A DNA stretch of 64,000 nt from assembly GCF_015694705.1 (NCBI RefSeq), contig NZ_JADQDR010000007.1:1-64000 (forward strand). Direction: 5' to 3'. The stretch comes from Pontibacter rufus (lineage in GTDB: Bacteria > Bacteroidota > Bacteroidia > Cytophagales > Hymenobacteraceae). Position numbers and translations under genes: made by a program. Each line of letters starts with the position of its first letter. The stretch's first letter is position 1. Below, one piece after another: positions 1-64,000 of the stretch. A model generated the notes under the pieces. The model was not told the origin of the DNA and searched no databases. It was given only the letters and a program-made list of their open reading frames with translations.

Positions 1-2611
1 CCATCTGGTTGAGGTTCTCCTTCAGGTCGAGAATCTCCCCTCTTGCCTCTACCGTAATTTTCTGCGTCAGGTCGCCTCTTGATACGGCTGTTGAAACTTT
101 AGCGATGTCCCGTACCTGTGAGGTCAGGTTATTCGCCATCGTATTTACGTTGTCAGTCAGTTCTTTCCAGGTACCACCCACATTTGGCACCGCTGCCTGT
201 CCTCCGAGCTTTCCTTCTGTGCCTACTTCACGGGCCACACGCGTTACCTCATCGGCAAAAATGTTGAGCGAGTCCACCATCTGGTTGAGGTTCTCCTTCA
301 GGTCGAGAATCTCCCCTCTTGCCTCTACCGTAATTTTCTGCGTCAGGTCGCCTTTGGCTACGGCGGTGGCTACTTTGGCTATACCGCGCACCTGGCCTGT
401 CAGGTTGCTGGCCATCGTATTTACATTGTCGGTCAGCTCTTTCCATACGCCGCCTACATTTGGCACATTGGCCTGTCCGCCCAGTCTGCCTTCCGTACCT
501 ACTTCCAAGGCCACGCGCGTTACTTCGCCGGCAAATATATTCAGGGAATCAACCATGCGGTTGATGTTCTCCTTCAGTTCACCCAGCTCGCCTTTCACAT
601 CCACCGATACTTTCTGCGTCAGATTACCTTTGGCTACGGCAGTGGCGACATCTGCAATGTCCCGCACTTGGCTGGTCAGGTTGCTGGCCATGGTGTTCAC
701 GTTGTCTGTCAGGTCTTTCCAAACCCCGCCCACATTCGGCACCGATGCCTGACCCCCGAGCTTGCCTTCTGTTCCTACCTCACGGGCCACTCTGGTTACC
801 TCGTCTGCAAAGATGTTCAGCGAGTCCACCATCTGGTTCACATTCACCTTCAGCTCGGCCAGCTCACCTTTCACATTCACTGTAATCTTCTGGCTCAGGT
901 CACCTTTTGCTACAGCAGTGGCGACATTGGCAATGTCCCGCACCTGGCTTGTCAGGTTGCTGGCCATGTAGTTTACATTGTCGGTCAGCTCTTTCCAGAT
1001 ACCAGCTACGTTCGGCACATTGGCCTGGCCGCCCAGTATGCCTTCGGTGCCCACCTCACGTGCCACACGCGTTACTTCCGCGCCAAACACATTGAGCCTG
1101 TCCACCATCTCATTTAGTATGTCTTTCAGATCGCCCAGCTCACCTTTCACGTCCACCGATACTTTCTGCGTCAAATCGCCTTTGGCAACCGCAGTAGCTA
1201 CATCTGCAATATCCCGCACCTGACTTGTCAGATTGCTGGTCATCAGGTTCACGTTGTCAGTCAGTTCCTTCCAGGTACCTTCCACTTTTGGCACATTGGC
1301 CTGACCACCCAGCTTACCCTCCGTTCCTACTTCGCGGGCCACCCTGGTTACTTCGCCGGCAAAAACGTTGAGCGAGTCCACCATCTGGTTGATGATGTCC
1401 TTCAACTCGGCTATTTCACCTTTCACATTTACTGTAATCTTTTGTGTCAGGTCGCCTTTCGCCACAGCAGTAGCTACGTTGGCAATGTCGCGCATCTGCG
1501 AGGTCAGATTGCTGGCCATCGTGTTCACGTTATCAGTGAGGTCTTTCCACACCCCGCCTACGTTCGGCACCCTTGCCTGACCTCCGAGCTTGCCTTCGGT
1601 ACCCACCTCACGGGCCACGCGCGTTACCTCATCGGCAAAAATGTTGAGCGAATCCACCATCTGGTTGATATTTTCCTTCAGCTGCGCAAACTCACCCCTT
1701 ACGTCTACCGATACTTTCTGCGTCAGGTCGCCTTTCGCTACAGCAGTAGCGACGTTGGAGATATCCCGCATCTGGCTTGTCAGGTTACTGGCCATGGTGT
1801 TCACGTTATCAGTGAGGTCTTTCCATACCCCTGCTACGTTCGGCACCGATGCCTGCCCGCCCAACTTGCCTTCGGTACCCACCTCCAGCGCCACGCGCGT
1901 TACTTCGCCGGCAAACAGGTTCAGGTTATCGATGGTGCGGTTGATGGTTTCGGCCATGACCTTGAAATCGCCCGAAACCGGAATCTGGAATGTTTCATCC
2001 AGGTTGCCACGTGAGATATTTTTCAACACCTTGCCCACCTCGAGTACCGGCACCGCGATCGAATCAACAAGGCCGTTGATGTTGTTGATCATATCTTTCC
2101 AGAAGCCCGAAGCGTTCTCGGCAGAAGCCCTGGCCTTCAGGTTTCCCTCTACACCGGCTACCTTCGAGATACGCGATACTTCACCGCCCACACCGCCAAT
2201 CATCTCCACCATGGAATTGTAAGCTTCGGCAATCTCCGCAAAAATGTCGTTGTTCTGCTTGGTCAGGCGCACAGAAATGTCCCCTTTCTTGAAGGCATCT
2301 AGGGCGTACAATACTTTGTTCAGCTGTTCGCTGATGTATGCCGGGCTTTGCGGCAAAACCTGCTTCCGGCCGGACTCCTGTGTGCCCGCTGCTGCAGCTC
2401 CATCTTTCACGGCAGCAGATTTCTTACCTATTGCTTCTTTAGAGTTGCCATTGCCGTTTACTGCAAGCGGTGCCGCGGCATCGGTAACAGCGGTTGTAGC
2501 GGCGGGCTGACCCTCCTGCTTTGCCATGGAGGCAGGCTTGTTGTTTTTATCGGCTTCCACATCACTGATGAGCTTGTCTTTGCTCAACTTCAAGTTTTTA
2601 CCTAAGGCCAT
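1..2611 (-). CDS. Multi-HAMP sensor histidine kinase, N-terminal 870 codons (3' end outside the window)
   Basis: The minus strand is open from an ATG at 2609-2611 to the left edge. After a charged, Ala-rich N-terminus of about 85 residues without a membrane segment come a divergent HAMP unit and then at least seven near-identical 92-residue HAMP repeats. The repeat is 276 bp; the conserved GKLGGQA and [13 protein letters not shown] phrases recur near 1860, 1585, 1310, 1033, 757, 481 and 205. Such poly-HAMP arrays are known from soluble hybrid kinases (fungal group III type and bacterial relatives), where the array is thought to pass stress signals to a kinase. Kinase and receiver domains are expected beyond the edge but are not visible. 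The identical repeats make the gene prone to unequal recombination and misassembly. Confidence 0.9.
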
Positions 2612-2763
2612 ATATGTTCGATTGAGTTGGGTCTTACAATCCTGCGTTACAAGTATAAGCACTCCTTTCGTGGGGCGCCGCGAGCCTGAGCAGGCAATAA
2701 ATCAGTGCAATTTAATCAATTTTCTCCGATGCTTAAAATTGCTTTTGCAACATTTGCTGCAGA

Positions 2764-3510
2764 TCAGGATTCAACAAATTCTTCGGCCAGCGCTTTGTAG
2801 TCTTTTGCCCCATTTGAGGCTGGTTCATAGTCGAGCACACTCTTGCCGAAAGAAGGAGCTTCGGCCAGTTTTACATTGAGGCGAATGTAGCTTCTGAAGA
2901 TTTTTTCCTTCACGTTTTCCTGCAGGTATTCCAGCACTTCCTGGCTTAATTTGCGGCGCACATCAAACATTACTACTACAATGCCTTTTATTTTCAGTTT
3001 AGGATTAAAGGCCTTGCGCACCTTCTGCACAGTACGCATTATCTGGTCGAGGCCCTGGAGGGTCAGCACCTCCATCTGCAAGGGTATCAACACCTCCTGC
3101 GCTGCCGTAAGCGCATTCAGGGTTAGCACGGATAAGGATGGCGGACAATCAATGAGGATATAATCGAAGCCTTTTACCTGTGCGAGTATCTTTTTCAGAA
3201 ACAATTCCCGCTCCGGCTGCTGCACCAGCGAAATTTCAATGTCTACCAGTTCGTTAGAGCCCGGGGCAATCCAGAGTCCGTCTTTCTCAACAATGATGTC
3301 CTGTATACTTTTACTGCCCAGAAAAACCTCTGCCAGCGTATTGTCCGGATCGGAAGCTGCTAAAGAGTAAGACAAGTTACTTTGCGGATCCAAATCCAGC
3401 AGCAGCACTTTGTGGCCCAGCTTGCTCAGGGCGCTGCCCAGGTTGATGGTCGTAGTGGTTTTGCCAGTGCCGCCCTTCTGGTTAATAACAGCAACAGTGA
3501 TTGTTTTCAT
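2764..3510 (-). CDS. ParA/Soj-family ATPase
   Basis: This 248-residue protein starts with the deviant Walker A motif KGGTGKTTTTINLG (residues 11-24). It has the Walker A' DLDPQSN and the Walker B-like DYILIDCPPSLS, which define the ParA/MinD superfamily. Length and motifs fit the short chromosomal ParA class without an N-terminal DNA-binding domain. These dimerise with ATP on the nucleoid to position DNA or protein cargo. No parB follows in the window, and the neighbours are a signalling kinase and a phosphatase, so the cargo cannot be named; chemoreceptor or kinase cluster positioning is possible. The family assignment is firm and the role is not. Confidence 0.9.
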   Translation of the reverse strand: MKTITVAVINQKGGTGKTTTTINLGSALSKLGHKVLLLDLDPQSNLSYSLAASDPDNTLAEVFLGSKSIQDIIVEKDGLWIAPGSNELVDIEISLVQQPERELFLKKILAQVKGFDYILIDCPPSLSVLTLNALTAAQEVLIPLQMEVLTLQGLDQIMRTVQKVRKAFNPKLKIKGIVVVMFDVRRKLSQEVLEYLQENVKEKIFRSYIRLNVKLAEAPSFGKSVLDYEPASNGAKDYKALAEEFVES

Positions 3511-3632
3511 AAAAAGCTTCTGAGGCGAATGCAGGTATAAAGTTGGTTAAACACTAAATTACACAAAAATAGCAGAACCTTTGCTATCAAAAAAGAAGGC
3601 ATTACTTTAGGATAGATTGGTAGCGCAGGCAC

Positions 3633-4139
3633 TCAAGCCTCAAACCTGCTGTTCTCCGCAATATTGTCGCTGCTCAGGGTGCCGGTGGTAGTATGTATAT
3701 CCTGCCACGAAGCCAGGTCCATGCTAATCGCCACAACGGTGGCAGGCTCCAGGTAACTGATATATTTTTCGCTCAGGCTGCGGGCCAGGCGCGTAATGCC
3801 GGGGTTGTGGGCCACCAGCAAGGCCGTGTTTACCTGCTCCGGCAGGGCTGCCAGGCAACGAAGCAGCTGCGTTTCCCGTGCATTATATAAATCCGGATCG
3901 TAGCTGATCTGCTCTTCATCAAAGTATAAACGGGAGGCCAGGATGCGGGCAGTGGCGCTGGCGCGCTGGGCAGGACTTGCTAGCAGGGCGTCTACTTTCC
4001 GGAATTTATCACGTATCCATTGGCCAGTGCGCAGGGCCTGCTGATGGCCATGCGGCGTCAAGGCCCGCTCAAAATCGGGTTGTAAAGGATAAGGGTCTGC
4101 TGTTTCGGCGTGGCGGCAGAGGAGTACAGTTTTTTGCAT
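3633..4139 (-). CDS. SixA-like histidine phosphatase
   Basis: The protein has 168 residues. It carries the phosphohistidine motif LLCRHAET near the N-terminus (RHA in place of RHG, typical of SixA), a second arginine in SPAQRA, and the downstream catalytic histidine in LLVAHNPGITRLA. SixA proteins dephosphorylate phosphohistidine in signalling or phosphotransfer proteins in the cytoplasm. It stands alone between parA and the oppositely oriented topA, and about 160 bp separate the two divergent starts. The substrate is not indicated by the sequence. Confidence 0.85.
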   Translation of the reverse strand: MQKTVLLCRHAETADPYPLQPDFERALTPHGHQQALRTGQWIRDKFRKVDALLASPAQRASATARILASRLYFDEEQISYDPDLYNARETQLLRCLAALPEQVNTALLVAHNPGITRLARSLSEKYISYLEPATVVAISMDLASWQDIHTTTGTLSSDNIAENSRFEA

Positions 4140-4303
4140 ATAAATAGTAAGATGTCCGTATAGCGCAATAAAAATTACTGTAGCTGAACTACTGGTTCAT
4201 TTATTCGTGTTAAACCTATGTTATACGAACGAGGTTGTAATTGTTAGAAAAATTATTGGAACTTTGGGCAAACTTTGACCCCACCTGCCTGTAAAATTAA
4301 AGG

Positions 4304-6739
4304 ATGATAAAAAACTTAATAATAGTAGAGTCGCCTGCCAAGGCCAAAACAATAGAAGGTTATTTAGGAAAAGACTTTGTGGTGAAATCGAGTTTTGGCC
4401 ATGTGCGCGATTTGCCGAAAGGCAATAATGCTATTGACGTGGCGCACGGTTTTAAACCTACTTATGTTGTTTCGGAGGACAAGAAAGAGGTGGTGGCGCA
4501 GTTGCGCAAGCTGGCCAAAGAAGCCGAAACCATCTGGCTTGCTTCGGACGATGACCGCGAAGGGGAAGCCATTTCCTGGCACCTGACTGAAGCGCTGAAC
4601 CTGAATGACAAGCAGACACGCCGCATCGTTTTCCGGGAAATTACCAAAAGCGCTATCCTTAACGCCATCAGCACGCCGCGCGGCATCGACATGGACCTGG
4701 TAAATGCACAGCAGGCACGCCGCATTCTGGATCGCCTCGTGGGCTTCGAGTTATCGCCGGTGTTGTGGAAAAAGATAAAAACAGGCCTTTCAGCCGGGCG
4801 TGTGCAGTCGGTGGCGGTGCGCCTGGTAGTGGAGCGCGAGCGCGAGATCGAGCGCCACAAAGCGACAGCCTCCTTCCGCATCACTGCTAATTTCGATGTG
4901 CAGGGACGTACGCTGGAGGCCGAGTTGCCTACCAAGTATAAAACCGAAGAAGAAGCCCAAGCTTTTTTACAGCAATGCATCGGCGCGGGCTATACTATCG
5001 AGAACCTCGAACAGAAGCCGCTGAAGCGCACGCCTGCCCCGCCGTTTACCACATCCACGCTGCAGCAGGAAGCCAGCCGCAAGTTATACTTTTCCGTGGC
5101 CCAGACCATGACGGTAGCGCAGCGCCTGTACGAGGCAGGTAAAATATCATACATGCGTACCGACTCCGTTAACCTGTCGGAAGAGGCGATACAAGGAGCG
5201 AGCCGTGAAATTCAGACTTCTTTTGGCGAGCGTTTTGTGAAGACACGCCGCTTCAAGACCAAGTCGGCTTCGGCGCAGGAGGCACACGAGGCCATCCGCC
5301 CCACCGATTTCTCCAGGATGGCAGCCAGTGACGACCGCAACGAGCAGCGCCTGTACGAGCTTATCTGGAAGCGCGCCATCGCCTCACAAATGGCTGACGC
5401 CGAGATTGAGAAAACAACGGTTACCATCGGTATTTCTACCCAGCCGGAGCAAAAGCTGCAGGCCACGGGCGAGGTCATCAAGTTTGAAGGTTTCCTGAAA
5501 GTATACATCGAATCCAAGGATGATGAGGAAGACGGCGATGACGAAAATGTGAAAGGGATGCTGCCGCCGCTGAGTATAGGGCAAAGTATAAAACTGCGCC
5601 AGATGCTGGCGACGCAACGCTATACCAGGCCAGCCGCCCGCTACACCGAAGCCAGCCTGGTGAAGAAGCTGGAGGAAATGGGCATCGGCCGTCCGTCTAC
5701 CTACGCGCCGACTATTTCGACTATACAAAAACGCGGCTATGTAGAAAAAGACAACCGCGAAGGCAAAGAAAGGCCATACCAGGTGCTCACACTGAAGAAC
5801 GATGCTATTTCTTCTGAAACAAAAACAGAAATTACGGGCGCAGAAAAAGCCAAGTTGTTCCCGACCGATATGGCCATGGTGGTGAATGACTTTCTGATCG
5901 AGCACTTTCCGAACGTGATCGACTACTCGTTTACGGCGCGCGTGGAGGCAGAATTTGATGAGATTGCCCAGGGGCAGAAAGTATGGGAAGACATGCTGGA
6001 TAATTTCTATGGAAAATTTCATGAGAAGATAGAATCAAGCGAAAGTATAAACAGAGCCGATGTGTCTGGGGCACGTGTACTGGGTACAGATCCGGCAACA
6101 GGCAAAACTGTGCTGGCAAAGCTCGGGCGCTACGGTCCTTTTGTGCAGTTAGGCGAGGAAAATACTGAAACGGGCGAGAAACCCATTTATGCCAGCCTGC
6201 GCAAAGGCCAGTTTATCGAAAGCCTGGGCCTGGAAGAAGCGATGGATTTGTTTAAGCTGCCGCGCATTGTAGGCATGTACGAAGACAAGGAAATGATTGC
6301 CGCTATCGGCAGGTTCGGTCCTTATATCCGGCATGAGGGCAAATTTTACTCGCTGCCTAAAACGCTGGACCCGATGACGCTGACAGCCGAGGAAGCGATA
6401 GAACTTATCAATGCCAAGCGCAAGGCAGATGCAGAGAAGTTAATCAAAAGCTTCCCTGAAAATCCGGATGTGCAGGTACTGAACGGCCGCTACGGGCCCT
6501 ACATTGTAGCTGGCAAAAAGAACGTGAAGATCCCCAAAGGCAAAGAGCCGGAGGAACTCACCCTGCAAGAGTGCCTGGATTTAGCAGAAGCGACGCCTGA
6601 GAAAAAAGGCCGCGGCGGTTTTAAAAAGAAAGCAGAACCAGCTGCGGAGAAAAAGCCCGCCGCCAAAACCAAGGCAGCGCCAAAAGCTAAAGCAGCCGCA
6701 AAAAAAGCACCGCCGAAAAAGAAAACAGCCAGTAAGTAA
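4304..6739 (+). CDS. topA: DNA topoisomerase I (type IA)
   Basis: This 811-residue enzyme relaxes negative supercoils. The TOPRIM domain begins IVESPAKAKTIEGYLG and contains the acidic cluster DDDREGEA. The catalytic tyrosine lies in ISYMRTDS. The C-terminal part has at least three Topo_C repeats, each marked by GRYGP or GRFGP, and no zinc-ribbon cysteine clusters, which is usual in Bacteroidota. The last 50 residues or so are a Lys/Ala/Pro-rich basic tail that probably contacts DNA. The gene is monocistronic and is followed by a strong hairpin at 6862-6911. Confidence 0.97.
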   Translation: MIKNLIIVESPAKAKTIEGYLGKDFVVKSSFGHVRDLPKGNNAIDVAHGFKPTYVVSEDKKEVVAQLRKLAKEAETIWLASDDDREGEAISWHLTEALNLNDKQTRRIVFREITKSAILNAISTPRGIDMDLVNAQQARRILDRLVGFELSPVLWKKIKTGLSAGRVQSVAVRLVVEREREIERHKATASFRITANFDVQGRTLEAELPTKYKTEEEAQAFLQQCIGAGYTIENLEQKPLKRTPAPPFTTSTLQQEASRKLYFSVAQTMTVAQRLYEAGKISYMRTDSVNLSEEAIQGASREIQTSFGERFVKTRRFKTKSASAQEAHEAIRPTDFSRMAASDDRNEQRLYELIWKRAIASQMADAEIEKTTVTIGISTQPEQKLQATGEVIKFEGFLKVYIESKDDEEDGDDENVKGMLPPLSIGQSIKLRQMLATQRYTRPAARYTEASLVKKLEEMGIGRPSTYAPTISTIQKRGYVEKDNREGKERPYQVLTLKNDAISSETKTEITGAEKAKLFPTDMAMVVNDFLIEHFPNVIDYSFTARVEAEFDEIAQGQKVWEDMLDNFYGKFHEKIESSESINRADVSGARVLGTDPATGKTVLAKLGRYGPFVQLGEENTETGEKPIYASLRKGQFIESLGLEEAMDLFKLPRIVGMYEDKEMIAAIGRFGPYIRHEGKFYSLPKTLDPMTLTAEEAIELINAKRKADAEKLIKSFPENPDVQVLNGRYGPYIVAGKKNVKIPKGKEPEELTLQECLDLAEATPEKKGRGGFKKKAEPAAEKKPAAKTKAAPKAKAAAKKAPPKKKTASK

Positions 6740-7204
6740 CAGGAGCCAAGTAGCAGGACGTTAGACATAAGCTTTTTATGTTGATTTATGCCTGACAGCC
6801 AGAGTCTTATACTTGATCATAAGGCACTTGAGCCATATTCTTTTTCCCGTCTAATTACTCAAATAGCAAAAGAGCAAGCCACTCTGTAGAGTGGCTTGCT
6901 CTTTTGCTATTATCCCGTTTTGGCACGATTAGAAGAACATTATTGCTATACTAAAGGCATCGCTTGTAAACTGGTTATACTCAGCCAGCGGTAGCGGTAT
7001 AAGCTTTTATTGTAGCTTTATAAGTTTTTGTTCAGCTATGCTTAATTTAGGATAACAACAGCACCTTGTAACTTAAAGTATAAACTTGCTAGAGTCGAAG
7101 TATCACACTGCAGCCAATGGTGGCAATACTTTATCTTCTGCTATTAAAACAACAGCATGCAGTACTGGGAAATAATAGTCTTATTCTTTTTTATTGCCGC
7201 CATA
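6740..7204. other. Intergenic region between convergent topA and hemA
   Basis: This 465-bp stretch separates the ends of topA and hemA. Apart from the perfect hairpin at 6862-6911 it is AT-rich and contains several copies of the AGTATA/TATACT word. I see no credible coding frame in it. Confidence 0.6.
6862..6911. terminator. Perfect 24-bp hairpin, likely bidirectional terminator
   Basis: The arms 6862-6885 and 6888-6911 are perfect reverse complements with only two bases between them. Runs of A and T sit inside the arms. The hairpin lies 122 bp after the topA stop and in the gap towards the end of hemA, so it could stop transcription from both sides. Confidence 0.75.
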
Positions 7205-8467
7205 CTACGCCATTTCTTTTTCCAGGTCGAACAAAGCGCTCAGGCCTTCCAGCAATGCCTCCGACTCACCGCGCTGACAGGCGGCCTTTAGCTCCAGAGC
7301 CGGCATTTTTACTATTTTGTTCAGAATATTTTTTGTGATAGCCTCCACCAGTTCCTTCTCTTCAGCACCGAGCTTTTTTAGATGCCGTGCAATTTCCTGC
7401 TGCCGGATTTGCTCCAGGCGGTTTTTGAACTGCTGTATAGCCGGCGACATGGCCATCTCCCGCGTCCAGTTCTGAAATTCGGCCACCGCCTCTGCCATAA
7501 TCTGCTGCACCTGCGGAATAGCAGCCAGCCGCATCTCCAGCGCCTCGGTTGTGCGGCCGCGAATGGTGTCGATGTTGTAAACGCTGGTACCGGGCAACTG
7601 CTCCAGTTCGCTGTCGATGCTGCGCGGCATGGAGAGATCTATGAAAAATTTTGGTACCTGCAGGCCCTGCTTCTCCAACTCCTGCCTGCTGATAAAAAAG
7701 CAATCGCCAGGCACAGAGCATATTACGACATCCGCCAGTTTTATCTCCTCCCATACATTTTCCCAGTAAGCCGCTTTTGCGCTGCTTTTCTGTGCCAGTT
7801 CCAGCGCCTTGCGGTGCGTGCGGTTTACGATGGTAATATTATCTATACTTGATTTCCGGAAGTTGTCGCACACATTAGCGCCGATTTCGCCCACACCGAT
7901 CATGAGCACGCGCGGGTTCAGCAGATGATTTGTAAGTTCTTCCACCAGTTCCACCGTGGCATACGACACAGACGCTGCGCCATCGCGGAAAGCTGTTTCG
8001 TTGGCCACTCTTTTGTTGGCATAAAAGACAGTATGCAGCAGCCGGTGCAAAAAAGTCCCGGCCATACCTGCATCCGCCGACCATTGGTAAGCGTTTTTCA
8101 CCTGGTTCATGATTTGCATATCGCCCACCACCTGCGACTCCAGCCCCAGCGCCACCCGGAAAAGATGCTGCACCGCTTCCTCATGATTGGTAATATGCCG
8201 GAAGTATGGCTGTATGCGTTTAGTGGCAATAAATCCCTTTTCGATAGCAAGCAGTTTTACAATTTCGCGCGAGAGGTCTTTCCCGGAAGTATAGTATACT
8301 TCGGTGCGGTTACAGGTAGAAAGCACCAGCACATCCTGCGCTTCCGTAAACTCCCGGATCTTGTCCAGCAGGTTTTTACAGGCTATCTCGTTCAGGGCCA
8401 CTTCTTCGCGAATGGCTATCGGAGCGTTTTTATAGGATAAGGTAAGCGCTTTAAACTGGTTTTGCAT
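7205..8467 (-). CDS. hemA: Glutamyl-tRNA reductase
   Basis: This 420-residue enzyme reduces glutamyl-tRNA to glutamate-1-semialdehyde with NADPH, the first committed step of heme synthesis by the C5 route. The catalytic cysteine is in LSTCNRTEVYY near residue 53. The NADPH domain has GVGEIGANV, and a helical C-terminal dimerisation domain follows. It is placed well for a window full of cytochromes. The promoter carries a Crp/Fnr-type palindrome with the same geometry as the denitrification genes (8491-8556), so heme supply is probably raised together with the respiratory chain. Confidence 0.96.
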   Translation of the reverse strand: MQNQFKALTLSYKNAPIAIREEVALNEIACKNLLDKIREFTEAQDVLVLSTCNRTEVYYTSGKDLSREIVKLLAIEKGFIATKRIQPYFRHITNHEEAVQHLFRVALGLESQVVGDMQIMNQVKNAYQWSADAGMAGTFLHRLLHTVFYANKRVANETAFRDGAASVSYATVELVEELTNHLLNPRVLMIGVGEIGANVCDNFRKSSIDNITIVNRTHRKALELAQKSSAKAAYWENVWEEIKLADVVICSVPGDCFFISRQELEKQGLQVPKFFIDLSMPRSIDSELEQLPGTSVYNIDTIRGRTTEALEMRLAAIPQVQQIMAEAVAEFQNWTREMAMSPAIQQFKNRLEQIRQQEIARHLKKLGAEEKELVEAITKNILNKIVKMPALELKAACQRGESEALLEGLSALFDLEKEMA

Positions 8468-8786
8468 CTTTTACGGGTTACTTTCCAATGCAAATTTCAG
8501 CAAATATGCTGGCAGAAAACATGATAATTGTCAGTTTAGAGGAGGAGAAATGTCAGTCTTGGGTCCAACCACTCTCAATCCCTCCTTATCTAAGGCGGGG
8601 AGCCTGCCTTTGCCAGCATAAAGTATAAATACTATAGTTATTTCTTTCTCTCCACAAAAGGGAAAAAAGCCATAAATACACTTAATAAATAGTATGCCTC
8701 AGTAGTAAACTCCCCTCCTTAGACAAGGAGGGGTTGGGGGTGGTTGGATTGCCGGTACTACGAAGCACACCTCCGACAAATCACTA
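8468..8786. other. Intergenic region with promoter and GC-rich repeat
   Basis: This 319-bp gap holds the hemA promoter (8491-8556). It also carries two inverted, imperfect copies of an intergenic repeat: one near 8562-8607, and one near 8707-8752 with its own CTCCTT-AAGGAG palindrome followed by a G-rich stretch. No coding frame is convincing. Confidence 0.55.
8491..8556 (-). promoter_or_regulatory. hemA promoter with tandem Crp/Fnr-type palindromes
   Basis: On the minus strand the -7 box GAAATTTG (8498-8491) fits (T/G)AnnTTTG. The proximal palindrome ATGATAATTGTCAG (8521-8534, plus-strand reading) starts exactly 36 bp upstream of the box. A weaker copy, AGGA-N6-TCAG (8543-8556), lies a further 22 bp upstream. 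The hemA start is 24 bp downstream of the box. Confidence 0.7.
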
Positions 8787-9848
8787 TTAATTCCGCATCC
8801 GTTTGAGCTTCTCCAGGTTCAGGATCGTGATTTTACTGCCGTGGCTGTCGATGAGTTTTTCATCTTTAAAGTCGGCCAGGGTGCGGATTACGGTTTCTTT
8901 GGAGGCGCCCACGATGCTGGCCAGATCTTCCCTCGAAATAACAACCTGCAACACATCCTGCTGTTCCTGTTTATACTGTTTCTCTACAAAAAGCAGCGCC
9001 TCGGCCACCCGTTTGCGCACCGAGTTGTAGGCCAGCCGCAGCAGGCGTTCCTCTCTTTCGGCTAGGTTATCCGACAGGATTTTGATGAATTTACTGGCCA
9101 CCAAACGGTTGTTGTGCAGCAGCAGGAAAAAGTCTTCTTTGGAGATAGTATAAATATCCGAATCCTCCATCACCATCGCCGATTCGCGGTAGGCTTTTTC
9201 CTCAATCAGATCAAGGTAGCCGATAAAGTCGCCGTCTTTGTACAGGTTGGTGATATACTCGCGGCCCTCTTCATTCGATTTATAGGTTTTTACTTTGCCT
9301 TTGTTCAGGAAGTATAACGCGTTGGGGTAGTTGCCTTCTAAAAACAGCGGCTGTTTCTTTCTAAAATGCTGTAGCTTTTGCTTGTCATATGTCAGCTGGC
9401 TGAGGTTCTCCTGCCCTTTGGCCTCTTGTATAAATTCGTTCAGACTTTCCGCATTTTTCTGGAATCCTGCTTTCAAAGCTTCATTTTTCCGCAGGCGCAT
9501 CTCCACCGCATCCAGCAGTTCCAGGTCGTCAAATGGTTTGATCAGGTAATCATCCGCGCCCAGGTTCATGCCTTTCCGGAAGTCTTCCTTCTCCGACTTG
9601 GCCGTTAAAAATATAAAGGGAATGCCGGCTGTTGCCGGGTTGCTGCCGAGCAGGTGCAGCACACCGTAGCCATCCAGTTGGGGCATCATGATGTCGCAGA
9701 TAATCAGATCGGGCAATTCTTTTTTAGCCAGTTCTACACCTGCTTTGCCATTTGCCGCTTCCAGTATATTATAGTTAGCCAGCGCAAGAATTTCGGCAAT
9801 ATTTTCGCGGATTTCCTGATTGTCTTCTATCAGCAGTATCTTTTTCAT
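8787..9848 (-). CDS. Response regulator fused to a Crp/Fnr-type DNA-binding module
   Basis: The 353-residue protein has a receiver domain at residues 1-120 (LLIEDNQEIREN, phosphorylatable Asp in DLIICDIMMP, Lys in LIKPFDD). A short helical linker follows, then a cyclic-nucleotide-binding-like beta barrel at about 150-265 and a Crp-type winged helix at the C-terminus. The recognition helix has SKETVIRTL, keeping the Glu and Arg that contact the TGA core in Crp and Fnr. No FNR-type cysteine cluster is visible. It overlaps by 4 bp the kinase gene 9845-11077, so the pair is co-translated and the kinase is the likely partner. It is a candidate regulator for the palindromes in this window; this is an inference. 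Confidence 0.88.
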   Translation of the reverse strand: MKKILLIEDNQEIRENIAEILALANYNILEAANGKAGVELAKKELPDLIICDIMMPQLDGYGVLHLLGSNPATAGIPFIFLTAKSEKEDFRKGMNLGADDYLIKPFDDLELLDAVEMRLRKNEALKAGFQKNAESLNEFIQEAKGQENLSQLTYDKQKLQHFRKKQPLFLEGNYPNALYFLNKGKVKTYKSNEEGREYITNLYKDGDFIGYLDLIEEKAYRESAMVMEDSDIYTISKEDFFLLLHNNRLVASKFIKILSDNLAEREERLLRLAYNSVRKRVAEALLFVEKQYKQEQQDVLQVVISREDLASIVGASKETVIRTLADFKDEKLIDSHGSKITILNLEKLKRMRN

Positions 9849-11077
9849 GAATTAGCGATTAGCGGAAAAACAATGGTGAAGGTAGTGCCTTTGTCCAGTT
9901 CACTTTGGTAGCTGAGCGTGCCCTCCATAATATCTACATACTTTTTTACGATGTTGAGCCCAAGCCCCGTGCCCTGGATATTGGTTACGTTCTGGGCCCG
10001 GAAAAAGGGCGTAAACAGGTGCGTTTTATCGGCATCCGGAATGCCAATGCCCTCGTCCTGCACCGTTATTCTGATGGCCTCATCGGTTGTTTCGGTGGTA
10101 AAGTATATGTTTCTGTCCTCGCCCGAATACTTGCTGGCGTTAGAGAGCAGGTTAAACAGAATATTTTTGAGCAACTGCCTGTCGAGGGTAATGATGGCTT
10201 TGTCGCGGTAGTTTTTGTAGTGGATGCGCTGGCCCGTTTTAAGGAAGCCCTGCATTTCGTCTGCCACTTCCGCTGAAAAAGCTACCAGGTCAAACTCTGA
10301 AGGCACGTTGTAAATCTTGCCCTCCTCGATGCGGCTGATGGACAGAAAATCGTTCAGAATGCTGGTCAGGTTGCTTACGGCAGATTTTATCCGGTCTACG
10401 TGCTTTTGCCGTTTGTCATCATCCTCGGTGGATTTATACTTGCCGATGAGCGAGGCGGAAGATAAAACGGTGCTGAGCGGCGTACGGAACTCATGCGAGG
10501 CTATGGTGACGAAGCGCGATTTGAGTTCGTGCAGTTCTTTCTCTTTCTGCAGAGCCTTGCGCACTTCCTGTTCGGCCTCGTACAGGCTCTTGTTGGTTTG
10601 CTCCAGTTTGCGGATGGCGGCACCCAATTCCTGTGTGCGCTCCTTTACGCGCTGCTCCAGTTCAGTATTCAGCCGCTGAATTACGGCCAGGCTTTTGGCA
10701 TGTTCTATACTATAGCGGATGGAGCGCTCCAGTTCGTTGGGGCTGATGGTACCTTTTACAATGTAGTCTAATGCACCGGCACGCATCGCTTTTTCGTCTG
10801 TTTCGCGGTCGCTTTGACCGGTGAGCAGAATAAAAGGCGCCATAGAACCCTTTTTCACCGCCTCCTGGATCAACTCCAATCCATCATGCGCCCCCAGGCG
10901 GTAATCTACCAGGTATACATCGTGCCGCTTTTGTTCGATTTGCGCCAGCGCCTCCCTAAAAGAACCCGCCCACTCAAGCAGGTAATGGCGACCTGGTATA
11001 TCCTCTATAATATCCCGGGTGATGATGTAATCGTCCTCGTCATCATCAACCAGCAGTATGCGGATTTTATCTTGCAT
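9845..11077 (-). CDS. Receiver-histidine kinase hybrid (REC-HisKA-HATPase)
   Basis: The 410-residue protein begins with a receiver domain (LLVDDDEDDY, Asp in DVYLVDYRLG). It continues through a coiled coil (about 135-190) to a HisKA domain with the phospho-acceptor ASHEFRTPLS and an ATPase domain with the N box NILFNLLSNASKY and G boxes DEGIGIP and GTGLGLNIV. There is no membrane segment or sensory domain, so it is cytoplasmic and takes its input through the receiver. The stop TGA overlaps the start of the REC-Crp gene (ATGA), which suggests one phosphorelay. Confidence 0.92.
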   Translation of the reverse strand: MQDKIRILLVDDDEDDYIITRDIIEDIPGRHYLLEWAGSFREALAQIEQKRHDVYLVDYRLGAHDGLELIQEAVKKGSMAPFILLTGQSDRETDEKAMRAGALDYIVKGTISPNELERSIRYSIEHAKSLAVIQRLNTELEQRVKERTQELGAAIRKLEQTNKSLYEAEQEVRKALQKEKELHELKSRFVTIASHEFRTPLSTVLSSASLIGKYKSTEDDDKRQKHVDRIKSAVSNLTSILNDFLSISRIEEGKIYNVPSEFDLVAFSAEVADEMQGFLKTGQRIHYKNYRDKAIITLDRQLLKNILFNLLSNASKYSGEDRNIYFTTETTDEAIRITVQDEGIGIPDADKTHLFTPFFRAQNVTNIQGTGLGLNIVKKYVDIMEGTLSYQSELDKGTTFTIVFPLIANS

Positions 11078-11096
11078 ATGTAGGCTGTTTTCAACA

Positions 11097-11504
11097 CTAC
11101 CATAAATATCCTCTAAAACTGCCCCATATAAGAACAGCTATAAAACCTAAAAATGAGATAGTATTGATTTTTGCTGTTCGGTTTATAACGGTATTTCTAA
11201 AGTTCCCTCTTTCAGTATCACCTAGGACTAACTTATTAACAAAGTATATAAAAAGGATTAAAAAAGCCGCCTCAACACTTAATATTAGTATATGTACGAT
11301 AGCTGTACTAACTAAACCAGTTAAATCTGTTCGCGGCAAATTGTTCTTCCATATAAAGCTATTTGGGATAATTCCACCATTAATATAAACGTCCAAATAC
11401 AGCAGAAACCAAAAGGATACAATTTGATATATTACATTATAAATAATATAGAAAATATATTTAGCAATTCTTTTTACTGGATGCAATCTGTTCGCCATGT
11501 ACAT
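11097..11504 (-). CDS. Small integral membrane protein of unknown function
   Basis: This frame encodes 135 residues with three or four hydrophobic helices (about 15-40, 60-90 and 112-132) and positively charged loops, so it is probably an inner-membrane protein. The start could also be the Met at residue 3. It is clearly more AT-rich than its neighbours, which may point to recent acquisition or weak selection. No family was recognised. It lies just upstream of the REC-kinase gene on the same strand (19-bp gap) and might be co-transcribed. Confidence 0.55.
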   Translation of the reverse strand: MYMANRLHPVKRIAKYIFYIIYNVIYQIVSFWFLLYLDVYINGGIIPNSFIWKNNLPRTDLTGLVSTAIVHILILSVEAAFLILFIYFVNKLVLGDTERGNFRNTVINRTAKINTISFLGFIAVLIWGSFRGYLW

Positions 11505-11635
11505 TCTAACTTAACTACTCTGCTTTTTCGGATTGGCAATACAGGAGAGCATGTATAGCTTTGCCATTTGAAAACCGGTATCATTTATACTCCAAGTTAA
11601 AAACCTGAAGTATGAAAATGTTCAGAACGCATTTC

Positions 11636-11690
11636 CTATACTTCTATCTTATGTCTTGTGTCTTGCTTCAAAAGTCCAGCGTCTAACTAA
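11636..11690. repeat. Dispersed intergenic repeat, GTCTTATGTCTTGTGTC type
   Basis: The motif CTTATGTCTTGTGTCTTG and its flank recur at about 44905-44950 and, in both orientations, at 48298-48395. All three copies are intergenic. Confidence 0.5.
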
Positions 11691-12130
11691 AGCTTTGGCA
11701 ATTCTACAATCTCGAACCAGTATTTACTCAGTGTTTTCATCACATCTACCAGGGAAGCAAACGTAACCGGCTTGGTAATAAAAGAGCTTACGCCCAGATC
11801 GTAGGTGCGGAGAATATCTTCTTCGGCTTTGGAAGTAGTTAGTACCACCACCGGAATCAGGCGCAGGTGCTCGTCCTGCTTTATTTCCTTCAGCGCTTCG
11901 CGGCCGTCTTTTTTGGGCATGTTCAGGTCCAGCAGAATAAGGCCCGGCGTAGGATACAGTGCCTTATCGGCAAACCGGCCCTGGTGGTGCAGGTAATCCA
12001 TCAGTTCCTCCCCGTTTTCCACGAAATGAATGTTGTTTTTCAGGCGGCTTTCCTCCAGCGCATCCTTTACCAGCATCCGGTCTTCGGCGTCGTCGTCGGC
12101 AATAAGTATAACTATCGTTTTTTTGGACAT
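11687..12130 (-). CDS. Single-domain response regulator (Rcp1-like)
   Basis: The 147-residue protein is a receiver domain alone: acidic pocket IADDDAEDRM, phosphorylatable Asp in LILLDLNMPKKDG, Thr in VVVLTTSKAEED and Lys in FITKPV. This Rcp1-like class partners with phytochrome-type and PAS kinases and has no DNA-binding output, so it probably relays phosphate or acts by protein contact. It follows the PAS kinase gene by 11 bp, which makes that kinase its likely partner. Confidence 0.93.
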   Translation of the reverse strand: MSKKTIVILIADDDAEDRMLVKDALEESRLKNNIHFVENGEELMDYLHHQGRFADKALYPTPGLILLDLNMPKKDGREALKEIKQDEHLRLIPVVVLTTSKAEEDILRTYDLGVSSFITKPVTFASLVDVMKTLSKYWFEIVELPKL

Positions 12131-12141
12131 TGTTCTTTGGT

Positions 12142-13653
12142 CTATTCCTGTGGGTGTTTAAGTGCAAGCGTAATGATGAAACGGGTGCCTACGCCCGGCT
12201 GGCTGCTGGCAGTGATATCACCGCCGTGCCGGATAGCGATTTTGCGGCAAACAGCGAGGCCGATGCCGGAACCTGCATACTTCTGCCCCTCTAGCCGCTG
12301 AAAAATATTGAAGATGCGGTCCAGGTATTTCTCATCGAAGCCGATGCCGTTATCTTCTATATAAATCTCCGTTACCTCGTCGCCGGGGGTGGCGGTGAGG
12401 TGTGCCCGGCGCTGCAGGTTTTTGGCATAAATGTTTATGATGGGGCTCTCATCAGGCTTCCGGAATTTCATGGCATTGCTTAGCAGGTTTTGGAACAGCT
12501 GCCGGATTTGGGTTGGTTCAGCCTCAATTTCGGGTAGGGGCGAGCGAATTATCTCGGCTCCTGTCTGCTCAACAGTAACCTCCAGGTCAGAAATCACCTC
12601 CGACAGAATGTCATCCAGTTTCACCTTTACAAAGGGCTTCGACTTAGCCGTTACCCGCGAAAAGCCAAGCAAATCATTAATCAGGTTCTGCATGCGCGAG
12701 GCGGCATTCAGCATCCGGTCTACGTAGTCCTTGCCCTGCTCGCTCAGGTTATCATACTCTTTGGTCAGCAGCCTGTCGCCAAAAGCCTGTATTTTGCGAA
12801 GTGGCTCCTGCAGGTCATGCGACGAGACATACGCAAAGTCCTGCAGTTCGCGGTTGCTGCGCTCCAGCTCCGCGGCGTAACGGCGCAACCGCTCCTCATC
12901 CAGCTTTTGCTTCGTAATATCGTGCACAAAACCTGTGTATACTTTGCGATCAGAGAGTTGCACTTCGCTGATGCTCAGGTAAAAAGGGAAAACGCTGCCA
13001 TCCTTCCGCATTCCTGTCACTTCCCTGCCAATACCAATAATCCGTTTCTCCCCTGTCTCTTCGTAATGGCGTATATACCCGTCGTGACGGCTGCTGTCCG
13101 GTCCCGGCATCAGCATGTTGATGCTCTTGCCCAGCAGTTCCTCGGCATCATAATCAAACAGCCTGGCAGCCGAAGGATTTATCATTTCCATAATACCACG
13201 GTTATTGATGGTAATGATGCCGTCTACTGCCGCCTGAATGATAGAGTTAATCTTGTTTTCGCTTTCGCGCAGGGCCGCTTCTGTTTTTTTGAGCTCCGTG
13301 ATGTCGTGCACGATGCCGGTAAAAATCAGCTTATCCGGCAGTTCTACCTCACTTATACTTAGCAGGAACGGGAAAACGGTGCCGTCTTTCTTTTTGCCGA
13401 GGACTTCCCGGCCTTTCCCGATGATCTGCGCTTCGCCGGTGCGAAGATAGTTTGCAAGGTACTGATCATGGCGGCTGCGGTCGGGCTCGGGCATCAGCAT
13501 GCTGATGTTATGCCCGATAACTTCTTCCGCCTCGTAGCCGAATATTTTTGCTGCCGCCGGATTCATAGTCTCGACAATTCCACGGGTGTCAATGGTAATA
13601 ATCCCATCAATAGCCGTGTCGATGATAGCCTTCAGCCGCGACTTGTTTTCCAT
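12142..13653 (-). CDS. PAS-PAS sensor histidine kinase
   Basis: The protein has 503 residues when started at the ATG at 13651-13653 (MENKSRLKAI); a longer frame begins at 13779 but would run through a regulatory palindrome. Two PAS domains of the FixL type share GIITI-RGI-E-INPAAA-LF and the phrase MLMP-PD-SRHD, evidence of internal duplication. A coiled coil, a HisKA domain with SSHDLQEPLRKI and an ATPase domain (DNGIGFDEKY, GSGIGLAVC) follow. It has no membrane helix. FixL-like PAS domains may bind heme, but ligand residues cannot be confirmed here. It is divergent from the stress-protein gene at 13886. Confidence 0.92.
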   Translation of the reverse strand: MENKSRLKAIIDTAIDGIITIDTRGIVETMNPAAAKIFGYEAEEVIGHNISMLMPEPDRSRHDQYLANYLRTGEAQIIGKGREVLGKKKDGTVFPFLLSISEVELPDKLIFTGIVHDITELKKTEAALRESENKINSIIQAAVDGIITINNRGIMEMINPSAARLFDYDAEELLGKSINMLMPGPDSSRHDGYIRHYEETGEKRIIGIGREVTGMRKDGSVFPFYLSISEVQLSDRKVYTGFVHDITKQKLDEERLRRYAAELERSNRELQDFAYVSSHDLQEPLRKIQAFGDRLLTKEYDNLSEQGKDYVDRMLNAASRMQNLINDLLGFSRVTAKSKPFVKVKLDDILSEVISDLEVTVEQTGAEIIRSPLPEIEAEPTQIRQLFQNLLSNAMKFRKPDESPIINIYAKNLQRRAHLTATPGDEVTEIYIEDNGIGFDEKYLDRIFNIFQRLEGQKYAGSGIGLAVCRKIAIRHGGDITASSQPGVGTRFIITLALKHPQE

Positions 13654-13736
13654 AGCATTCACTGGAGTTTCTAAATTAGCTTTCCGTAAAAATAGGTACT
13701 TCTGGAAAGAATTACCAACGCTGCGGCTACAGGTTG

Positions 13737-13764
13737 CCGGATAATGATAATTGTCATTATCCGG
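13737..13764. promoter_or_regulatory. Long perfect palindrome between divergent PAS kinase and usp genes
   Basis: The arms 13737-13747 and 13754-13764 (CCGGATAATGA and its complement) are perfect, with six bases between them. The core ATGATAATTGTCAT (13744-13757) is the same Crp/Fnr-type box seen before hemA and the denitrification genes. It lies 84 bp before the kinase start and 122 bp before the usp start. No -7 box sits at the standard 36-bp offset, so it may act as an operator or from a remote position. Confidence 0.65.
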
Positions 13765-13885
13765 AGTGCCGGAAATCATAAGCGAAACTACCGGGAAAGG
13801 CTAATTTTACAGGCTCAAACAACCACTTAGGCTGGCAGTTTGAACCTTTGCGCTGATATTTTATTGCCTGACAAAGAAAGACTCC

Positions 13886-14635
13886 ATGAAACTGAAAAAC
13901 ATACTTATAGCAACAGATTTTACGGATAGCGCGTTGTGGGCAGCACTATATGCGGCGCAACTGGCCCACTATGCCGGTGGCAGAATTATTTTGCTACATG
14001 TGCTCCCTTTGCTGAAAGCAGCGGATGCAGAAGATAATGCTTTAATCGATCTGGAAGCAGGCGCGCAAGCGAAACTGGATGCGCTGGCGCATGGGCTTCA
14101 TGCAACGTATGGCGTATCCGTTACCCGCCTGCTAAGGCCCGGGTTTGCTGCTGATGAAATTCCGGCCCTGGCTAAAAGAGTAAAAGCCGAACTGGTGGTT
14201 TTAGGGAGCTGCCGCAAACCCGGAGCCGCCTTTGGCTACATAACAGCAGCTATACTTGGCAGTGGTAACTTTGGTGTTTTGTGCGTTCCTCCCCAGGCTG
14301 TATTTAATCCGTATGCCGGTATAACCTATCTTCGTGATGAACCTGAATCTGCACTACCGCAGGAGCATAGTTTGTACTTTAAAATTCAGGAGGTGTACGA
14401 GTCCGCCAAAGTTGTCGCTTTGCTCACAAAAGCGGTAGTGCCGGAGAATACGCTTTTTGCCGATGTTGCCGGGACGAATGAAACAAGTATACCAGTTGTT
14501 GAACCTGTTGATGCCTTGCCTGCAGCAAGTTTGCTTGTGCTGCTTGCCCGAGATTTACAGGAGGATTTCTCATACTTCAGCGAAATGGGAATAAAACAGG
14601 CGAGTCCCTTGCTACTGATTCCGCGCCAGGTATAG
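13886..14635 (+). CDS. Universal stress protein
   Basis: The 249-residue protein opens with a UspA fold (NILIATDFTDSALWAALYAAQLA, ILLHVLP). A second half is shorter and degenerate. The usual ATP-binding Gly pattern is only partly kept (VVLGSCRKPGAAFG and ILGSGNFG). Usp proteins are cytoplasmic and are induced by anoxia and other stress. A possible -7 box AACCTTTG is at 13843-13850, and the palindrome 13744-13757 lies further upstream. A hairpin terminator follows at 14659-14706. Confidence 0.88.
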   Translation: MKLKNILIATDFTDSALWAALYAAQLAHYAGGRIILLHVLPLLKAADAEDNALIDLEAGAQAKLDALAHGLHATYGVSVTRLLRPGFAADEIPALAKRVKAELVVLGSCRKPGAAFGYITAAILGSGNFGVLCVPPQAVFNPYAGITYLRDEPESALPQEHSLYFKIQEVYESAKVVALLTKAVVPENTLFADVAGTNETSIPVVEPVDALPAASLLVLLARDLQEDFSYFSEMGIKQASPLLLIPRQV

Positions 14636-14658
14636 TATCACCCAAAACCTTAGATACA

Positions 14659-14706
14659 AAGCAAAACAGGTATAAACCGGAGGCAAGGTTTATACCTGTT
14701 TTGCTT
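14659..14706. terminator. Hairpin terminator between convergent usp and the MIP18-like gene
   Basis: The arms 14659-14678 and 14687-14706 are a perfect 20-bp inverted repeat with an 8-base loop, beginning AAGCAAAACAGG and ending CCTGTTTTGCTT. It can serve both converging genes. Confidence 0.8.
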
Positions 14707-14708
14707 AA

Positions 14709-15023
14709 TTACCTTCCTTCCAGTTGCCGCATGCCTTCTTCCGTAATCATTTCCGTAGACCAGGGTGGCGACCAGACCAGATTTACTTTTATATCGAGGT
14801 GGGGGAAGCGTTTGCGCAATATCTGTTCTGTGGCTGTGGTGATGGTGCCGCTCATAGGGCAGCCGGGTGTAGTAAGTGTTAGTTCTATTTCGAGCAAATC
14901 ATCCGCCAGGCTCACTTTGTATACCAGGCCCAGATCTACAATATTGATACCCACCTCTGGGTCGATGATATACTTGAGTGTTTCGAAAACCTCATTTCCA
15001 ATATCAGGCGTTTGCGTTTCCAT
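14709..15023 (-). CDS. MIP18/DUF59-family iron-sulfur assembly protein
   Basis: The protein has 104 residues, with IIDPEVGINIVDLGLVY and the reactive-cysteine motif LTTPGCPMSGT of the SufT/PaaD/MIP18 family, which helps load iron-sulfur clusters. It overlaps the end of the upstream membrane-protein gene by 20 bp, so it is the last gene of the operon 17650-14709. Its company (hemerythrin, DUF2249, NnrS-like protein, and Ric next door) suggests repair or insertion of clusters damaged by NO. That role is an inference. Confidence 0.87.
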   Translation of the reverse strand: METQTPDIGNEVFETLKYIIDPEVGINIVDLGLVYKVSLADDLLEIELTLTTPGCPMSGTITTATEQILRKRFPHLDIKVNLVWSPPWSTEMITEEGMRQLEGR

Positions 15024-16311
15024 AGGTAAATGGTTTTAAGTCTTGAACTTTGTGCAGGAGCATCCGGAATACGTTGGAGGCATACAGCAGCGCTGTTACC
15101 GTAAAACAAAGTGCACCGGCAAGTATAACCGGTTGCATGCGCAGCAGCACACCCGTAATCAAAAGTATAAAGCCAGCCAGGTAAAAAATGTTCTGCCAGC
15201 GCAGCAAGGTATGGCTGTACATATCTTTGGGCAGTGGCGTTTTAAAACGGCCCACGTAATCCTCGTATGCGTGCATCCAGATGATAAAGGGCAGTGTTTT
15301 AAAGGTTTGCCCCAGTATAAGCGCCGAGATAAAGCCCAGAAAAACAGAGATGCCGTACACCAGGTAAATGGACGATAATAGATCCTGCGGCAATGCCCCT
15401 TTGCTGCTTACTATAAATACCAGCAGCAGCGGCAGGAGCAGCAGACCGAGCGCCACAAAGGTTTGCTTCATACCCAGGTCGATATCATGACGCTGTTTGG
15501 TGTGATTGGCATCGTATAAATACCACAAAAATAACCCCACGCCAGCAGTTACCAGTGCTGCATAAAACGGCACAAACCCGGTGTGCAGAAACAGGTGGTC
15601 GAAGCTGAAAACCACGAGCCCGCCGTTTATGAAGTTGTAAGCCCAATTGAGCTTTTTAGTGCTTCCAGGGTGAGACAGCAGGAACATCGGGATCAGCTTA
15701 GAGCCCACGCCTATGATAAGCAGCAGGAACCAGCCCGCCATACCAATGTGGGCGTGTAGCTGCAGGTAATGCACGTGCTGCTCGGGCAGAAAAGCAAAGG
15801 TAAAGTTAAAGGCCATCAGCAAACCTACAAAGCCTGTTACCAGCAGCCAGACAGACGCCGTAACTATAAAATCAGCTTCTATGGTCCATTTAGGGGCTTT
15901 CCGGGCAGTCTGGAAAATGTTAATGGTAAACAGCACAAAGGCCGAAAACAAAAGTATAGCGGCCACCTGCAGGAGCGTGCCCACCCAGAAGTGCCAGAAG
16001 CTGCAGGCCAATAGCACCGTACCTGTTGCCAGTAATCCGAAAGTATAAACAGCCAGCTTTTCGCTGTACAGGCGGCACTCCAGCACCACAGGCAGCAGCT
16101 GGTACAGCGCACCGAAAATGAGCATGGTGGCCCAGCCCAGCACCGTTACATGCGTAATAGTGAGCAACTTGGGGTTGAAGTAGTGACCGCCAAAAGCATC
16201 GGTAGAAAACAGCAGCAGCACACTCATCACCACAAAAGAAAAAGCGGCAAAAGCATAGTGCGGCAGTACCATCCATTTGGCAGGCGAGTTGGAGGCAGTG
16301 GCAGTAGGCAT
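15004..16311 (-). CDS. NnrS-like / heme-copper-oxidase-related membrane protein
   Basis: The 435-residue protein has about twelve membrane helices. Conserved histidines lie in ITHVTVLGW (helix 2) and LQLHAHIGMAGW (middle helix), as in the NnrS and heme-copper subunit I superfamilies. It has no full CuB histidine set, so it is unlikely to be a complete oxidase. NnrS proteins are heme- and copper-containing membrane proteins that protect against NO. It sits between DUF2249 and MIP18-like genes in a compact operon, which agrees with such a role. Confidence 0.75.
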   Translation of the reverse strand: MPTATASNSPAKWMVLPHYAFAAFSFVVMSVLLLFSTDAFGGHYFNPKLLTITHVTVLGWATMLIFGALYQLLPVVLECRLYSEKLAVYTFGLLATGTVLLACSFWHFWVGTLLQVAAILLFSAFVLFTINIFQTARKAPKWTIEADFIVTASVWLLVTGFVGLLMAFNFTFAFLPEQHVHYLQLHAHIGMAGWFLLLIIGVGSKLIPMFLLSHPGSTKKLNWAYNFINGGLVVFSFDHLFLHTGFVPFYAALVTAGVGLFLWYLYDANHTKQRHDIDLGMKQTFVALGLLLLPLLLVFIVSSKGALPQDLLSSIYLVYGISVFLGFISALILGQTFKTLPFIIWMHAYEDYVGRFKTPLPKDMYSHTLLRWQNIFYLAGFILLITGVLLRMQPVILAGALCFTVTALLYASNVFRMLLHKVQDLKPFTYGNANA

Positions 16312-16315
16312 AGCG

Positions 16316-17140
16316 TTATTTTTTATAGATAAGCAAGTATACTTCGCCGGGACCTGCCTCTTTTATACTGACGGCAAAGCCCCGCTCCTGCAGCTGTGGC
16401 AGCAGGAACTGCGGCACACGCTTGTGCAGCACATACAAAGCTTCGGACGATGGCAGTTGCTCCAGTTCCCGCAAAATCGTTACCATAGGTTGTGGCATTT
16501 CGAGGGGACGCACGTCCACGCGGCGTACTTTTCCGGCGTACGTAGCGAGCAAATCTTCAAAATCAGCAGCAGCGCCCGGCTGCGGCACAGCTTCAGAAGG
16601 TGGTTTGGCAGTAGTGTTGTGCCAGAAGTAAGTATGCACCAGCTCCGGGCTCAACGTTTCTACAAAGTAGCTTAAGCCTTTCTTTTTAAGTATAGCCAGC
16701 AAAGGCGTCGGCTCAAAGGTGTTGATGAGCAACAGCGCCTTGCCCGCTGCCAGGTTATTTACCGCATCCATTATCAGCCGGAAAGGGTCGTTGCCGGAAG
16801 CAATCTTTTCGCGCACATCCAACGAGATGATACTTTCGAACGATAACTTCCGCAGAAACTCAGGCTTTCCGGCAGCAGCATTCGGAGTTGCCGCTATACT
16901 TTCCGGCACAGCAACAGGCACTGTGGTGAAGCCAAACGGCGCCAGCCTTTCATAGAAATCCTCCACCCGGCATCCGCCTATGCGGGCGGCGTCGGCTATA
17001 CTTACACGCGAGGCCAATATCTTGCGCAGCAAAGGGTTGCGAAGCTTTTCGAAGTGATTACTGATACCGGCAATCGCTTCTATCGCAGCCGGGTTGGCCT
17101 TCAGGATAGCCGATATCTTTGTGTTAGCTGCCAGGTGCAT
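16316..17140 (-). CDS. DUF1858/DUF2249 protein
   Basis: The 274-residue protein has an N-terminal helical part (1-60, KISAILKANPAAIEAIAG) resembling DUF1858/ScdA-N. Two DUF2249-like units follow (about 90-165 and 200-272), each starting with a DVR or DVRPLE phrase and containing a short GF or GLSY segment. DUF2249 domains occur with hemerythrins and NO-related genes; their activity is unknown to me. The gene starts 10 bp after the hemerythrin gene and ends 5 bp before the NnrS-like gene, so it is in their operon. Confidence 0.78.
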   Translation of the reverse strand: MHLAANTKISAILKANPAAIEAIAGISNHFEKLRNPLLRKILASRVSIADAARIGGCRVEDFYERLAPFGFTTVPVAVPESIAATPNAAAGKPEFLRKLSFESIISLDVREKIASGNDPFRLIMDAVNNLAAGKALLLINTFEPTPLLAILKKKGLSYFVETLSPELVHTYFWHNTTAKPPSEAVPQPGAAADFEDLLATYAGKVRRVDVRPLEMPQPMVTILRELEQLPSSEALYVLHKRVPQFLLPQLQERGFAVSIKEAGPGEVYLLIYKK

Positions 17141-17149
17141 GGTTATACT

Positions 17150-17650
17150 TCAGTTTTTGCGGTTTACCCAGAATTCAGGTGTAAAATCATCGGTGCGCAC
17201 GGTGTGCCTGTGCTCCAGCAGCTTGCCAGCCAGTTCCAGATCGTCGGAGTTGGCGGCTGCCTGCATGTAGGGGAACAGCTCCCGTTCTTCCCAGCGGATG
17301 TGGTCGTTCAGGTCCTGTTGCAGTGTCTGGAGCAGCTCATTTATTTGGCGGTCCCCGGTATTAACCAGATGAATAATCTCGCGCAGCAGGCGATGCTCTT
17401 CCATAATGCGGATATACAGCGCGTCGCTGGCGGGTAGCAGCCGCTTCAGCAGCCATTCTTCCTCTTCAAAGTGCTCTTTCAGGTTGTTTTCCCAGAAGTA
17501 GCGCACATACCCACGCATCACCTCCGGGCCGGTTCCGTTCTTGAGCCCCTGCCGCAGCTTCCAGCAAAACAGCAAGCTAAAGTGGTGCTCCCGGGAGAGC
17601 GGCACCAAGCTCTTGTCTCTTTTCTGCGGATTTTTTTCGGACTTTTCCAT
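17150..17650 (-). CDS. Hemerythrin-like domain protein
   Basis: The 166-residue protein carries a hemerythrin HHE pattern: LSREHHFSLLF, HFEEEEWLL, MEEHRLLREI and HIRWEERELFPYM provide the histidines and acidic residues for a di-iron site. It is cytoplasmic. Such proteins bind oxygen or NO or feed iron to repair systems. It is the first gene of a four-gene operon (hemerythrin, DUF2249, NnrS-like, MIP18-like) and follows the Ric gene on the same strand after 230 bp that contain a palindromic repeat. Confidence 0.88.
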   Translation of the reverse strand: MEKSEKNPQKRDKSLVPLSREHHFSLLFCWKLRQGLKNGTGPEVMRGYVRYFWENNLKEHFEEEEWLLKRLLPASDALYIRIMEEHRLLREIIHLVNTGDRQINELLQTLQQDLNDHIRWEERELFPYMQAAANSDDLELAGKLLEHRHTVRTDDFTPEFWVNRKN

Positions 17651-17773
17651 GGCTTTATTAGTTAGAATCAGGATTTACAGGATGTAAGGATTAGCAGGAT
17701 TTTTTTGATAGAATGAAGTATAAATTCGCTACTCCTTTTATTCTCAGAAAACTATTTATACTTCACAGAGATT

Positions 17774-17813
17774 ATCATCCCCCTACCCCCTTTGAAGGAG
17801 GTAGGGGGATGAT
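17774..17813. repeat. GC-rich palindromic intergenic repeat
   Basis: The sequence between the Ric and hemerythrin genes is a hairpin with 14-bp perfect outer arms (ATCATCCCCCTACC and its complement) and an inner CCTT-AAGG stem. Relatives lie at 8701-8750, 28639-28742, 35550-35614 and 44771-44803. It is flanked on both sides by the ATCAGGATTTACAGG repeat (17665-17702 and 17845-17882). Confidence 0.65.
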
Positions 17814-17882
17814 TTCTCCTGAAGGAGTATTCTCAAAAATCCCCTTAATCCTAACATCCTGTAAATCCTGATTCAGACAAAT

Positions 17883-18842
17883 TTATTTAACAATTTCCTT
17901 CTCCAGTTCCACCGCTTTCGGGAACAGGATGTTGTTCTCGAGGTGGATGTGGCGGTGCAGGTCGTCTTCAAATTCCTGCAGCTTTTTAAAGGCAACGGTA
18001 TAGGTAGCGCAGGCATCAGCGGGCAGAGTATAGTTGCCGCTCAGTTCACGTATCGCTTCCATATCGTTTCCGGCTACCTCGTGCTCCATCTCCATCATGT
18101 TGATAGGATGCTGGATGGATCCAAAAGCAGGCTTATCGAGCTTTATGTTGCTCTTTTTCGCTTCGTCCAGCTGTTTGATGAAGGGGAAAAGCACGCGCTC
18201 TTCTTTCGGCATGTGGCTTTCCAGTTCGCTGGCCACATTGGCAAAGTGCCTGGCAATGTCGAACAGCTCGGGATGATTTTTGCCGTGCACACGGGCAATT
18301 TTAGAAGTATACTCATAAAGCGCCGGAATGGCCTCACGCACATACTTATGGTGCACGTTCACGATGTAATCGGCCAGGAAAGAAAGCTCCCAGCTGGCAT
18401 AATCGGTTTCGTTGGTGGTGTTGGCGTCGGGCAGGGCATTCAGTTCTTGTTCTACTTTATTCGGGTCCAGGCCTTTTTCTTCGCATACCTGTTTGATGGA
18501 TTTTTTACCGCCGCAGCAGAAATCAATGCCATACTTTTTAAACACCTGCGCCTTACGGAAATCTTTGGCTACCAGGTCGCCCACGGTGTCGCCGGCTTCC
18601 AGGTTCAGCTTGGTAATGAGCACTTCCCATACTTCGGGACCTTGCTCCAGGTACTCCCATTTAAAAATATTGCCGCGCTCACCCAGCAGCTGGTAATATA
18701 CCGGCTTGGGGTCGTGGTCGTTGTGGATGATGAAACCTTCGCCGCCCTGCAGGTTATCGAAACGGTCGAAAATGGTAGGGTGTTTTAAACGCGGTTCTAT
18801 TACCGTTACATCCAGAATCTCGATGGTTGCTGTATTCTCCAT
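17883..18842 (-). CDS. ric: Iron-sulfur cluster repair di-iron protein with N-terminal DUF2249 domain
   Basis: The 319-residue protein has three parts. Residues 1-80 are a DUF2249 domain (EPRLKHPTIFDRFDNL, GEGFIIHNDHDPKP). About 85-135 is the ScdA-N domain with YGIDFCCGGKKSI. The rest is a hemerythrin-type di-iron domain with NVHHKYVREA, HGKNHPELFDI, HMPKEERVLFPF, MEMEHEVAG and HRHIHLENNILFPKA. Ric/ScdA/YtfE proteins repair iron-sulfur clusters after nitrosative damage. The fusion with DUF2249 exceeds the usual 220-240 residues. A tandem-palindrome promoter lies at 18894-18959. Confidence 0.93.
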   Translation of the reverse strand: MENTATIEILDVTVIEPRLKHPTIFDRFDNLQGGEGFIIHNDHDPKPVYYQLLGERGNIFKWEYLEQGPEVWEVLITKLNLEAGDTVGDLVAKDFRKAQVFKKYGIDFCCGGKKSIKQVCEEKGLDPNKVEQELNALPDANTTNETDYASWELSFLADYIVNVHHKYVREAIPALYEYTSKIARVHGKNHPELFDIARHFANVASELESHMPKEERVLFPFIKQLDEAKKSNIKLDKPAFGSIQHPINMMEMEHEVAGNDMEAIRELSGNYTLPADACATYTVAFKKLQEFEDDLHRHIHLENNILFPKAVELEKEIVK

Positions 18843-19170
18843 GGTATTTGTTTTTGTCTTTTGAATAAGTTTAGCTGTAAATAATCAACGATGTAAAAGT
18901 ATAGAACCTCCCGCTTAATAAAAGAGACAAATGTCTTCTATGGAAATGATGTTCGTCATCTTTTAAGGAAAGGCTGAAGAAGAGGCTGTTACAAAACAAG
19001 AATTCGTAGGGGCAGGTTGCGACCTGTCCCTGCTATAAAACACCGCAGCAGGTATAGCAAATGGCTGTTGTTATAAAATCCTGTAAATTCTATAATTCTG
19101 ATTCAGACAAATTGAGGAACGATTGCCGGTGCACGATTGGGCAGGTTCCGACCCATCCTACGAAGGCTTT
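18843..19170. other. Intergenic region upstream of ric
   Basis: This 328-bp region contains the ric promoter (18894-18959), two GGGCAGGTT-CGACC repeat fragments (about 19010-19035 and 19138-19160) and an ATTCTGATTCAGACAAATT repeat fragment (19097-19115). No gene is apparent. Confidence 0.55.
18894..18959 (-). promoter_or_regulatory. ric promoter with tandem Crp/Fnr-type palindromes
   Basis: The minus-strand box TACTTTTA (18901-18894) resembles TAnnTTTG. A degenerate palindrome GAGACAAATGTCTT (18924-18937) begins 36 bp upstream of it. The strong palindrome ATGATGTTCGTCAT (18946-18959) is 22 bp further up. The spacing equals that of the other promoters, but here the strong box is the distal one. 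Confidence 0.55.
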
Positions 19171-20643
19171 TTATACTTCGCTATGCTGTAACTCCGATAT
19201 GGCTTTGGGCTGCCTGGTTATACTTTTACGCCTTAAGAACTGCGCTGCGAAAAACAGCAGGATTCCGAGAGGCAGCGCAATACTAATGCTGAACAAAAGC
19301 CCGAAATAATGCGGCAACATGCCGGCACCGGCCCAGTAAAGCACGCCCTGCAGAAAAAGGAGCGCTTCGCTGCCTATGAGTCCAATTAAAAAGAGGCTAC
19401 TGCCCCAGCGGCTCATACTTGATTTAAAGTTCAGCCAGCCCCGCTGCGCGAAAAAGGCAAAAACAATCAGGCTCACAAAGCCCAGCAATACCAGGTGCAG
19501 GTAGCCAATCACAAAGTTGCGCTGCCGGTACGCCAGGTCGGCCATGTAGGGGAAAGCCGTGGAGAACTGCATCAGTATTTTCAAAATAAAGGCCAGTGCG
19601 GACAGCAGCAGCGCTCCCCGGCTCCAGTTATCAAACAAACCGAAGAAAGATTTGCGTAAAGGATAAAGCAGGCGCACCAGCAGTACCAGACCCACCACCT
19701 GCCCGAAAGCTGCCGCCCCGCCCACTATGTAAAGTATAGCAGCGGGTTTTGTCCAGAGTACCGAAAGCACGTAAGCAGGCAGGCAGGACCAGAACATCCA
19801 CCGGAAAAAAGCAAGCGCCGGCTTCCGGTTAAAACGCAGGTCATACTTCTCGAGCAGCCAGCACAGCAGGCCCAGCACGGCAAACGTAAACCAGCCGTTG
19901 TATTGGAAGTGCAGGTAAAAATAAATGGCGTTAAAGTATAAGCTGTCGCCAATGTGGCCGGTAGCCATAATCGGGCCCATGGCCCAGGGCCCCAGCGTGG
20001 AAAGCCCTAGAAAGAAGAGGGCGGCACGTATAAATTTAAAGGAGAAACCATGCGGGCCCTGACTCAGGTTCAGATCCTTGGCATCGCGCAGAAACTGGTA
20101 GATAAACCAATAGCTCAGCAGGATGTGCAGCGTGGAGAAAGTGATGGAAAACAAGGCGTAGCCCTGCAGCGGAAAACTCACCAGCATGCCTGCCACTGCC
20201 CCCTGCGACAGCCAGAATTGCCGGGCGTATACTTTTTTACGCTGCACTTCAGGTGGCAGGTAAGCATACAGCAACGCTACAAAAAGTGCCGAGTACAGCC
20301 AGCCCAGCAAAGCCACATGCGAGTGCCCGTGCAGTAAAAACTTATAGTTGATGGCCGCAATGGGCGCCACAAACATCCAGCGCAGCAGCAGGCCCAAACA
20401 GGCCACTACCACCAGGTTTGCCAGCGCTACCAACAACCAATTACGTTTTAAAGCAAAAGGCACCAACTGTTTTTCTACCCGCTTCAGGCCCTGCAAATCC
20501 AGTTTGGTGTAGCCAATCTGCTCTTCGGTCTGTTCCGGTCCTGTTGTTTTCTGCTGCCTTACCAGTTCCCCCATCTCGCTTCTGTATGCCTCATAAGAGT
20601 GCGGGTTTCGCATCGTCGGGGCTGATGTTGTATACAAATTCAT
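19171..20643 (-). CDS. Heme-copper-oxidase-like (NnrS-like) multi-pass membrane protein
   Basis: The 490-residue protein has a hydrophilic N-terminus of about 65 residues followed by about twelve helices. HGHSHVALLGW in the first helices and GYLHLVLLGFVSL near residue 380 are histidine motifs like those of the NorB/CcoN and NnrS families, but a full CuB site is not visible. It is a second, distinct relative of the protein at 15004-16311. The promoter has the palindrome at the standard position (20661-20704), so it probably responds to NO or low oxygen. The Met at residue 11 is another possible start. Confidence 0.72.
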   Translation of the reverse strand: MNLYTTSAPTMRNPHSYEAYRSEMGELVRQQKTTGPEQTEEQIGYTKLDLQGLKRVEKQLVPFALKRNWLLVALANLVVVACLGLLLRWMFVAPIAAINYKFLLHGHSHVALLGWLYSALFVALLYAYLPPEVQRKKVYARQFWLSQGAVAGMLVSFPLQGYALFSITFSTLHILLSYWFIYQFLRDAKDLNLSQGPHGFSFKFIRAALFFLGLSTLGPWAMGPIMATGHIGDSLYFNAIYFYLHFQYNGWFTFAVLGLLCWLLEKYDLRFNRKPALAFFRWMFWSCLPAYVLSVLWTKPAAILYIVGGAAAFGQVVGLVLLVRLLYPLRKSFFGLFDNWSRGALLLSALAFILKILMQFSTAFPYMADLAYRQRNFVIGYLHLVLLGFVSLIVFAFFAQRGWLNFKSSMSRWGSSLFLIGLIGSEALLFLQGVLYWAGAGMLPHYFGLLFSISIALPLGILLFFAAQFLRRKSITRQPKAISELQHSEV

Positions 20644-20660
20644 CTGTCAAACGCTTTTTG

Positions 20661-20704
20661 CAAGTTTAATCTTATACAGCCGCCTTGTAAATGACGCTTA
20701 TCAT
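20661..20704 (-). promoter_or_regulatory. Crp/Fnr-type palindrome and -7 box of the 20643 gene
   Basis: ATGACGCTTATCAT occupies 20691-20704. On the minus strand TAAACTTG (20668-20661), one base off TAnnTTTG, starts exactly 36 bp downstream of it. The gene starts 18 bp after the box. Confidence 0.65.
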
Positions 20705-20759
20705 TTCCTGCCTGGTTTTCCGGTGCCGTTCGTCATTATTTATACTTCTGAATATTGCA

Positions 20760-20773
20760 ATGATATAAGTCAT
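20760..20773. promoter_or_regulatory. Second palindrome, upstream of the unknown gene 20871-22685
   Basis: ATGATATAAGTCAT is a full match to the box consensus and lies 98 bp before the start at 20871. No good TAnnTTTG element sits 36 bp downstream of it; the nearest is TACCTTGC at 20819. The box may act from a different distance or serve as an operator. Confidence 0.45.
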
Positions 20774-20870
20774 GCCGGCAGCTGTTGCTGCTCATTCAGG
20801 GGCACCCTCCTCCCCACCTACCTTGCCATGCTTTCAAACTGCAACCACAACACATCTTAAATATTGCCAC

Positions 20871-22685
20871 ATGTACCCAAACTCCCCACACACCTTCCAC
20901 ATCCCCGTTATGGGCCTGGCTTTTACCGTTGATTCTCCTTTAAAAGTAGCCCGCTTTGGCATTTCGTCGGTTGTTTCGGTGGGCGACGACAGCCTGCTGG
21001 AGCAGATGCGCGCTCACTACAGCCAGCAGTACCAGCGCACCTACACACCCATTACCATCGACCAGGAAGATTACCGCGCCCGGCGCATCACGACTTACCT
21101 CAACCTGCTGGATAACCTGGTACAGGAACAGGTACACGGCCTCCGGCAGCAGGATTTTATACCCGGTTCTGATCTTACCACATACTTTGAGTTGCTGCCG
21201 GATAGCTCGCCTTTGCAGGCTTTATACTTACAAATGCGGCAAACCGTGGATGCGGAGCAGAAGCACCATCTGCAGCAGGCGCTGCGCGAGGCCGTTGTGC
21301 CCGGGAGTATCGACATCAACATCATGACCAAGCTCGACAAAACAAATTATGCGAAAAGCGGGGAGCCGCTGCCAGCCGAGTATTCGGATGCGCTGGCGGC
21401 GCTGCGTGGTTTTGCCCATAGCACAGTTCGTGCTTCGGTTGTTTTTTCGGCCGGGATGAACATGCGGCTGTATAGTTACCTGGAGCAGTTCCCGTGCTTT
21501 TTCCCGGATAAAAAGGGTACGTCCGAAAAGCAGATCATCATCAAAGTAAGCGATTACCGTTCTGCCTTTGTGCAGGGTAAGATCCTAGCTAAAAAAGGAA
21601 TCTGGGTATCGGAGTTCCGGATAGAGTCGGGATTGAACTGTGGCGGCCATGCCTTTGCAACGGATGGTTATCTGCTGGGACCAATACTGGAGGAGTTTAA
21701 GCAGAACCGGCAGGCCATGCGTTCGGAGCTCTATAGTATGTGCAGCGCGGCACTGGCTGGCAAAGGTTTACCTGTTTCACAAAATCCGCCCGTCCAACGC
21801 ATCACCGTGCAGGGCGGACTGGGCACAGCGGAGGAAAACGCGTTTATGCTCCGCCACTATGAACTGGATGCCACCGGCTGGGGAACGCCCTTCCTGCTGG
21901 TGCCCGAAGCCACCACCGTAGATGACGACACACTAGCGAAACTTGTGCAGGCTACATCTGATGACCTGTACCTGAGTCCTATTTCACCTTTGGGAGTTCC
22001 ATTCAATGCCCTGCGCGGCACATCCAGCGAACAGCAGAAACAGGAGCGCATTGCCAAAGGAAAGCCGGGCAGTCCCTGCATCAAAAAGCACCTGGTATCA
22101 AACACCGAATTTACCAGCGAGCCCATCTGCACTGCTTCGCGCAAATACCAGCGCCGAAAATTGGTGCAGCTGCAGGCACAGAACTTAGCTCCCCATGTAT
22201 ACCTGGCCGAAGAAGCCAAAGTGCTGGCCAAAGAGTGTCTCTGCGATGGTTTGGCAAATGCCGCGCTTCAACAGCTCCGGATCGGCAAAAAAGCCGCCTC
22301 AAATGCTGTTACCATTTGCCCTGGTCCTAACCTGGCCTTTTTCTCGGGCGTGTTCAGGTTGCAGGAGATGGTAGACCACATCTATGGCCGCTTTAATGCC
22401 CTTAACCAAACGTATCGCCCGCACGTGTTCATAAACGAGCTGAAAATGTACATCGATTACTGGAAAAACAAGAAAGCCGAGCAGCTGGAAACACTCACCG
22501 ACAAACAGCAGAAATATCTGCAAAGCTTCTGGCAAAACCTGCAGGAAGGCATCAGCTATTACAAGCAGTTACTGCCCGCCCTATTTGCCGATCAGCTGGA
22601 AAAGCAGGTTCTAGTACTGGATGAGTTGCTGGAAGCAGAAGATCAACTCTGGCTGGCACGGCTAAAAGAAACGGGTATAGTATGA
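20871..22685 (+). CDS. Cys-rich conserved protein of unknown function in the NO/denitrification cluster
   Basis: I do not recognise this 604-residue protein. The start MYPNSPHTFH at 20871 is preferred over an upstream ATG at 20772 that overlaps a regulatory palindrome. No signal peptide or membrane helix is seen, so it is probably cytoplasmic. Cysteines occur in LNCGGHAF, SMCSAAL, GSPCIKKH, PICTASRKY, KECLCDG and TICPGPN, more than expected for a cytoplasmic protein, which suggests a metal or Fe-S cluster. Phrases such as GGLGTAEEN and TGWGTPFLLVPEA recall flavin-dependent TIM-barrel enzymes, but this is a weak impression. It is divergent from the NnrS-like gene and lies upstream of norB on the same strand, with boxes of the same regulon before it. 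Confidence 0.7.
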   Translation: MYPNSPHTFHIPVMGLAFTVDSPLKVARFGISSVVSVGDDSLLEQMRAHYSQQYQRTYTPITIDQEDYRARRITTYLNLLDNLVQEQVHGLRQQDFIPGSDLTTYFELLPDSSPLQALYLQMRQTVDAEQKHHLQQALREAVVPGSIDINIMTKLDKTNYAKSGEPLPAEYSDALAALRGFAHSTVRASVVFSAGMNMRLYSYLEQFPCFFPDKKGTSEKQIIIKVSDYRSAFVQGKILAKKGIWVSEFRIESGLNCGGHAFATDGYLLGPILEEFKQNRQAMRSELYSMCSAALAGKGLPVSQNPPVQRITVQGGLGTAEENAFMLRHYELDATGWGTPFLLVPEATTVDDDTLAKLVQATSDDLYLSPISPLGVPFNALRGTSSEQQKQERIAKGKPGSPCIKKHLVSNTEFTSEPICTASRKYQRRKLVQLQAQNLAPHVYLAEEAKVLAKECLCDGLANAALQQLRIGKKAASNAVTICPGPNLAFFSGVFRLQEMVDHIYGRFNALNQTYRPHVFINELKMYIDYWKNKKAEQLETLTDKQQKYLQSFWQNLQEGISYYKQLLPALFADQLEKQVLVLDELLEAEDQLWLARLKETGIV

Positions 22686-22780
22686 GTGCTTTGCAGCAGA
22701 TTAGGCGCCTGGTGATTATTGATGAGCCAAAAGCAGCGGAAGGTCACTTTCGGTGTAAAAGACTTCAATCTCTTTTATAG

Positions 22781-22824
22781 ATGATCTCTGTCATTTTTAA
22801 GCCAGCATGCTTGCCGGACCTTTG
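22781..22824 (+). promoter_or_regulatory. norB promoter with Crp/Fnr-type palindrome
   Basis: ATGATCTCTGTCAT (22781-22794) starts exactly 36 bp before GACCTTTG (22817-22824). A weak AAGA-N6-TCTC copy lies 22 bp upstream at 22759-22772. The leader to the norB start is about 120 nt. Confidence 0.7.
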
Positions 22825-22950
22825 GCCACGAAAGCAGAAGTATGTTATGGCGGGCATTGCCAGTTGCAACAGTTATATAATGTTCAGCGCAACCCATTCT
22901 AATTTAAATAGCTCCTGCTCAGGTTTAAGTCACACTAAAATTATATTACC

Positions 22951-25251
22951 ATGAAGTACAAAAAACTCTGGCTCGGGTTTCTGGCTGTGATCATCGGCTC
23001 ATTTGCGGTGCTGGGCTACTATGGCTCCGAGATTTACCGGCAGGCCCCACCTATACCGGACAAAGTAGTAACCGCCTCCGGCAAAGTGCTCTTTACCGGA
23101 GAAGATATCCGGAACGGGCAGAACGTGTGGCAGTCGATTGGCGGCCAGGAACTAGGCTCGGTATGGGGCCACGGCGCTTACGTTGCCCCCGACTGGACGG
23201 CTGACTGGCTGCACAAGGAGGCCATGTTTATACTTGACAGCTGGGCGCAGCAGGCAAAAGGCACTTCGTATGCGCAACTGGATGTAGAAACAAAGGCCCA
23301 ACTACAGGCCCGCCTGCAGAAGCAGATCCGCGCCAACACCTACAACAAAGCCACCGGCACCATTACGGTGTCCGATACACGCGCTGCGGCGATTGCCCAC
23401 ACAGGACAGTTTTATGCCGGCCTGTTTACCAACGACCCGGCTATGGCCGAATACCGCGAGGCTTATGCCATTGCCGACAATGCCGTGAAAGACCCCGAGC
23501 GCATGCGCCAGATGAATGCCTTTTTCTTTTGGGCTACCTGGGCCTGCGTAACCGAGCGGCCCGGCTCCGAAGTTACCTATACCAACAACTGGCCCGCCGA
23601 AGAGCTGGTAGGCAATCGCCCCAGCAGCGACCTGATCATCTGGACAGGCTTTAGCGTGATTATCCTGATTGCCGGCATCGGTTTGCTGGCCTACTATTAT
23701 GCCTCGCACAACGACGAAGAACTGGACGTAAACAACCTCCCGCAGCAGGACCCCTTGCTTGGGTTGCAGGCCACCCCGTCCATGCGGGCCACGCTCAAAT
23801 ATTTCTGGACGGTAACCGCGCTGATACTGGTGCAGGTTGCCATGGGTGTGGTAACAGCGCACTACGGCGTGGAAGGTCAGAAACTCTACGGGCTGCCGCT
23901 GGCCGACTTTCTGCCCTATTCCGTGAGCCGCACCTGGCACGTGCAACTGGCCATCCTCTGGATAGCTACCTCCTGGCTGGCAACTGGTTTATACATCGCA
24001 CCAGCAGTTTCGGGGCATGAACCAAAGTTTCAGCGTTTAGGCGTTAACTTCCTCTTTATCTGTCTGCTCATCATCGTGGCGGGTTCCATGATTGGGCAAT
24101 GGTATGGCGTGATGCAGAAACTAGGCTACACCCAGAACTTCTGGTTTGGCCACCAAGGCTATGAGTACGTGGACCTGGGCCGCTTCTGGCAGATATTCCT
24201 GTTGGTAGGCCTGGTGCTGTGGTTGTTTTTGATGACGCGCGCTATCTGGCCAGCCTTTAAATCGCAGGCCGAAGGCCGCCACCTGCTGGGCATGTTCCTG
24301 ATTTCCTCTATCGCTATTGCGTTGTTTTACGCTGCCGGCTTAATGTGGGGACAGCATACCAACCTGGCCATTGCTGAGTACTGGCGCTGGTGGGTGGTGC
24401 ACCTGTGGGTAGAAGGCTTCTTCGAGGTATTTGCCACAGTGGTGATTGCCTTCCTGTTCGTGCGGATGGGTTTGTTACAGACCAAAATTGCTACGGGTAC
24501 AGTGCTCTTCTCTACCATCATCTTCCTGTTTGGCGGTATCATCGGTACGTTTCACCACTTATACTTTAGCGGCACGCCTACTTCGGTGCTGGCGCTGGGC
24601 GCTACCTTTAGTGCGCTGGAAGTAGTACCGCTGGTGCTCATCGGTTTTGAGGCGTATCACAACCTGACGCTGAGCCGCGCCACTGAATGGATCAAAGCCT
24701 ATAAATGGCCTATTTACTGTTTCATTGCCGTGGCTTTCTGGAACCTGGTGGGCGCCGGTGTGTTTGGCTTCGTCATCAACCCGCCTATTGCGCTCTACTA
24801 CATGCAGGGCCTGAACACAACAGCGGTGCACGGCCACGCAGCTTTATTCGGCGTGTACGGTATACTTGGAATTGGCCTGATGCTGTTCGTGCTGAAAAGT
24901 ATGGCTGCGCGCCGTCGCTGGAAAAACGGTGTCATCAGCTTCGCTTTCTGGTCCATCAACATTGGCCTGAGTTTGATGATTCTGATAAGTCTGCTGCCCA
25001 TTGGCCTGATGCAGACCTGGGCCAGCGTAGAATACGGCTTGTGGTATGCCCGCTCCATGGAATTTATGCAAACTGATACCATGGAAACATTGCGCTGGCT
25101 CCGCGTGGTAGGCGATACCGTGTTTGCCGGTGGCGTGGTAGCACTGGGCTGGTTTATCATCGGCCTGAAAACCGGTTGGTCGCTGGAGGATGATGTCGAT
25201 ATTTCACAGGAAAACTACCCTTCGGCCAGACGCAAGGACATTGTAAAATAA
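22951..25251 (+). CDS. norB: Quinol-dependent nitric oxide reductase
   Basis: The 766-residue length and the N-terminal extension (IPDKVVTASGKVLFTGEDI, GQNVWQSIGGQELGSVWGHGA) identify the single-subunit quinol-oxidising NOR (NorZ/qNOR) of the inner membrane, which reduces two NO to N2O. About fourteen helices carry the heme and FeB histidines, including SRTWHVQLAILW, WWVVHLWVEGFFEVFA (with the NOR-specific Glu residues) and GGIIGTFHHLYF. It is monocistronic between its own promoter and a terminator at 25266-25311. No norC is needed for this type. Confidence 0.96.
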   Translation: MKYKKLWLGFLAVIIGSFAVLGYYGSEIYRQAPPIPDKVVTASGKVLFTGEDIRNGQNVWQSIGGQELGSVWGHGAYVAPDWTADWLHKEAMFILDSWAQQAKGTSYAQLDVETKAQLQARLQKQIRANTYNKATGTITVSDTRAAAIAHTGQFYAGLFTNDPAMAEYREAYAIADNAVKDPERMRQMNAFFFWATWACVTERPGSEVTYTNNWPAEELVGNRPSSDLIIWTGFSVIILIAGIGLLAYYYASHNDEELDVNNLPQQDPLLGLQATPSMRATLKYFWTVTALILVQVAMGVVTAHYGVEGQKLYGLPLADFLPYSVSRTWHVQLAILWIATSWLATGLYIAPAVSGHEPKFQRLGVNFLFICLLIIVAGSMIGQWYGVMQKLGYTQNFWFGHQGYEYVDLGRFWQIFLLVGLVLWLFLMTRAIWPAFKSQAEGRHLLGMFLISSIAIALFYAAGLMWGQHTNLAIAEYWRWWVVHLWVEGFFEVFATVVIAFLFVRMGLLQTKIATGTVLFSTIIFLFGGIIGTFHHLYFSGTPTSVLALGATFSALEVVPLVLIGFEAYHNLTLSRATEWIKAYKWPIYCFIAVAFWNLVGAGVFGFVINPPIALYYMQGLNTTAVHGHAALFGVYGILGIGLMLFVLKSMAARRRWKNGVISFAFWSINIGLSLMILISLLPIGLMQTWASVEYGLWYARSMEFMQTDTMETLRWLRVVGDTVFAGGVVALGWFIIGLKTGWSLEDDVDISQENYPSARRKDIVK

Positions 25252-25265
25252 GTTTTTGTACATTT

Positions 25266-25311
25266 AGCTAAACCCACATTCCGGAAACAAACCCGGTTTG
25301 TGGGTTTAGCT
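25266..25311 (+). terminator. norB terminator hairpin
   Basis: AGCTAAACCCACA (25266-25278) and its exact complement (25299-25311) form a 13-bp stem, followed by CTTTT. It begins 14 bp after the norB stop. Confidence 0.8.
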
Positions 25312-25402
25312 CTTTTAAGAACACAAAGGAAGGCCCGGATATACAAATAATATGTAATTTTCAGTCCTTACATTCAGCACCCCTAAGTAATACCTTTTTA
25401 AA

Positions 25403-26134
25403 ATGTTTCGCCACCAGGGCAAAGTCCGGACGTTTAAGCACAACCGCAAGCTGGCTGCCGCGCTCTCTTTTATTGCGGGTATGGTTAATATTACCGGCGT
25501 GCTGTCGGTCAATACGCTCACCACCAATGTAACGGGCCACTTTGCTTTTTTTGCTGAAGACGTCGAGCAGGAGCACTATAGCCTTGCGTGGTTGTCGCTG
25601 CTGTATATCCTGGCATTTCTGGCAGGTTCCTTTACCTCCAGTTTCAGTACACACCTTTCCCTCCGCAAGGGTTACAAAAATCCGCATGTGGCACCGATGG
25701 CGGCCGAAATCCTGATCCTGTTTGTGCTTGGCCTCACCGGCAACTTTATACTTGGCAGCGACGCGAGTGGCTTCTTTGTGGCCATGCTGATGCTTTTTTC
25801 GATGGGCCTGCAAAACGCGCTGGTGACGCATGTGTCCAAATCGGTGGTGCGCACTACCCACCTGACCGGCCTGTTTACTGACCTAGGCATCGAACTGGCA
25901 CAACTGTGTTTTCCGGGCACACAGGAGCAGCGCACAAAGCTCACTAAAAGCGTCCGGTTGCGGCTGGTTATTATTACCTTCTTTTTCCTGGGCTGCGTGC
26001 TGGGCGGTTACATCCATGGGGTGCTGGAGATGGGCACACTGGCTGTTGCGGCCGTTCTCCTGCTCGTAACCCTCCTTTATGATTCGGCCAGGTATAACTA
26101 CTACCGCCTGGCCAGAAGAAAGCAGCAGGCATAA
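25403..26134 (+). CDS. DUF1275 (YoaK-family) membrane protein
   Basis: The 243-residue protein has six predicted helices with the family phrases AAALSFIAGMVNITGVLS, NVTGHFAFFAED, GLQNALVT and TTHLTGLFTDLGIEL. DUF1275 proteins are inner-membrane proteins of unknown substrate. It lies between norB and nirK on the same strand but after a terminator, and no Crp/Fnr-type box precedes it, so a direct role in denitrification is doubtful. Confidence 0.85.
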   Translation: MFRHQGKVRTFKHNRKLAAALSFIAGMVNITGVLSVNTLTTNVTGHFAFFAEDVEQEHYSLAWLSLLYILAFLAGSFTSSFSTHLSLRKGYKNPHVAPMAAEILILFVLGLTGNFILGSDASGFFVAMLMLFSMGLQNALVTHVSKSVVRTTHLTGLFTDLGIELAQLCFPGTQEQRTKLTKSVRLRLVIITFFFLGCVLGGYIHGVLEMGTLAVAAVLLLVTLLYDSARYNYYRLARRKQQA

Positions 26135-26227
26135 ACTTAAAGTCTGATACTGCCACACGTCTAAAGCGCTGCTGGCTAAGTATAGCAGGCCTGCTTTTAT
26201 CATTCCCTCCCTCCTACTGCATCACTT

Positions 26228-26293
26228 ATGATGAAGATCAGTGGGTAGTATGACCAGCGTCATCCTGCAGACAGCAGCCCTGCTATACCTTTG
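26228..26293 (+). promoter_or_regulatory. nirK promoter with tandem Crp/Fnr-type palindromes
   Basis: The -7 box TACCTTTG (26286-26293) is a full match to TAnnTTTG. The proximal palindrome ATGACCAGCGTCAT (26250-26263) starts exactly 36 bp upstream. The distal ATGATGAAGATCAG (26228-26241) starts another 22 bp upstream. If transcription starts about five bases after the box, the proximal centre is near -41.5, the class II activator position. Confidence 0.78.
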
Positions 26294-26324
26294 TCATAAG
26301 AAATCTATCTTAACACCTACGATC

Positions 26325-27800
26325 ATGAAACGGTCTTTAGTAAACAGAGCAGTATACTTGCTGAGCGTGGCCATCTACAGTGCTGGCATTCTCAGTTCCT
26401 GCAGTACCCAAGCCTCGGAAGCAGAGAGCGTGCTGTCCGCCGGCGCCAGCGTTTCCAAAGAGTTGCCGGTTGTGGAGGCTGAACTTACCTCCCCGCCACA
26501 GGTGCCGGCTCTTATCACCCGCAAGCACCCAGCCAAAGTTATTGTGCGCCTCGAGGTAAAAGAGGTTGTGAAGCAACTGGCCGATGGCGTGGATTATACC
26601 TTCTGGACCTTTGGCGGCACCGTGCCTGGTAAGTTCATCCGTATCCGCCAGAACGATGAGGTAGAGTTTCACCTCATGAACCACCCTGACAGCAAGAACC
26701 CACACAACATAGACCTGCACGCGGTAACCGGCCCGGGTGGCGGCGCCAACTCTACCTTTACCGCACCAGGTCACGAAACTGTATTTTCTTTCAAAGCCCT
26801 CAACTCCGGCCTGTATGTATACCACTGCGCTACGGCTCCGGTAGGCATGCACATTGCCAACGGCATGTATGGCCTGATACTGGTAGAGCCCGAAGAAGGT
26901 ATGGCTACTGTAGACAAGGAATTTTATGTGATGCAGGGCGATTTTTACACCAAAGGCGATTTCGGCGACCCCGGTTTGCAACCCTTCGATATGAAGAAAG
27001 CAATGGACGAAAAACCTACTTATGTGGTGTTTAACGGCTCGGTGAGCGCCCTGACCGGCGAAAATGCCCTCAAAGCGAAGACCGGTGAAAAAGTACGCCT
27101 GTATGTGGGCAACGGCGGCCCCGGTATGGTTTCTTCTTTCCACCTCATCGGCGAAATCTTCGATACGGTGTACCCCGAGGGCAGCTTCACCACAAAATCT
27201 AACGTGCAAACGACGCTGATACCTGCTGGTGGCGCAGCCATTGCAGAGTTTAAAACCGATGTACCGGGCAACTACGTGCTGGTAGACCACGCCATCTTCC
27301 GGGCCTTTAACAAAGGGGCACTGGGCATGCTGAAAGTAGAAGGTCCTGAAAACAAGGAAATATACTCCGGCCAGATACTCGATAAAATCTACCTGCCCGA
27401 AGGCGGTACCATCCAGGAAATGCCAACAGCCAAAGCACCGGCGGCACCTGTGGCCGAGAGCAAAGAAGAACGCATTGCACTGGGTAAAGCCATTTTCGCC
27501 CGCAACTGCCAGGCTTGTCACCAGGCCGAGGGTCAGGGTGTGAAAGGCGCTTTCCCGCCGCTCGCCAAATCCGATTTCCTGAATGCCGACGTGCACCGCG
27601 CCATCGGAGTTGTATCGAATGGTTTGGAAGGACAGATAAAAGTAAACGGCCAGCTTTACAACAGCACCATGCCGAAGCTGCAACTATCTGACGAAGAGGT
27701 AGCGAACGTGCTCACCTTTGTACTGAACAGCTGGGGCAACAAGGGCGGCGTGGTGACCACGGAAGAGGTGATTAAAACAAAAGCAATCAGTAAAGAATAA
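26325..27800 (+). CDS. nirK: Copper nitrite reductase fused to a C-terminal cytochrome c domain
   Basis: This periplasmic enzyme reduces nitrite to NO. The start at 26325 ([10 protein letters not shown]) is chosen because a longer frame from 26241 would read through the promoter. A lipoprotein-like signal (GILSSCS) leads into two cupredoxin domains with the type 1 and type 2 copper ligands [29 protein letters not shown] and, in domain 2, [11 protein letters not shown]. Residues about 400-480 add a monoheme cytochrome c ([15 protein letters not shown], Met in STMPKLQ). The protein has 491 residues. The fused cytochrome probably feeds electrons to the copper centre. Confidence 0.95.
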
Positions 27801-27810
27801 AACTAAACCC

Positions 27811-28614
27811 ATGGCACGACAGCTTTTTATCCTGATGCTGGTACTGAGCACCTGCCACTTGGCGCTGGCACAAAAGAGTGCTCCAGCAACTATGGCACGT
27901 ATCAAGGGCGGCACGTTTGTGCCGCTCTATGGTGCCGGCAAAACCGCTGTTCCTGTAAAAGGATTTCAGCTGGATAAATTCCCGGTAACAAACGCTGAGT
28001 TCCTCGCCTTTGTGCAGCAGAACCCGAAATGGCGCAAATCAGAAGTAAAAAGAATCTTTGCCGATGCCCAGTACCTGCGCCATTGGACCACCGGCCAAAG
28101 TATAGGTACCGACGCAGCAAAAATCAACAACAGCCCGGTAATCAATGTGTCGTGGTTTGCAGCCAAAGCTTATTGCGAATGCCAGGGCAAGCGCTTGCCG
28201 ACGGTAAATGAATGGGAGTACGCCGCACTGGCCAGCGAAACAAAGGCGGATGCGACCAACGATGAAAAATTCTACCAGCGCAGCCTGGAGTGGTACAGCC
28301 AGCCAAACCCGGAATACCTGCCTTCAGTGCAAAGCAGCTTTCGGAACTACTATGGTGTGTATGGTATGATTGGGCTGGTGTGGGAATGGACGGCAGATTA
28401 CAACTCAACCATGCTGGTAAGCGATGCCCGGACCACGGAGAGCAACAATCAGCAACAATTTTGCGGCGCCGGGGCCAGCAGCGCGACCAACGTTAAAAAC
28501 TATGTAGCTTTTATGCGCTACGCCTTCCGCTCCAGTTTAAAACCTAACTACACCGTCGGGAACCTTGGTTTCCGGTGTGCCCAAAGTATAAATACACAGC
28601 TGGCAAAGAGGTAG
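27811..28614 (+). CDS. Secreted formylglycine-generating-enzyme-like (SUMF1-fold) protein
   Basis: The 267-residue protein has a signal peptide (MARQLFILMLVLSTCHLALAQ) and an FGE/SUMF1 fold with KGGTFVPLYGAG, LDKFPVTNAEFLAFV, LPTVNEWEYAAL, GLVWEWTADYN and the closing GNLGFRCAQ. FGE-fold proteins without sulfatases nearby have various roles. Here it starts 10 bp after nirK and is clearly co-transcribed with it, so a part in NirK maturation or electron transfer is likely but unproven. Two cysteines (FCGAG and FRCAQ) might be active. Confidence 0.88.
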   Translation: MARQLFILMLVLSTCHLALAQKSAPATMARIKGGTFVPLYGAGKTAVPVKGFQLDKFPVTNAEFLAFVQQNPKWRKSEVKRIFADAQYLRHWTTGQSIGTDAAKINNSPVINVSWFAAKAYCECQGKRLPTVNEWEYAALASETKADATNDEKFYQRSLEWYSQPNPEYLPSVQSSFRNYYGVYGMIGLVWEWTADYNSTMLVSDARTTESNNQQQFCGAGASSATNVKNYVAFMRYAFRSSLKPNYTVGNLGFRCAQSINTQLAKR

Positions 28615-28638
28615 CAATGGGCTTATTTGATAATGTAA

Positions 28639-28742
28639 TCATCCCCCTACTCCCTTTCAAAGGGGGACTTTCCAGGTAATTTTAAATAAATTAAATGTAA
28701 ATGTATTCAGAGCGTCCCCCTTTGAAGGGGGTAGGGGGATGA
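28639..28742. repeat. Inverted pair of GC-rich palindromic repeats
   Basis: Two nearly identical units, 28639-28668 and 28714-28742, face each other around 45 AT-rich bases. Each carries CCCCCT-CAAAGGGGG or its complement. They occupy the space between the FGE-like gene and SCO1 and could form a long hairpin that separates the transcripts. Confidence 0.65.
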
Positions 28743-28812
28743 CAACTTCTTTGAACCTGAGCTCCCCGGAATCTAAGCAACCTCTCAAAGTATAAATCTT
28801 AATATTACAGAT

Positions 28813-29460
28813 ATGAAACGCTTCACTTATTTCCTGTTCCTGGCGCTGACACTAAGCTTTACTGCCTGCGAGCAAGCCGGGCACAGCTGCTGCGTAAAAC
28901 CAACCGCTGCAGCTGCCGGCAAAACAACTGCAACTACTGTTGCTAACACCACCGGTGCCCTCACTGACCTCTCGCTCTACAACCTGGCATCTGACTGGAC
29001 CAACCAGGATAAGCAACCTATAAAGCTCGAAAAGCTGCGCGGCAAAGTACAGCTCGTAGCCATGATTTATACCAGCTGCGGTTACGCCTGCCCCAGAACC
29101 ATTGCCGATTTGCAGGTACTCGAACACGCGCTCCGCAAGTATAAGCCCGAAGAACTGGGCATCACTCTCGTAACACTGGACCCTACCCGCGACACACCAG
29201 CCAGGCTTAAAGCATTTGCCGCCGCCCACCACCTGGATGCCCGCCGATGGACCCTCCTGACCAGCCAGCCGGACAACATACAGGAACTGGCCGCCCTCCT
29301 GAATGTGAAGTATACAAACGATTTTGAAGGCAATATCTCTCACTCCAACGTCATCACCGTGCTAAACACAGCAGGAGAAATCATATACCAGCAGGAAGGC
29401 CTGGGCACGAATCCTGCAGAGACGGTGAAGGCAGTAGAGCAGTTGCAACAGGCTATGTAG
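28813..29460 (+). CDS. SCO1/SenC-family copper chaperone lipoprotein
   Basis: The 215-residue protein has a lipoprotein signal (ALTLSFTACEQ) and a thioredoxin fold. The copper motif is CGYACPR (CxxxCP, about residues 93-99), with the distal histidine in ISHSNVITVL. SCO proteins deliver copper to CuA or CuB sites or keep them reduced. Its place behind nirK and the FGE-like gene suggests it serves copper insertion into NirK; oxidase maturation is also possible. Confidence 0.9.
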   Translation: MKRFTYFLFLALTLSFTACEQAGHSCCVKPTAAAAGKTTATTVANTTGALTDLSLYNLASDWTNQDKQPIKLEKLRGKVQLVAMIYTSCGYACPRTIADLQVLEHALRKYKPEELGITLVTLDPTRDTPARLKAFAAAHHLDARRWTLLTSQPDNIQELAALLNVKYTNDFEGNISHSNVITVLNTAGEIIYQQEGLGTNPAETVKAVEQLQQAM

Positions 29461-29787
29461 CAGGTAAAATCTGACTATTAAAAGATCGTGGGAATTCTGA
29501 GCCGTATTTAAGGAGCCCATAGCTCAGCTATACTTCATGGCTTTCTGCTCGGTTATACTTCAAAAAGCTTAGCTTGCTAGTACGGCGTGTTAAATATTCC
29601 AGCGCCCTATACCGGGTATAACCGTCCCTTACAATATAACAGCAACGCGCTAATAGTTGCGAATGGAAGAAGTGCTTTATATTGTACGCATGCCTGTTAA
29701 AGTAGTATAAAAGCCCCGGAGTGACGGATGTCATTTTTTTACCGGCTTTGATGTTGCAACTTTGATGCAACATCAAACATAATAGAT
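29461..29787. other. Intergenic region upstream of hmp
   Basis: This 327-bp region ends with the hmp promoter (29721-29764). The rest is AT-rich with several TATACTT words and no credible gene or terminator hairpin. Confidence 0.5.
29721..29764 (+). promoter_or_regulatory. hmp promoter with Crp/Fnr-type palindrome
   Basis: GTGACGGATGTCAT (29721-29734) starts exactly 36 bp before CAACTTTG (29757-29764). The hmp start codon is 24 bp downstream of the box. No second palindrome is seen 22 bp upstream. Confidence 0.7.
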
Positions 29788-31002
29788 ATGATTACGACGG
29801 AACAAAAAGAGTTGATTAAGGCTACAGTGCCGGTGTTGAGAGAGCATGGCGTAACCTTAACCACCCATTTTTACAGCCGCATGTTTCAGCATAACCCCGA
29901 ATTAAAGAACGTGTTTAACATGGGCAACCAGGGGAGCGGCAAGCAGCAGCTGTCGCTGGCAATGGCAGTGCTGGCCTATGCAGAGAATATCGAGGACCCT
30001 TCTGTCCTGGTTCAAGCCGTGACTAAAATCGGCCATAAACACATAAGTCTCGACATCCGCCCGGAGCATTATGCCATTGTAGGCAAACACTTGCTTGCCT
30101 CTATCAGCGAAGTTCTGGGAGAAAGTGCAACACCGGAACTGATCAGTGCCTGGGGTATAGCCTATCAACAACTGGCTGATCTGATGACCGGACTTGAAAA
30201 GAACCTGTACAGCGACGCAGTAGCCAAAGAAGGAGGCTGGACCGGCTGGCGGCCTTTCATTGTGAAGCAGAAAATAAAGGAATCGGAGGAGATCACGTCT
30301 TTCTACCTCTACCCTGCCGACGGTGGAACAGTGGCGGATTTCCTGCCGGGCCAGTACATCAGCATACGGCTGTTTCTGCCGGAACTGAACCTGTTTCAGC
30401 CCCGGCAGTATAGCCTTTCAAGTGCCCCGAATGGCAGCTACTACCGTATTTCCATTAAAAAGGAAGCAGGATCAACAACCCATCCCAATGGCATGATCAG
30501 CAACAGGCTGCACGATGCGGTGCAGGAAGGCGATGTGCTGGAAGTAGCGCCGCCGGCAGGTGATTTTACCATGGATACAGACAAGCTGACACCGGTGGTA
30601 TTTATAAGTGGCGGTGTGGGCCAGACCCCGCTGTTAAGTATGCTCGAGTACCTGACCAGCACCGACAGCAGCCGGGAGATTGTGTGGGTGCACGGTTGCC
30701 GGAACAAGAAAGTGCATGCTTTCCGTGAACCACTTACCACGCTGGAGGCACGCCACGGCAAGCTGCAAAAGCACATCTTCTATGATTCGCTGGACGCTGA
30801 GATGCAGGTGGATGGCTACTATGAAGGAATTGTGGAACTGGACCTGTTAAAAGAGGAGGCTGTTTTGGAGGATGCGGATTATTATGTTTGCGGTCCGGCC
30901 CCCTTTATCCGAAAGCAGTTTGAAGACCTCGCGGCGATGGGAATCAGCCCGGAGGCCATACACTATGAGGAATTCGGGCCGGCTAACCTGGTTCTTTCCT
31001 AA
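29788..31002 (+). CDS. hmp: Flavohemoglobin (nitric oxide dioxygenase)
   Basis: The 404-residue protein has a globin domain (1-140, with the proximal His in TKIGHKHISL) and an FAD domain with RQYSLSSAP. An NAD-binding domain follows, with FISGGVGQTPLLSML and VCGPAPFI. It oxidises NO to nitrate with oxygen and NADH in the cytoplasm and under anoxia reduces NO slowly. It is monocistronic with a Crp/Fnr-type promoter and a strong terminator. Confidence 0.96.
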   Translation: MITTEQKELIKATVPVLREHGVTLTTHFYSRMFQHNPELKNVFNMGNQGSGKQQLSLAMAVLAYAENIEDPSVLVQAVTKIGHKHISLDIRPEHYAIVGKHLLASISEVLGESATPELISAWGIAYQQLADLMTGLEKNLYSDAVAKEGGWTGWRPFIVKQKIKESEEITSFYLYPADGGTVADFLPGQYISIRLFLPELNLFQPRQYSLSSAPNGSYYRISIKKEAGSTTHPNGMISNRLHDAVQEGDVLEVAPPAGDFTMDTDKLTPVVFISGGVGQTPLLSMLEYLTSTDSSREIVWVHGCRNKKVHAFREPLTTLEARHGKLQKHIFYDSLDAEMQVDGYYEGIVELDLLKEEAVLEDADYYVCGPAPFIRKQFEDLAAMGISPEAIHYEEFGPANLVLS

Positions 31003-31012
31003 ACCTGAAATC

Positions 31013-31075
31013 GAACAAAAAAGGACTGCCCTTACCAGCTTCGCAAAGCCGGTAAGGGCAGTCCTTTTTTTGTTC
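31013..31075 (+). terminator. hmp terminator
   Basis: The arm AAGGACTGCCCTTACC (31021-31036) pairs with GGTAAGGGCAGTCCTT (31051-31066), flanked by A and T runs, a textbook intrinsic terminator 11 bp after the hmp stop. It can also act in reverse. Confidence 0.88.
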
Positions 31076-31432
31076 CAAATAGTTTAGCCAGCCGATGAGC
31101 GGCTGCTTAGGAAACATTGCCATACATATGGCACCTGCTTCCGGCGTCACACATTCCGGCACAGCATTGTCTACAGTACAAGTCTTCGCCATAAGAGTAA
31201 AAGCAGCTAATCTTATAAAAGTACGGGCATCACCAGTTCCACGATTTTGCCGATAAGTTGCCGCCGCACTTGGCTATACCCGGCTAGCCCTGACTGTAAT
31301 GGTGCATGGTGAAGTTCTGCTACTTTGCCATACTTTGGAGCGATAAAGTCCTGCCTTCCCTGATCTGGCTCTTTGAATGATAATGGCAAGCTTTTCTGAC
31401 GCGAAATCAGAAACAGCAGGCTGGCTTTAGCT
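31076..31432. other. Intergenic region between hmp and the cupin-fusion gene
   Basis: The 357 bp between two convergent transcripts contain short open frames but none with a recognisable product or codon pattern. No repeat of the families found elsewhere in the window was seen. Confidence 0.5.
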
Positions 31433-32170
31433 TTATTTACCTGCCGGAGAAATTGCAAGCGTCAGCAGGAACACCGATTCCTGGCGGGCCAGTACGCTGT
31501 GCGGAATTCCGGGCTGGAGCGTCAGCATTTGTCCTACGCTCATTTCGGCCACCTGTTGTTCTGTGCTGAACCTGATCTGCCCCTCCAGCACCTGCACGCT
31601 GATAGTGCCGGGCGCAGTATGCGTTTTCATTTCGGCACCCTCGTGCAGGGCTACTAAAACGACGCGCATGCCCTCGCTCTTAAACAGCGTGATGGCGTTC
31701 CGGTCGCTACTTTGCCAGGCTTTTTCCTGTTTTATCTGTTGCCGAAAGGCATTCAGGTTCATCTCCACCAAAGGGGCGTTTAGCGGGCGGTCGCCTGCGG
31801 GGCGCTGGGGCGTGGCCTGGTTATACTTCTCGCCGAGAGTATCTGCTTTTCCGGCAGTTGAAGAAGGCCTATTCCCATTCAGCGCCTTCACCAGCTCATC
31901 GGCCATACTTTCGCTATACATGCCGTAGCCGTTTACCAGCGTGCCTTTCAGGTTGTGCTTGGTAGAGGAAATGGCATACACCACTGCTTCATCGGCGGGA
32001 TCCGAAACACCCTCGAAGCGGTAAGATTCATCCACTACAAACTCATCCGGATGGATTTGCAAAGCATTGCCGTGGCAAATAAGGCAGTTATCATCCAGGT
32101 TAAAATCTACAGTATAGCCTTCCTTTTTGAGCTTGTTTAATACTTCCGAAACGGTGGTCATGGTATGCAT
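31433..32170 (-). CDS. CLxCH-domain protein fused to a cupin
   Basis: The 245-residue protein has two parts. Residues 1-95 match a small domain also present alone at 39351-39653 (VDFNLDDNCLICHG, YRFEG-SDPADEAVVYAI, GTLVNGYGMYSES), often labelled phosphoribosylpyrophosphate synthetase-like although it lacks that enzyme's motifs. Residues 140-243 are a cupin (HEGAEMKTHTAPG, LQPGIPHSVLA). CLICH fits the CxxCH pattern, but with no signal peptide heme attachment is unlikely. It follows the Rrf2 regulator gene by 73 bp and may share its transcript. Confidence 0.75.
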   Translation of the reverse strand: MHTMTTVSEVLNKLKKEGYTVDFNLDDNCLICHGNALQIHPDEFVVDESYRFEGVSDPADEAVVYAISSTKHNLKGTLVNGYGMYSESMADELVKALNGNRPSSTAGKADTLGEKYNQATPQRPAGDRPLNAPLVEMNLNAFRQQIKQEKAWQSSDRNAITLFKSEGMRVVLVALHEGAEMKTHTAPGTISVQVLEGQIRFSTEQQVAEMSVGQMLTLQPGIPHSVLARQESVFLLTLAISPAGK

Positions 32171-32243
32171 AGCAAATGGGTTTATTAAAGTATAACAACT
32201 TGTTACCGGCTCCGCGACAAGCCTCTATTTTATACCGCAATAC

Positions 32244-32681
32244 TCAGGTAAGGTTCTTGATAAAGGCGGTGCCTTCGTTTATCTCGGTGGCCAGTTGCCC
32301 GAGTGTCGTATTCTGGAAAATATCACGTAGGGAGTCGCGGGCGGCTTTAAATTTATGGTGCATGGGGCAAGGATGCGTTTCAGAGCATTTCTTCAGGCCC
32401 AGTCCGCACTCCCAGAAAACCGACGTACCGTCTATGGCATTTACGATGTTGATGACCGGCTGGCTGAGTTGGTAGTTCTCAATATAAAAGCCACCATAGG
32501 GCCCTTTGAGCGAAGTAATGATGCGATGCTTGTTAAGTATCTGCAGAATTTTAGCCGTAAAGGCTTCAGGCGCATCTACCTCGCGGGCAATATCCTTCAC
32601 GTTCAGCTTTACGCCTTTGTCTGCCTTTGTGGCCACATACACTGCCGCCCGGATGCCGTATTTACATGCTTTGGATATCAT
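32244..32681 (-). CDS. Rrf2-family transcriptional regulator (NsrR/IscR-like)
   Basis: The protein has 145 residues from MISKACKYGI. The winged helix (VKDIAREVDAPEAFTAKILQ, LKGPYGGF) is typical of Rrf2. Three cysteines in ECGLGLKKCSETHPC match the cluster-ligand pattern of NsrR/IscR, so it probably senses NO or iron-sulfur status. It is embedded among a second ric gene, cupins and a truncated hemoglobin, the kind of genes NsrR controls. A palindrome AAAGCG-N4-CGCTTT lies just upstream of its -7 box (32712-32734). Confidence 0.9.
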   Translation of the reverse strand: MISKACKYGIRAAVYVATKADKGVKLNVKDIAREVDAPEAFTAKILQILNKHRIITSLKGPYGGFYIENYQLSQPVINIVNAIDGTSVFWECGLGLKKCSETHPCPMHHKFKAARDSLRDIFQNTTLGQLATEINEGTAFIKNLT

Positions 32682-32711
32682 ATGATTCTTATCCCTTTTA
32701 ACATTTTGCTG

Positions 32712-32734
32712 CAAAAATAAAGCGTCAGCGCTTT
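32712..32734 (-). promoter_or_regulatory. Promoter and possible operator of the Rrf2 gene
   Basis: The minus-strand box TATTTTTG (32719-32712) matches TAnnTTTG. Directly upstream AAAGCG-TCAG-CGCTTT (32719-32734) is a perfect inverted repeat between the -7 and -33 regions, a good place for autorepression. No Crp/Fnr-type box is present. Confidence 0.5.
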
Positions 32735-32803
32735 AGGTATACTTGCGTGCGTCCTTTGCAGGATTGGCCTTATACGTTATTCCTATTCGCCCGGCTCCCG
32801 CTC

Positions 32804-33532
32804 CTAGTGCGGAAACAACTGTTTCTCCTGTTCCATGGCTCCCGGAAAGAGGATATTATTTTCGAGGTGAATATGGGTATGCAGGTCTTTCTCGAACTCC
32901 TGTAAAGTGGCAAAGGCAGCTTTGTAGGTTGGGCATGCACCCGCAGGAGGCCTGTACTGGTTGCTCAGTTCAGCTATTTTCATAAATCTTTCTCCTTCCT
33001 GCTCCTGCTCGCTCATCATTGCCTCTATAAGATTTTGCAAGGTGCCAGAAGCCGAGGCAGCCATAGTTTGCATATCAGCCCCGGCGTGGAACAGTTTCCT
33101 GATAGAAGGGAAAAGTGTTGCCTCCTGTTCTTTTGTGTGGCGCTGCAATGCTGCTGCGGATTCGGTGAAAAAAGTATAAATCTCCTGTAATTCCGGGTGT
33201 TGGGCCTTGTGTACAGTGGTAATAAAACCCAGGTAAGCATTCAGAACCGGTATTTTGCCGATTACATAGCGATGGTGTTTCTTTTCGATGTAATCTGCCA
33301 GCAGCGGCAAAGGCCAGGAGGTATAATCGGCTCCGGTGGTTTCTTTGTTAGCATAAATGGCCAGAACTTCCTTTTTAACTTCAGCAAAGTCAAGCTTTCT
33401 TGTTTCACAAGCCTCCTGTATTGTGCTTGTCCCTTTGCAGCAGAAAGCTATTCCATATCTCTGGAAAACAGCCGCTGTTCTGTAATCATCTGCTACTATC
33501 GCACTGAGTGATTTATTTAAGAATGTTTCCAT
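32804..33532 (-). CDS. ric: Iron-sulfur cluster repair di-iron protein, second copy
   Basis: The 242-residue protein has the ScdA-N domain (VFQRYGIAFCCKGTSTI) and the hemerythrin domain (EKKHHRYVIGKI, TVHKAQHPEL, HTKEQEATLFP, HTHIHLENNILFPGA). It lacks the DUF2249 domain of the copy at 17883-18842 and has the normal family length. It lies beside the Rrf2 regulator instead of a Crp/Fnr-type box, so the two copies are probably induced by different signals. Confidence 0.92.
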   Translation of the reverse strand: METFLNKSLSAIVADDYRTAAVFQRYGIAFCCKGTSTIQEACETRKLDFAEVKKEVLAIYANKETTGADYTSWPLPLLADYIEKKHHRYVIGKIPVLNAYLGFITTVHKAQHPELQEIYTFFTESAAALQRHTKEQEATLFPSIRKLFHAGADMQTMAASASGTLQNLIEAMMSEQEQEGERFMKIAELSNQYRPPAGACPTYKAAFATLQEFEKDLHTHIHLENNILFPGAMEQEKQLFPH

Positions 33533-33713
33533 TTTTATTCAATTACGTTGCTGTTTCAAAGGATTGATGCACCTCTGCTCAAGGCTGTACAGAAGATATA
33601 GTGGCTTTAATTTTCAAAGCTCCGGCCGTTACCAAACAGGTGTTATATCATAAGAAATAACATTCCTTTCCGGCTTCTCTCATTGCTTATTGCAGCAAGT
33701 GCTTTTTGTCTGT

Positions 33714-33995
33714 TCAGAAATCCGTAAATTCTATCTGCGCATCAGCGGCCAGTACCACAAATGCCTTCACTTCTTCTTCTACCTGCAGGCTATGGGGCAG
33801 GCTGGCCGAAATGTGCAGCCGCGTACCGGGTTCCAGCACTTCTTCCCTGTCCGGGAGTTGTACCTTTGCCTTGCCTTTTGTCACGATGAGAAAGGCGTCG
33901 GAGGAAGCATAATGCTGCGGCATTTTCTCCCCGCTATCCAGCGTTACTTCCAATACTTTGTACGCCGGGTTGGCGTGTACTTCTTTCATTTCCAT
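33714..33995 (-). CDS. Small cupin-fold protein
   Basis: The 93-residue protein is a single cupin barrel (VLEVTLDSGEKMPQHYASSDAF, VTKGKAKVQLPD, PGTRLHISASLPHSL). It closely resembles the next gene (MEMKEVHANPAYKVLE against MEVKEIYGNGAYKVLE), so the pair is a tandem duplication. The metal ligands are reduced to a few histidines. The function is unknown. Confidence 0.75.
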   Translation of the reverse strand: MEMKEVHANPAYKVLEVTLDSGEKMPQHYASSDAFLIVTKGKAKVQLPDREEVLEPGTRLHISASLPHSLQVEEEVKAFVVLAADAQIEFTDF

Positions 33996-34097
33996 ATCAG
34001 TTGGTTTTAGGTTGAACTATACTTTTGTTAAGAGCCGGGATGAGGCTTTCAAAAGCCAGCGCCCGGCCTCTCGTTTGTACTTCGTAAGCGCCGGCAA

Positions 34098-34388
34098 TTA
34101 AAAGATAACAATGGCTTTAAAATCCTCCGAAGCCGTTACGCTATGGACCTCCCTGACGGGAATATGCAGCGTTTCACCGGGTAGTAGTGTAGCGCTCCTG
34201 TCCTGGAAAACCACCTCCGCCTGTCCTTTTTCCGTGACGATAAAGGCATCGGATGTAACAAAATGGCGCGGCATGGTTTCGCCGCCTGCCAGTGTAAGTT
34301 CCAGTACTTTATAAGCACCGTTGCCGTATATCTCTTTCACTTCCATATCAGTCGCGCGTAAATTTTCTCTCTTAACGTATTTGTCCAT
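34098..34388 (-). CDS. Small cupin-fold protein, paralog of 33714-33995
   Basis: The 96-residue cupin has LAGGETMPRHFVTSDAF, VTEKGQAEVVF and LLPGETLHIPVREVHSV. It starts 52 bp after the truncated hemoglobin gene on the same strand and is probably its operon partner. Small cupins beside hemoglobins and Ric proteins suggest a stress role, but nothing in the sequence names a ligand. Confidence 0.75.
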   Translation of the reverse strand: MDKYVKRENLRATDMEVKEIYGNGAYKVLELTLAGGETMPRHFVTSDAFIVTEKGQAEVVFQDRSATLLPGETLHIPVREVHSVTASEDFKAIVIF

Positions 34389-34440
34389 ACTTCCCTGAAG
34401 CTAGGGTATAAGCTGTTGTCCCCTCAGTCCCGCTTCCTGT

Positions 34441-34836
34441 TCAGACCAGCGTTACTTTGTCTGTTCCTTTCAGGCCATCGATGCGGCGGTTGAAGTTGGT
34501 GGCCATAATCAGTGCGCGCTTCTTGGCGTCTTCGGCCATGGGGCCTTCAAAATAAGTATCCACGGTAGTGTTGAAGAGCGAAAGCCAGCGCTGGAAGTGC
34601 TCGCCATCTACAGGCATGGTGGCGTGTTTGGCAAAGGGGTTGCCGGTGTAGCCTTTCACACCGAAAAGGGCGGCGTTCCAGAAGGTATACATCTTTTCCA
34701 GGTGCGGCTTCCAGTAGGTATTCAGGCGGAACAGAAAGATAGGCGCGAGCAATTCGTCGTTACGCACCAGCGTATAAAATTCGTCTACCAGCACCTTTAT
34801 GTCGTCGAGTCCGGTTATATCGTGTTTTGCTGTCAT
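34441..34836 (-). CDS. Group III truncated hemoglobin
   Basis: The protein has 131 residues when started at MTAKHDITGL (34836), whose ATG overlaps the stop of the upstream gene in ATGA. Globin features include LVDEFYTLVRNDELLAPIF and the proximal region YFEGPMAEDAKKRALIMATNF. KMYTFWNAALFG and AKHATMPVDGEHFQRW supply the tryptophan and heme-contact residues of group III globins. They bind oxygen or NO. The gene lies within the alternative oxidase operon. Confidence 0.87.
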   Translation of the reverse strand: MTAKHDITGLDDIKVLVDEFYTLVRNDELLAPIFLFRLNTYWKPHLEKMYTFWNAALFGVKGYTGNPFAKHATMPVDGEHFQRWLSLFNTTVDTYFEGPMAEDAKKRALIMATNFNRRIDGLKGTDKVTLV

Positions 34837-35240
34837 GGGGTCATGGTAAATTGTGTAATTAAATAATAGAGGGCCCAGCCGCCGAATACGATGTGCAAAA
34901 TCCATACCCAGCCGGGAATGCTGCGGGGCGTTTCGCTGCCTTCAATTAAAAATACTTTCTGGTCGCCTTTGCCGTAGGCGCTCACCATCAGGGGCAGCAC
35001 ACCGTCCACTACTTCGTTTTCTTTGATGCCTTCCACGGTAATATCGGGGCCGTTGCGTACCACAAACGGTATCTTACGGATGCCCTCTCTCCCGGAGGGG
35101 TCTTTGCTGACAATGCGCAGCACGTGTTCGCCGTCTATTAGTTTGCGGGTATCCAGCTCAAAATTGATGGGCGCTTTAAACGTACCAACCGGTTGCTGGT
35201 TATCATCAATAAATATTACGACAGAGCTTTTATCTTCCAT
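34833..35240 (-). CDS. Ig-like protein with C-terminal membrane anchor
   Basis: The 135-residue protein has a beta-rich N-terminal part (INFELDTRKLIDGEHVLRIV, GIRKIPFVVRNGP) resembling an Ig-like fold. It ends in one hydrophobic helix (IPGWVWILHIVFGGWALYYLI), so it is tail-anchored with the bulk probably on the cytoplasmic face. It overlaps the truncated hemoglobin gene and starts 5 bp after the gene 35246-35503. Its place in the alternative oxidase operon suggests an accessory subunit. No family was recognised. Confidence 0.7.
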   Translation of the reverse strand: MEDKSSVVIFIDDNQQPVGTFKAPINFELDTRKLIDGEHVLRIVSKDPSGREGIRKIPFVVRNGPDITVEGIKENEVVDGVLPLMVSAYGKGDQKVFLIEGSETPRSIPGWVWILHIVFGGWALYYLITQFTMTP

Positions 35241-35245
35241 TTTTA

Positions 35246-35503
35246 TCAGAAATCTAAGACCGTTCTTTTGATATGGTTATTGGCTTTTTCGCCGGGTTTG
35301 GCCAGCCACTTGATACTAAAAAACAGGCAGAGCAACACAATTGCTACCGTAGCCCATACGATGGCATAATCCCAGTTGCTTTGCGGGCCCACGCCATGGC
35401 TGATGCCCTGCAGCACTTTAGGCTGTTGCTTTTCGCATACCGGGCAGGCAAAAGCCACCACGCTTAGTAAAGTTGCGGTTATAGTTAAAAGGAAAATTTT
35501 CAT
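35246..35503 (-). CDS. Small secreted/membrane protein with CPxC motif
   Basis: The 85-residue protein has an N-terminal signal segment (MKIFLLTITATLLSVVAFA), then ACPVCEKQQP with two cysteines, then one helix (YAIVWATVAIVLLCLFFSI). The CPVC motif exposed outside the membrane could bind copper or undergo redox change. It is the gene before the Ig-like anchor protein in the same operon; the role is not known. Confidence 0.72.
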   Translation of the reverse strand: MKIFLLTITATLLSVVAFACPVCEKQQPKVLQGISHGVGPQSNWDYAIVWATVAIVLLCLFFSIKWLAKPGEKANNHIKRTVLDF

Positions 35504-35549
35504 GTGTTTTGGTTTTGGTTAAGTATAAATTCTTCCGCTGGAAAGTAAA

Positions 35550-35614
35550 CCTACCCCTCCCAAGAGGGGAATTCCTGAAGGAGTAATTTCAATTCCCCTC
35601 TTGGGAGGGGTAGG
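35550..35614. repeat. 24-bp perfect inverted repeat, GC-rich intergenic family
   Basis: The arms 35550-35573 and 35591-35614 are exact complements (CCTACCCCTCCCAAGAGGGG followed by AATT). Half of this unit recurs at 44771-44803. It sits in a 148-bp gap inside the alternative oxidase gene group and may attenuate or end transcripts. Confidence 0.7.
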
Positions 35615-35651
35615 GGTGGGTACTATGTTTGCAGAAGCTTTCATCAGCCGC

Positions 35652-35897
35652 TTACTCTTTAGTGCGCCAGTAATTGTTGGCCTGCGCGATGGTCTGAAAC
35701 TCCAGGGCTATCACCTGAGCGGAGGCAATCAGCTGGGCTGTGTCAGTAGCGTAGGCAGCCCGCAACTGTTTACGGATATCGGGGTCGGGCTGGATGGCAC
35801 CAACAGACTTGCGGGCCAGTTTAATGGCAAGCTGCCGTCCTTCAAAAGGTGTGGCGGTGAGCAAACTGGGTACGTAATCTTCTTCCTGATTTTGCAT
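35652..35897 (-). CDS. Small protein with NNYWR end, copy 2
   Basis: The protein has 81 residues from MQNQEEDYVP; a longer frame to 36032 overlaps the neighbouring gene and is not favoured. Residues 14-32 (TATPFEGRQLAIKLARK) and the end (IAQANNYWRTKE) match the adjacent gene 35932-36195, so they are tandem paralogs. This copy lacks the paralog's cysteines. No known family or membrane segment was recognised. Confidence 0.65.
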   Translation of the reverse strand: MQNQEEDYVPSLLTATPFEGRQLAIKLARKSVGAIQPDPDIRKQLRAAYATDTAQLIASAQVIALEFQTIAQANNYWRTKE

Positions 35898-35931
35898 GGT
35901 TCTATCGTTTATACTTCGTGTTGGTGTCACG

Positions 35932-36195
35932 TTACTTTTTTCTCCAGTAATTGTTAGCTTTCGCAATTTCCTGAAACATATTCCGGGCACATGTTTTACA
36001 ATAGGTGGCGTTTCCCGACGCGGCGGCGGCATGGCTTGGGTTAAAAGCGCATCCCTGTGTCAGTTGCTCCCTGAGCTCCTTATCAGGCTGATTGCCGCTA
36101 ATAAGTTTGCGGGCAAGTTTTATAGCCAGTTGCCGCCCTTCGTACGGCGTGGCTGTAATCAGGCCCGACAGGTTAACCCCTCCCTGGTTTGGCAT
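35932..36195 (-). CDS. Small protein with NNYWR end, copy 1 (Cys-bearing)
   Basis: The 87-residue protein contains TATPYEGRQLAIKLARK, QGCAFNPSHAAAASG, ATYCKTCARN and the end IAKANNYWRKK. CKTC and the nearby Cys and His could bind a metal. It begins 17 bp after the diheme cytochrome gene and so belongs to the alternative oxidase operon. Function unknown. Confidence 0.7.
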   Translation of the reverse strand: MPNQGGVNLSGLITATPYEGRQLAIKLARKLISGNQPDKELREQLTQGCAFNPSHAAAASGNATYCKTCARNMFQEIAKANNYWRKK

Positions 36196-36212
36196 GCGAC
36201 GTTTTATACTTC

Positions 36213-37232
36213 CTACTTTTTAGCTGTTTGCTTCAACATATCTATAATTTTCTGCACTTCGGCTACCGGTACTTTGCGGGCGTTATTTCCCCAGCTGGTA
36301 CGCTCGTGGTTGATGATGGCAGCTACCTCGGCGGCCGACAGGTTGCTGTTGGCGCCCACCGCCGGCATGGTAGCGTATTCCGGACGTGGGTCATAGCCGT
36401 TCATAACAATGTTTATCAGCAATTCAGGATTGTCGTCTGTAACCACGGGGCTGCCTTTTAGCGGCGGGAAAGCACCTTTCAGGCCTTCGCCGTTGGCCTG
36501 GTGGCAGCTCTGGCAGTTGGCGGCATAGAGGGCCGCGCCATCCAGCCCCATGTCTTCACCTCCGCCTGCAGCTGCATCCGCTATGTTTTTAGGCTGCCGC
36601 TTATAAAGGAACTCTGGTGCCGGCATAGCCTCGGGCAAATCCACTTGTTTTAAGGACTGCAGATAGGCCACCAGGTGCATGGCATCTTCGGTGGCGACTA
36701 TTTTGCCTTTCACGCCTTTGCGGAACTCGTCGGGAACGGTAATCTCTACATCGCCCTCTTCCAGCTCGTCTTTTTCTTCAAACAGCCAGGGGTAAGCCGG
36801 CATAATGGACTGGCCCACCACGGCGCGCGGCTGGTAGAGGTGCAACAGGTTCCAGGCGGCGCTGGGCTGGCGACTGCCCACGTTGGCCAGGTCGGGGCCG
36901 GTGCGCTCGGTGCCCATCAGGGTGGCGGTGTTGCGCCAGAAATCGGTGCGGTGATTGTCGGCATAGTCGGCGGCTATACTTGGCCGCCGGCCCCATACTT
37001 TGTCCATCTCGATGTTGCGTACCTGTTGGGTATGGCAGGCCACGCAGCCATTCGACACATAAACCGCCTTGCCTTGTATTGCCTCCTCGCTCAGCGCTTC
37101 GGCGTTGGGCAGCGGGCTGTTGTTGTTCTGGTTGTTGATGGCCGGCATAATGGCCACCAGAATAGTAAGGCCCACGAACAGGCCCAGTGCCGTTAAGTAT
37201 AGCTTCTTGTGATTATTAAAAAATTCCATCAT
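36213..37232 (-). CDS. Membrane-anchored diheme cytochrome c, CcoO-like
   Basis: The 339-residue protein has an N-terminal anchor (LYLTALGLFVGLTILVAIM) and two heme c motifs. NGCVACHTQQVRNIE with YVSN and a RTGPDLANVG region matches CcoO. CQSCHQANGEGLKG (about residue 235) is an added class I cytochrome c domain ending in MPAVGANSNLS. It would pass electrons to the subunit encoded 54 bp upstream. Confidence 0.88.
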   Translation of the reverse strand: MMEFFNNHKKLYLTALGLFVGLTILVAIMPAINNQNNNSPLPNAEALSEEAIQGKAVYVSNGCVACHTQQVRNIEMDKVWGRRPSIAADYADNHRTDFWRNTATLMGTERTGPDLANVGSRQPSAAWNLLHLYQPRAVVGQSIMPAYPWLFEEKDELEEGDVEITVPDEFRKGVKGKIVATEDAMHLVAYLQSLKQVDLPEAMPAPEFLYKRQPKNIADAAAGGGEDMGLDGAALYAANCQSCHQANGEGLKGAFPPLKGSPVVTDDNPELLINIVMNGYDPRPEYATMPAVGANSNLSAAEVAAIINHERTSWGNNARKVPVAEVQKIIDMLKQTAKK

Positions 37233-37286
37233 ATCTGTTGTGTGCTAAAGCGCATCTGTTAGATTTTTTTAACCTGTAGTTCAGTG

Positions 37287-39167
37287 CTATTTTTCGTTTG
37301 CGAAGTCTACCAACTCGTATTCCCCGTCATTTAATTGCCGGATAGCCGTATCGTTGATGTTCACCGTTTTGCGCGGATTTATCATGCGGTACATGTTAAA
37401 GGCGAAAATCAGGTGCGATGTCCACATCAGGGAGCCCCCGATGGCACGCCACAGCCAGTAAGGTGCCATCAGCACCACGCTGTCGATAAACGCTTTTCCG
37501 CCTTCCAGCCAAAACAAGCCTCGCAGCGTGCCGCCCAGCATCAGCGGAATAGTATAAAACATCATCCCCACAAAAGCCATCCAGAAGTGAATGCCCACGG
37601 TAATCAGCGGTGGCTCCTGGCCGGTGAGGCGGGGCACGATGGCGTAAATGCCGCCCCACAAAAAGAAAGCGATGATGCCATACATGGTCAGGTGCGAGTG
37701 CGCTACCGTAAAATCGGTGAAGTGCCAGATAAGGTTGGTGCTGCGGAAAGCTTCGGCCGTGCCCTGCAAAGAACCGGTAAAGTAAAAGATGATGCCTACC
37801 AAAAAGAAAGGCAAGGTATAACTGCCCGATACTTTATGCCAGGAGCCTTTAAAGGTCATCAGGAAGTTGGTGGTACCCGAAATAACCGGAATGGCCATAC
37901 CTGCGCTGCCCACAATAGCCACCGTTTGCAGCGACCACGGAATGGCGCTGAACACAAAGTGGTGCGAACCGATGAGGGTATAAAACAGTATCTGCGACCA
38001 GAAGGCAAGTATTCCCAGGCTGTAGGAGTAAATCGGTTTGTTGAGCTGTTGCGGCAGGTAGTAGTACACCAGGCCCAGCGTGAAAAGCATAAACCACATA
38101 CCTACGCCCTGGTGCATATAATAGCCCTGCACCACGGTTTCGCCGAGGCCGTTTTGCCAGTAAGGAATATAGGCCACCAGCGAGATGACAATCGTGAACA
38201 TGATGGCCGCAATAATGTACCAGTTCGACACGTAAATTTCTCTGGTTTTGCGGTGGGCCACTGTTCTTAAAAAGTTAAACAGCGTGATGATGAGCCCGAT
38301 GCCGAACAAAAGCTGAATCGGCCAGATATACTCGCGGTACTCACCGCCGCCATTGTTGATACCCGCCATGAGCGAAATAGTACCGAATACCACCGCTGCA
38401 TTAATGAGGACGAGCGTCCACCAGCCGGCTTTTAAACTATGGATTTGAATGTTGCTGACGCGCGGCACCACATAGTAGCCCAGCCCCAGCATCGCCAGCG
38501 ACGACCAGCCCCAGAACACGGCATTGGTGTGTACCGGTCGCAACCTGCCAAAGCTCAGCCAACTCAGGTGGTCGGCATCGGGCGCCACGAACTTGATGCC
38601 CACATACTCGCCCACCGAAGTGCCGAAAACGAGCCAGAAGGTGGCTGTGCCCAGAAACCAAAGTATAAGCCGGCTGAGTTTCGGGTCGATACCCGGCCTT
38701 TTAAGGGCGTGGCGCTTGGCCTCTATAAAGCGGATGTTGGCTTGCTCGTTGATGCCGCTCAGCAAACCTTTGTCATCTTCGGGTGAGAAAGGGCCGGAGA
38801 GTTCCTGTCCGCTGAGGTGGTATTCGCGGTGCTCCCGGTGTTTGTTCAGTTCCTCCAGTTGCTCCTCGTTCAGGGTTTTGAGGTAGGCCGCAAAGCAGGT
38901 GGCCTCATCGGTGTCTTTGCGGGCCTGAATGTTTTTAAACAGGGCGTTTGCTTTCACCACCACCAGAAAAAGGGCCGCGACGAGCGGTATCACCAACAGG
39001 GTAATGGTAATGATGATGCCGGGCATACTCATCAGGCTTTCGGTTGTTACGTTATCTGCCTGCGCCGATGCCGCGGTGGTAGCGGCCAAACAAAGTAAAG
39101 CCACGAACAAGGCCCGGCGCAGCGGCGGTAACAAAGGCCATGTCCGGGTGTGGGAAATTGCTTTCAT
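37287..39167 (-). CDS. Alternative cbb3-type oxidase subunit I (CcoN-like)
   Basis: The protein has 626 residues from MKAISHTRTW; another ATG lies 11 codons upstream at 39200. The N-terminus has a signal-like helix, a second helix and a soluble stretch rich in charged residues (about 75-155) absent from ordinary CcoN. The core keeps RLRPVHTNAVFWGW, the CuB histidines in YYMHQGVGMW and GSHHFVF, KPIYSYSLG and the heme ligands in TVAHSHLTMYG. No ccoP follows, so this is a two-subunit variant. NO reductase activity cannot be excluded. No Crp/Fnr-type box was found upstream. Confidence 0.87.
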   Translation of the reverse strand: MKAISHTRTWPLLPPLRRALFVALLCLAATTAASAQADNVTTESLMSMPGIIITITLLVIPLVAALFLVVVKANALFKNIQARKDTDEATCFAAYLKTLNEEQLEELNKHREHREYHLSGQELSGPFSPEDDKGLLSGINEQANIRFIEAKRHALKRPGIDPKLSRLILWFLGTATFWLVFGTSVGEYVGIKFVAPDADHLSWLSFGRLRPVHTNAVFWGWSSLAMLGLGYYVVPRVSNIQIHSLKAGWWTLVLINAAVVFGTISLMAGINNGGGEYREYIWPIQLLFGIGLIITLFNFLRTVAHRKTREIYVSNWYIIAAIMFTIVISLVAYIPYWQNGLGETVVQGYYMHQGVGMWFMLFTLGLVYYYLPQQLNKPIYSYSLGILAFWSQILFYTLIGSHHFVFSAIPWSLQTVAIVGSAGMAIPVISGTTNFLMTFKGSWHKVSGSYTLPFFLVGIIFYFTGSLQGTAEAFRSTNLIWHFTDFTVAHSHLTMYGIIAFFLWGGIYAIVPRLTGQEPPLITVGIHFWMAFVGMMFYTIPLMLGGTLRGLFWLEGGKAFIDSVVLMAPYWLWRAIGGSLMWTSHLIFAFNMYRMINPRKTVNINDTAIRQLNDGEYELVDFANEK

Positions 39168-39350
39168 GCGATTTGTTTTGTTTAAAAGAACCTGTTTCAA
39201 GTCGGTATTAAATCTTAAAAGGACAACTTTATCTTAAATATGAGTATAAAAAAAAGGCCTGCACCGGCCATCCCCTGCCAGCCGGGTAGCTGCCTGTTGT
39301 GCAAGTATAAAAGGTAGTGTTGCGCTGTTTTCATGTGCTTTTTAGCTGAA

Positions 39351-39653
39351 TCAGGCAGTTGCATGGAAGCGCAACTTCTGCGCAATTTCAGATGTCAGAC
39401 TACTGGAGTACATGCCATAGCCGTTTACCAGGATGCCTTTCAGGCCGTTGTAAGCTTCCACGCCATACACAATGGCTTCGTCGGCCGGGTCGGAGTCGCC
39501 CTCGAAACGGTAGCACTCGGTTATCTCAAATTCGTTTGCCCCGAACTGGTCGGTGTGGCACACCAGGCAATTGTCCTGGAGGTTAAAATCGATGGCATAG
39601 CCCCGTTGCTGAAGCCCCTGCACTGCCTGCGATACTGTTTCAAAATGATGCAT
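39351..39653 (-). CDS. CLxCH-domain protein (standalone)
   Basis: The 100-residue protein is nearly the same as the N-terminal part of 31433-32170 (FNLQDNCLVCHT, ECYRFEGDSDPADEAIVYG, LKGILVNGYGMYSSS). The CxxCH-like motif and the GYGMYS turn are the shared core. No signal peptide was seen. It lies upstream of the alternative oxidase gene on the same strand, 180 bp away. The common database label of phosphoribosylpyrophosphate synthetase is not supported by any of that enzyme's motifs. Confidence 0.72.
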   Translation of the reverse strand: MHHFETVSQAVQGLQQRGYAIDFNLQDNCLVCHTDQFGANEFEITECYRFEGDSDPADEAIVYGVEAYNGLKGILVNGYGMYSSSLTSEIAQKLRFHATA

Positions 39654-39779
39654 AACACGCTCTTTTTACTGCCTCTCTCCTTCCGGCAAATTGGCGGCCG
39701 CCGGACCGGCTTTCATAAACTGACAAAGCGCGCCTGCGCCATCTGCCATTTTCATAAAAGTAGAAGCCAGGCCTAAAAT

Positions 39780-39825
39780 AAAGAATGACTTCTATCAGCC
39801 CGAAAACTGATAAAAGTCATTCTTT
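39780..39825. terminator. ackA terminator hairpin
   Basis: The arms 39781-39798 and 39807-39824 pair over 18 bp with one mismatch around an 8-base loop. On the minus strand the stem is followed by TTTATTTT. It lies 130 bp after the ackA stop. Confidence 0.75.
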
Positions 39826-39955
39826 TAAAGTGCACAAGTAAGGCCTTGATTTATATAAGCTTACATCAACAATCTGTTGTTTTTATACTTCGATTTTATA
39901 ATGGCATTTTTGTTTTTATGCTATTTTAGGCTGTGAGTCTTAAGGATGGGATGAT

Positions 39956-41167
39956 TTAAAGAAGCGATTTTTCCTGCAGCAAAGCCATACATTGCTGCGC
40001 TATCTCCAGCTCTTCGTTTGTCGGGATGAGGAGTACTTTTACCGGAGAATTGGTGGTATTTATCTCCCGCAGTCCTTTAGCGCGGGTGCTGTTTTTCTCC
40101 TCATCGAGCTGGATGCCCAGGAAATCCATGTCGCGGCACACGTCTGCCCGCACAGTGGCGTCGTTTTCGCCTACACCTGCCGTAAACACGATGGCATCGA
40201 GGCCGTTGAGGGCAGCGGCATAAGCGCCAATGTACTTCTTGATGCGGTAGGCATACATATCATACGCCAGCGCGGCTTCCTGACTTCCTTCGGCAATGGC
40301 CTGGCTGATGTCGCGCATGTCGCTGTGGCCGGTCAGGCCCAGCATGCCGCTTTGCTTGTTTAGAAGCGCGCTCACCTGCTCCGGGGTGTAGCCCAGCTGG
40401 TTGATGAGGTGGAAGATGATGGAGGGGTCGATGTCGCCGGAGCGGGTGCCCATCACCAGGCCGGCCAGCGGACCAAAGCCCATGCTTGTATCGATAGACT
40501 GGCCATTAACAACAGCCGCCATGCTGCAGCCGTTTCCCAGGTGAATGGTGATTAGCTTTGCCTCGGGCTTATTTAAATACAACGCCGCCTGCTCCGCCAC
40601 ATACTTGTGGCTAATGCCATGGAAACCATAGACTCGGATGCCTTCTTCGGTATAAAAAGCATTCGGAATAGCATAGCGGAAAGCCTTTTCCGGCAAGGTC
40701 TGGTGAAAGGATGTGTCGAATACCGCAATTTGCCGGGCTTTGGTAAAGATTCTTTCCGCTACCTCAATGCCCAGGTAGTTGGAGGGGTTGTGCAGCGGCG
40801 CCAAAGGAAAGAGCTTCTTTATCTCGGCCTTCACCTCGGGCGTTATAAAAGTCGTGGCGGCAAACGCCTCGCCTCCGTGCACCACCCGATGGCCTACTAC
40901 CTCAATCTCCTGCGGGTCGCGGATTACTCCTATTTCAGTGGAAGTAAGCAACTCATTTACAGCCAGCAAACCAGCTTCATGGTCAGGCAAATCCAGCGTG
41001 CGCCGTATCATCTTTTCGTCTTCGCCAGTGCCTATTTTGTGCGTGATGATGGCTTTTGGCAGGCCGATACGCTCTACCAAACCGCTGCAAACAGGTGTTT
41101 CGGAGGGCATGCGGAACAACTGGTACTTGATGGAACTGCTTCCGGAGTTGACAACGAGTATGTTCAT
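39956..41167 (-). CDS. ackA: Acetate kinase
   Basis: The 403-residue enzyme makes ATP and acetate from acetyl phosphate. The family signatures NILVVNSGSSSIKYQLF at the N-terminus and VFTAGVGENDATVR near the C-terminus are intact, with VVHGGEAF and ITIHLGNGCSMAAV between them. It follows pta by 91 bp and forms with it the usual overflow and fermentation pathway, which complements the microaerobic genes around it. Confidence 0.97.
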   Translation of the reverse strand: MNILVVNSGSSSIKYQLFRMPSETPVCSGLVERIGLPKAIITHKIGTGEDEKMIRRTLDLPDHEAGLLAVNELLTSTEIGVIRDPQEIEVVGHRVVHGGEAFAATTFITPEVKAEIKKLFPLAPLHNPSNYLGIEVAERIFTKARQIAVFDTSFHQTLPEKAFRYAIPNAFYTEEGIRVYGFHGISHKYVAEQAALYLNKPEAKLITIHLGNGCSMAAVVNGQSIDTSMGFGPLAGLVMGTRSGDIDPSIIFHLINQLGYTPEQVSALLNKQSGMLGLTGHSDMRDISQAIAEGSQEAALAYDMYAYRIKKYIGAYAAALNGLDAIVFTAGVGENDATVRADVCRDMDFLGIQLDEEKNSTRAKGLREINTTNSPVKVLLIPTNEELEIAQQCMALLQEKSLL

Positions 41168-41258
41168 GTTTTAAGTCGATTTTAGCTTCTGCCGTGGCAG
41201 AACGGAAATTGCAGCGAAAGCCTGTACCGGCTTCCGCTGCGTGAATTAATTCAGCTGG

Positions 41259-43349
41259 TCAGGACTGGCCCTGGATGGCGGTAATCACCACGGTGTTGAA
41301 GATATCATCTACCGTGCAGCCGCGGCTCAGGTCGTTCACCGGCTTGTTGAGGCCCTGCAGCATCGGCCCGATGGCCAGGGCGCCGGTTTCGCGCTGCACT
41401 GCTTTGTAGGTGTTGTTGCCTGTATTCAGGTCCGGGAAAATCAGCACACTGGCCCGCCCGGCCACTTCCGACTGTGGCAGCTTTTGCCTGCCCACCACTG
41501 GGTCGACGGCGGCATCATACTGTATCGGCCCCTCCACCTTCAGGTCAGGTCGCTTCTGCTTCACTATCTCAGTGGCCTGGCGTACCTTCTCCACATCCAC
41601 CCCCTCACCGGATGTGCCGGACGAGTAGGAAAGCATAGCAACACGCGGCTCGATGCCAAAGCGCTGGCTGCTTTCGGCAGAGGAAATGGCAATCTCCGCC
41701 AGCTGCGCTGCCGTCGGGTTCGGGTTCACGGCACAATCGCCAAATACCGATACCCGGTCGGGCAGGCACATGAAAAACACCGACGAAACAACCGATACGC
41801 CCGGCTTTGTTTTGATGAACTGCAGCGCAGGCCGGATGGTGTGCATCGTGGTATGCACCGCTCCCGACACCATACCATCGGCGTGGCCCTTGTACACCAT
41901 CATGGTGCCGAAGTAGGACACATCCGTCATCAGGTCGCGGGCCATCTCGAGCTGCACGTTCTTGCTTTTGCGCAGTTCATAGAGTGTTTCTACATACTCC
42001 TGGTAATATTCCGACGCAACAGGATTGATGATCCGCAGGTGGTCCAGGTCCAGGTTAATGTCGTTTTGCTTTACCAGGGCGGCAATGCGGTCGGCATCTC
42101 CCAGGAGCGTCAGGTCCACAATCTCTTGCTGTATCAGGCGGACGGCGGCACGCAGGATGCGCACATCTTCGCCCTCCGGCAGCACAATATGCTGTTTCTT
42201 TTGCTTGGCCCATTTCACCAGTTGGTACTGGAACATGTGCGGCGTAATGCCTTCGGGCGTAAACGTAACAATTTTCTCCTCCAGGGCCTGCACATTCACA
42301 TACTTTTTAAAGGTATCGATAGCCAGCTGTATCTTCCGCGTATTCTCCGGCGTAATCCTGGATTTGATATTGCCGATAACCGTGGCCGTATGAAAAGAGC
42401 CGCCTTTTACCGCGATAATCGGTACCACAGTCTGCAATCCTTCCATTAGCCGTATCACCGATTCCTCCGGCTCAAAACCGCCGGTAAGCACCAGACCGGC
42501 CACCTTCGGGTAGTTTACCGACAGGTTTGCCTGCAGCGCACTCAGGATGATATCGGCCCGGTCGCCGGGTGTCACGATGAGCACATTTTCGCGGATGTGG
42601 TTCAGGAAGTTGGGTACCTGCATGGCCCCCATTATGGAGTGGTCGGCCTGGTTAAAGAGTTGTTGCTGCCCAAAAAGAAGCTTACCACCCAAAACCTCCA
42701 GCACTTCCTGCATAGTAGGGCTTTTCAGGTTCTGGTCTTCGGGAATGGCCGCATAGATGGTCTGGCTCTGTTGCTGGCTTCCGAAATAGGCGTTTACCTC
42801 CTCCAGCTGTTCCGGATTCACCTTGTTGGCAATTACAGCCAATACCTGCACATCGCGCACCTCGAAATTATGCTTGATGGTGCGCACCGAGCTGATGAGT
42901 TGCTCGCTTGTTTCGCCCTCAGCCGAGACCACAATGATAACCGGCGCGCCGAGGTTCTTTGCAATCGTTACGTTGGCATCGAACTGGAAGGCTGTGCCCT
43001 GTCCCAGAAAGTCGCTGCCTTCTATCACCGTAAAATCATAGCTCTCTTCGAGCTTCTTAAACTGGCTGATGATTTTATCGATAATTTCACCCTGCAAGCC
43101 CATCTCAATCAGCCGCAGGGCCTCCTGTTGGGTATAGGCAAAGGTCTCTTCGTAGGGAATGGAAAGGCCGAAATGGTTGATAACGGTTTCGATGTGCGGG
43201 TCCTTTTCCGTTTCGGGGGCAAAGTTAACGATGGGTTTAAAGTAGCCGATTTTGCGGGCTTTGCTCAGGAGCATATCCACCAGCCCAAGGGCAATAATCG
43301 ATTTCCCGCTGTAAGGTTCGGCTGTGGCAATAAATATATTCCGGGTCAT
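41259..43349 (-). CDS. pta: Phosphate acetyltransferase, long form
   Basis: The 696-residue protein is the long Pta: an N-terminal P-loop domain (IFIATAEPYSGKSIIALGL), a DRTGG domain in the middle and the C-terminal catalytic domain (GMVSGAVHTTMHTIRPALQ, SYSSGTSG, DAAVDPVVG). It converts acetyl-CoA to acetyl phosphate. The promoter TACCTTTG at 43374-43381 is near-perfect and has no palindrome, which suggests constitutive expression. Confidence 0.96.
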   Translation of the reverse strand: MTRNIFIATAEPYSGKSIIALGLVDMLLSKARKIGYFKPIVNFAPETEKDPHIETVINHFGLSIPYEETFAYTQQEALRLIEMGLQGEIIDKIISQFKKLEESYDFTVIEGSDFLGQGTAFQFDANVTIAKNLGAPVIIVVSAEGETSEQLISSVRTIKHNFEVRDVQVLAVIANKVNPEQLEEVNAYFGSQQQSQTIYAAIPEDQNLKSPTMQEVLEVLGGKLLFGQQQLFNQADHSIMGAMQVPNFLNHIRENVLIVTPGDRADIILSALQANLSVNYPKVAGLVLTGGFEPEESVIRLMEGLQTVVPIIAVKGGSFHTATVIGNIKSRITPENTRKIQLAIDTFKKYVNVQALEEKIVTFTPEGITPHMFQYQLVKWAKQKKQHIVLPEGEDVRILRAAVRLIQQEIVDLTLLGDADRIAALVKQNDINLDLDHLRIINPVASEYYQEYVETLYELRKSKNVQLEMARDLMTDVSYFGTMMVYKGHADGMVSGAVHTTMHTIRPALQFIKTKPGVSVVSSVFFMCLPDRVSVFGDCAVNPNPTAAQLAEIAISSAESSQRFGIEPRVAMLSYSSGTSGEGVDVEKVRQATEIVKQKRPDLKVEGPIQYDAAVDPVVGRQKLPQSEVAGRASVLIFPDLNTGNNTYKAVQRETGALAIGPMLQGLNKPVNDLSRGCTVDDIFNTVVITAIQGQS

Positions 43350-43373
43350 TCAGTTAAATTTGATGCTTTGCTG

Positions 43374-43381
43374 CAAAGGTA
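43374..43381 (-). promoter_or_regulatory. pta -7 promoter element
   Basis: On the minus strand TACCTTTG matches TAnnTTTG exactly, 25 bp before the pta start. There is no Crp/Fnr-type palindrome at the 36-bp offset, so it serves as a contrast to the other promoters. Confidence 0.55.
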
Positions 43382-43535
43382 TACGTACGCATCTTTTTGC
43401 AAGAAGATAGAAGGGTAATTTATCATCCCCTGCCCAGATTTGCTGAATCGCAGCGAGCGCTTGTGGAAGTATAAACTACCTTTTAATGGATAACATAAAG
43501 GAAGTGAGGTTGATTGGAGCTCCTTTGGCTGTTCG

Positions 43536-44255
43536 CTATTCGGGCTTGCTGCAGCACATGGTCATTTCCTTTTTGTGCTGTGCTGTTTCCGTTACTTTCG
43601 GACTCATGTACGGGATACCTAGGCCGAGGCCTCGCACAATAAAAAGCATCGCCAGCACCATGCCCACGTAGGGTACGGCCTTGTTAAAAGTATGGCGCAG
43701 CTTCAGGCTGATAAACTTGCCGGACAAAGATACCAGGAACATCAGCGGAAAAGTGCCCAGCCCGAACAACAGCATATAGAGCATGGCTCCCGTAACGCCC
43801 GGCGCGCTGATTGCCCCCGAAAGTGCGATATACACGAAGCCGCAGGGCAGCAATCCGTTCAAAAGGCCCACCATACACAGGGCTCCTAAAGAGTTTTGTT
43901 GGAAAAAATAGCCCAGCTTCTGGCGCACCCACACCATCAGTTTATCGGTGCCGAATACTTTGGCGGCTTTGCCTTTGGAGCTTGCCGGCAACACCAGCAA
44001 CAGCAATATCAGGATGCCGGAGGTGATGGAAATAGCCTGTTGCAGCCCCGCCATTTGCAGCGATTTACCGAACACGCCAGCCAATGCACCCAGCAAAGTA
44101 TAGGTGGTCAGTCGCCCCCCATTGTACAGGAGCCGGCCAACGTAAAAACGCCAGCCGTTGCTCCCGCCAAATGGTAAGGCCATCGCGATGGGGCCGCACA
44201 TCCCAACACAATGGAAACTGCCTAATAATCCGAATAAGAATCCTGCCCAAATCAT
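43536..44255 (-). CDS. TauE/SafE-type membrane protein of the cbb3 cluster
   Basis: The 239-residue protein has six helices with FGLLGSFHCVGMCGPIAMALP, LYNGGRLTTYTLLGALAG and GLLNGLLPCGFVYIAL, the family found beside fixH/ccoI in many cbb3 clusters (COG2836). Such proteins are thought to assist metal handling or cytochrome oxidase assembly. The C-terminus ends in MTMCCSKPE with two adjacent cysteines. It starts 4 bp after ccoH. Confidence 0.88.
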   Translation of the reverse strand: MIWAGFLFGLLGSFHCVGMCGPIAMALPFGGSNGWRFYVGRLLYNGGRLTTYTLLGALAGVFGKSLQMAGLQQAISITSGILILLLLVLPASSKGKAAKVFGTDKLMVWVRQKLGYFFQQNSLGALCMVGLLNGLLPCGFVYIALSGAISAPGVTGAMLYMLLFGLGTFPLMFLVSLSGKFISLKLRHTFNKAVPYVGMVLAMLFIVRGLGLGIPYMSPKVTETAQHKKEMTMCCSKPE

Positions 44256-44259
44256 GGCG

Positions 44260-44733
44260 CTATTCTATGATAATCGTTTGTTCTGTGTAGTAATTTTCAC
44301 CCGCTGCGCTATAGTTCAGGCGTACTTTCCAGAGGCCTTTCTGTAGCTTCCCGGCATTCAGCAACTGTCTTTGATTTGCGTCCGGCTGCAGGGGAAGCTC
44401 AAAATCCAGCTTGTCGTCGGAGGGGCGGAAGAAATTAATTTTGCCGCTGATATTTTTACCTGCAAAACTTTCGGGCAATTGCAGCAAAATCGTTTGCGCT
44501 GCCGCATCGTAGTTGACTGCCACCTCGCCCAGCGCTCTGGTGCGGCCTACGGTGTTCATGTGGTCCTGGTAGGCCAGTTCCTGTTCATAATAATTGGTGC
44601 TCACCAGGTCCACGTCCTGGCTCATGGCCCGGTACACAAACGAGGCGATATAGCCCATAAACAGGAGCATGGCGGTTACAACGGCGTAAGGCCAGATGGT
44701 GAAGCTTTTATTTTTATCTTGATTAGTTGCCAT
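44260..44733 (-). CDS. ccoH: FixH/CcoH-family cbb3 assembly protein
   Basis: The 157-residue protein has one N-terminal helix (FTIWPYAVVTAMLLFMGYI) and a periplasmic beta domain with YYEQELAYQDHMN and KGLWKVRLNY, as in FixH. FixH/CcoH is needed for assembly and stability of cbb3 oxidase. It lies 217 bp downstream of ccoG and 4 bp before the TauE/SafE-like gene. Confidence 0.9.
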   Translation of the reverse strand: MATNQDKNKSFTIWPYAVVTAMLLFMGYIASFVYRAMSQDVDLVSTNYYEQELAYQDHMNTVGRTRALGEVAVNYDAAAQTILLQLPESFAGKNISGKINFFRPSDDKLDFELPLQPDANQRQLLNAGKLQKGLWKVRLNYSAAGENYYTEQTIIIE

Positions 44734-44770
44734 TTTGGTAATGTGATAATTTTTTAATGTGCTGATGTAA

Positions 44771-44950
44771 ACCCACCCCCTACCCCTCCCAAGAGGGGAA
44801 TTTTCACTAATGCAAGTTCTACTGGCGCAAGTGTTAAGCGCAGCGTCACTTGTGACTTACAATTGGGCAAGTCTCCAGACTTGCGTGAACCATACTTTAT
44901 ACTTCCGAAAGTCCTGTGTCTTGTGTCCTATGTCTTATGTCCAAAACGCC
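44771..44950. repeat. Three dispersed repeat fragments between ccoG and ccoH
   Basis: The gap contains a half copy of the CCCCTCCCAAGAGGGGAATT repeat (44771-44803), an AAGCGCAGCGTCACTTGTGA repeat ending in AGTCTCCAGACTT (about 44820-44888), and a GTCCTGTGTCTTGTGTCC repeat (about 44908-44950). Confidence 0.5.
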
Positions 44951-46360
44951 CTACTTCGGCGGGGCCAGGAACTTGGTATCCTGTGTGGTAATCAGCTCAT
45001 CGCCATTGTATAAACCGACCTCTACTTCCGAGTTCATGCCTTCGAGCTGGTCCTTGGGTATTTCGGCAAAGAACACGCCTTCCACAATGCCCTGCGCCGG
45101 CAGCACCAGCTCATTTCCAATTACCTGGATGGTTCCGTTTTTGCCAATCAGCTTCAGCGTGAGCGGCATTCTATGGTTGGTTTTGTTGATGACGGAAATG
45201 TTGTACAGGTTCTTGATGGTGCCCTGTTCTGTTTTCTGATAGAGCTGGCCCGGGGTGCGCAGGATGGTCGCTTCGGCACGGTCGCGGAGCAAGAGGAGCG
45301 TCGAAACCGCCACCAGCAATACCACGAGTACGGCGCTGTAGCCCATCACCCGCGAGGTGAACAGCTTCCACTTTTTGCCTTCGGCTATACTTTCTTCGGT
45401 GGCGTAGCGGATGAGGCCTTCGGGTTTGCCAATCATGCGCATGATGTCGTCGCAGGCATCCATGCAGGCGGTGCAGTTGATACACTCTAATTGCTGCGCG
45501 CCGTTGCGGATGTCGATGCCGGTGGGGCATACGTGCACACATTGGTTGCAGTCGATGCAATCGCCTTCGGTGCGTTCCTGCCCTTTGCGCAGCTTGCCCC
45601 GCGGCTCACCACGACCATAATCATAGGCTACCACAACCGATTTCTTATCCAGCATCACGCCCTGCATGCGGCCATACGGACAAACAATGGTACACACTTG
45701 CTCCCGGAAATAGGCAAACACCCAGTAAAAGGCACCTGTAAAGGCTGCCAGTGCACCCAGCCCTGCCAGGTGGTTCAGCGGGTTATCGGTTATAATTTGC
45801 TTCAGCGCATCGATGCCAATCACATAGGCCAGAAAGGTGTTGGCCACCAGGAAGGAGATGGCTAAAAAGATGGCGGTCTTGGAGCCTTTTTTCAGAATCT
45901 TCTCGGTGTTCCAAGGCATCTTGTCCAGCGCTTTCTGTTTGGTATAATCGCCCTCAATGGCATACTCGATGCGGCGGAAAACCATTTCCAGGAAGATGGT
46001 CTGCGGACAAATCCAGCCACAGAACAAGCGCCCGTATACGACCGTGAAAAGGATTACGAACACCGTGATGGCCAGGAACGCCAGCACGAGTATAAAGAAA
46101 TCCTGGGGCCAGAACAGCACGCCGAAAATCACGAATTTGCGTTCGATGATGTTGAGCATCAGGAGCGGCAAACCGTTTATTTTGATGAAGGGTCCGGCAA
46201 ACAGAAAAGCCAGCAAGCCATAGCTTACCAGTTTGCGTTTGTTGTAAAATTTACCTTTCGGCTTTTTGGGATACACCCAAACACGTTTCCCGGACTCATC
46301 TACCGTAGCGATGTGTTCGCGGAAATCGTCGGTTGGTTTTGTTTTTGTTGCAGTTGCCAT
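44951..46360 (-). CDS. ccoG: CcoG/RdxA cbb3 accessory ferredoxin
   Basis: The 469-residue protein has four or five membrane helices, the GRLFCGWICPQTIFLEMVF motif, and two 4Fe-4S sets (DCIDCNQCVHVCPTGIDI and ECINCTACMDACDDIM). A C-terminal Ig-like domain follows. CcoG reduces or handles copper for CuB assembly. It has its own tandem-palindrome promoter at 46490-46555 and is therefore induced in parallel with ccoNO. Confidence 0.95.
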   Translation of the reverse strand: MATATKTKPTDDFREHIATVDESGKRVWVYPKKPKGKFYNKRKLVSYGLLAFLFAGPFIKINGLPLLMLNIIERKFVIFGVLFWPQDFFILVLAFLAITVFVILFTVVYGRLFCGWICPQTIFLEMVFRRIEYAIEGDYTKQKALDKMPWNTEKILKKGSKTAIFLAISFLVANTFLAYVIGIDALKQIITDNPLNHLAGLGALAAFTGAFYWVFAYFREQVCTIVCPYGRMQGVMLDKKSVVVAYDYGRGEPRGKLRKGQERTEGDCIDCNQCVHVCPTGIDIRNGAQQLECINCTACMDACDDIMRMIGKPEGLIRYATEESIAEGKKWKLFTSRVMGYSAVLVVLLVAVSTLLLLRDRAEATILRTPGQLYQKTEQGTIKNLYNISVINKTNHRMPLTLKLIGKNGTIQVIGNELVLPAQGIVEGVFFAEIPKDQLEGMNSEVEVGLYNGDELITTQDTKFLAPPK

Positions 46361-46489
46361 GGCAGTGATAAGTTGTGCGGATTTTATTTCTGCCTATTTT
46401 TTAAATTTTGAATAACTGAATTTTGAATGACTGAATAGAGGAGGTCTTTTTACCTGCCTTTCTCCTCGGTGCATCAAAATCTTCTTCTG

Positions 46490-46555
46490 CAAAATTCTAT
46501 ATTTTGCCCTTGGCTAAAGATGACGGAGGTCATTTCTGGAGGTGATTGTCGTCAG
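46490..46555 (-). promoter_or_regulatory. ccoG promoter with tandem Crp/Fnr-type palindromes
   Basis: The -7 box GAATTTTG (46497-46490, minus strand) lies exactly 36 bp from the palindrome ATGACGGAGGTCAT (46520-46533). A second box GTGATTGTCGTCAG (46542-46555) is 22 bp further upstream. The arrangement is the same as at ccoNO and ccoI. Confidence 0.75.
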
Positions 46556-46632
46556 GAATGGGAGTTCTTTTGATTTTCAATTTGAAGTCTATAGTTTGTC
46601 TAAGCCGGCGTAGCACTTTCAAACCTCCCACC

Positions 46633-46774
46633 GCTGGTGCGAGCTTGTAGCTCGTACCTTTTACATCATGTAGAGCACTACTTCGCCCCCTAGTAGTTTA
46701 TCTGCAGCAAATGATGTAAGGGTCTTCCTAAAGCCGGCACATAAGCGGAAGTACGAGCTGCAAGCTCGCACTAG
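46633..46774. repeat. Composite inverted-repeat element, GAGCTTGTAGCTC type
   Basis: Outer arms (about 46634-46660 and 46748-46774, containing GCGAGCTTGTAGCTCGTAC and its near complement) enclose a second inverted pair built on TTACATCAT and ATGATGTAA. Single copies of the arm occur at 51206-51235 and, as GGGCTGCAAGCCC, at 54491-54503. It looks like a small non-coding mobile or structural element. Confidence 0.6.
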
Positions 46775-46825
46775 CAAACAATGCTTCTTCTTTCTCCTTA
46801 AGCTTAGCATCCACAGGGACAAAAT

Positions 46826-46865
46826 AAAAGCTGCCGGCATTTATACTTAAATGCCTGCAGCTTTT
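46826..46865 (-). terminator. ccoP terminator hairpin
   Basis: The arms 46826-46843 and 46848-46865 pair over 18 bp with one mismatch (AAAAGCTGC and GCAGCTTTT at the base). On the minus strand it follows the ccoP stop by 15 bp and is followed by TTTT. Confidence 0.8.
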
Positions 46866-46880
46866 AATGAAACTCAACTT

Positions 46881-48089
46881 CTACTTCGCCTTCTCGCCTT
46901 GTGGTTCTTTGGCGTTGGCGGGGTTAGAGCCTTGCAAGCTTAGAATGTAGCTGGCTACTTCCAGTATCTGGGTTTTGCCGAGCCTGCCTTGCCAGGCCAC
47001 CATGCCTTTGGCCGGCACACCGAATTTAATGGTGTGGAACAGGTCGTTTACGTCGCCGCCGTGCAGCCAGTACTCGTCTGTCAGGTTCGGACCAACCATA
47101 CCTTCGGCATTCTGGCCGTGGCAGGCGGCGCAGTTCTGGATAAAGGTTTTCTTACCATTTTCCAGGGCCGCAGCATCGGTTAGCACGGTGTAGTCGGTTT
47201 TGGCGTTCGGGTCGTTGTTGGCTTTGGCTGTGAACAGGGCGGCTTGCTGCATTTCCTGTTCATACTCTTCTGCCTGCAAAGCGCCGCTGTTGAATACGTG
47301 GAAGTATAGCATGTAGCCAATGGCAAATACAATCGACACGTAGAACATGGTCTTCCACCAAGGTGGCAGGTCGTTGTCGTACTCCTGTATGCCGTCGAAA
47401 TCGTGGGTAGAGTGAATCACGTCTTTGGCTTTGCCTGTAAACAAGGTGGCATCACCGCGCATCAAAAACAGCACACGCCCGGCAAAGGAAGTACGGAAAT
47501 CCTCATCGTAAATAGAATCTCCCAGCATCGGCACAAACAGGCGGAACAGGATAACGAGCGTTACCAGAATCAGCAACAGGATGGCGGCTGCCAGTGCAAA
47601 CGTGAGCAAAATGGCGGGCGGCAAATCCAGGAAAGCGACTTCGGCGGGAGCCGCAGCCTCAACTGCCGGGGCCGCAGCATCCGGCACAGCCGGTGCAGCT
47701 TCTGCCACAGCGGGTGCGGCACTTTCCTGTTTGATGTAGGCTACCACGTTCTCAATATCCGCATCCTGCAGCTGCCCGCCAAAACTTGGCATCTGAATTT
47801 TGCTATACTTCTCGAACAGCGCCGTAGCTTCCGGGTCGCCTCCTTTAATCACCTCGGTCGAGTTCTTCACAAACTTCTTAATCCAGTCGATGTCGTGGCG
47901 CTTGTCTACGTCTTTCAGCGCGGGGCCTACTACATCGTTTTGTATGCTGTGGCAAACGGCGCAGTTAGCCTCGAACACGGCCTTCCCGGCAACGGCGTCC
48001 TGCGCCTGCGCGGAGTTCGTGCCCATCAGGAGCAAGCCGGCCGTCAGGGCTAGCACTCCGTTTTTCATTGGCATATTGAAGCGGCTCAT
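46881..48089 (-). CDS. ccoP: CcoP-like diheme cytochrome c subunit with extra N-terminal heme domain
   Basis: The 402-residue protein starts with a signal peptide (MKNGVLALTAGLLLMG). A periplasmic cytochrome c (ANCAVCHSIQN, Met in IQMPSFGG) comes next, then an Ala/Pro-rich linker and one or two helices. The canonical CcoP segment (DGIQEYDNDLPPWWK) precedes a second heme domain (NCAACHGQNAEGMVGPNL). Ordinary CcoP has both heme domains after the anchor; here one precedes it. The stop is followed by a terminator. It overlaps ccoQ by 4 bp. Confidence 0.92.
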   Translation of the reverse strand: MSRFNMPMKNGVLALTAGLLLMGTNSAQAQDAVAGKAVFEANCAVCHSIQNDVVGPALKDVDKRHDIDWIKKFVKNSTEVIKGGDPEATALFEKYSKIQMPSFGGQLQDADIENVVAYIKQESAAPAVAEAAPAVPDAAAPAVEAAAPAEVAFLDLPPAILLTFALAAAILLLILVTLVILFRLFVPMLGDSIYDEDFRTSFAGRVLFLMRGDATLFTGKAKDVIHSTHDFDGIQEYDNDLPPWWKTMFYVSIVFAIGYMLYFHVFNSGALQAEEYEQEMQQAALFTAKANNDPNAKTDYTVLTDAAALENGKKTFIQNCAACHGQNAEGMVGPNLTDEYWLHGGDVNDLFHTIKFGVPAKGMVAWQGRLGKTQILEVASYILSLQGSNPANAKEPQGEKAK

Positions 48090-48283
48090 CGGTTGCTTCC
48101 TCCCCTGGTTAGCTCCAGTTCCTCGTCATCGGCACACGGCACCTTGCTCATGGCTTCCACGTGTTTTTTATCCAGCAACGTTACGTACAGCAACAGTCCG
48201 ATAAAGAACAGGAAGAAAATGCTGAGCGAAATAAGCGGGTAAATATCGATACCGGCTATGTTCTGCAATACGTTCTTATACAT
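48086..48283 (-). CDS. ccoQ: CcoQ-like small cbb3 subunit
   Basis: The protein has 65 residues from MYKNVLQNIAG (48283); a longer frame from 48325 adds an unlikely N-terminus derived from an intergenic repeat. One helix (YPLISLSIFFLFFIGLLLYV) is followed by a charged tail, as in CcoQ. It overlaps ccoP (ATGA), which supports translational coupling. Confidence 0.85.
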   Translation of the reverse strand: MYKNVLQNIAGIDIYPLISLSIFFLFFIGLLLYVTLLDKKHVEAMSKVPCADDEELELTRGGSNR

Positions 48284-48297
48284 GGCTATTTTGTTTT

Positions 48298-48394
48298 GGG
48301 ACGTAAGACGCAGGACACAAGACACAGGACTTTTGAGTAAGGCTCTCTCCCATTTTTGTCTTATGTCTTGTGTCTAACGTCTTGTGTCTAAAAT
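48298..48394. repeat. Inverted GTCTTGTGTCT repeat between ccoNO and ccoQ
   Basis: ACACAAGACACAGGAC (about 48307-48328) and TGTCTTGTGTCTAACGTC (about 48359-48385) are inverted copies of the repeat seen at 11636-11690 and 44908-44950. The gap has no coding sequence. Confidence 0.5.
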
Positions 48395-50584
48395 CTACTT
48401 TTGCTCTTCTTTCACTTTAATATCCGTGCCCAGGCGTTGCAGGTAGGCGATGAGGGCTACGATTTCGCGGGCTGGTTTTACCTCCAGGCCTTCTTTGTTC
48501 AGCTGTGCCGTAATCTGGTTGGCCTGCGCCAGCAATTCCTTGTTGCCGTTAGCAATGTCGGCATCGCTGTACGGTACGCCCAGTTTCTGCATCACTTTCA
48601 TCTTCGGCTCGGTAGTGCTCATGTCGATGTCTTTCTCGAACAGCCACGGGTATGGCGGCATAATAGAACCCGGCGACATGGAGGTTGGGTCCATCATGTG
48701 GTGGTAGTGCCACGAATCAGGGTACTTGCTGCCCACGCGGTGCAAATCCGGACCAGTACGCTTGGAGCCCCACAGGAACGGGTGGTCGTACACGAACTCA
48801 CCGGCTTTGGAGTACTCGCCGTAGCGCTCGGTTTCGGAACGGAACGGACGCACCATCTGGGTATGACAGCTCACGCATCCCTCTTTGATGTACACATCAC
48901 GACCCTGCAGTTCCAGCGAAGTATAAGGCTTCACGCTGGCAATGGTCGGCACGTTGGATTTGATGACGAAGGTTGGGATGAACTCTACCAGGCCGCCAAT
49001 CAGAATCGCTACGGTTGCCCATATAGCCATTTGCGTTGGGCGCTTCTCAATCCAGCTGTGCCAGTGGCGGTTGCCGGCTTCTTCTATACTTGCCATCGGC
49101 GGGGCTACAGCGGCTTCGTTGGATAGCAAGGCACCAGACTTTGCTGTTTTGTAGAGGTTAAACACCATCAGGAACACGCCGCTCAGGTACAGGATACCAC
49201 CCACGCCACGCATGTAGTACATCGGGATAATCTGCATCACTGTTTCCAGGAAGTTCGGGTACTGCAGCATGCCTTCTTCGTTGAACTGACGCCACATCAG
49301 GCCCTGTGTAAAGCCGGCCCAGTACAGCGGAATAGCGTAGAACAGGATGCCCAGCGTGCCCAGCCAGAAGTGCGCATTCGCCAACTTTTTAGAGAACAGT
49401 TGTGTGTTGTACAGGCGTGGGAACAGCCAGTAAAGCATGGCAAATGTCAGGAAGCCATTCCAGCCCAGCGCTCCCACGTGCACGTGTGCAATAATCCAGT
49501 CGGTAAAGTGGCCGATGGCGTTCACGTTTTTCAGCGACAACAGCGGCCCCTCGAAGGTAGCCATACCATAGGCCGTAATTGCTACCACCATGAACTTGAG
49601 GATAGGCTCCTCGCGTACTTTGTCCCAGCCGCCGCGCAGTGTCAGCAAGCCGTTAATCATACCACCCCAGCTAGGTGCCAGCAACATCACCGAGAAAGCC
49701 GTCCCTAAGGATTGTGCCCAGTCAGGCAGCGCGGTATACAGCAAGTGGTGCGGACCAGCCCAGATGTAGATGAATATCAAAGACCAGAAGTGAATGATAG
49801 ACAAACGGTACGAGTATACCGGGCGATTCGCCGCTTTGGGCAGGTAGTAGTACATCAGGCCCAGGAACGGCGTGGTCAGGAAGAACGCCACAGCGTTATG
49901 GCCATACCACCACTGCACCAGTGCATCCTGCACGCCGGCATAGCCTGAGTAGCTTTTCAGGAAGGAAACCGGAATTTCGTAGGAGTTTACTGTGTGCAGT
50001 ACGGCTACTGTTAAGAACGTAGCGATGTAGAACCAAATGGCCACATACAAGTGGCGCTCACGGCGCTTGGCAATGGTGCCAAACATGTTCCAGCCGAAAA
50101 TTACCCATACTACTGTAATGGCAATGTCAATCGGCCACTCCAGCTCGGCGTATTCTTTGGTAGAGGTAAAGCCCAGCGGCAGGGTAATTACGGCGGCAAG
50201 TATAATCAGCTGCCAGCCCCAGAAGTGAATCTTGCTGAGTTTGTCGCTGAACATGCGGGCCTTGCAAAGACGCTGCAGCGAGTAGTATACGCCCATAAAA
50301 ATGGCGTTGCCCACAAAGGCGAAAATAACGGCGTTGGTGTGCAAGGGGCGGATACGACCAAACGTGGTGTATTCGGTGCCCATGTTTACGGCCGGGTTCG
50401 CCAGCTGGAAGGCAATCAGCACGCCAATCAGCATACCGGTTACGCCCCAGAACATAGTGGCTACTCCAAAATTCCGGACAATCTTGTTGTCATAAAAGAA
50501 GGTCTCGGCTGCCCGGTGCACCGAGTGGTCGGGCACTTTCCGGTCGGGCGCATTTTCTAAGACTGTTGCTACACTAGTTGACAT
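48395..50584 (-). CDS. ccoNO: Fused cbb3 cytochrome c oxidase subunits I and II
   Basis: The 729-residue fusion has a CcoN part (1-500, with the CuB histidines in WYGHNAVAFF and AGPHHLLYTALPDWAQ, PVYSYRLSIIHFW and heme ligands in IIAHVHVGALGWNG). A linker and anchor helix are followed by the CcoO monoheme domain (KEGCVSCHTQMVRPFR, SKRTGPDLHRVG). The oxidase reduces oxygen with high affinity and pumps protons. The promoter at 50653-50718 carries the tandem palindromes. Fused ccoNO is common in Bacteroidota. Confidence 0.97.
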   Translation of the reverse strand: MSTSVATVLENAPDRKVPDHSVHRAAETFFYDNKIVRNFGVATMFWGVTGMLIGVLIAFQLANPAVNMGTEYTTFGRIRPLHTNAVIFAFVGNAIFMGVYYSLQRLCKARMFSDKLSKIHFWGWQLIILAAVITLPLGFTSTKEYAELEWPIDIAITVVWVIFGWNMFGTIAKRRERHLYVAIWFYIATFLTVAVLHTVNSYEIPVSFLKSYSGYAGVQDALVQWWYGHNAVAFFLTTPFLGLMYYYLPKAANRPVYSYRLSIIHFWSLIFIYIWAGPHHLLYTALPDWAQSLGTAFSVMLLAPSWGGMINGLLTLRGGWDKVREEPILKFMVVAITAYGMATFEGPLLSLKNVNAIGHFTDWIIAHVHVGALGWNGFLTFAMLYWLFPRLYNTQLFSKKLANAHFWLGTLGILFYAIPLYWAGFTQGLMWRQFNEEGMLQYPNFLETVMQIIPMYYMRGVGGILYLSGVFLMVFNLYKTAKSGALLSNEAAVAPPMASIEEAGNRHWHSWIEKRPTQMAIWATVAILIGGLVEFIPTFVIKSNVPTIASVKPYTSLELQGRDVYIKEGCVSCHTQMVRPFRSETERYGEYSKAGEFVYDHPFLWGSKRTGPDLHRVGSKYPDSWHYHHMMDPTSMSPGSIMPPYPWLFEKDIDMSTTEPKMKVMQKLGVPYSDADIANGNKELLAQANQITAQLNKEGLEVKPAREIVALIAYLQRLGTDIKVKEEQK

Positions 50585-50652
50585 GTGCGGTGTCCTCCAT
50601 TAATTAAGATGATGTATGAGTTTATTGGTAATGCTTGTGTTTTCTGACACTG

Positions 50653-50718
50653 CAAAATTGAGCAAGTGCCGCTTCTGAAAAGATGACGGAAGTCATGTTC
50701 CGGGGTGATTGATGTCAG
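50653..50718 (-). promoter_or_regulatory. ccoNO promoter with tandem Crp/Fnr-type palindromes
   Basis: The -7 box CAATTTTG (50660-50653, minus) lies exactly 36 bp from ATGACGGAAGTCAT (50683-50696). GTGATTGATGTCAG (50705-50718) is 22 bp further up. The sequences AAAAGATGACGGA-GTCAT are almost identical to those at ccoG. Confidence 0.78.
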
Positions 50719-50876
50719 AATCAGGATTTGCCGGATGATAGGATGGACAGGATTAATCAATAAAGCATCCCGCTGGTGCGGACACAATCCTATCCTTCCT
50801 GGCGCAAGTCTTAAGCGCAGCATGACTTGTGACGAAGTATGATGGAAGTCTCCAGACTTCCGTGAGCAAGAGTAAC

Positions 50877-51050
50877 TTACTTCTTCGGCTCAGGCTGTTT
50901 CGTACCGCTGACTTCATTATCGAAAAGCACGCGCACGGCGGGGGTGTAATCGTCGTCGTACTGACCGGATTTTACGGCCCACAAGAAAGCACCGAGGAAA
51001 CAGGCAGCCACTGATACGCTGAAACCGATAAGAAGAAAGATGATGTACAT
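50877..51050 (-). CDS. ccoS: CcoS cbb3 assembly protein
   Basis: This 57-residue frame reads MYIIFLLIGFSVSVAACFL then GAFLWAVKSGQYDDDYTPAVRVL, the helix and D-rich tail of CcoS. CcoS is required for inserting heme and copper into CcoN. It is short but unmistakable, and it lies between ccoI and ccoNO. The ATG is at 51048-51050 and the stop at 50877-50879. Confidence 0.9.
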   Translation of the reverse strand: MYIIFLLIGFSVSVAACFLGAFLWAVKSGQYDDDYTPAVRVLFDNEVSGTKQPEPKK

Positions 51051-51129
51051 TTTGAGTTTAAAAGTTAGAGAGTTAAAAAGTTAGAAAGGGAAGCCTTGAA
51101 GACCTCGCGGTGTCCTTGGACCCGCGAGT

Positions 51130-51283
51130 GTCTGAATCAGGATTTACAGGATTAGAGGATTTGCGGGATTCCAAGTTAAACAATACAGACTATTATGCTT
51201 TTTAGCGCTGGTGCGAGCTTGTAGCTCGTACTTATTCTGAATCCTGTCAATCTCAAAATCGTGTAAATCCTGATTCAGACAAT
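51130..51283. repeat. ATCAGGATTTACAGG repeats flanking a GAGCTTGTAGCTC unit
   Basis: TGAATCAGGATTTACAGGAT (51132-51151) and its inverted copy ATCGTGTAAATCCTGATTCA (51259-51278) surround one copy of the GAGCTTGTAGCTCGTAC element (51206-51235). Related fragments are at 17665-17702, 17845-17882, 19078-19115, 50715-50760, 53937-54008 and 54118-54160. Confidence 0.6.
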
Positions 51284-51286
51284 TTG

Positions 51287-53683
51287 CTATAATCCCGCCC
51301 GTTTCGCTGAAAACTTTACTGCCAGCGTGGCGAACAGAATCACGCTTAGTGAGCTGATGGGCATCAGGATTGCGGATACGATGGGTGAGAACAGTCCCTG
51401 CACGGCAAAGGTGAGGCCGACCACATTGTACACCAGCGACACGGCGAAACTGGCCAGGATGATGTTCATGCTCTTTTTGGAGAAGCCAATGAACTGGCTC
51501 AACTTGTCGAAAGCACTGGCATCCAGGATGGCGTCGCAGGACGGCGAGAAGTTGGTGATACTGTTGGTGAGCGCAATGCCCACATCGCTCTGGCGCAGGG
51601 CACCGGCGTCGTTCAGGCCGTCGCCCACCATCAGCACGTGGCGGTTCTCGCTTTTCAGATGCTGCACATACTCCAGCTTCTGCACCGGCGACTGGCTGAA
51701 ATTCAGCTCTGCCTCCTCTCCCAGGAGCTCCCGCAGGCGCGCGGCCTCGTGGTTGTTGTCGCCGGAAAGAACTGAAAGTTGCTTGTCGCGCAGGTCGTGC
51801 AGAATTGCTTTCAGGCCGGGGCGATACACGTTGTAGAAGGTATAAAAGCCCAGCACCATGCCATCCAGCGACACGTATACCGTTGTTTTCAACGCATCTT
51901 TATCTGCCGGAACGCCCACATAAGCTGCCGAACCGATGCGCACCAACTGGCCGCTTACTTCGCCTACCAATCCTTTTCCGGCAAACTCCTGAAACTGTTG
52001 CACCGCCTGCACCTGCCCTGCCATACTCTGGAAAATGCGCTGGCTGAGCGGGTGTGTGGAGTGGCGCAACACCGATTTTATACTTTGCTGTTGGGCAGGC
52101 GTGAGCGCCTTCCCGGTATAGACCAGCTCTGCCGCACTCGGCTCTGTAAGGGTGCCGGTTTTGTCGAACACCACCGTATCAATTTTGGACAACGTTTCGA
52201 CCACTGCCGTGTTTTTCAGGTAAAACTTGTTCTTGCCGAAAATGCGGAGCGTGTTTCCATGTACAAACGGTGTAGAAAGCGACAACGCGCAGGGGCAGGC
52301 GATAATGAGCACCGAGGTAAAGGCTTTCATCGCCATGTCGGTATCGCGGGGCACCCAGTAAAGGAGCGCGCCGGCGGCTACCAGAAACGTAACCAGTATA
52401 AACCATTTGGCCGCTACGTTGGCGTAGGTGTCGATTCCCTGCGCTTCGTTTTTGGAGAAGATGGTATTGTTCCAGAGCTGTGTGAGGTAGCCCTGCGATA
52501 CTTCTTTCACCACTTCCAGCTCGATGCTTTCGCCCACCTGGCGGCCACCGGCATAAATCACCTCGCCTACCACTTTCTCCACCGGCTCCGACTCGCCCGA
52601 CACAAAACTATAGTCAATCATGGCCTGACCGCGCAACAGGATGGCATCGGCAGGTACAAGCTCCTGGTTGCGGATACGGATGCGGTCGCCCGTTTTCAGG
52701 TTACGCACCGCCACCGATACCTCCTCGCCCCGCTCCTTGATTACGGTGATGGAAACCGGAAAATACGAAGTATAATCGCGGTCGAAGGAAAGCGTATCGT
52801 AGGTCTTTTGCTGAAAGTATTTGCCAATCAACATAAAGAAAACAAGCCCGGTAAAGGAGTCGAGGTATCCGGCACCATTGCGGAAAACAATGTGGTACAC
52901 GCTCATGATAAACAGCGCCGCCAGCCCCAGCGAAATCGGCATATCGATGTTGATGATGCGCTGGCGCACGCCCTGCCAGGCTGCCGTAAAAAAGCCGCGG
53001 GCACTGTACCCGAGCACGGGCAGCGAGAGCAACAAACTCAGGTAACTAAAGAACTGTCCGTAGGTTTGCTGGATACCGGCCCCTGCCAGGTAATCGGGGA
53101 AGGCCAGCAACATGACGTTACCGAAGCAAAATCCGGCAATGCCTAATTTAAAGATGATGTCGCGGTTGGGTTTGGTGGCTTTTTTACCGTCGGTATCGGC
53201 CAGCGTGATGGCGGGTTCGTAGCCGATGCGGGCCAGCAATTGCACCACGTCGCGCAGGCTGGTTTGCTGGTGCAGGTAAGTAACAGAAACCTCTTTGCGC
53301 AGGAAATTAACAGTAGAAGCCGAGATGCCGGGGTTGAGTTTGAACAGGTTTTCGAGCAACCAGATGCAGGAGCTGCAGTGCATCTGCGGCACATAAAACG
53401 TGAGCTTGCAGATGCTGTCGTTGCGGAAACTGATGAGCTGCGCTTCCACGCCGGCATCGTCTAAGTAAGCGAAACGCGATTCGGTCACCGGCTGTTTGCC
53501 TGTGATGCCGGGGTTTTGCTCTAAAGTATAGTAGGTACAGAGGTTGTTTTCCTCAAGCAATTCGTACACGGTTTTGCAGCCATCGCAACAGAACACTTTT
53601 TCGTGCGCCACAATGGGCCCCTCATTGCAGGTGTCCCCGCAATGGTAGCAATGCTGGATATCGGTTTGGAGTGCGGCTTCCAT
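51287..53683 (-). CDS. ccoI: Copper-transporting P1B-ATPase for cbb3 oxidase
   Basis: The 798-residue pump has an N-terminal cysteine cluster (CYHCGDTC, FCCDGC), a heavy-metal domain (MHCSSCIWLLENL) and eight helices. The ATPase motifs are SGESEPV, the metal site ACPCALSLSTP, DKTGTLTEP and GDGLNDAGAL. CcoI/FixI exports copper to the periplasmic side for CuB assembly. Its promoter at 53711-53776 has the tandem palindromes, shared with the divergent RNA candidate. Confidence 0.95.
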   Translation of the reverse strand: MEAALQTDIQHCYHCGDTCNEGPIVAHEKVFCCDGCKTVYELLEENNLCTYYTLEQNPGITGKQPVTESRFAYLDDAGVEAQLISFRNDSICKLTFYVPQMHCSSCIWLLENLFKLNPGISASTVNFLRKEVSVTYLHQQTSLRDVVQLLARIGYEPAITLADTDGKKATKPNRDIIFKLGIAGFCFGNVMLLAFPDYLAGAGIQQTYGQFFSYLSLLLSLPVLGYSARGFFTAAWQGVRQRIINIDMPISLGLAALFIMSVYHIVFRNGAGYLDSFTGLVFFMLIGKYFQQKTYDTLSFDRDYTSYFPVSITVIKERGEEVSVAVRNLKTGDRIRIRNQELVPADAILLRGQAMIDYSFVSGESEPVEKVVGEVIYAGGRQVGESIELEVVKEVSQGYLTQLWNNTIFSKNEAQGIDTYANVAAKWFILVTFLVAAGALLYWVPRDTDMAMKAFTSVLIIACPCALSLSTPFVHGNTLRIFGKNKFYLKNTAVVETLSKIDTVVFDKTGTLTEPSAAELVYTGKALTPAQQQSIKSVLRHSTHPLSQRIFQSMAGQVQAVQQFQEFAGKGLVGEVSGQLVRIGSAAYVGVPADKDALKTTVYVSLDGMVLGFYTFYNVYRPGLKAILHDLRDKQLSVLSGDNNHEAARLRELLGEEAELNFSQSPVQKLEYVQHLKSENRHVLMVGDGLNDAGALRQSDVGIALTNSITNFSPSCDAILDASAFDKLSQFIGFSKKSMNIILASFAVSLVYNVVGLTFAVQGLFSPIVSAILMPISSLSVILFATLAVKFSAKRAGL

Positions 53684-53710
53684 CTCAATTTTCCTTTTAT
53701 AGTTCTCCTA

Positions 53711-53776
53711 CAAAAGTAATTTGACACGATGGCCTAAAAGATGATGAAGGTCATGGTTGTGGGTGATTATCGTCAG
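53711..53776 (-). promoter_or_regulatory. ccoI promoter with tandem Crp/Fnr-type palindromes
   Basis: TACTTTTG (53718-53711, minus) matches TAnnTTTG and lies exactly 36 bp from ATGATGAAGGTCAT (53741-53754). GTGATTATCGTCAG (53763-53776) is 22 bp upstream. The distal box is at the same time the proximal box of the divergent plus-strand promoter. Confidence 0.78.
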
Positions 53777-53806
53777 TAGGAAAAGGGATGGGCGGCTATA
53801 CCTTTG
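53763..53806 (+). promoter_or_regulatory. Plus-strand promoter of the candidate small RNA
   Basis: TACCTTTG at 53799-53806 is a full TAnnTTTG match and starts exactly 36 bp after the start of GTGATTATCGTCAG (53763-53776). This equals the geometry of nirK, norB and hmp. No start codon for a credible gene follows. Confidence 0.68.
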
Positions 53807-53811
53807 TTCTA

Positions 53812-53933
53812 TCAAACAGCAACAAGTGAGTTGTTTACTGAAAGAGTTTAAGTGTTTAGTTTAAGAGGTGCCAGCGCTGCACCAGGTATACAAAGCGCGA
53901 AAAGGCAGGTTACGTTGTAGCCTGCCTTTTCTG
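53812..53933 (+). ncRNA. Candidate Crp/Fnr-controlled small RNA of about 120 nt
   Basis: From the expected start near 53812 to the terminator ending about 53933 there is no ATG-initiated frame. The sequence can fold into three hairpins: AACAA-GTGAG-TTGTT (near 53821-53835), GGTGC-N7-GCACC (about 53867-53883) and the intrinsic terminator 53900-53930. The single-stranded middle is AU-rich, as is common in trans-acting sRNAs. It is divergent from ccoI. Start, end and function are predictions only; no known RNA family was recognised. Confidence 0.5.
53900..53930 (+). terminator. Intrinsic terminator with no protein gene in front
   Basis: AAAAGGCAGGTTAC (53900-53913) and GTAGCCTGCCTTTT (53917-53930) pair over 14 bp with one G-U pair and a 3-base loop. 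On the plus strand it ends in TTTT followed by CTGTTTTG. No open frame ends near it, which is why a non-coding transcript is proposed. Confidence 0.75.
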
Positions 53934-54041
53934 TTTTGAATCAGGATTTACAGGATTTGTCTGAATCATGATTTTCAGGATTAATGGATGGACAGGATGT
54001 GAGGATTAGAATATGATAATGTTCCTGTTTCAAGTTTCCTC

Positions 54042-54479
54042 TTACTACCGCAAGTTTGAGCGCAGCGGTAACTTGTGGTTGCATATGATGCCAGTTTGTA
54101 ACTGGGGTAAGTATTCATCTGAATCAGGATTTATAAGATTAAAAGATGAACAGAATTATACTTTAGACTTACTCTTGTAAGCTATGCAACAGACACATTA
54201 GCCAAGTGCAGAACGTGACGATTTTTTGTTTGAGCGTCAGCGAGTTCAAAATCGTCTTGATTCTTTTGCTTACTTTTCTCATCAAGGAGAAAAGTAAGGC
54301 CTAGCCGGCGAGGCGAAAGCTGATTAGAAGACTTGATTGTGAAGTATAGGTTAGGTCTGTATTTAAAAACATCACCTTACTTCAGCAATCATACTTATCA
54401 GTACCTATACTTACGCCAGTTACAAACTGGCATCATACGCAACCACAAGTTACCGCTGCGCTCAAACTTGCGGTAGTAA
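54042..54479. repeat. Inverted-repeat element with 73-bp arms
   Basis: The arms 54042-54114 and 54407-54479 are complementary with two mismatches in 73 bp (key phrases CCGCAAGTTTGAGCGCAGCG and GATGCCAGTTTGTAACTGG). The 292 bp between them contain a perfect 12-bp hairpin CTTACTTTTCTC (54269-54280 with 54287-54298) and a GACGATTTT-AAAATCGTC pair (54217-54256). Arm-like sequences also occur at 44820-44888 and 50800-50865. No transposase is present. Confidence 0.7.
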
Positions 54480-54631
54480 ACGAAGGACACGGGCTGCAAG
54501 CCCGCGCCAGCGAAAGACTAAAGTATAGTTAACCTAAAGTATTACCTGCCCATCCTGGGGTAGGGGCCCTCGAAAAGATTCAGACAAATACCCATTTCTA
54601 ATTTTTAATTTTTAATTTCTAATTATTAAAA

Positions 54632-56002
54632 TCATATCGCTTTGCTGAACACCTGTTCCCCTACTCTTTCGGAGTGCTGCAGCTTTTGGTCGAAGACCAT
54701 GCAGATGTTGCGGATAAAGGCTTGGCCCAGAGTGGTTACTTGCAGGGAGGTTTTAGTGCAGGCAATCAGGCCTTCGGCTTCCATTTGTTGCAGTTCAGTT
54801 TGCCCGGCTACACCAATGAGTTGAAGCAATTCTTCGGTCAGTTGCAGCCCTCCTTTGCAGGCGATGCTTAAAATAGCCTCTTTCAGCAACAGGTCTTCGT
54901 CTGTTAAAAAGTGGCCTTTCAGTACGGCCAATTCACCCTCTAAAACTACTTCTTTGTAGGACTCAACGGTCTTCTTGTTTTGCATGTAGGCATACTTGGC
55001 ATCGCTGATGGAGGACGTGCCGAGGCCAATCATCAGGTCCGTCTGGCAGGTGGTGTAGCCCATAAAGTTGCGGTGCAGCTCTTTGCTTTGCAGGGCTTTG
55101 CAGAGGGTATCGTGTGGCAGGGCAAAGTGGTCCATGCCGATATCGGTGTAGCCCAATGCCTTAAATTTTTCCAGGCCCAGCTCATACAGCGCACGCTTTT
55201 CCACGTTGTCGGGCAGGTCTTTTTCGGTATAGCTGCGCTGGCCGGGACTCACCCAGGGCACGTGGGCGTACGAGTAAAAGGCAATGCGGTCGGGCATCAG
55301 CGTCGCCACTTTGTCAATGGTTTCGCCTACACTTTTCAGCGTCTGGTAGGGTAGGCCGTAAATCAGGTCGAAGTTCACGGATTCGTAGCCAATGCGGCGG
55401 GCTTCGTCCGTAACGTGCTTTACGTTTTCGTAGGGCTGAAAGCGGTTGATGGTGAGCTGTACTTGCAGGTCGAAGTCCTGGATGCCGTAGCTTACCCTTC
55501 TGAAGCCCAACTCATAGAGCGTTTGCAGGTGCTCGGTGGTGGTATTGTTGGGGTGGCCTTCAAAGCTGAACTCCTTTTCAGGATGCAGTTCGGCACCGGC
55601 ATAGAGGCGTTCCAGCAACAACCGCAGGTTCTCGGGACTGAAAAAAGTGGGCGTGCCGCCGCCCAGGTGCAACTCGCGGATGATGGGCTTCTCGGGGAAC
55701 TGCGCCAGGTATAGTCCCCACTCGGCCAGTATGGCCTCGATGTAGCCGCCTTCTACGCCATGGTTTTTGGTGATACGCTTGTTGCAGCCGCAGTAGGTGC
55801 ACAACTTTTCGCAAAACGGCAGGTGCAGGTATAAACTGATGCCTTTGGTGGCGTTCGACTCGGCAAAAGTGCGTTTTACTACCTGCAGCCACTGGCTGAC
55901 TTCCGGCTTCTCATCGTCCCAGAACGGAACGGTGGGGTAACTGGTGTAGCGCGGAGCGGGTACGTTATACTTTTGTACTAATTGTTCTTTGTGCGTGTTC
56001 AT
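54632..56002 (-). CDS. hemN: Oxygen-independent coproporphyrinogen III oxidase
   Basis: The protein has 456 residues from MNTHKEQLVQKYNVPAPRYT (56002); a frame extending to 56227 would overrun the promoter and has an unlikely N-terminus. The radical-SAM motif is YLHLPFCEKLCTYCGCNKRI. The substrate-specific HemN features GGGTPTFF and PYENVKHVT are present. It makes protoporphyrinogen IX without oxygen, needed for heme when oxygen is low. The promoter (56069-56134) joins it to the same regulon as hemA. Confidence 0.95.
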   Translation of the reverse strand: MNTHKEQLVQKYNVPAPRYTSYPTVPFWDDEKPEVSQWLQVVKRTFAESNATKGISLYLHLPFCEKLCTYCGCNKRITKNHGVEGGYIEAILAEWGLYLAQFPEKPIIRELHLGGGTPTFFSPENLRLLLERLYAGAELHPEKEFSFEGHPNNTTTEHLQTLYELGFRRVSYGIQDFDLQVQLTINRFQPYENVKHVTDEARRIGYESVNFDLIYGLPYQTLKSVGETIDKVATLMPDRIAFYSYAHVPWVSPGQRSYTEKDLPDNVEKRALYELGLEKFKALGYTDIGMDHFALPHDTLCKALQSKELHRNFMGYTTCQTDLMIGLGTSSISDAKYAYMQNKKTVESYKEVVLEGELAVLKGHFLTDEDLLLKEAILSIACKGGLQLTEELLQLIGVAGQTELQQMEAEGLIACTKTSLQVTTLGQAFIRNICMVFDQKLQHSERVGEQVFSKAI

Positions 56003-56404
56003 GGTGTGCGGCCATTTTGTTTTTCGAGCTGCCTCCCCAACCCAAGTGGCTGGCTTACATTTCAGCTGCAAAATTGGCCACGGGCAGGCCGCCGGCAAAT
56101 GATACACCGCAGCCCCGCAGGTGACTTTCGTCATTAATGGCTGCTTCTGCAGGAATCTCGATACGGCAGAGCAGAAACAGAAAAGCAATTGTTTGGATAA
56201 GGCGTAGCCTAAATTTTCTATAACCACAAAGAGGCATTCGGCACTGGGTTATCTATCGCCCTATCTGTTCTTCTGCAAGAAACAATGGCTGTCTATAAAA
56301 ACCTTCCAATAAAACATTGCAAGGTTTACTCTCTCAGGCCACCGCTTGTAGTGTCCTTCATACTTATTAAACCTATCTACCTATAAACAAGTACCGAATA
56401 ACAA
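56003..56404. other. Intergenic region upstream of hemN
   Basis: These 402 bp contain the hemN promoter (56069-56134). The remainder up to the Nudix gene is AT-rich without a gene, hairpin or repeat that I recognise. Confidence 0.5.
56069..56134 (-). promoter_or_regulatory. hemN promoter with tandem Crp/Fnr-type palindromes
   Basis: The -7 box CAATTTTG (56076-56069, minus) equals that of ccoNO. A degenerate box ATGA-N6-GCAG (56099-56112) is 36 bp upstream, and the good box GTGACTTTCGTCAT (56121-56134) is 22 bp beyond. As at ric, the stronger box is distal. Confidence 0.6.
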
Positions 56405-56920
56405 CTACTTTCTCTGCAGCCGCGCCCACTGCTGCGCGATAATGGTTTTGGCATCCGGCGTTTGAAGCTGCTCCAGTTCTTCGGCAGTGTACTTCATTAG
56501 CTGGATGTGCTCGTTCTCCCCGCTGTTGCCGCCGCCTTTGGCATGCTGCTCTGATACTTCAGCATAGTATAGCGTTACTTTTTCGGTAGCTGCGCCTGGC
56601 GAAGAATAGAACGTATAAAGTTGCTCCAGGTGATCTACGGTATAGCCGATTTCTTCCTCAATCTCGCGTTTTATACTTTGCTCCGGCTGTTCGCCTTCAT
56701 CTATCATACCGGCCACCACCTCCACCAGTTCAGATTCTGAACCAATTCTAAACTGCCGGGTAAGAACGTAATGTTCAGTTTTGGTATCGTATACGAGGGC
56801 GGCAACGGCGCTGCCTCTTTCAAACTGCTCACGGGTAAAAGTCTGTCCTTCCTGCGCTACCGTCAGCTTGTATATTTTAAAGTAGCCATCGTAAGCTTTT
56901 TCTCTTTTTTTGATCTCCAT
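56405..56920 (-). CDS. Nudix hydrolase (GDP-mannose/ADP-ribose pyrophosphatase type)
   Basis: The protein has 171 residues from MEIKKREKAY (56920); a longer frame starts at 56989. The Nudix box GMIDEGEQPEQSIKREIEEE is complete, with REFRIGS-type N-terminal residues (VLTRQFRIGS) and PGAATEKVTLYYA typical of NudK/NudF. It hydrolyses a nucleotide-sugar or ADP-ribose in the cytoplasm. It lies 58 bp after the SDR gene on the same strand. Confidence 0.88.
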   Translation of the reverse strand: MEIKKREKAYDGYFKIYKLTVAQEGQTFTREQFERGSAVAALVYDTKTEHYVLTRQFRIGSESELVEVVAGMIDEGEQPEQSIKREIEEEIGYTVDHLEQLYTFYSSPGAATEKVTLYYAEVSEQHAKGGGNSGENEHIQLMKYTAEELEQLQTPDAKTIIAQQWARLQRK

Positions 56921-56978
56921 AGCTTTTAAATCAGTTTCCGGGCAACTCCGCCCCTGAAAGTATAAATTAAGGTTGATG

Positions 56979-57998
56979 CTAAAGTTCATTATTTTTCCGG
57001 GCTGCCTGCTGTGTACGCGCTGTCAGACCCGACATCGACAACCTGGATTCGCTCTCGTACCCTTTGGCCCTGCTTTTTCCGATACCGCCCTCTCCGGGAA
57101 GCATCCTGTTCACCAGTCCCATGATATCGGCTGTCAGGCCGGGCGCCACGCCGTGCAGCAATACACCAAATTTGGCAGGCAAAGTGGTGGTTACTGTGGC
57201 ATCGCCGTGGCGCAGGGCGTTCAGCATATTACGGGCCGATGCCTCCGCGCTCATCGCCGTCAGCGGGCTCGAATCTACTATCTTAAACAGCGCATACTCC
57301 TCTTTGTGATGCCCCTTTGCAATGGCGTTGCGCGGACTGCCGGTTACCATCAGCCCCGGCGTAGCAGTAGTTACCATAATGCCATACTGCTTCAGCTCCG
57401 CCCGCAGCCCCTCCGACAGGCCAACTAACGCAAACTTGCTGGCGCTGTAAGGCACCAGGTGCGGCACACTAATTCTGCCGCCAACAGAGGCAATGTTCAG
57501 GATGCGGCCGCCTCTGGCTCTCATCTCCGGCAGCACCGCCAGTATCGTGTACAGCGCGCCCCAGAAATGTGTATTCATTGCTTCCTCGTACTCCTGCACC
57601 GCCATTTCCGTAACTGGCCCAGCCTGAATAACGCCGGCACTGTTGATAAGCACATCGATGGGGCCGAAGGTGTTCTGCACCTGTACGATCAGGTCGTTTA
57701 CTTCCTGCTCCTTCGTTACATCGCATTTCAGGGCAAGCACGTCGGCTCCTTTGCCGGTTAGTTCCCGATGCGCCTCTTCCAGTTGGCGCTCGTTGCGGGA
57801 GCAAAGCACCAACCGGGCGCCCTCGTCTGCCAGTTGCCGTGCCATCACCAGGCCTAGACCACGCGCACCGCCCGTAATCAGCACGACTTTCCCGTTAAAA
57901 TCATAGGCTTGTAATGTCCGGCTGATGGTGCGGGCCGCCATCAATGCCCCTGCGCCGGCAGCCAGCCACCACAGCAATTTCTTTTCGTCCGTTTTCAT
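56979..57998 (-). CDS. Membrane-anchored short-chain dehydrogenase
   Basis: The protein has 339 residues from MKTDEKKLLWWL. A short N-terminal helix (LLWWLAAGAGALMAART) anchors it. The Rossmann motif is TGGARGLGLVMARQL, with NSAG and the catalytic YSASK (Tyr and Lys) and Ser in NIASVGG. It is an NAD(P)-dependent oxidoreductase of unknown substrate. The C-terminal 60 residues, rich in Gly, Ser and Arg, exceed the usual SDR length. Confidence 0.9.
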   Translation of the reverse strand: MKTDEKKLLWWLAAGAGALMAARTISRTLQAYDFNGKVVLITGGARGLGLVMARQLADEGARLVLCSRNERQLEEAHRELTGKGADVLALKCDVTKEQEVNDLIVQVQNTFGPIDVLINSAGVIQAGPVTEMAVQEYEEAMNTHFWGALYTILAVLPEMRARGGRILNIASVGGRISVPHLVPYSASKFALVGLSEGLRAELKQYGIMVTTATPGLMVTGSPRNAIAKGHHKEEYALFKIVDSSPLTAMSAEASARNMLNALRHGDATVTTTLPAKFGVLLHGVAPGLTADIMGLVNRMLPGEGGIGKSRAKGYESESRLSMSGLTARTQQAARKNNEL

Positions 57999-58108
57999 GG
58001 TTGCAGATTTGTTTTGCTCCTGCGGCTGTTTAGCCGCCGCATACATGTACGGCAGCCTGCACCAGTGGTTAAACCTCCTGGCAGGCAAGAAGTGCAGTAT
58101 TATTTTGA

Positions 58109-58864
58109 TTACCGGGAAAAAAGGCGGTTTGCTACAGTGGGCGTGTACATAATTTTGACAGATGCCACACCATAGTGATCTTTATAGATGAGGTTGCGGC
58201 CCAAATTCCGGCCATCGTTGTCGAGGTAATCGGAGGAGGTTACATGGTAAATCAGCTCCGGTGCCACGCTTAATGCATCTGTAAAACGAAACCGCAGCCC
58301 GCCTCCAAATGGAATAACTGCTGCTATGGCCGGGTAGTTCCTGGCCGGCTCATACTTGGTCTGTGCTTCATTCAGCTTTCCCTGGCCCGGATAAGAAGTA
58401 GGATTATAGTATATAAAGCCAAGCCCTGCTGTCAGGTAGGGCACAATAAAACGCTTCTGCGACGATCGGTAATTGCCGCTCCCGCGGTAGCTGTCTGCCA
58501 GGTTAAAAACAGCGCTTCCGGTAACTTCTATTACATCCGTCTGGAAAGATATATTGCGGGGATGGCGCGGGTTACTTTCCTGCGCGCCCAGGCGTGCATA
58601 CCCTATGCTGCCACTGACGCCAAACCACGGCGACATCTTATACAACACGCCCATACTTACCTGCGGCCCGAAATTATTACAGCCCCAGCCTTTACAGATA
58701 TCGCTTTTAACGGCGGCCATACCGCCGCTAACCTGCAGCACAAATCCTCTTTCCGGCACATTGCTCGGTCTGTCCTTATTCAGAAAGCGCAGTTGGGCAG
58801 AAGCGGTGAATGGCAGCAGGGCAACAAGAGCAAGTATAAAAAACGTGTAAATGTGCCTGTGCAT
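58109..58864 (-). CDS. Outer membrane beta-barrel protein
   Basis: The protein has 251 residues from MHRHIYTFFI, with a signal peptide ending TASAQ. Alternating hydrophobic strands with Gly and aromatic residues (GFVLQVSGGMAAVK, PWFGVSGSIGYARLG, VPYLTAGLGFIYYN, AAVIPFGGGLRFRF) and a C-terminal strand indicate an OmpW/porin-like barrel. Two Cys (ICKGWGC) are close together in an extracellular or periplasmic turn. Specificity unknown. Confidence 0.8.
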   Translation of the reverse strand: MHRHIYTFFILALVALLPFTASAQLRFLNKDRPSNVPERGFVLQVSGGMAAVKSDICKGWGCNNFGPQVSMGVLYKMSPWFGVSGSIGYARLGAQESNPRHPRNISFQTDVIEVTGSAVFNLADSYRGSGNYRSSQKRFIVPYLTAGLGFIYYNPTSYPGQGKLNEAQTKYEPARNYPAIAAVIPFGGGLRFRFTDALSVAPELIYHVTSSDYLDNDGRNLGRNLIYKDHYGVASVKIMYTPTVANRLFSR

Positions 58865-59033
58865 AGTTTGGCCGGATTTGATTGTTGGGTACCGAATGTA
58901 AGCTCCGGCAGGTATACATAATTTTGTTCTCTTCCCTACGTATGGTGCACCAAATGGATGAAGTATCCTGCCGGCTTTGCGAAGCGGCAGGTGCGGCAAA
59001 GTATAAATATTCGGGTTTATGGCAGTGTTACCT

Positions 59034-59939
59034 TTATTTCAGCTTCTCCAGGTTTCTGTCCATCAGCTTCACAAAATCAATAACCAATGCAGCGGCATCC
59101 GGATAAAAACTGGTGTTGATGTTGCGGTACTCATCGGATGGCTGGTGATAATGCGGGTGATCTTCCACACCAAAATACATGTACGGAATATGCTGCTTAA
59201 AAAAAGCATAGTGGTCCGACTGGTTGGTCCAGTCATCGTGCTGTTGCTCAGGGCGGTCGTGGCCCAGAACAAGCCTGGCGTGGGGCCGCGGCTGAATCTG
59301 AGCCAGGTAGGGCTTCAGCTGCGGATTGTTGTAAGCGCCGCTGGCATACAGTTCACCTTTGTCGTTGATGCTGAGCATGTCCATGTTCACGTTTAGCAGG
59401 ATATTTTGCAGCGGCACCGGCGGGTTGGCCACAAAGGCTTTTGCTCCCTGCAATCCCTGCTCCTCGCCATCCAGGGCTGCAAAAATAATAGTGTGCTTGG
59501 GCTGATGCTGCTTAAAGTATGTGGCCGCTGCCAGCAAAGCGCCTACGCCGGAGGCATTGTCATCGGCGCCGTTGTATACTTCTCCGTTGCGGGTGCCTAC
59601 GTGGTCGTAATGTGCCGTTATCACAATGGCTTTAGTAGACTTACCCGGAATGAAGCCTACCAGGTTGGTTGCCTTGTCCACTGTCAACCGCTTGTTTTCG
59701 AAGCGGAAGTGCTGTACATAATCTTTGTTGTAGGCTTGCAGGCCTATTTCCTTAAAGCGTTGTTGGATATAGTCCTGCGCCATGCGGTTGCCTTCGCTGC
59801 CGCTGAGCCTGCCGCCCATCGAGTCTGCAGCAAGTACCTTAACATCATGCAGCAACTGTTGTTTGTTCAGCACGCCGCCCTGTGAACAGCCGAGCAGCGG
59901 CAGGGCCACAAGTATGGCCAGGACAAGTATATTTTTCAT
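59034..59939 (-). CDS. M28-family peptidase lipoprotein
   Basis: The 301-residue protein has a lipobox (ALPLLGCSQG) and the M28 zinc-peptidase motifs ITAHYDHVG, NGADDNASGVGALL, FAALDGEEQGLQGA and the final zinc ligand in HPHYHQPSDEY. It probably works as an exported aminopeptidase on the cell surface or in the periplasm. It is monocistronic. Confidence 0.93.
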   Translation of the reverse strand: MKNILVLAILVALPLLGCSQGGVLNKQQLLHDVKVLAADSMGGRLSGSEGNRMAQDYIQQRFKEIGLQAYNKDYVQHFRFENKRLTVDKATNLVGFIPGKSTKAIVITAHYDHVGTRNGEVYNGADDNASGVGALLAAATYFKQHQPKHTIIFAALDGEEQGLQGAKAFVANPPVPLQNILLNVNMDMLSINDKGELYASGAYNNPQLKPYLAQIQPRPHARLVLGHDRPEQQHDDWTNQSDHYAFFKQHIPYMYFGVEDHPHYHQPSDEYRNINTSFYPDAAALVIDFVKLMDRNLEKLK

Positions 59940-59987
59940 ATCAGCGTTAAAATACGAATGTAACAGAAGCGGCTGTATCCGCCAAAC

Positions 59988-60215
59988 CTATGCAGCCCTG
60001 AAAGTTGACCAGGATATCCAGCTTTTCTGCTGTGCAGCAAGCCGGAGGTTTTTGGCAGATTGATCCGTAATAGTCAGGCTGCGCTCTATTTCCTGTGCAT
60101 ACGTGCCATTCTGCTCCCAGAATTCACCTTTCAGCACCCATCCTTTTTGCAGGTATGCTTTTACTGTGCTGGCCAGCAACTGCAGATTGCCTGCCTGTAT
60201 CACCTCATATTCCAT
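59988..60215 (-). CDS. DUF1737-like small protein
   Basis: The protein has 75 residues from MEYEVIQAGN (60215). The first half (EVIQAGNLQLLASTVKAYLQKGW with GEFWEQNGTYAQ) fits DUF1737, a small domain found alone or in phage and plasmid proteins. The tail is unrelated. No operon partners are clear. Confidence 0.65.
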   Translation of the reverse strand: MEYEVIQAGNLQLLASTVKAYLQKGWVLKGEFWEQNGTYAQEIERSLTITDQSAKNLRLAAQQKSWISWSTFRAA

Positions 60216-60451
60216 GGCTTTGATGTTAAAAATGACGAAATCAAATCTTGTAATACAAGGAACATGCCGCACTGCATTGATCGGAAGCAAATAATGACGG
60301 GCCTTGATGAATGGTAATTTAGAATATATGTGCTACTGAAGAATCAAAGGGATTTAAGAGGCTTTGCCTGATATGTCTAAAGCGCTCCTGCCCGCCGCCA
60401 GCATTTGAGAGATAACAATCATCCTCGCTGCATTAAAGGTTCTGATAAAGT

Positions 60452-60483
60452 AACAGAGCCGGACTTGCGGGCCCGGCTCTGTT
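60452..60483. terminator. Terminator hairpin before the 60486 lipoprotein gene end
   Basis: AACAGAGCCGG (60452-60462) and CCGGCTCTGTT (60473-60483) form an 11-bp perfect stem adjoining the stop codon of the gene at 60486. Confidence 0.65.
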
Positions 60484-60485
60484 GT

Positions 60486-61067
60486 TTACTTTTTGATGTT
60501 GATAAAGGAAGGAAGTTCCACCGGCCCCACAGAGGTTTGGATGGTCGGCTTAATTTGCAGTATAACATCCGGCCGCTTTTCTTTCTCGCTGTTGAGCAGC
60601 GTAGTCAGGCGCAGCAGGTTGTTTAAATCGGCTCCGCCGTTTACTTCTGCAAATTTCAGGGGCGTATTCACCGTAATTGTATTCAGTCCATTTTTAAGTT
60701 CTACCGGCTCCTGCACAATACCACTCACTGCCTCCTGCTCGTCTACCAGCAATTGCCATTTTAACTGCGTTACCGTCATGGTGCGATCTTCGTTGCCTTC
60801 GCCTAAATTTACGTTTAGCCCCAGCGTTGACTTCGCCTGAAGGCTATTATCAGAGAAAGCCATGAAAAGAGCCGTGGCATCAGCCATAGAAAAGTCCTGA
60901 GCGCCTTTTTTATCCAGCATGTTAATGCCGTTTACGCGCACCTCATCTATACTTTCCAGGCTATATTCCGCTTCTTTAAAAGCATCTATGTCGTTTTTGG
61001 TTTTACAGGCAAAGCCCAGCAACAGCAAGGCCAGCAGCAACGCACCGTTTCTAATTTTCTGAGTCAT
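60486..61067 (-). CDS. Lipoprotein, paralog of 62313-62900
   Basis: The protein has 193 residues from MTQKIRNGAL, with a lipobox (LLLLGFACKT). It shares layout and phrases with the gene 62313-62900: DAFKEAEYSLESIDEVRVNGI, MTVTQLKWQLLVD and LQIKPTIQTSVGPVE. The beta-rich core looks like the LEA14/WHy-type fold, which is a guess. The two paralogs flank the zincin gene. Confidence 0.75.
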   Translation of the reverse strand: MTQKIRNGALLLALLLLGFACKTKNDIDAFKEAEYSLESIDEVRVNGINMLDKKGAQDFSMADATALFMAFSDNSLQAKSTLGLNVNLGEGNEDRTMTVTQLKWQLLVDEQEAVSGIVQEPVELKNGLNTITVNTPLKFAEVNGGADLNNLLRLTTLLNSEKEKRPDVILQIKPTIQTSVGPVELPSFINIKK

Positions 61068-61139
61068 GTATATTTTTACCTTTAATGATTTTACCTGAAC
61101 GGGCAATTTAGCAAAAGTATAAGTGAAGCCCTAAATGCA

Positions 61140-61174
61140 GCAGCCACTCCTGCTCAGAAAACAGGAGTGGCTGC
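61140..61174 (-). terminator. Terminator hairpin after the zincin gene
   Basis: GCAGCCACTCCTG (61140-61152) and its exact complement (61162-61174) form a 13-bp stem downstream of the minus-strand gene at 61196. Confidence 0.7.
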
Positions 61175-61195
61175 CGGATAATTTATACTGCCTGG

Positions 61196-62083
61196 TTATG
61201 AAAAGTAGCCAACGCGCTCTCCCTGGCGGTTTACGACTACACCATCTGCCGTAATGAACAGCGGCTGGTACTCGGTTTCGAAGTAATAGGGATAATCTGA
61301 ATCACCGGTTTCATTTAGCGCGCCGATTACCTGTACGCCCTCCTCGGTCAGGTGCACCAGTTGCATGCTTTTCGTTAAATAAAACTGCTCATCGGGCGCA
61401 GCGTTGAAGTTAACCCGAGTCAGCACCTGGCGGCTGTCGAGGCTGACGCGTTGTACTGTCTGCCGTGGAGCACGCTGTGCCGGCCTGCTCACAATAGCAC
61501 GGCTATCCGGCTGCGGCGACTTGGCACTGGCCAGCAGCTGATCGTTGGCCTTGCGCCAGCCTTTGCTGATAGCGGCCAGCCGGTAGCTTTTGCCCGGGTG
61601 AGTGCTGGAATTGCCCTCCTCCGACAGCAGGTTGATTGCTGCTTGTGCATCTGCCAGGTTGGCACCTAGCTTGCGCAGGACAAAACCCGAGAACTCATCC
61701 GCTTCCAGCTCATCGGCCACGTTGCTTCCGCCTCCTTTTAAAGTATGGCCATTCAGGTGGTGGCCTATTTCGTGCGCCAGAATACTGACACCGGCCCAGT
61801 CGGTATGCACCGCGTTGTTGATAGCTGCCAGAAAATCCTCGTTGTAAAGAATGTAGCGCTGGCCGTTGTAGATTACTGCGGCAGCATTGTCAATGTCGGC
61901 AGGGCGCAATTCAAACCTGGGCTTGAGGCCTATCACGTTGATTATTTCCTGCACAATATCGCGGGCGCCGGTGGTAGCCACGGTTGTTGTTGCAGGTGCA
62001 GCAGCAGGTTGCACTGCAGCTTGTGTAAGTACCGGGGCCAGCAGCAAACCCAGTATAAAAGTTATTTTTTTTAAGTATTGCAT
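61196..62083 (-). CDS. Secreted HEXXH zincin (M48-like) metallopeptidase
   Basis: The 295-residue protein has a signal peptide (KITFILGLLLAPVLTQA) and the motif ILAHEIGHHLNGH with a downstream Glu in DELEADEFSG, the three zinc ligands of M48-type peptidases. The C-terminal 150 residues are of unknown fold. It is likely periplasmic. The neighbours on both sides are paralogous lipoproteins. Confidence 0.87.
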   Translation of the reverse strand: MQYLKKITFILGLLLAPVLTQAAVQPAAAPATTTVATTGARDIVQEIINVIGLKPRFELRPADIDNAAAVIYNGQRYILYNEDFLAAINNAVHTDWAGVSILAHEIGHHLNGHTLKGGGSNVADELEADEFSGFVLRKLGANLADAQAAINLLSEEGNSSTHPGKSYRLAAISKGWRKANDQLLASAKSPQPDSRAIVSRPAQRAPRQTVQRVSLDSRQVLTRVNFNAAPDEQFYLTKSMQLVHLTEEGVQVIGALNETGDSDYPYYFETEYQPLFITADGVVVNRQGERVGYFS

Positions 62084-62312
62084 ATATTACCTTGTGTTTA
62101 AAGCGAAGATTCCGGTTGTATTACATGCAACGTGAAGAAAGCTTCAGCAAGTATACAGCAGGAAGGATAACTTATCTAAGCAAGTTTTCTGCCAAAGTTT
62201 AGGTGAACAGCATATTTGATTTAGCAAAACGTACTAAAATCAAAGTTGCCGAAGTATAACAATGCTTTTAAGTGCCACAAAAGACTTAATTTCAGCTAAA
62301 ATTCCTGTTGAT

Positions 62313-62900
62313 TTAGCTTTGCGCAGGTTGGCCCACCGTAATATAGCCGGGCGCCTCCACATCCCCGACCGGCGTTTTTATAGTTGGTTTTATTTGCAGT
62401 GTCAGGTTCCGGCGCAGGTTCTGCTTTTTGGCAAGCAGCGTCATCAGCTTTGAAAGGCCCTCATAGTTGCGAATGCCTTCCTGCTCTGCCATCAGCACAC
62501 TGGTGTTTACCGGCAGTTTATTCAGACCTTCATGCAGGATCATTGGCTGGTTTATCGTACCTGTCAGCGTCTCTTCGCCATCCACCAGTAGCTGCCATTC
62601 AAGTCTGGTAACAGTCATACTACTCGCCTCGTCCGGTGCGGGCAGCTGTACGTGTAGGTATAAAGTGGTTGAGGCTTTCAGCGTGTTATCAGAGATAGAG
62701 GCAAGCAAGCTGTCGCCCTCCTGCGTCGTAAAATCATTGGGGCTGCGTTTCTGCATTACGTCTATCCCATCGAGCTTTACATCGTGCACCTCGCTTAAAC
62801 TGTAAGTTGCCTCTGTAAAGGCTTTTAAATCGCTGACCTGGCGGCAACCCAAACTCAACACCAGCAGCAGTAAAGTATAAATTATTGTTTGCGTCTTCAT
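62313..62900 (-). CDS. Lipoprotein, paralog of 60486-61067
   Basis: The 195-residue protein has a lipobox (LLVLSLGCRQ), FTEATYSLSEVHDVKLDGIDV, MTVTRLEWQLLVDGEE and the closing LQIKPTIKTPVGDVEAPG. The mature part is mostly beta and has no known catalytic motif. The paralog pair around the peptidase suggests a duplication that spared the central gene. Confidence 0.75.
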   Translation of the reverse strand: MKTQTIIYTLLLLVLSLGCRQVSDLKAFTEATYSLSEVHDVKLDGIDVMQKRSPNDFTTQEGDSLLASISDNTLKASTTLYLHVQLPAPDEASSMTVTRLEWQLLVDGEETLTGTINQPMILHEGLNKLPVNTSVLMAEQEGIRNYEGLSKLMTLLAKKQNLRRNLTLQIKPTIKTPVGDVEAPGYITVGQPAQS

Positions 62901-63407
62901 CCTGTCTCATCTGTCTACTCCGTCATCAGCAAATTATGCACCAGTTATACGTCTTTTACTGCACCCCTGGTGGTTAACAGTAATTATAGCGAAAAACCCG
63001 CCTCCACAAGATATGCTATAATGGCAAGAGCGACAGCAGCAGCAACGCAGCAAAGTTACGACTTCTGGCAGGTGGCTAAATATAGATAATACCGGAATGC
63101 AGCCCTCTCAGGCAGCTACGTTTATCATCAGTATAAGCGACTCTCCTATTCCATATCTGACAGCCGCCTTTGTTTATTCATACGCTCATATACATATTTT
63201 ACCATATTCATTGCCTATCTATTAACTGGTTACCACCCATAAAAAAGCAACTTACACCATTATTTATGACCTCATACCTTGGAAATAGTAAACATAATTG
63301 TACATAGTATCCTATAACGGCAGTTTTAATGCTACATCCCAGTACCGATGCTTTTGCATTTGGCGCTACCTGTTTTACTTATATAATTATACCCTTAAAT
63401 TTTTGTA
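62901..63407. other. Intergenic region before the right-edge gene
   Basis: The 507-bp region has high AT content towards its right side and no recognisable gene, repeat or strong hairpin. A -7-like stretch TAAATTTTTG lies just before 63408. Confidence 0.5.
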
Positions 63408-64000
63408 ATGAGAACAACTTTACGCTTCACGTTTCTTTTTGTATTATTTTATGGACGGATTTTCGCGCAAACCGGCTCCCAAGCCCTGAATTGTACTAGG
63501 ACCCCTAACCCGGCGCTGCAAAGCCTGCAGGTTTCGCGTATGCAATCGGTTGAAAGTGCACAAAGCCAGACGAATGCCAACCGTGTGGCAGTTATTTATG
63601 TGCTTCCGAAAGACGCCCCCTACAGTGATGCGGAGTACAAAGCAATTGTGAAAGTGATGCGTGAGATACAGGCCTGGTACCAGCTAAACACCGGCGGGGT
63701 TACATTTACTTTTTCTTACCCAGATACAGTGCAGGTGTACAGGTGCAAACAGGAAACCAGCTATTACCAGAGCGACTGGTGGGGCAAGCTGCTGCCCGAA
63801 ATGCAGGCACAGGGACAACCCATCTGGAAAAACGGCACGGTGGCCAGCCTCTGGGTTAAATCCGGTAACCGCTATGGTTTAGGGCTGGGCGCTCAGTGGT
63901 GCGACGGCTATTGCGGCGTAGCCATGGCCGCCATCGAAAATTTTCCGCAATTTAACAGCTACTACTCGGGAGGCGTTGGGGTAGATGCCTGGCCGGCGGT
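63408..64000 (+). CDS. Secreted protein of unknown function (3' end outside the window)
   Basis: The frame is open from ATG at 63408-63410 to the right edge (197 complete codons). It begins with a signal peptide (MRTTLRFTFLFVLFYGRIFA, then QTGSQ). The visible part contains VAVIYVLPKDAPYSDAEYKA, TGGVTFTFSYPD, YYQSDWWGKL and DGYCGVAMAAIENF. No domain was recognised; the start of a secreted enzyme or surface protein is possible. Confidence 0.75.
   Translation, partial: MRTTLRFTFLFVLFYGRIFAQTGSQALNCTRTPNPALQSLQVSRMQSVESAQSQTNANRVAVIYVLPKDAPYSDAEYKAIVKVMREIQAWYQLNTGGVTFTFSYPDTVQVYRCKQETSYYQSDWWGKLLPEMQAQGQPIWKNGTVASLWVKSGNRYGLGLGAQWCDGYCGVAMAAIENFPQFNSYYSGGVGVDAWPA

Follow-up and report, generated by a model that had tools for sequence, protein, structure and literature searches.

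At class II promoters of Escherichia coli that depend on CRP or FNR, the palindrome is centred at -41.5 and adjoins the promoter. Bacteroidota have an unusual primary sigma factor, and to our knowledge little has been established about the action of activators on it. The other closest described systems are the FixL-FixJ-FixK chain of rhizobia and Caulobacter (PMC4999443, PMC9104804), the DNR, NnrR and HcpR regulons (PMC1274295) and the sigma-ABfr promoters of Bacteroides and Flavobacterium (PMC7366714, PMC9723704). The -7 box is reported to lie at -12..-5 in Flavobacterium (PMC9723704), while for DNR the box is given as TTGATnnnnATCAA and for HcpR2, in the motif attributed to Bacteroides, as GTAACnnnnGTTAC (both PMC1274295).

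The window, i.e. the whole stretch of 64,000 nucleotides analyzed here, contains eight exact arrangements in which the palindrome TGA-N6-TCA, of the type seen at class II Crp/Fnr-dependent promoters, is followed after 23 bp by a box NAnnTTTG. A preliminary description had listed eight palindromes starting 36 bp before such a box, and all of them were found at the coordinates it gave, with this distance kept in each case in gene orientation. The site upstream of 20643, where the box is TAAACTTG with CTTG, fails the exact pattern, and the eight exact matches are the seven other described sites and a divergent plus-strand match at 53764. The positions previously listed as boxes are those of the palindromes (the -7 box of hemA, for example, is at 8491-8498), and the hemA site stands with its sequence corrected to CTGACAATTATCAT in gene orientation. 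The pta gene, said to combine a good box with the lack of a palindrome, indeed has TACCTTTG 32 bp ahead of its start and no palindrome nearby. The predicted promoters with single palindromes are as follows.

8491..8534, minus strand: hemA promoter, palindrome 8521-8534, box GAAATTTG at 8491-8498
20661..20704, minus strand: promoter of the gene at 19171-20643 (multi-pass membrane protein), palindrome 20691-20704, box TAAACTTG
22781..22824, plus strand: norB promoter, palindrome 22781-22794, box GACCTTTG at 22817-22824
29721..29764, plus strand: hmp promoter, palindrome 29721-29734, box CAACTTTG at 29757-29764
53763..53806, plus strand: possible divergent promoter using the distal ccoI palindrome, box TACCTTTG at 53799-53806

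Downstream of the possible divergent promoter there is no clear gene, the gap holding only a 55-aa ORF (54013-54180). The genes sharing the site belong to low-oxygen respiration, heme and nitric-oxide handling. Before a ytfE-like gene, the palindrome at 18946-18959 is separated by 10 bp from a GACATTTG box.

Dinucleotide shuffles of the window (n=200) yielded on average 0.03 exact matches, with a maximum of 1, versus 8 in the real sequence. When all gaps from 0 to 60 were considered, gap 23 yielded these 8 matches and gap 45 (23+22) yielded 6, with single matches at each of gaps 3, 4, 11 and 13; ten matches in the window carry one mismatch. The whole genome (5.03 Mb) contains 13 exact matches, compared with 4 for the backwards control, and 8 of the 13 fall inside the window, which makes up 1.3% of the genome. 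With gaps of 18 to 26 allowed, 13 of 14 genomic matches have gap 23. The expectation that such hits fall before respiratory genes was followed up in part: the five exact matches outside the window precede genes for a globin, a ccmC-like protein, a lactamase-fold/rhodanese protein, TauE and a type III polyketide synthase, being mostly, though not exclusively, redox or respiratory. The rigid shared architecture is confirmed, and is stronger than had been stated.

Moreover, the preliminary description overlooked a second palindrome located 22 bp upstream of the first one at nirK, ccoG, ccoNO, ccoI and a second oxidase-like locus, and it missed both the site 39785-39798 with its box TACTTTTA and the hemN locus, where the proximal copy carries one mismatch. 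Five pairs with this 22-bp spacing were found genome-wide, all of them within the window (control, 1).

26228..26293, plus strand: nirK promoter, distal palindrome 26228-26241, proximal 26250-26263, box TACCTTTG at 26286-26293
39755..39820, minus strand: tandem site of the second oxidase-like locus, distal 39807-39820, proximal 39785-39798, box TACTTTTA
46490..46555, minus strand: ccoG promoter, distal 46542-46555, proximal 46520-46533, box GAATTTTG at 46490-46497
50653..50718, minus strand: ccoNO promoter, distal 50705-50718, proximal 50683-50696, box CAATTTTG at 50653-50660
53711..53776, minus strand: ccoI promoter, distal 53763-53776, proximal 53741-53754, box TACTTTTG at 53711-53718
56069..56134, minus strand: upstream region of hemN, distal 56121-56134, degenerate proximal TGC-N6-TCA, box CAATTTTG at 56069-56076

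Downstream of the tandem site 39755..39820 come a small ORF (open frame 39354-39665) and the second oxidase-like pair, which consists of a COX1-like gene (37287-39200) and a FixO/cytochrome c gene (36213-37232). As the family match of hemN begins at residue 80, the gene probably starts further downstream than the ORF taken here.

The gap is conserved in related bacteria. In 80 related loci, gap 23 accounts for 86 matches and every other gap from 8 to 40 for at most 9, while 149 genomes of the class, with counts uncorrected for ancestry, contain 997 gap-23 sites (in 140 of the 149) versus 164 per gap for gaps 24-33 and 58 in the backwards control. In eight other genomes, 28 of 36 gap-23 sites appeared promoter-like versus 10 of 36 control-gap sites, the latter having been taken from the top of each genome's list rather than at random and possibly including true gap-24 sites; the genes downstream of the sites in these genomes encode fixS, cytochrome c, COX2, ScdA_N and unrelated families. 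At individual genes, the tandem and box of ccoNO are present in 22/22 same-genus genomes (own included), with a site in 1/8 outside the genus, and a gap-23 site with a tandem palindrome precedes ccoG in six named Pontibacter loci. The footprint is weak at norB, where the site is kept within 600 bp in 6 of 17 loci of relatives (own included). In two norB loci (L125 and L130, read unturned), a gap-23 site is located about 1.5 kb upstream, beyond the 600-bp range counted.

Given a box at -12..-5, as in Flavobacterium (PMC9723704), the palindrome centre falls at -41.5, the class II activator position; the distance from palindrome to box is exact, while the centre is derived with the Flavobacterium box position, and starts in the host are predicted. 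Both the geometry and the conservation of the gap, seen in the 80 loci as well as in the 149 genomes, support this placement, which the preliminary description had proposed. In the sequence logo, built from 79 distinct sequences of the 86 matches and dominated by hemA (48/86), a T-rich -33 stretch comes right after the palindrome, and at the first position of the box G (58%) is commoner than the consensus T (25%). The palindromes are predicted to be Crp/Fnr-type operators in the class II position of Bacteroidota primary-sigma promoters. A dimer at -41.5 would act as an activator, touching RNA polymerase at a -33/-7 promoter that is weak and turning on the cbb3 oxidase, heme and NO genes once oxygen drops. 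A further dimer would sit two helical turns upstream (-63.5) at ccoG, ccoNO, ccoI, nirK and the second oxidase-like locus.

A candidate for the bound protein, also overlooked previously, is encoded by the gene that adjoins hemA (RR-CRP), with genes for FixL-type kinases upstream.

8787..9848, minus strand: RR-CRP, candidate regulator with receiver, cNMP_binding and HTH_Crp_2 domains
9845..11077, minus strand: REC-HK, receiver and histidine kinase, 4-bp overlap with the RR-CRP gene
11687..12130, minus strand: single-domain receiver (by domain content)
12142..13779 (start uncertain), minus strand: FixL-like kinase with two heme-PAS-like domains (by domain content)

The receiver of RR-CRP retains the phospho-acceptor Asp (D52), the Thr/Ser (T82) and the Lys (K104). 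Its sequence contains one cysteine (C51) and does not hold the four cluster cysteines of an Fe-S FNR; this role was rejected on that ground, and RR-CRP is a Crp/Fnr regulator without the Fe-S cysteine set. Its HTH_Crp score is the best in the genome; to judge by eye, another HTH_Crp match (C14) resembles GntR. In the FixL-like kinase, PAS 2 aligned to the solved FixL keeps SRHD and IIGIGR, and PAS 1 has SRHD and IIGKGR, so that the proximal His and distal Arg of a FixL heme PAS (H200 and R220 in FixL numbering) are present. The regulator adjacent to the kinases is not a separate NarL-type FixJ, since it consists of the three domains listed for RR-CRP. REC-HK is adjacent to RR-CRP in 65 of the 80 loci, and a FixL-like kinase is upstream in 57. 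The hemA gene follows the RR-CRP gene in 46 of the 80, with the exact site in all 46, while in the other 34, including close relatives (L038-L040 and L044), it does not. In these counts L055 and L093 are treated as lacking RR-CRP, its frame not having been called there although a DNA match exists. Among the 86 gap-23 matches, 4 are ahead of FixL-like, 3 ahead of RR-CRP and 2 ahead of REC-HK genes.

The protein acting at the shared site is probably an activator under kinase control whose gene lies in this cluster. RR-CRP, a FixJ-like receiver joined to a FixK-like Crp part, is the most likely candidate; REC-HK, whose gene overlaps its own, would phosphorylate it, and the FixL-like heme kinase would inform it directly or via the small receiver. 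We assign a probability of about 75% to this overall reading, i.e. class II activation from these operators by a fused FixJ/FixK-like regulator, RR-CRP, under kinase control.

The clustering of 8 of the 13 genomic matches in the window could point to coincidence or to recent duplication of a single promoter, but this is hardly credible: the shuffles (mean 0.03 vs 8) reject chance, the spacers, which differ in sequence under the constant gap, reject duplication, and the matches recur in nearly all the genomes of the class. The sites could be repressor operators blocking the promoter, as the palindrome abuts the -33 region, and the arrangement before the ytfE-like gene does suit repression. Still, a repressor does not need a fixed gap, and elsewhere the exact placement, predicted at -41.5, with a box often lacking the consensus T suits activation; we consider repression very improbable. 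A different main activator at the same class II promoters, namely another Crp/Fnr protein of the genome (C17, C2, C7 or C18), is unlikely, though not negligibly so. The genome encodes further Crp-type or cNMP-binding proteins, and of the five exact sites beyond the window, two flank the Crp-type gene on C17; in these two sites and the ccmC-like one, however, the palindrome is followed by an additional CTGT, a hint that another protein acts at them. Genomes with RR-CRP (n=74) have on average 9.3 sites and those without it (n=75) 4.1; since sites occur even where RR-CRP is lacking, other Crp/Fnr proteins appear to use the same geometry. Against another main activator are the location of RR-CRP inside the cluster, next to hemA in 46/80 loci, and its top HTH_Crp score.

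Compatible with activation by RR-CRP is a tentative reading of the tandem promoters, in which the two palindromes would bind different Crp/Fnr proteins, e.g. RR-CRP the proximal one and a second regulator the distal one. Among 51 distinct tandem sites, distal palindromes tend to CTGA[T/C]..[C]A[A]TCAC and proximal ones to TGAC-N4-GTCAT, and other Crp-type proteins are available in the genome, but many of these sites are related ccoNO promoters, TGA-N6-TCA is common to both palindromes (though by the search definition), and one protein bound side by side is simpler. On balance we find two proteins possible, but doubtful.

The rule of operator, 23 bp and NAnnTTTG predicts genes responding to low oxygen or NO and their transcription starts, and also points to the candidate regulator gene. 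Whether, across the sampled class, low-oxygen and NO respiration is under a single FixJ-FixK fusion protein, phosphorylated through a heme FixL relay and docking exactly at -41.5 on primary-sigma promoters whose -7 box is weak, with neighbouring dimers at 22 bp tuning the cbb3 genes, seems to us evenly balanced. If true, this would amount to an activator code of general use in Bacteroidota and legible in the sequence, in a phylum for which hardly any such codes are described. In the literature searched, with most subscription papers outside its reach, no earlier account of such a rule or fused chain was found.

Compared with the rhizobial FixL-FixJ-FixK chain, the cluster suggests a shortened, fused counterpart in another phylum. 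As in rhizobia and Caulobacter (PMC4999443, PMC9104804), there are a FixL-type heme-PAS kinase, a Crp/Fnr regulator without the Fe-S cysteine set and a TGA-N6-TCA-type box ahead of cbb3 and heme genes, whereas here the receiver and the Crp/Fnr part form one protein, the half-site flank is usually not TTGA, and the promoter is of the TAnnTTTG type with tandem 22-bp sites. Crp/Fnr-type palindromes precede nirK, norB and other NO genes as in the DNR, NnrR and HcpR regulons, but, compared by motif, RTGAC-N4-GTCAT dominates here, unlike the DNR and HcpR2 motifs (PMC1274295). The TAnnTTTG-like -7 box and T-rich -33 stretch are those of sigma-ABfr promoters of Bacteroides and Flavobacterium (PMC7366714, PMC9723704), except that many boxes here have no T at the first position and that an operator stands at a fixed distance from the box. 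The predicted -41.5 centre matches that of Escherichia coli class II promoters, while the sigma factor and the -7 box are different and a T-rich -33 stretch takes the place of the -35 hexamer.

All eight palindromes claimed in the preliminary description are present where it placed them, and its 36-bp distance from palindrome to -7 box is true in gene orientation for boxes of the form NAnnTTTG, with TAAACTTG as the box at 20643; the coordinates it gave for boxes are those of the palindromes. With a site defined as a TGA-N6-TCA palindrome, a gap of 23 bp (palindrome end to box) and an NAnnTTTG box, the window contains eight exact arrangements, seven of these eight and a divergent one at 53764, against a chance expectation of 0.03 on average and 1 at most in 200 dinucleotide-preserving shuffles. 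Among gaps of 0-60 bp, gap 23 yields 8 matches and gap 45 yields 6, with single matches at gaps 3, 4, 11 and 13. Moreover, hemN, absent from the preliminary list, is preceded by a perfect distal palindrome (56121-56134) and a one-mismatch proximal copy, beyond which CAATTTTG lies at the expected distance.

Features of the window
8787-9848 (-), RR-CRP, candidate regulator beside hemA: receiver, cNMP_binding fold and HTH_Crp_2
9845-11077 (-), REC-HK: receiver and histidine kinase
12142-13779 (-), FixL-like gene: two heme-PAS-like domains
39785-39820, fifth tandem site, some 555 bp upstream of the start called for the COX1-like gene (37287-39200)
53763-53806 (+), possible divergent promoter: the distal palindrome of ccoI, followed at gap 23 by a TACCTTTG box on the opposite strand

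No clear gene is seen downstream of 53763-53806 (+), possibly the promoter of a small RNA or small protein, or a chance match. Another palindrome (18946-18959), before the ytfE/RIC-like gene 17883-18842 (-), has a GACATTTG box just 10 bp off and none at gap 23, a placement that would suit repression. The perfect palindrome ATGATAATTGTCAT at 13744-13757, close to where the FixL-like gene is called to start, has no NAnnTTTG box at gap 23.

The 5.03-Mb genome contains 13 exact sites, 8 of them in the window; the backwards pattern, as a control, gives 4. With the stricter TGAY-N4-RTCA and the gap free at 18-26, gap 23 accounts for 13 of 14 matches; with one mismatch allowed and the box TAnnTTTG, gap 23 gives 19 matches, 10 of them in the window (control 5).

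Exact sites outside the window
Contig C3, before a bacterial-type globin gene
Contig C11 (L020, G000:C11, 7899-7941), before a type III polyketide synthase, surprising as a target
Contig C11, about 240 bp before a ccmC-like gene
Contig C17, before a lactamase-fold/rhodanese gene, read as persulfide dioxygenase
Contig C17, before a TauE gene

The preliminary description proposed asking whether hits of a genome scan precede respiratory genes: these five targets are mostly, but not exclusively, redox or respiratory genes. The C17 pair (L022, G000:C17, 6801-9146), with GTCACTGT common to both sites, brackets a separate Crp-type gene, whose product is perhaps a sulfur-responsive regulator using the same geometry.

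The search for RR-CRP gave 165 confirmed stretches, the best 80 of which were kept as loci (1.52 Mb); Pontibacter is on top (80-89% identity), followed by Rufibacter, Adhaeribacter and Cesiribacter, and MAGs of Saprospiraceae, Flavobacteriales and others are included. In these best 80 of 165, 86 matches fall at gap 23, compared with between 0 and 9 at each of the remaining gaps in the 8-40 range; at least one gap-23 match occurs in 65 of the 80 loci (backwards control 5 at gap 23). In 46 of the 80, hemA comes after RR-CRP at a distance of no more than 3.5 kb, and all 46 have the site; in the other 34, including the close relatives L038-L040 and L044, it does not follow. REC-HK adjoins RR-CRP in 65/80, and a FixL-like gene lies upstream in 57/80. 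The 86 matches were assigned to hemA (48), ccoG (6), FixL-like genes (4), RR-CRP (3), REC-HK (2) and ccoI (2), the remainder to other genes or none; sites upstream of the signalling genes (FixL-like, RR-CRP, REC-HK) suggest autoregulation.

In a class sample of 149 genomes (Bacteroidota, as judged from named relatives), TGAY-N4-RTCA-N23-NANNTTTG has 997 matches in 140 genomes (backwards control 58), and gaps 24-33 together have 1638, or 164 per gap. The mean site count is 9.3 in 74 RR-CRP genomes vs 4.1 in the other 75 (Mann-Whitney p 5.6e-10; per Mb p 2.1e-7; ancestry not corrected); the 74 were scored as full-length, including one contig-edge and one split match, and leave out four genomes with Crp-domain matches only. 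When all 36 gap-23 sites of eight genomes were compared with 36 control-gap sites, 28 vs 10 were intergenic with a nearby same-strand ORF start. The 28 precede genes for FixS (3), cytochrome c, MbnP and rhodanese (2 each), COX2, ScdA_N, hemerythrin and Usp (1 each), and also unrelated families, aldehyde dehydrogenase, desaturase and glyoxalase among them; the 10 control-gap genes include COX2, Usp and a sub-threshold Sdh_cyt, one each.

A second palindrome stands exactly 22 bp upstream at nirK, ccoG, ccoNO, ccoI and the site before the second oxidase-like locus, where a small open frame (39354-39665) intervenes between site and COX1-like gene. The genome-wide search for this tandem finds five places, every one inside the window (control 1). 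Palindrome pairs at most 80 bp apart in the best 80 of 165 RR-CRP loci are spaced by 22 bp in 24 cases and 23 bp in 4, with five other spacings of one pair each. Among the 149 genomes, 299 tandem pairs with spacers of 6-14 bp occur in 94 (backwards control 18), and the centre spacing among the 75 pairs listed is 22 bp in 50 and 23 bp in 15. The ccoNO promoter has the tandem pair and gap-23 box in 22/22 genomes of the genus (own included); in other families of the order the gap-23 site is found in 1/8 and the tandem in 0/8. The site is present at 6 of 17 norB loci (own included).

E. coli CRP and FNR occupy -41.5 as their class II position. The palindrome centre would fall at this position if the placement of the TAnnTTTG box at -12 to -5, described for Flavobacterium psychrophilum in PMC9723704, applies here, and the centre of the upstream tandem palindrome would then be at -63.5. 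In 79 distinct aligned sites, not independent because many are hemA sites of one family, the palindrome is followed by a T-rich stretch, with T frequencies of 65, 82, 67 and 53% at positions -33 to -30; at -12, G accounts for 58% and T for 25%. According to PMC7366714, TTTG was deduced near -33 in B. fragilis, and none could be identified in F. johnsoniae.

RR-CRP retains D52, T82 and K104, has a single cysteine, and its gene overlaps that of REC-HK by 4 bp. Each of the two PAS domains in the FixL-like protein matches FixL heme PAS domains of solved structure and retains SRHD and IIGxGR, whose residues we take, by counting, to be H200 and R220 of BjFixL. Further Crp-type proteins are encoded on C17, C7 and C2, and those on C18 and C20 were detected as cNMP-binding matches only; RR-CRP is therefore the best candidate rather than the proven regulator. 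In the window, an Rrf2-family gene (32244-32714, minus strand), possibly an NsrR-like NO regulator, lies beside a second RIC-like gene (32804-33532). The divergent genes 19171-20643 (-) and 20772-22685 (+) have no NCBIfam or Pfam match at the thresholds used; the former encodes a multi-pass membrane protein with HGHSHVALLGW.

The best supported reading is that a response regulator of fused FixJ/FixK-like type would use the sites for class II activation, with the second palindromes at the oxidase and nirK promoters acting as cooperative or combinatorial sites. The component parts are of known kinds. Within the literature searched, including passages of PMC1274295, PMC12040651, PMC8510549, PMC9723704, PMC7366714, PMC4999443 and PMC9104804, the exact arrangement on Bacteroidota promoters and its breadth appear new, as do the fused regulator and the 22-bp tandem.
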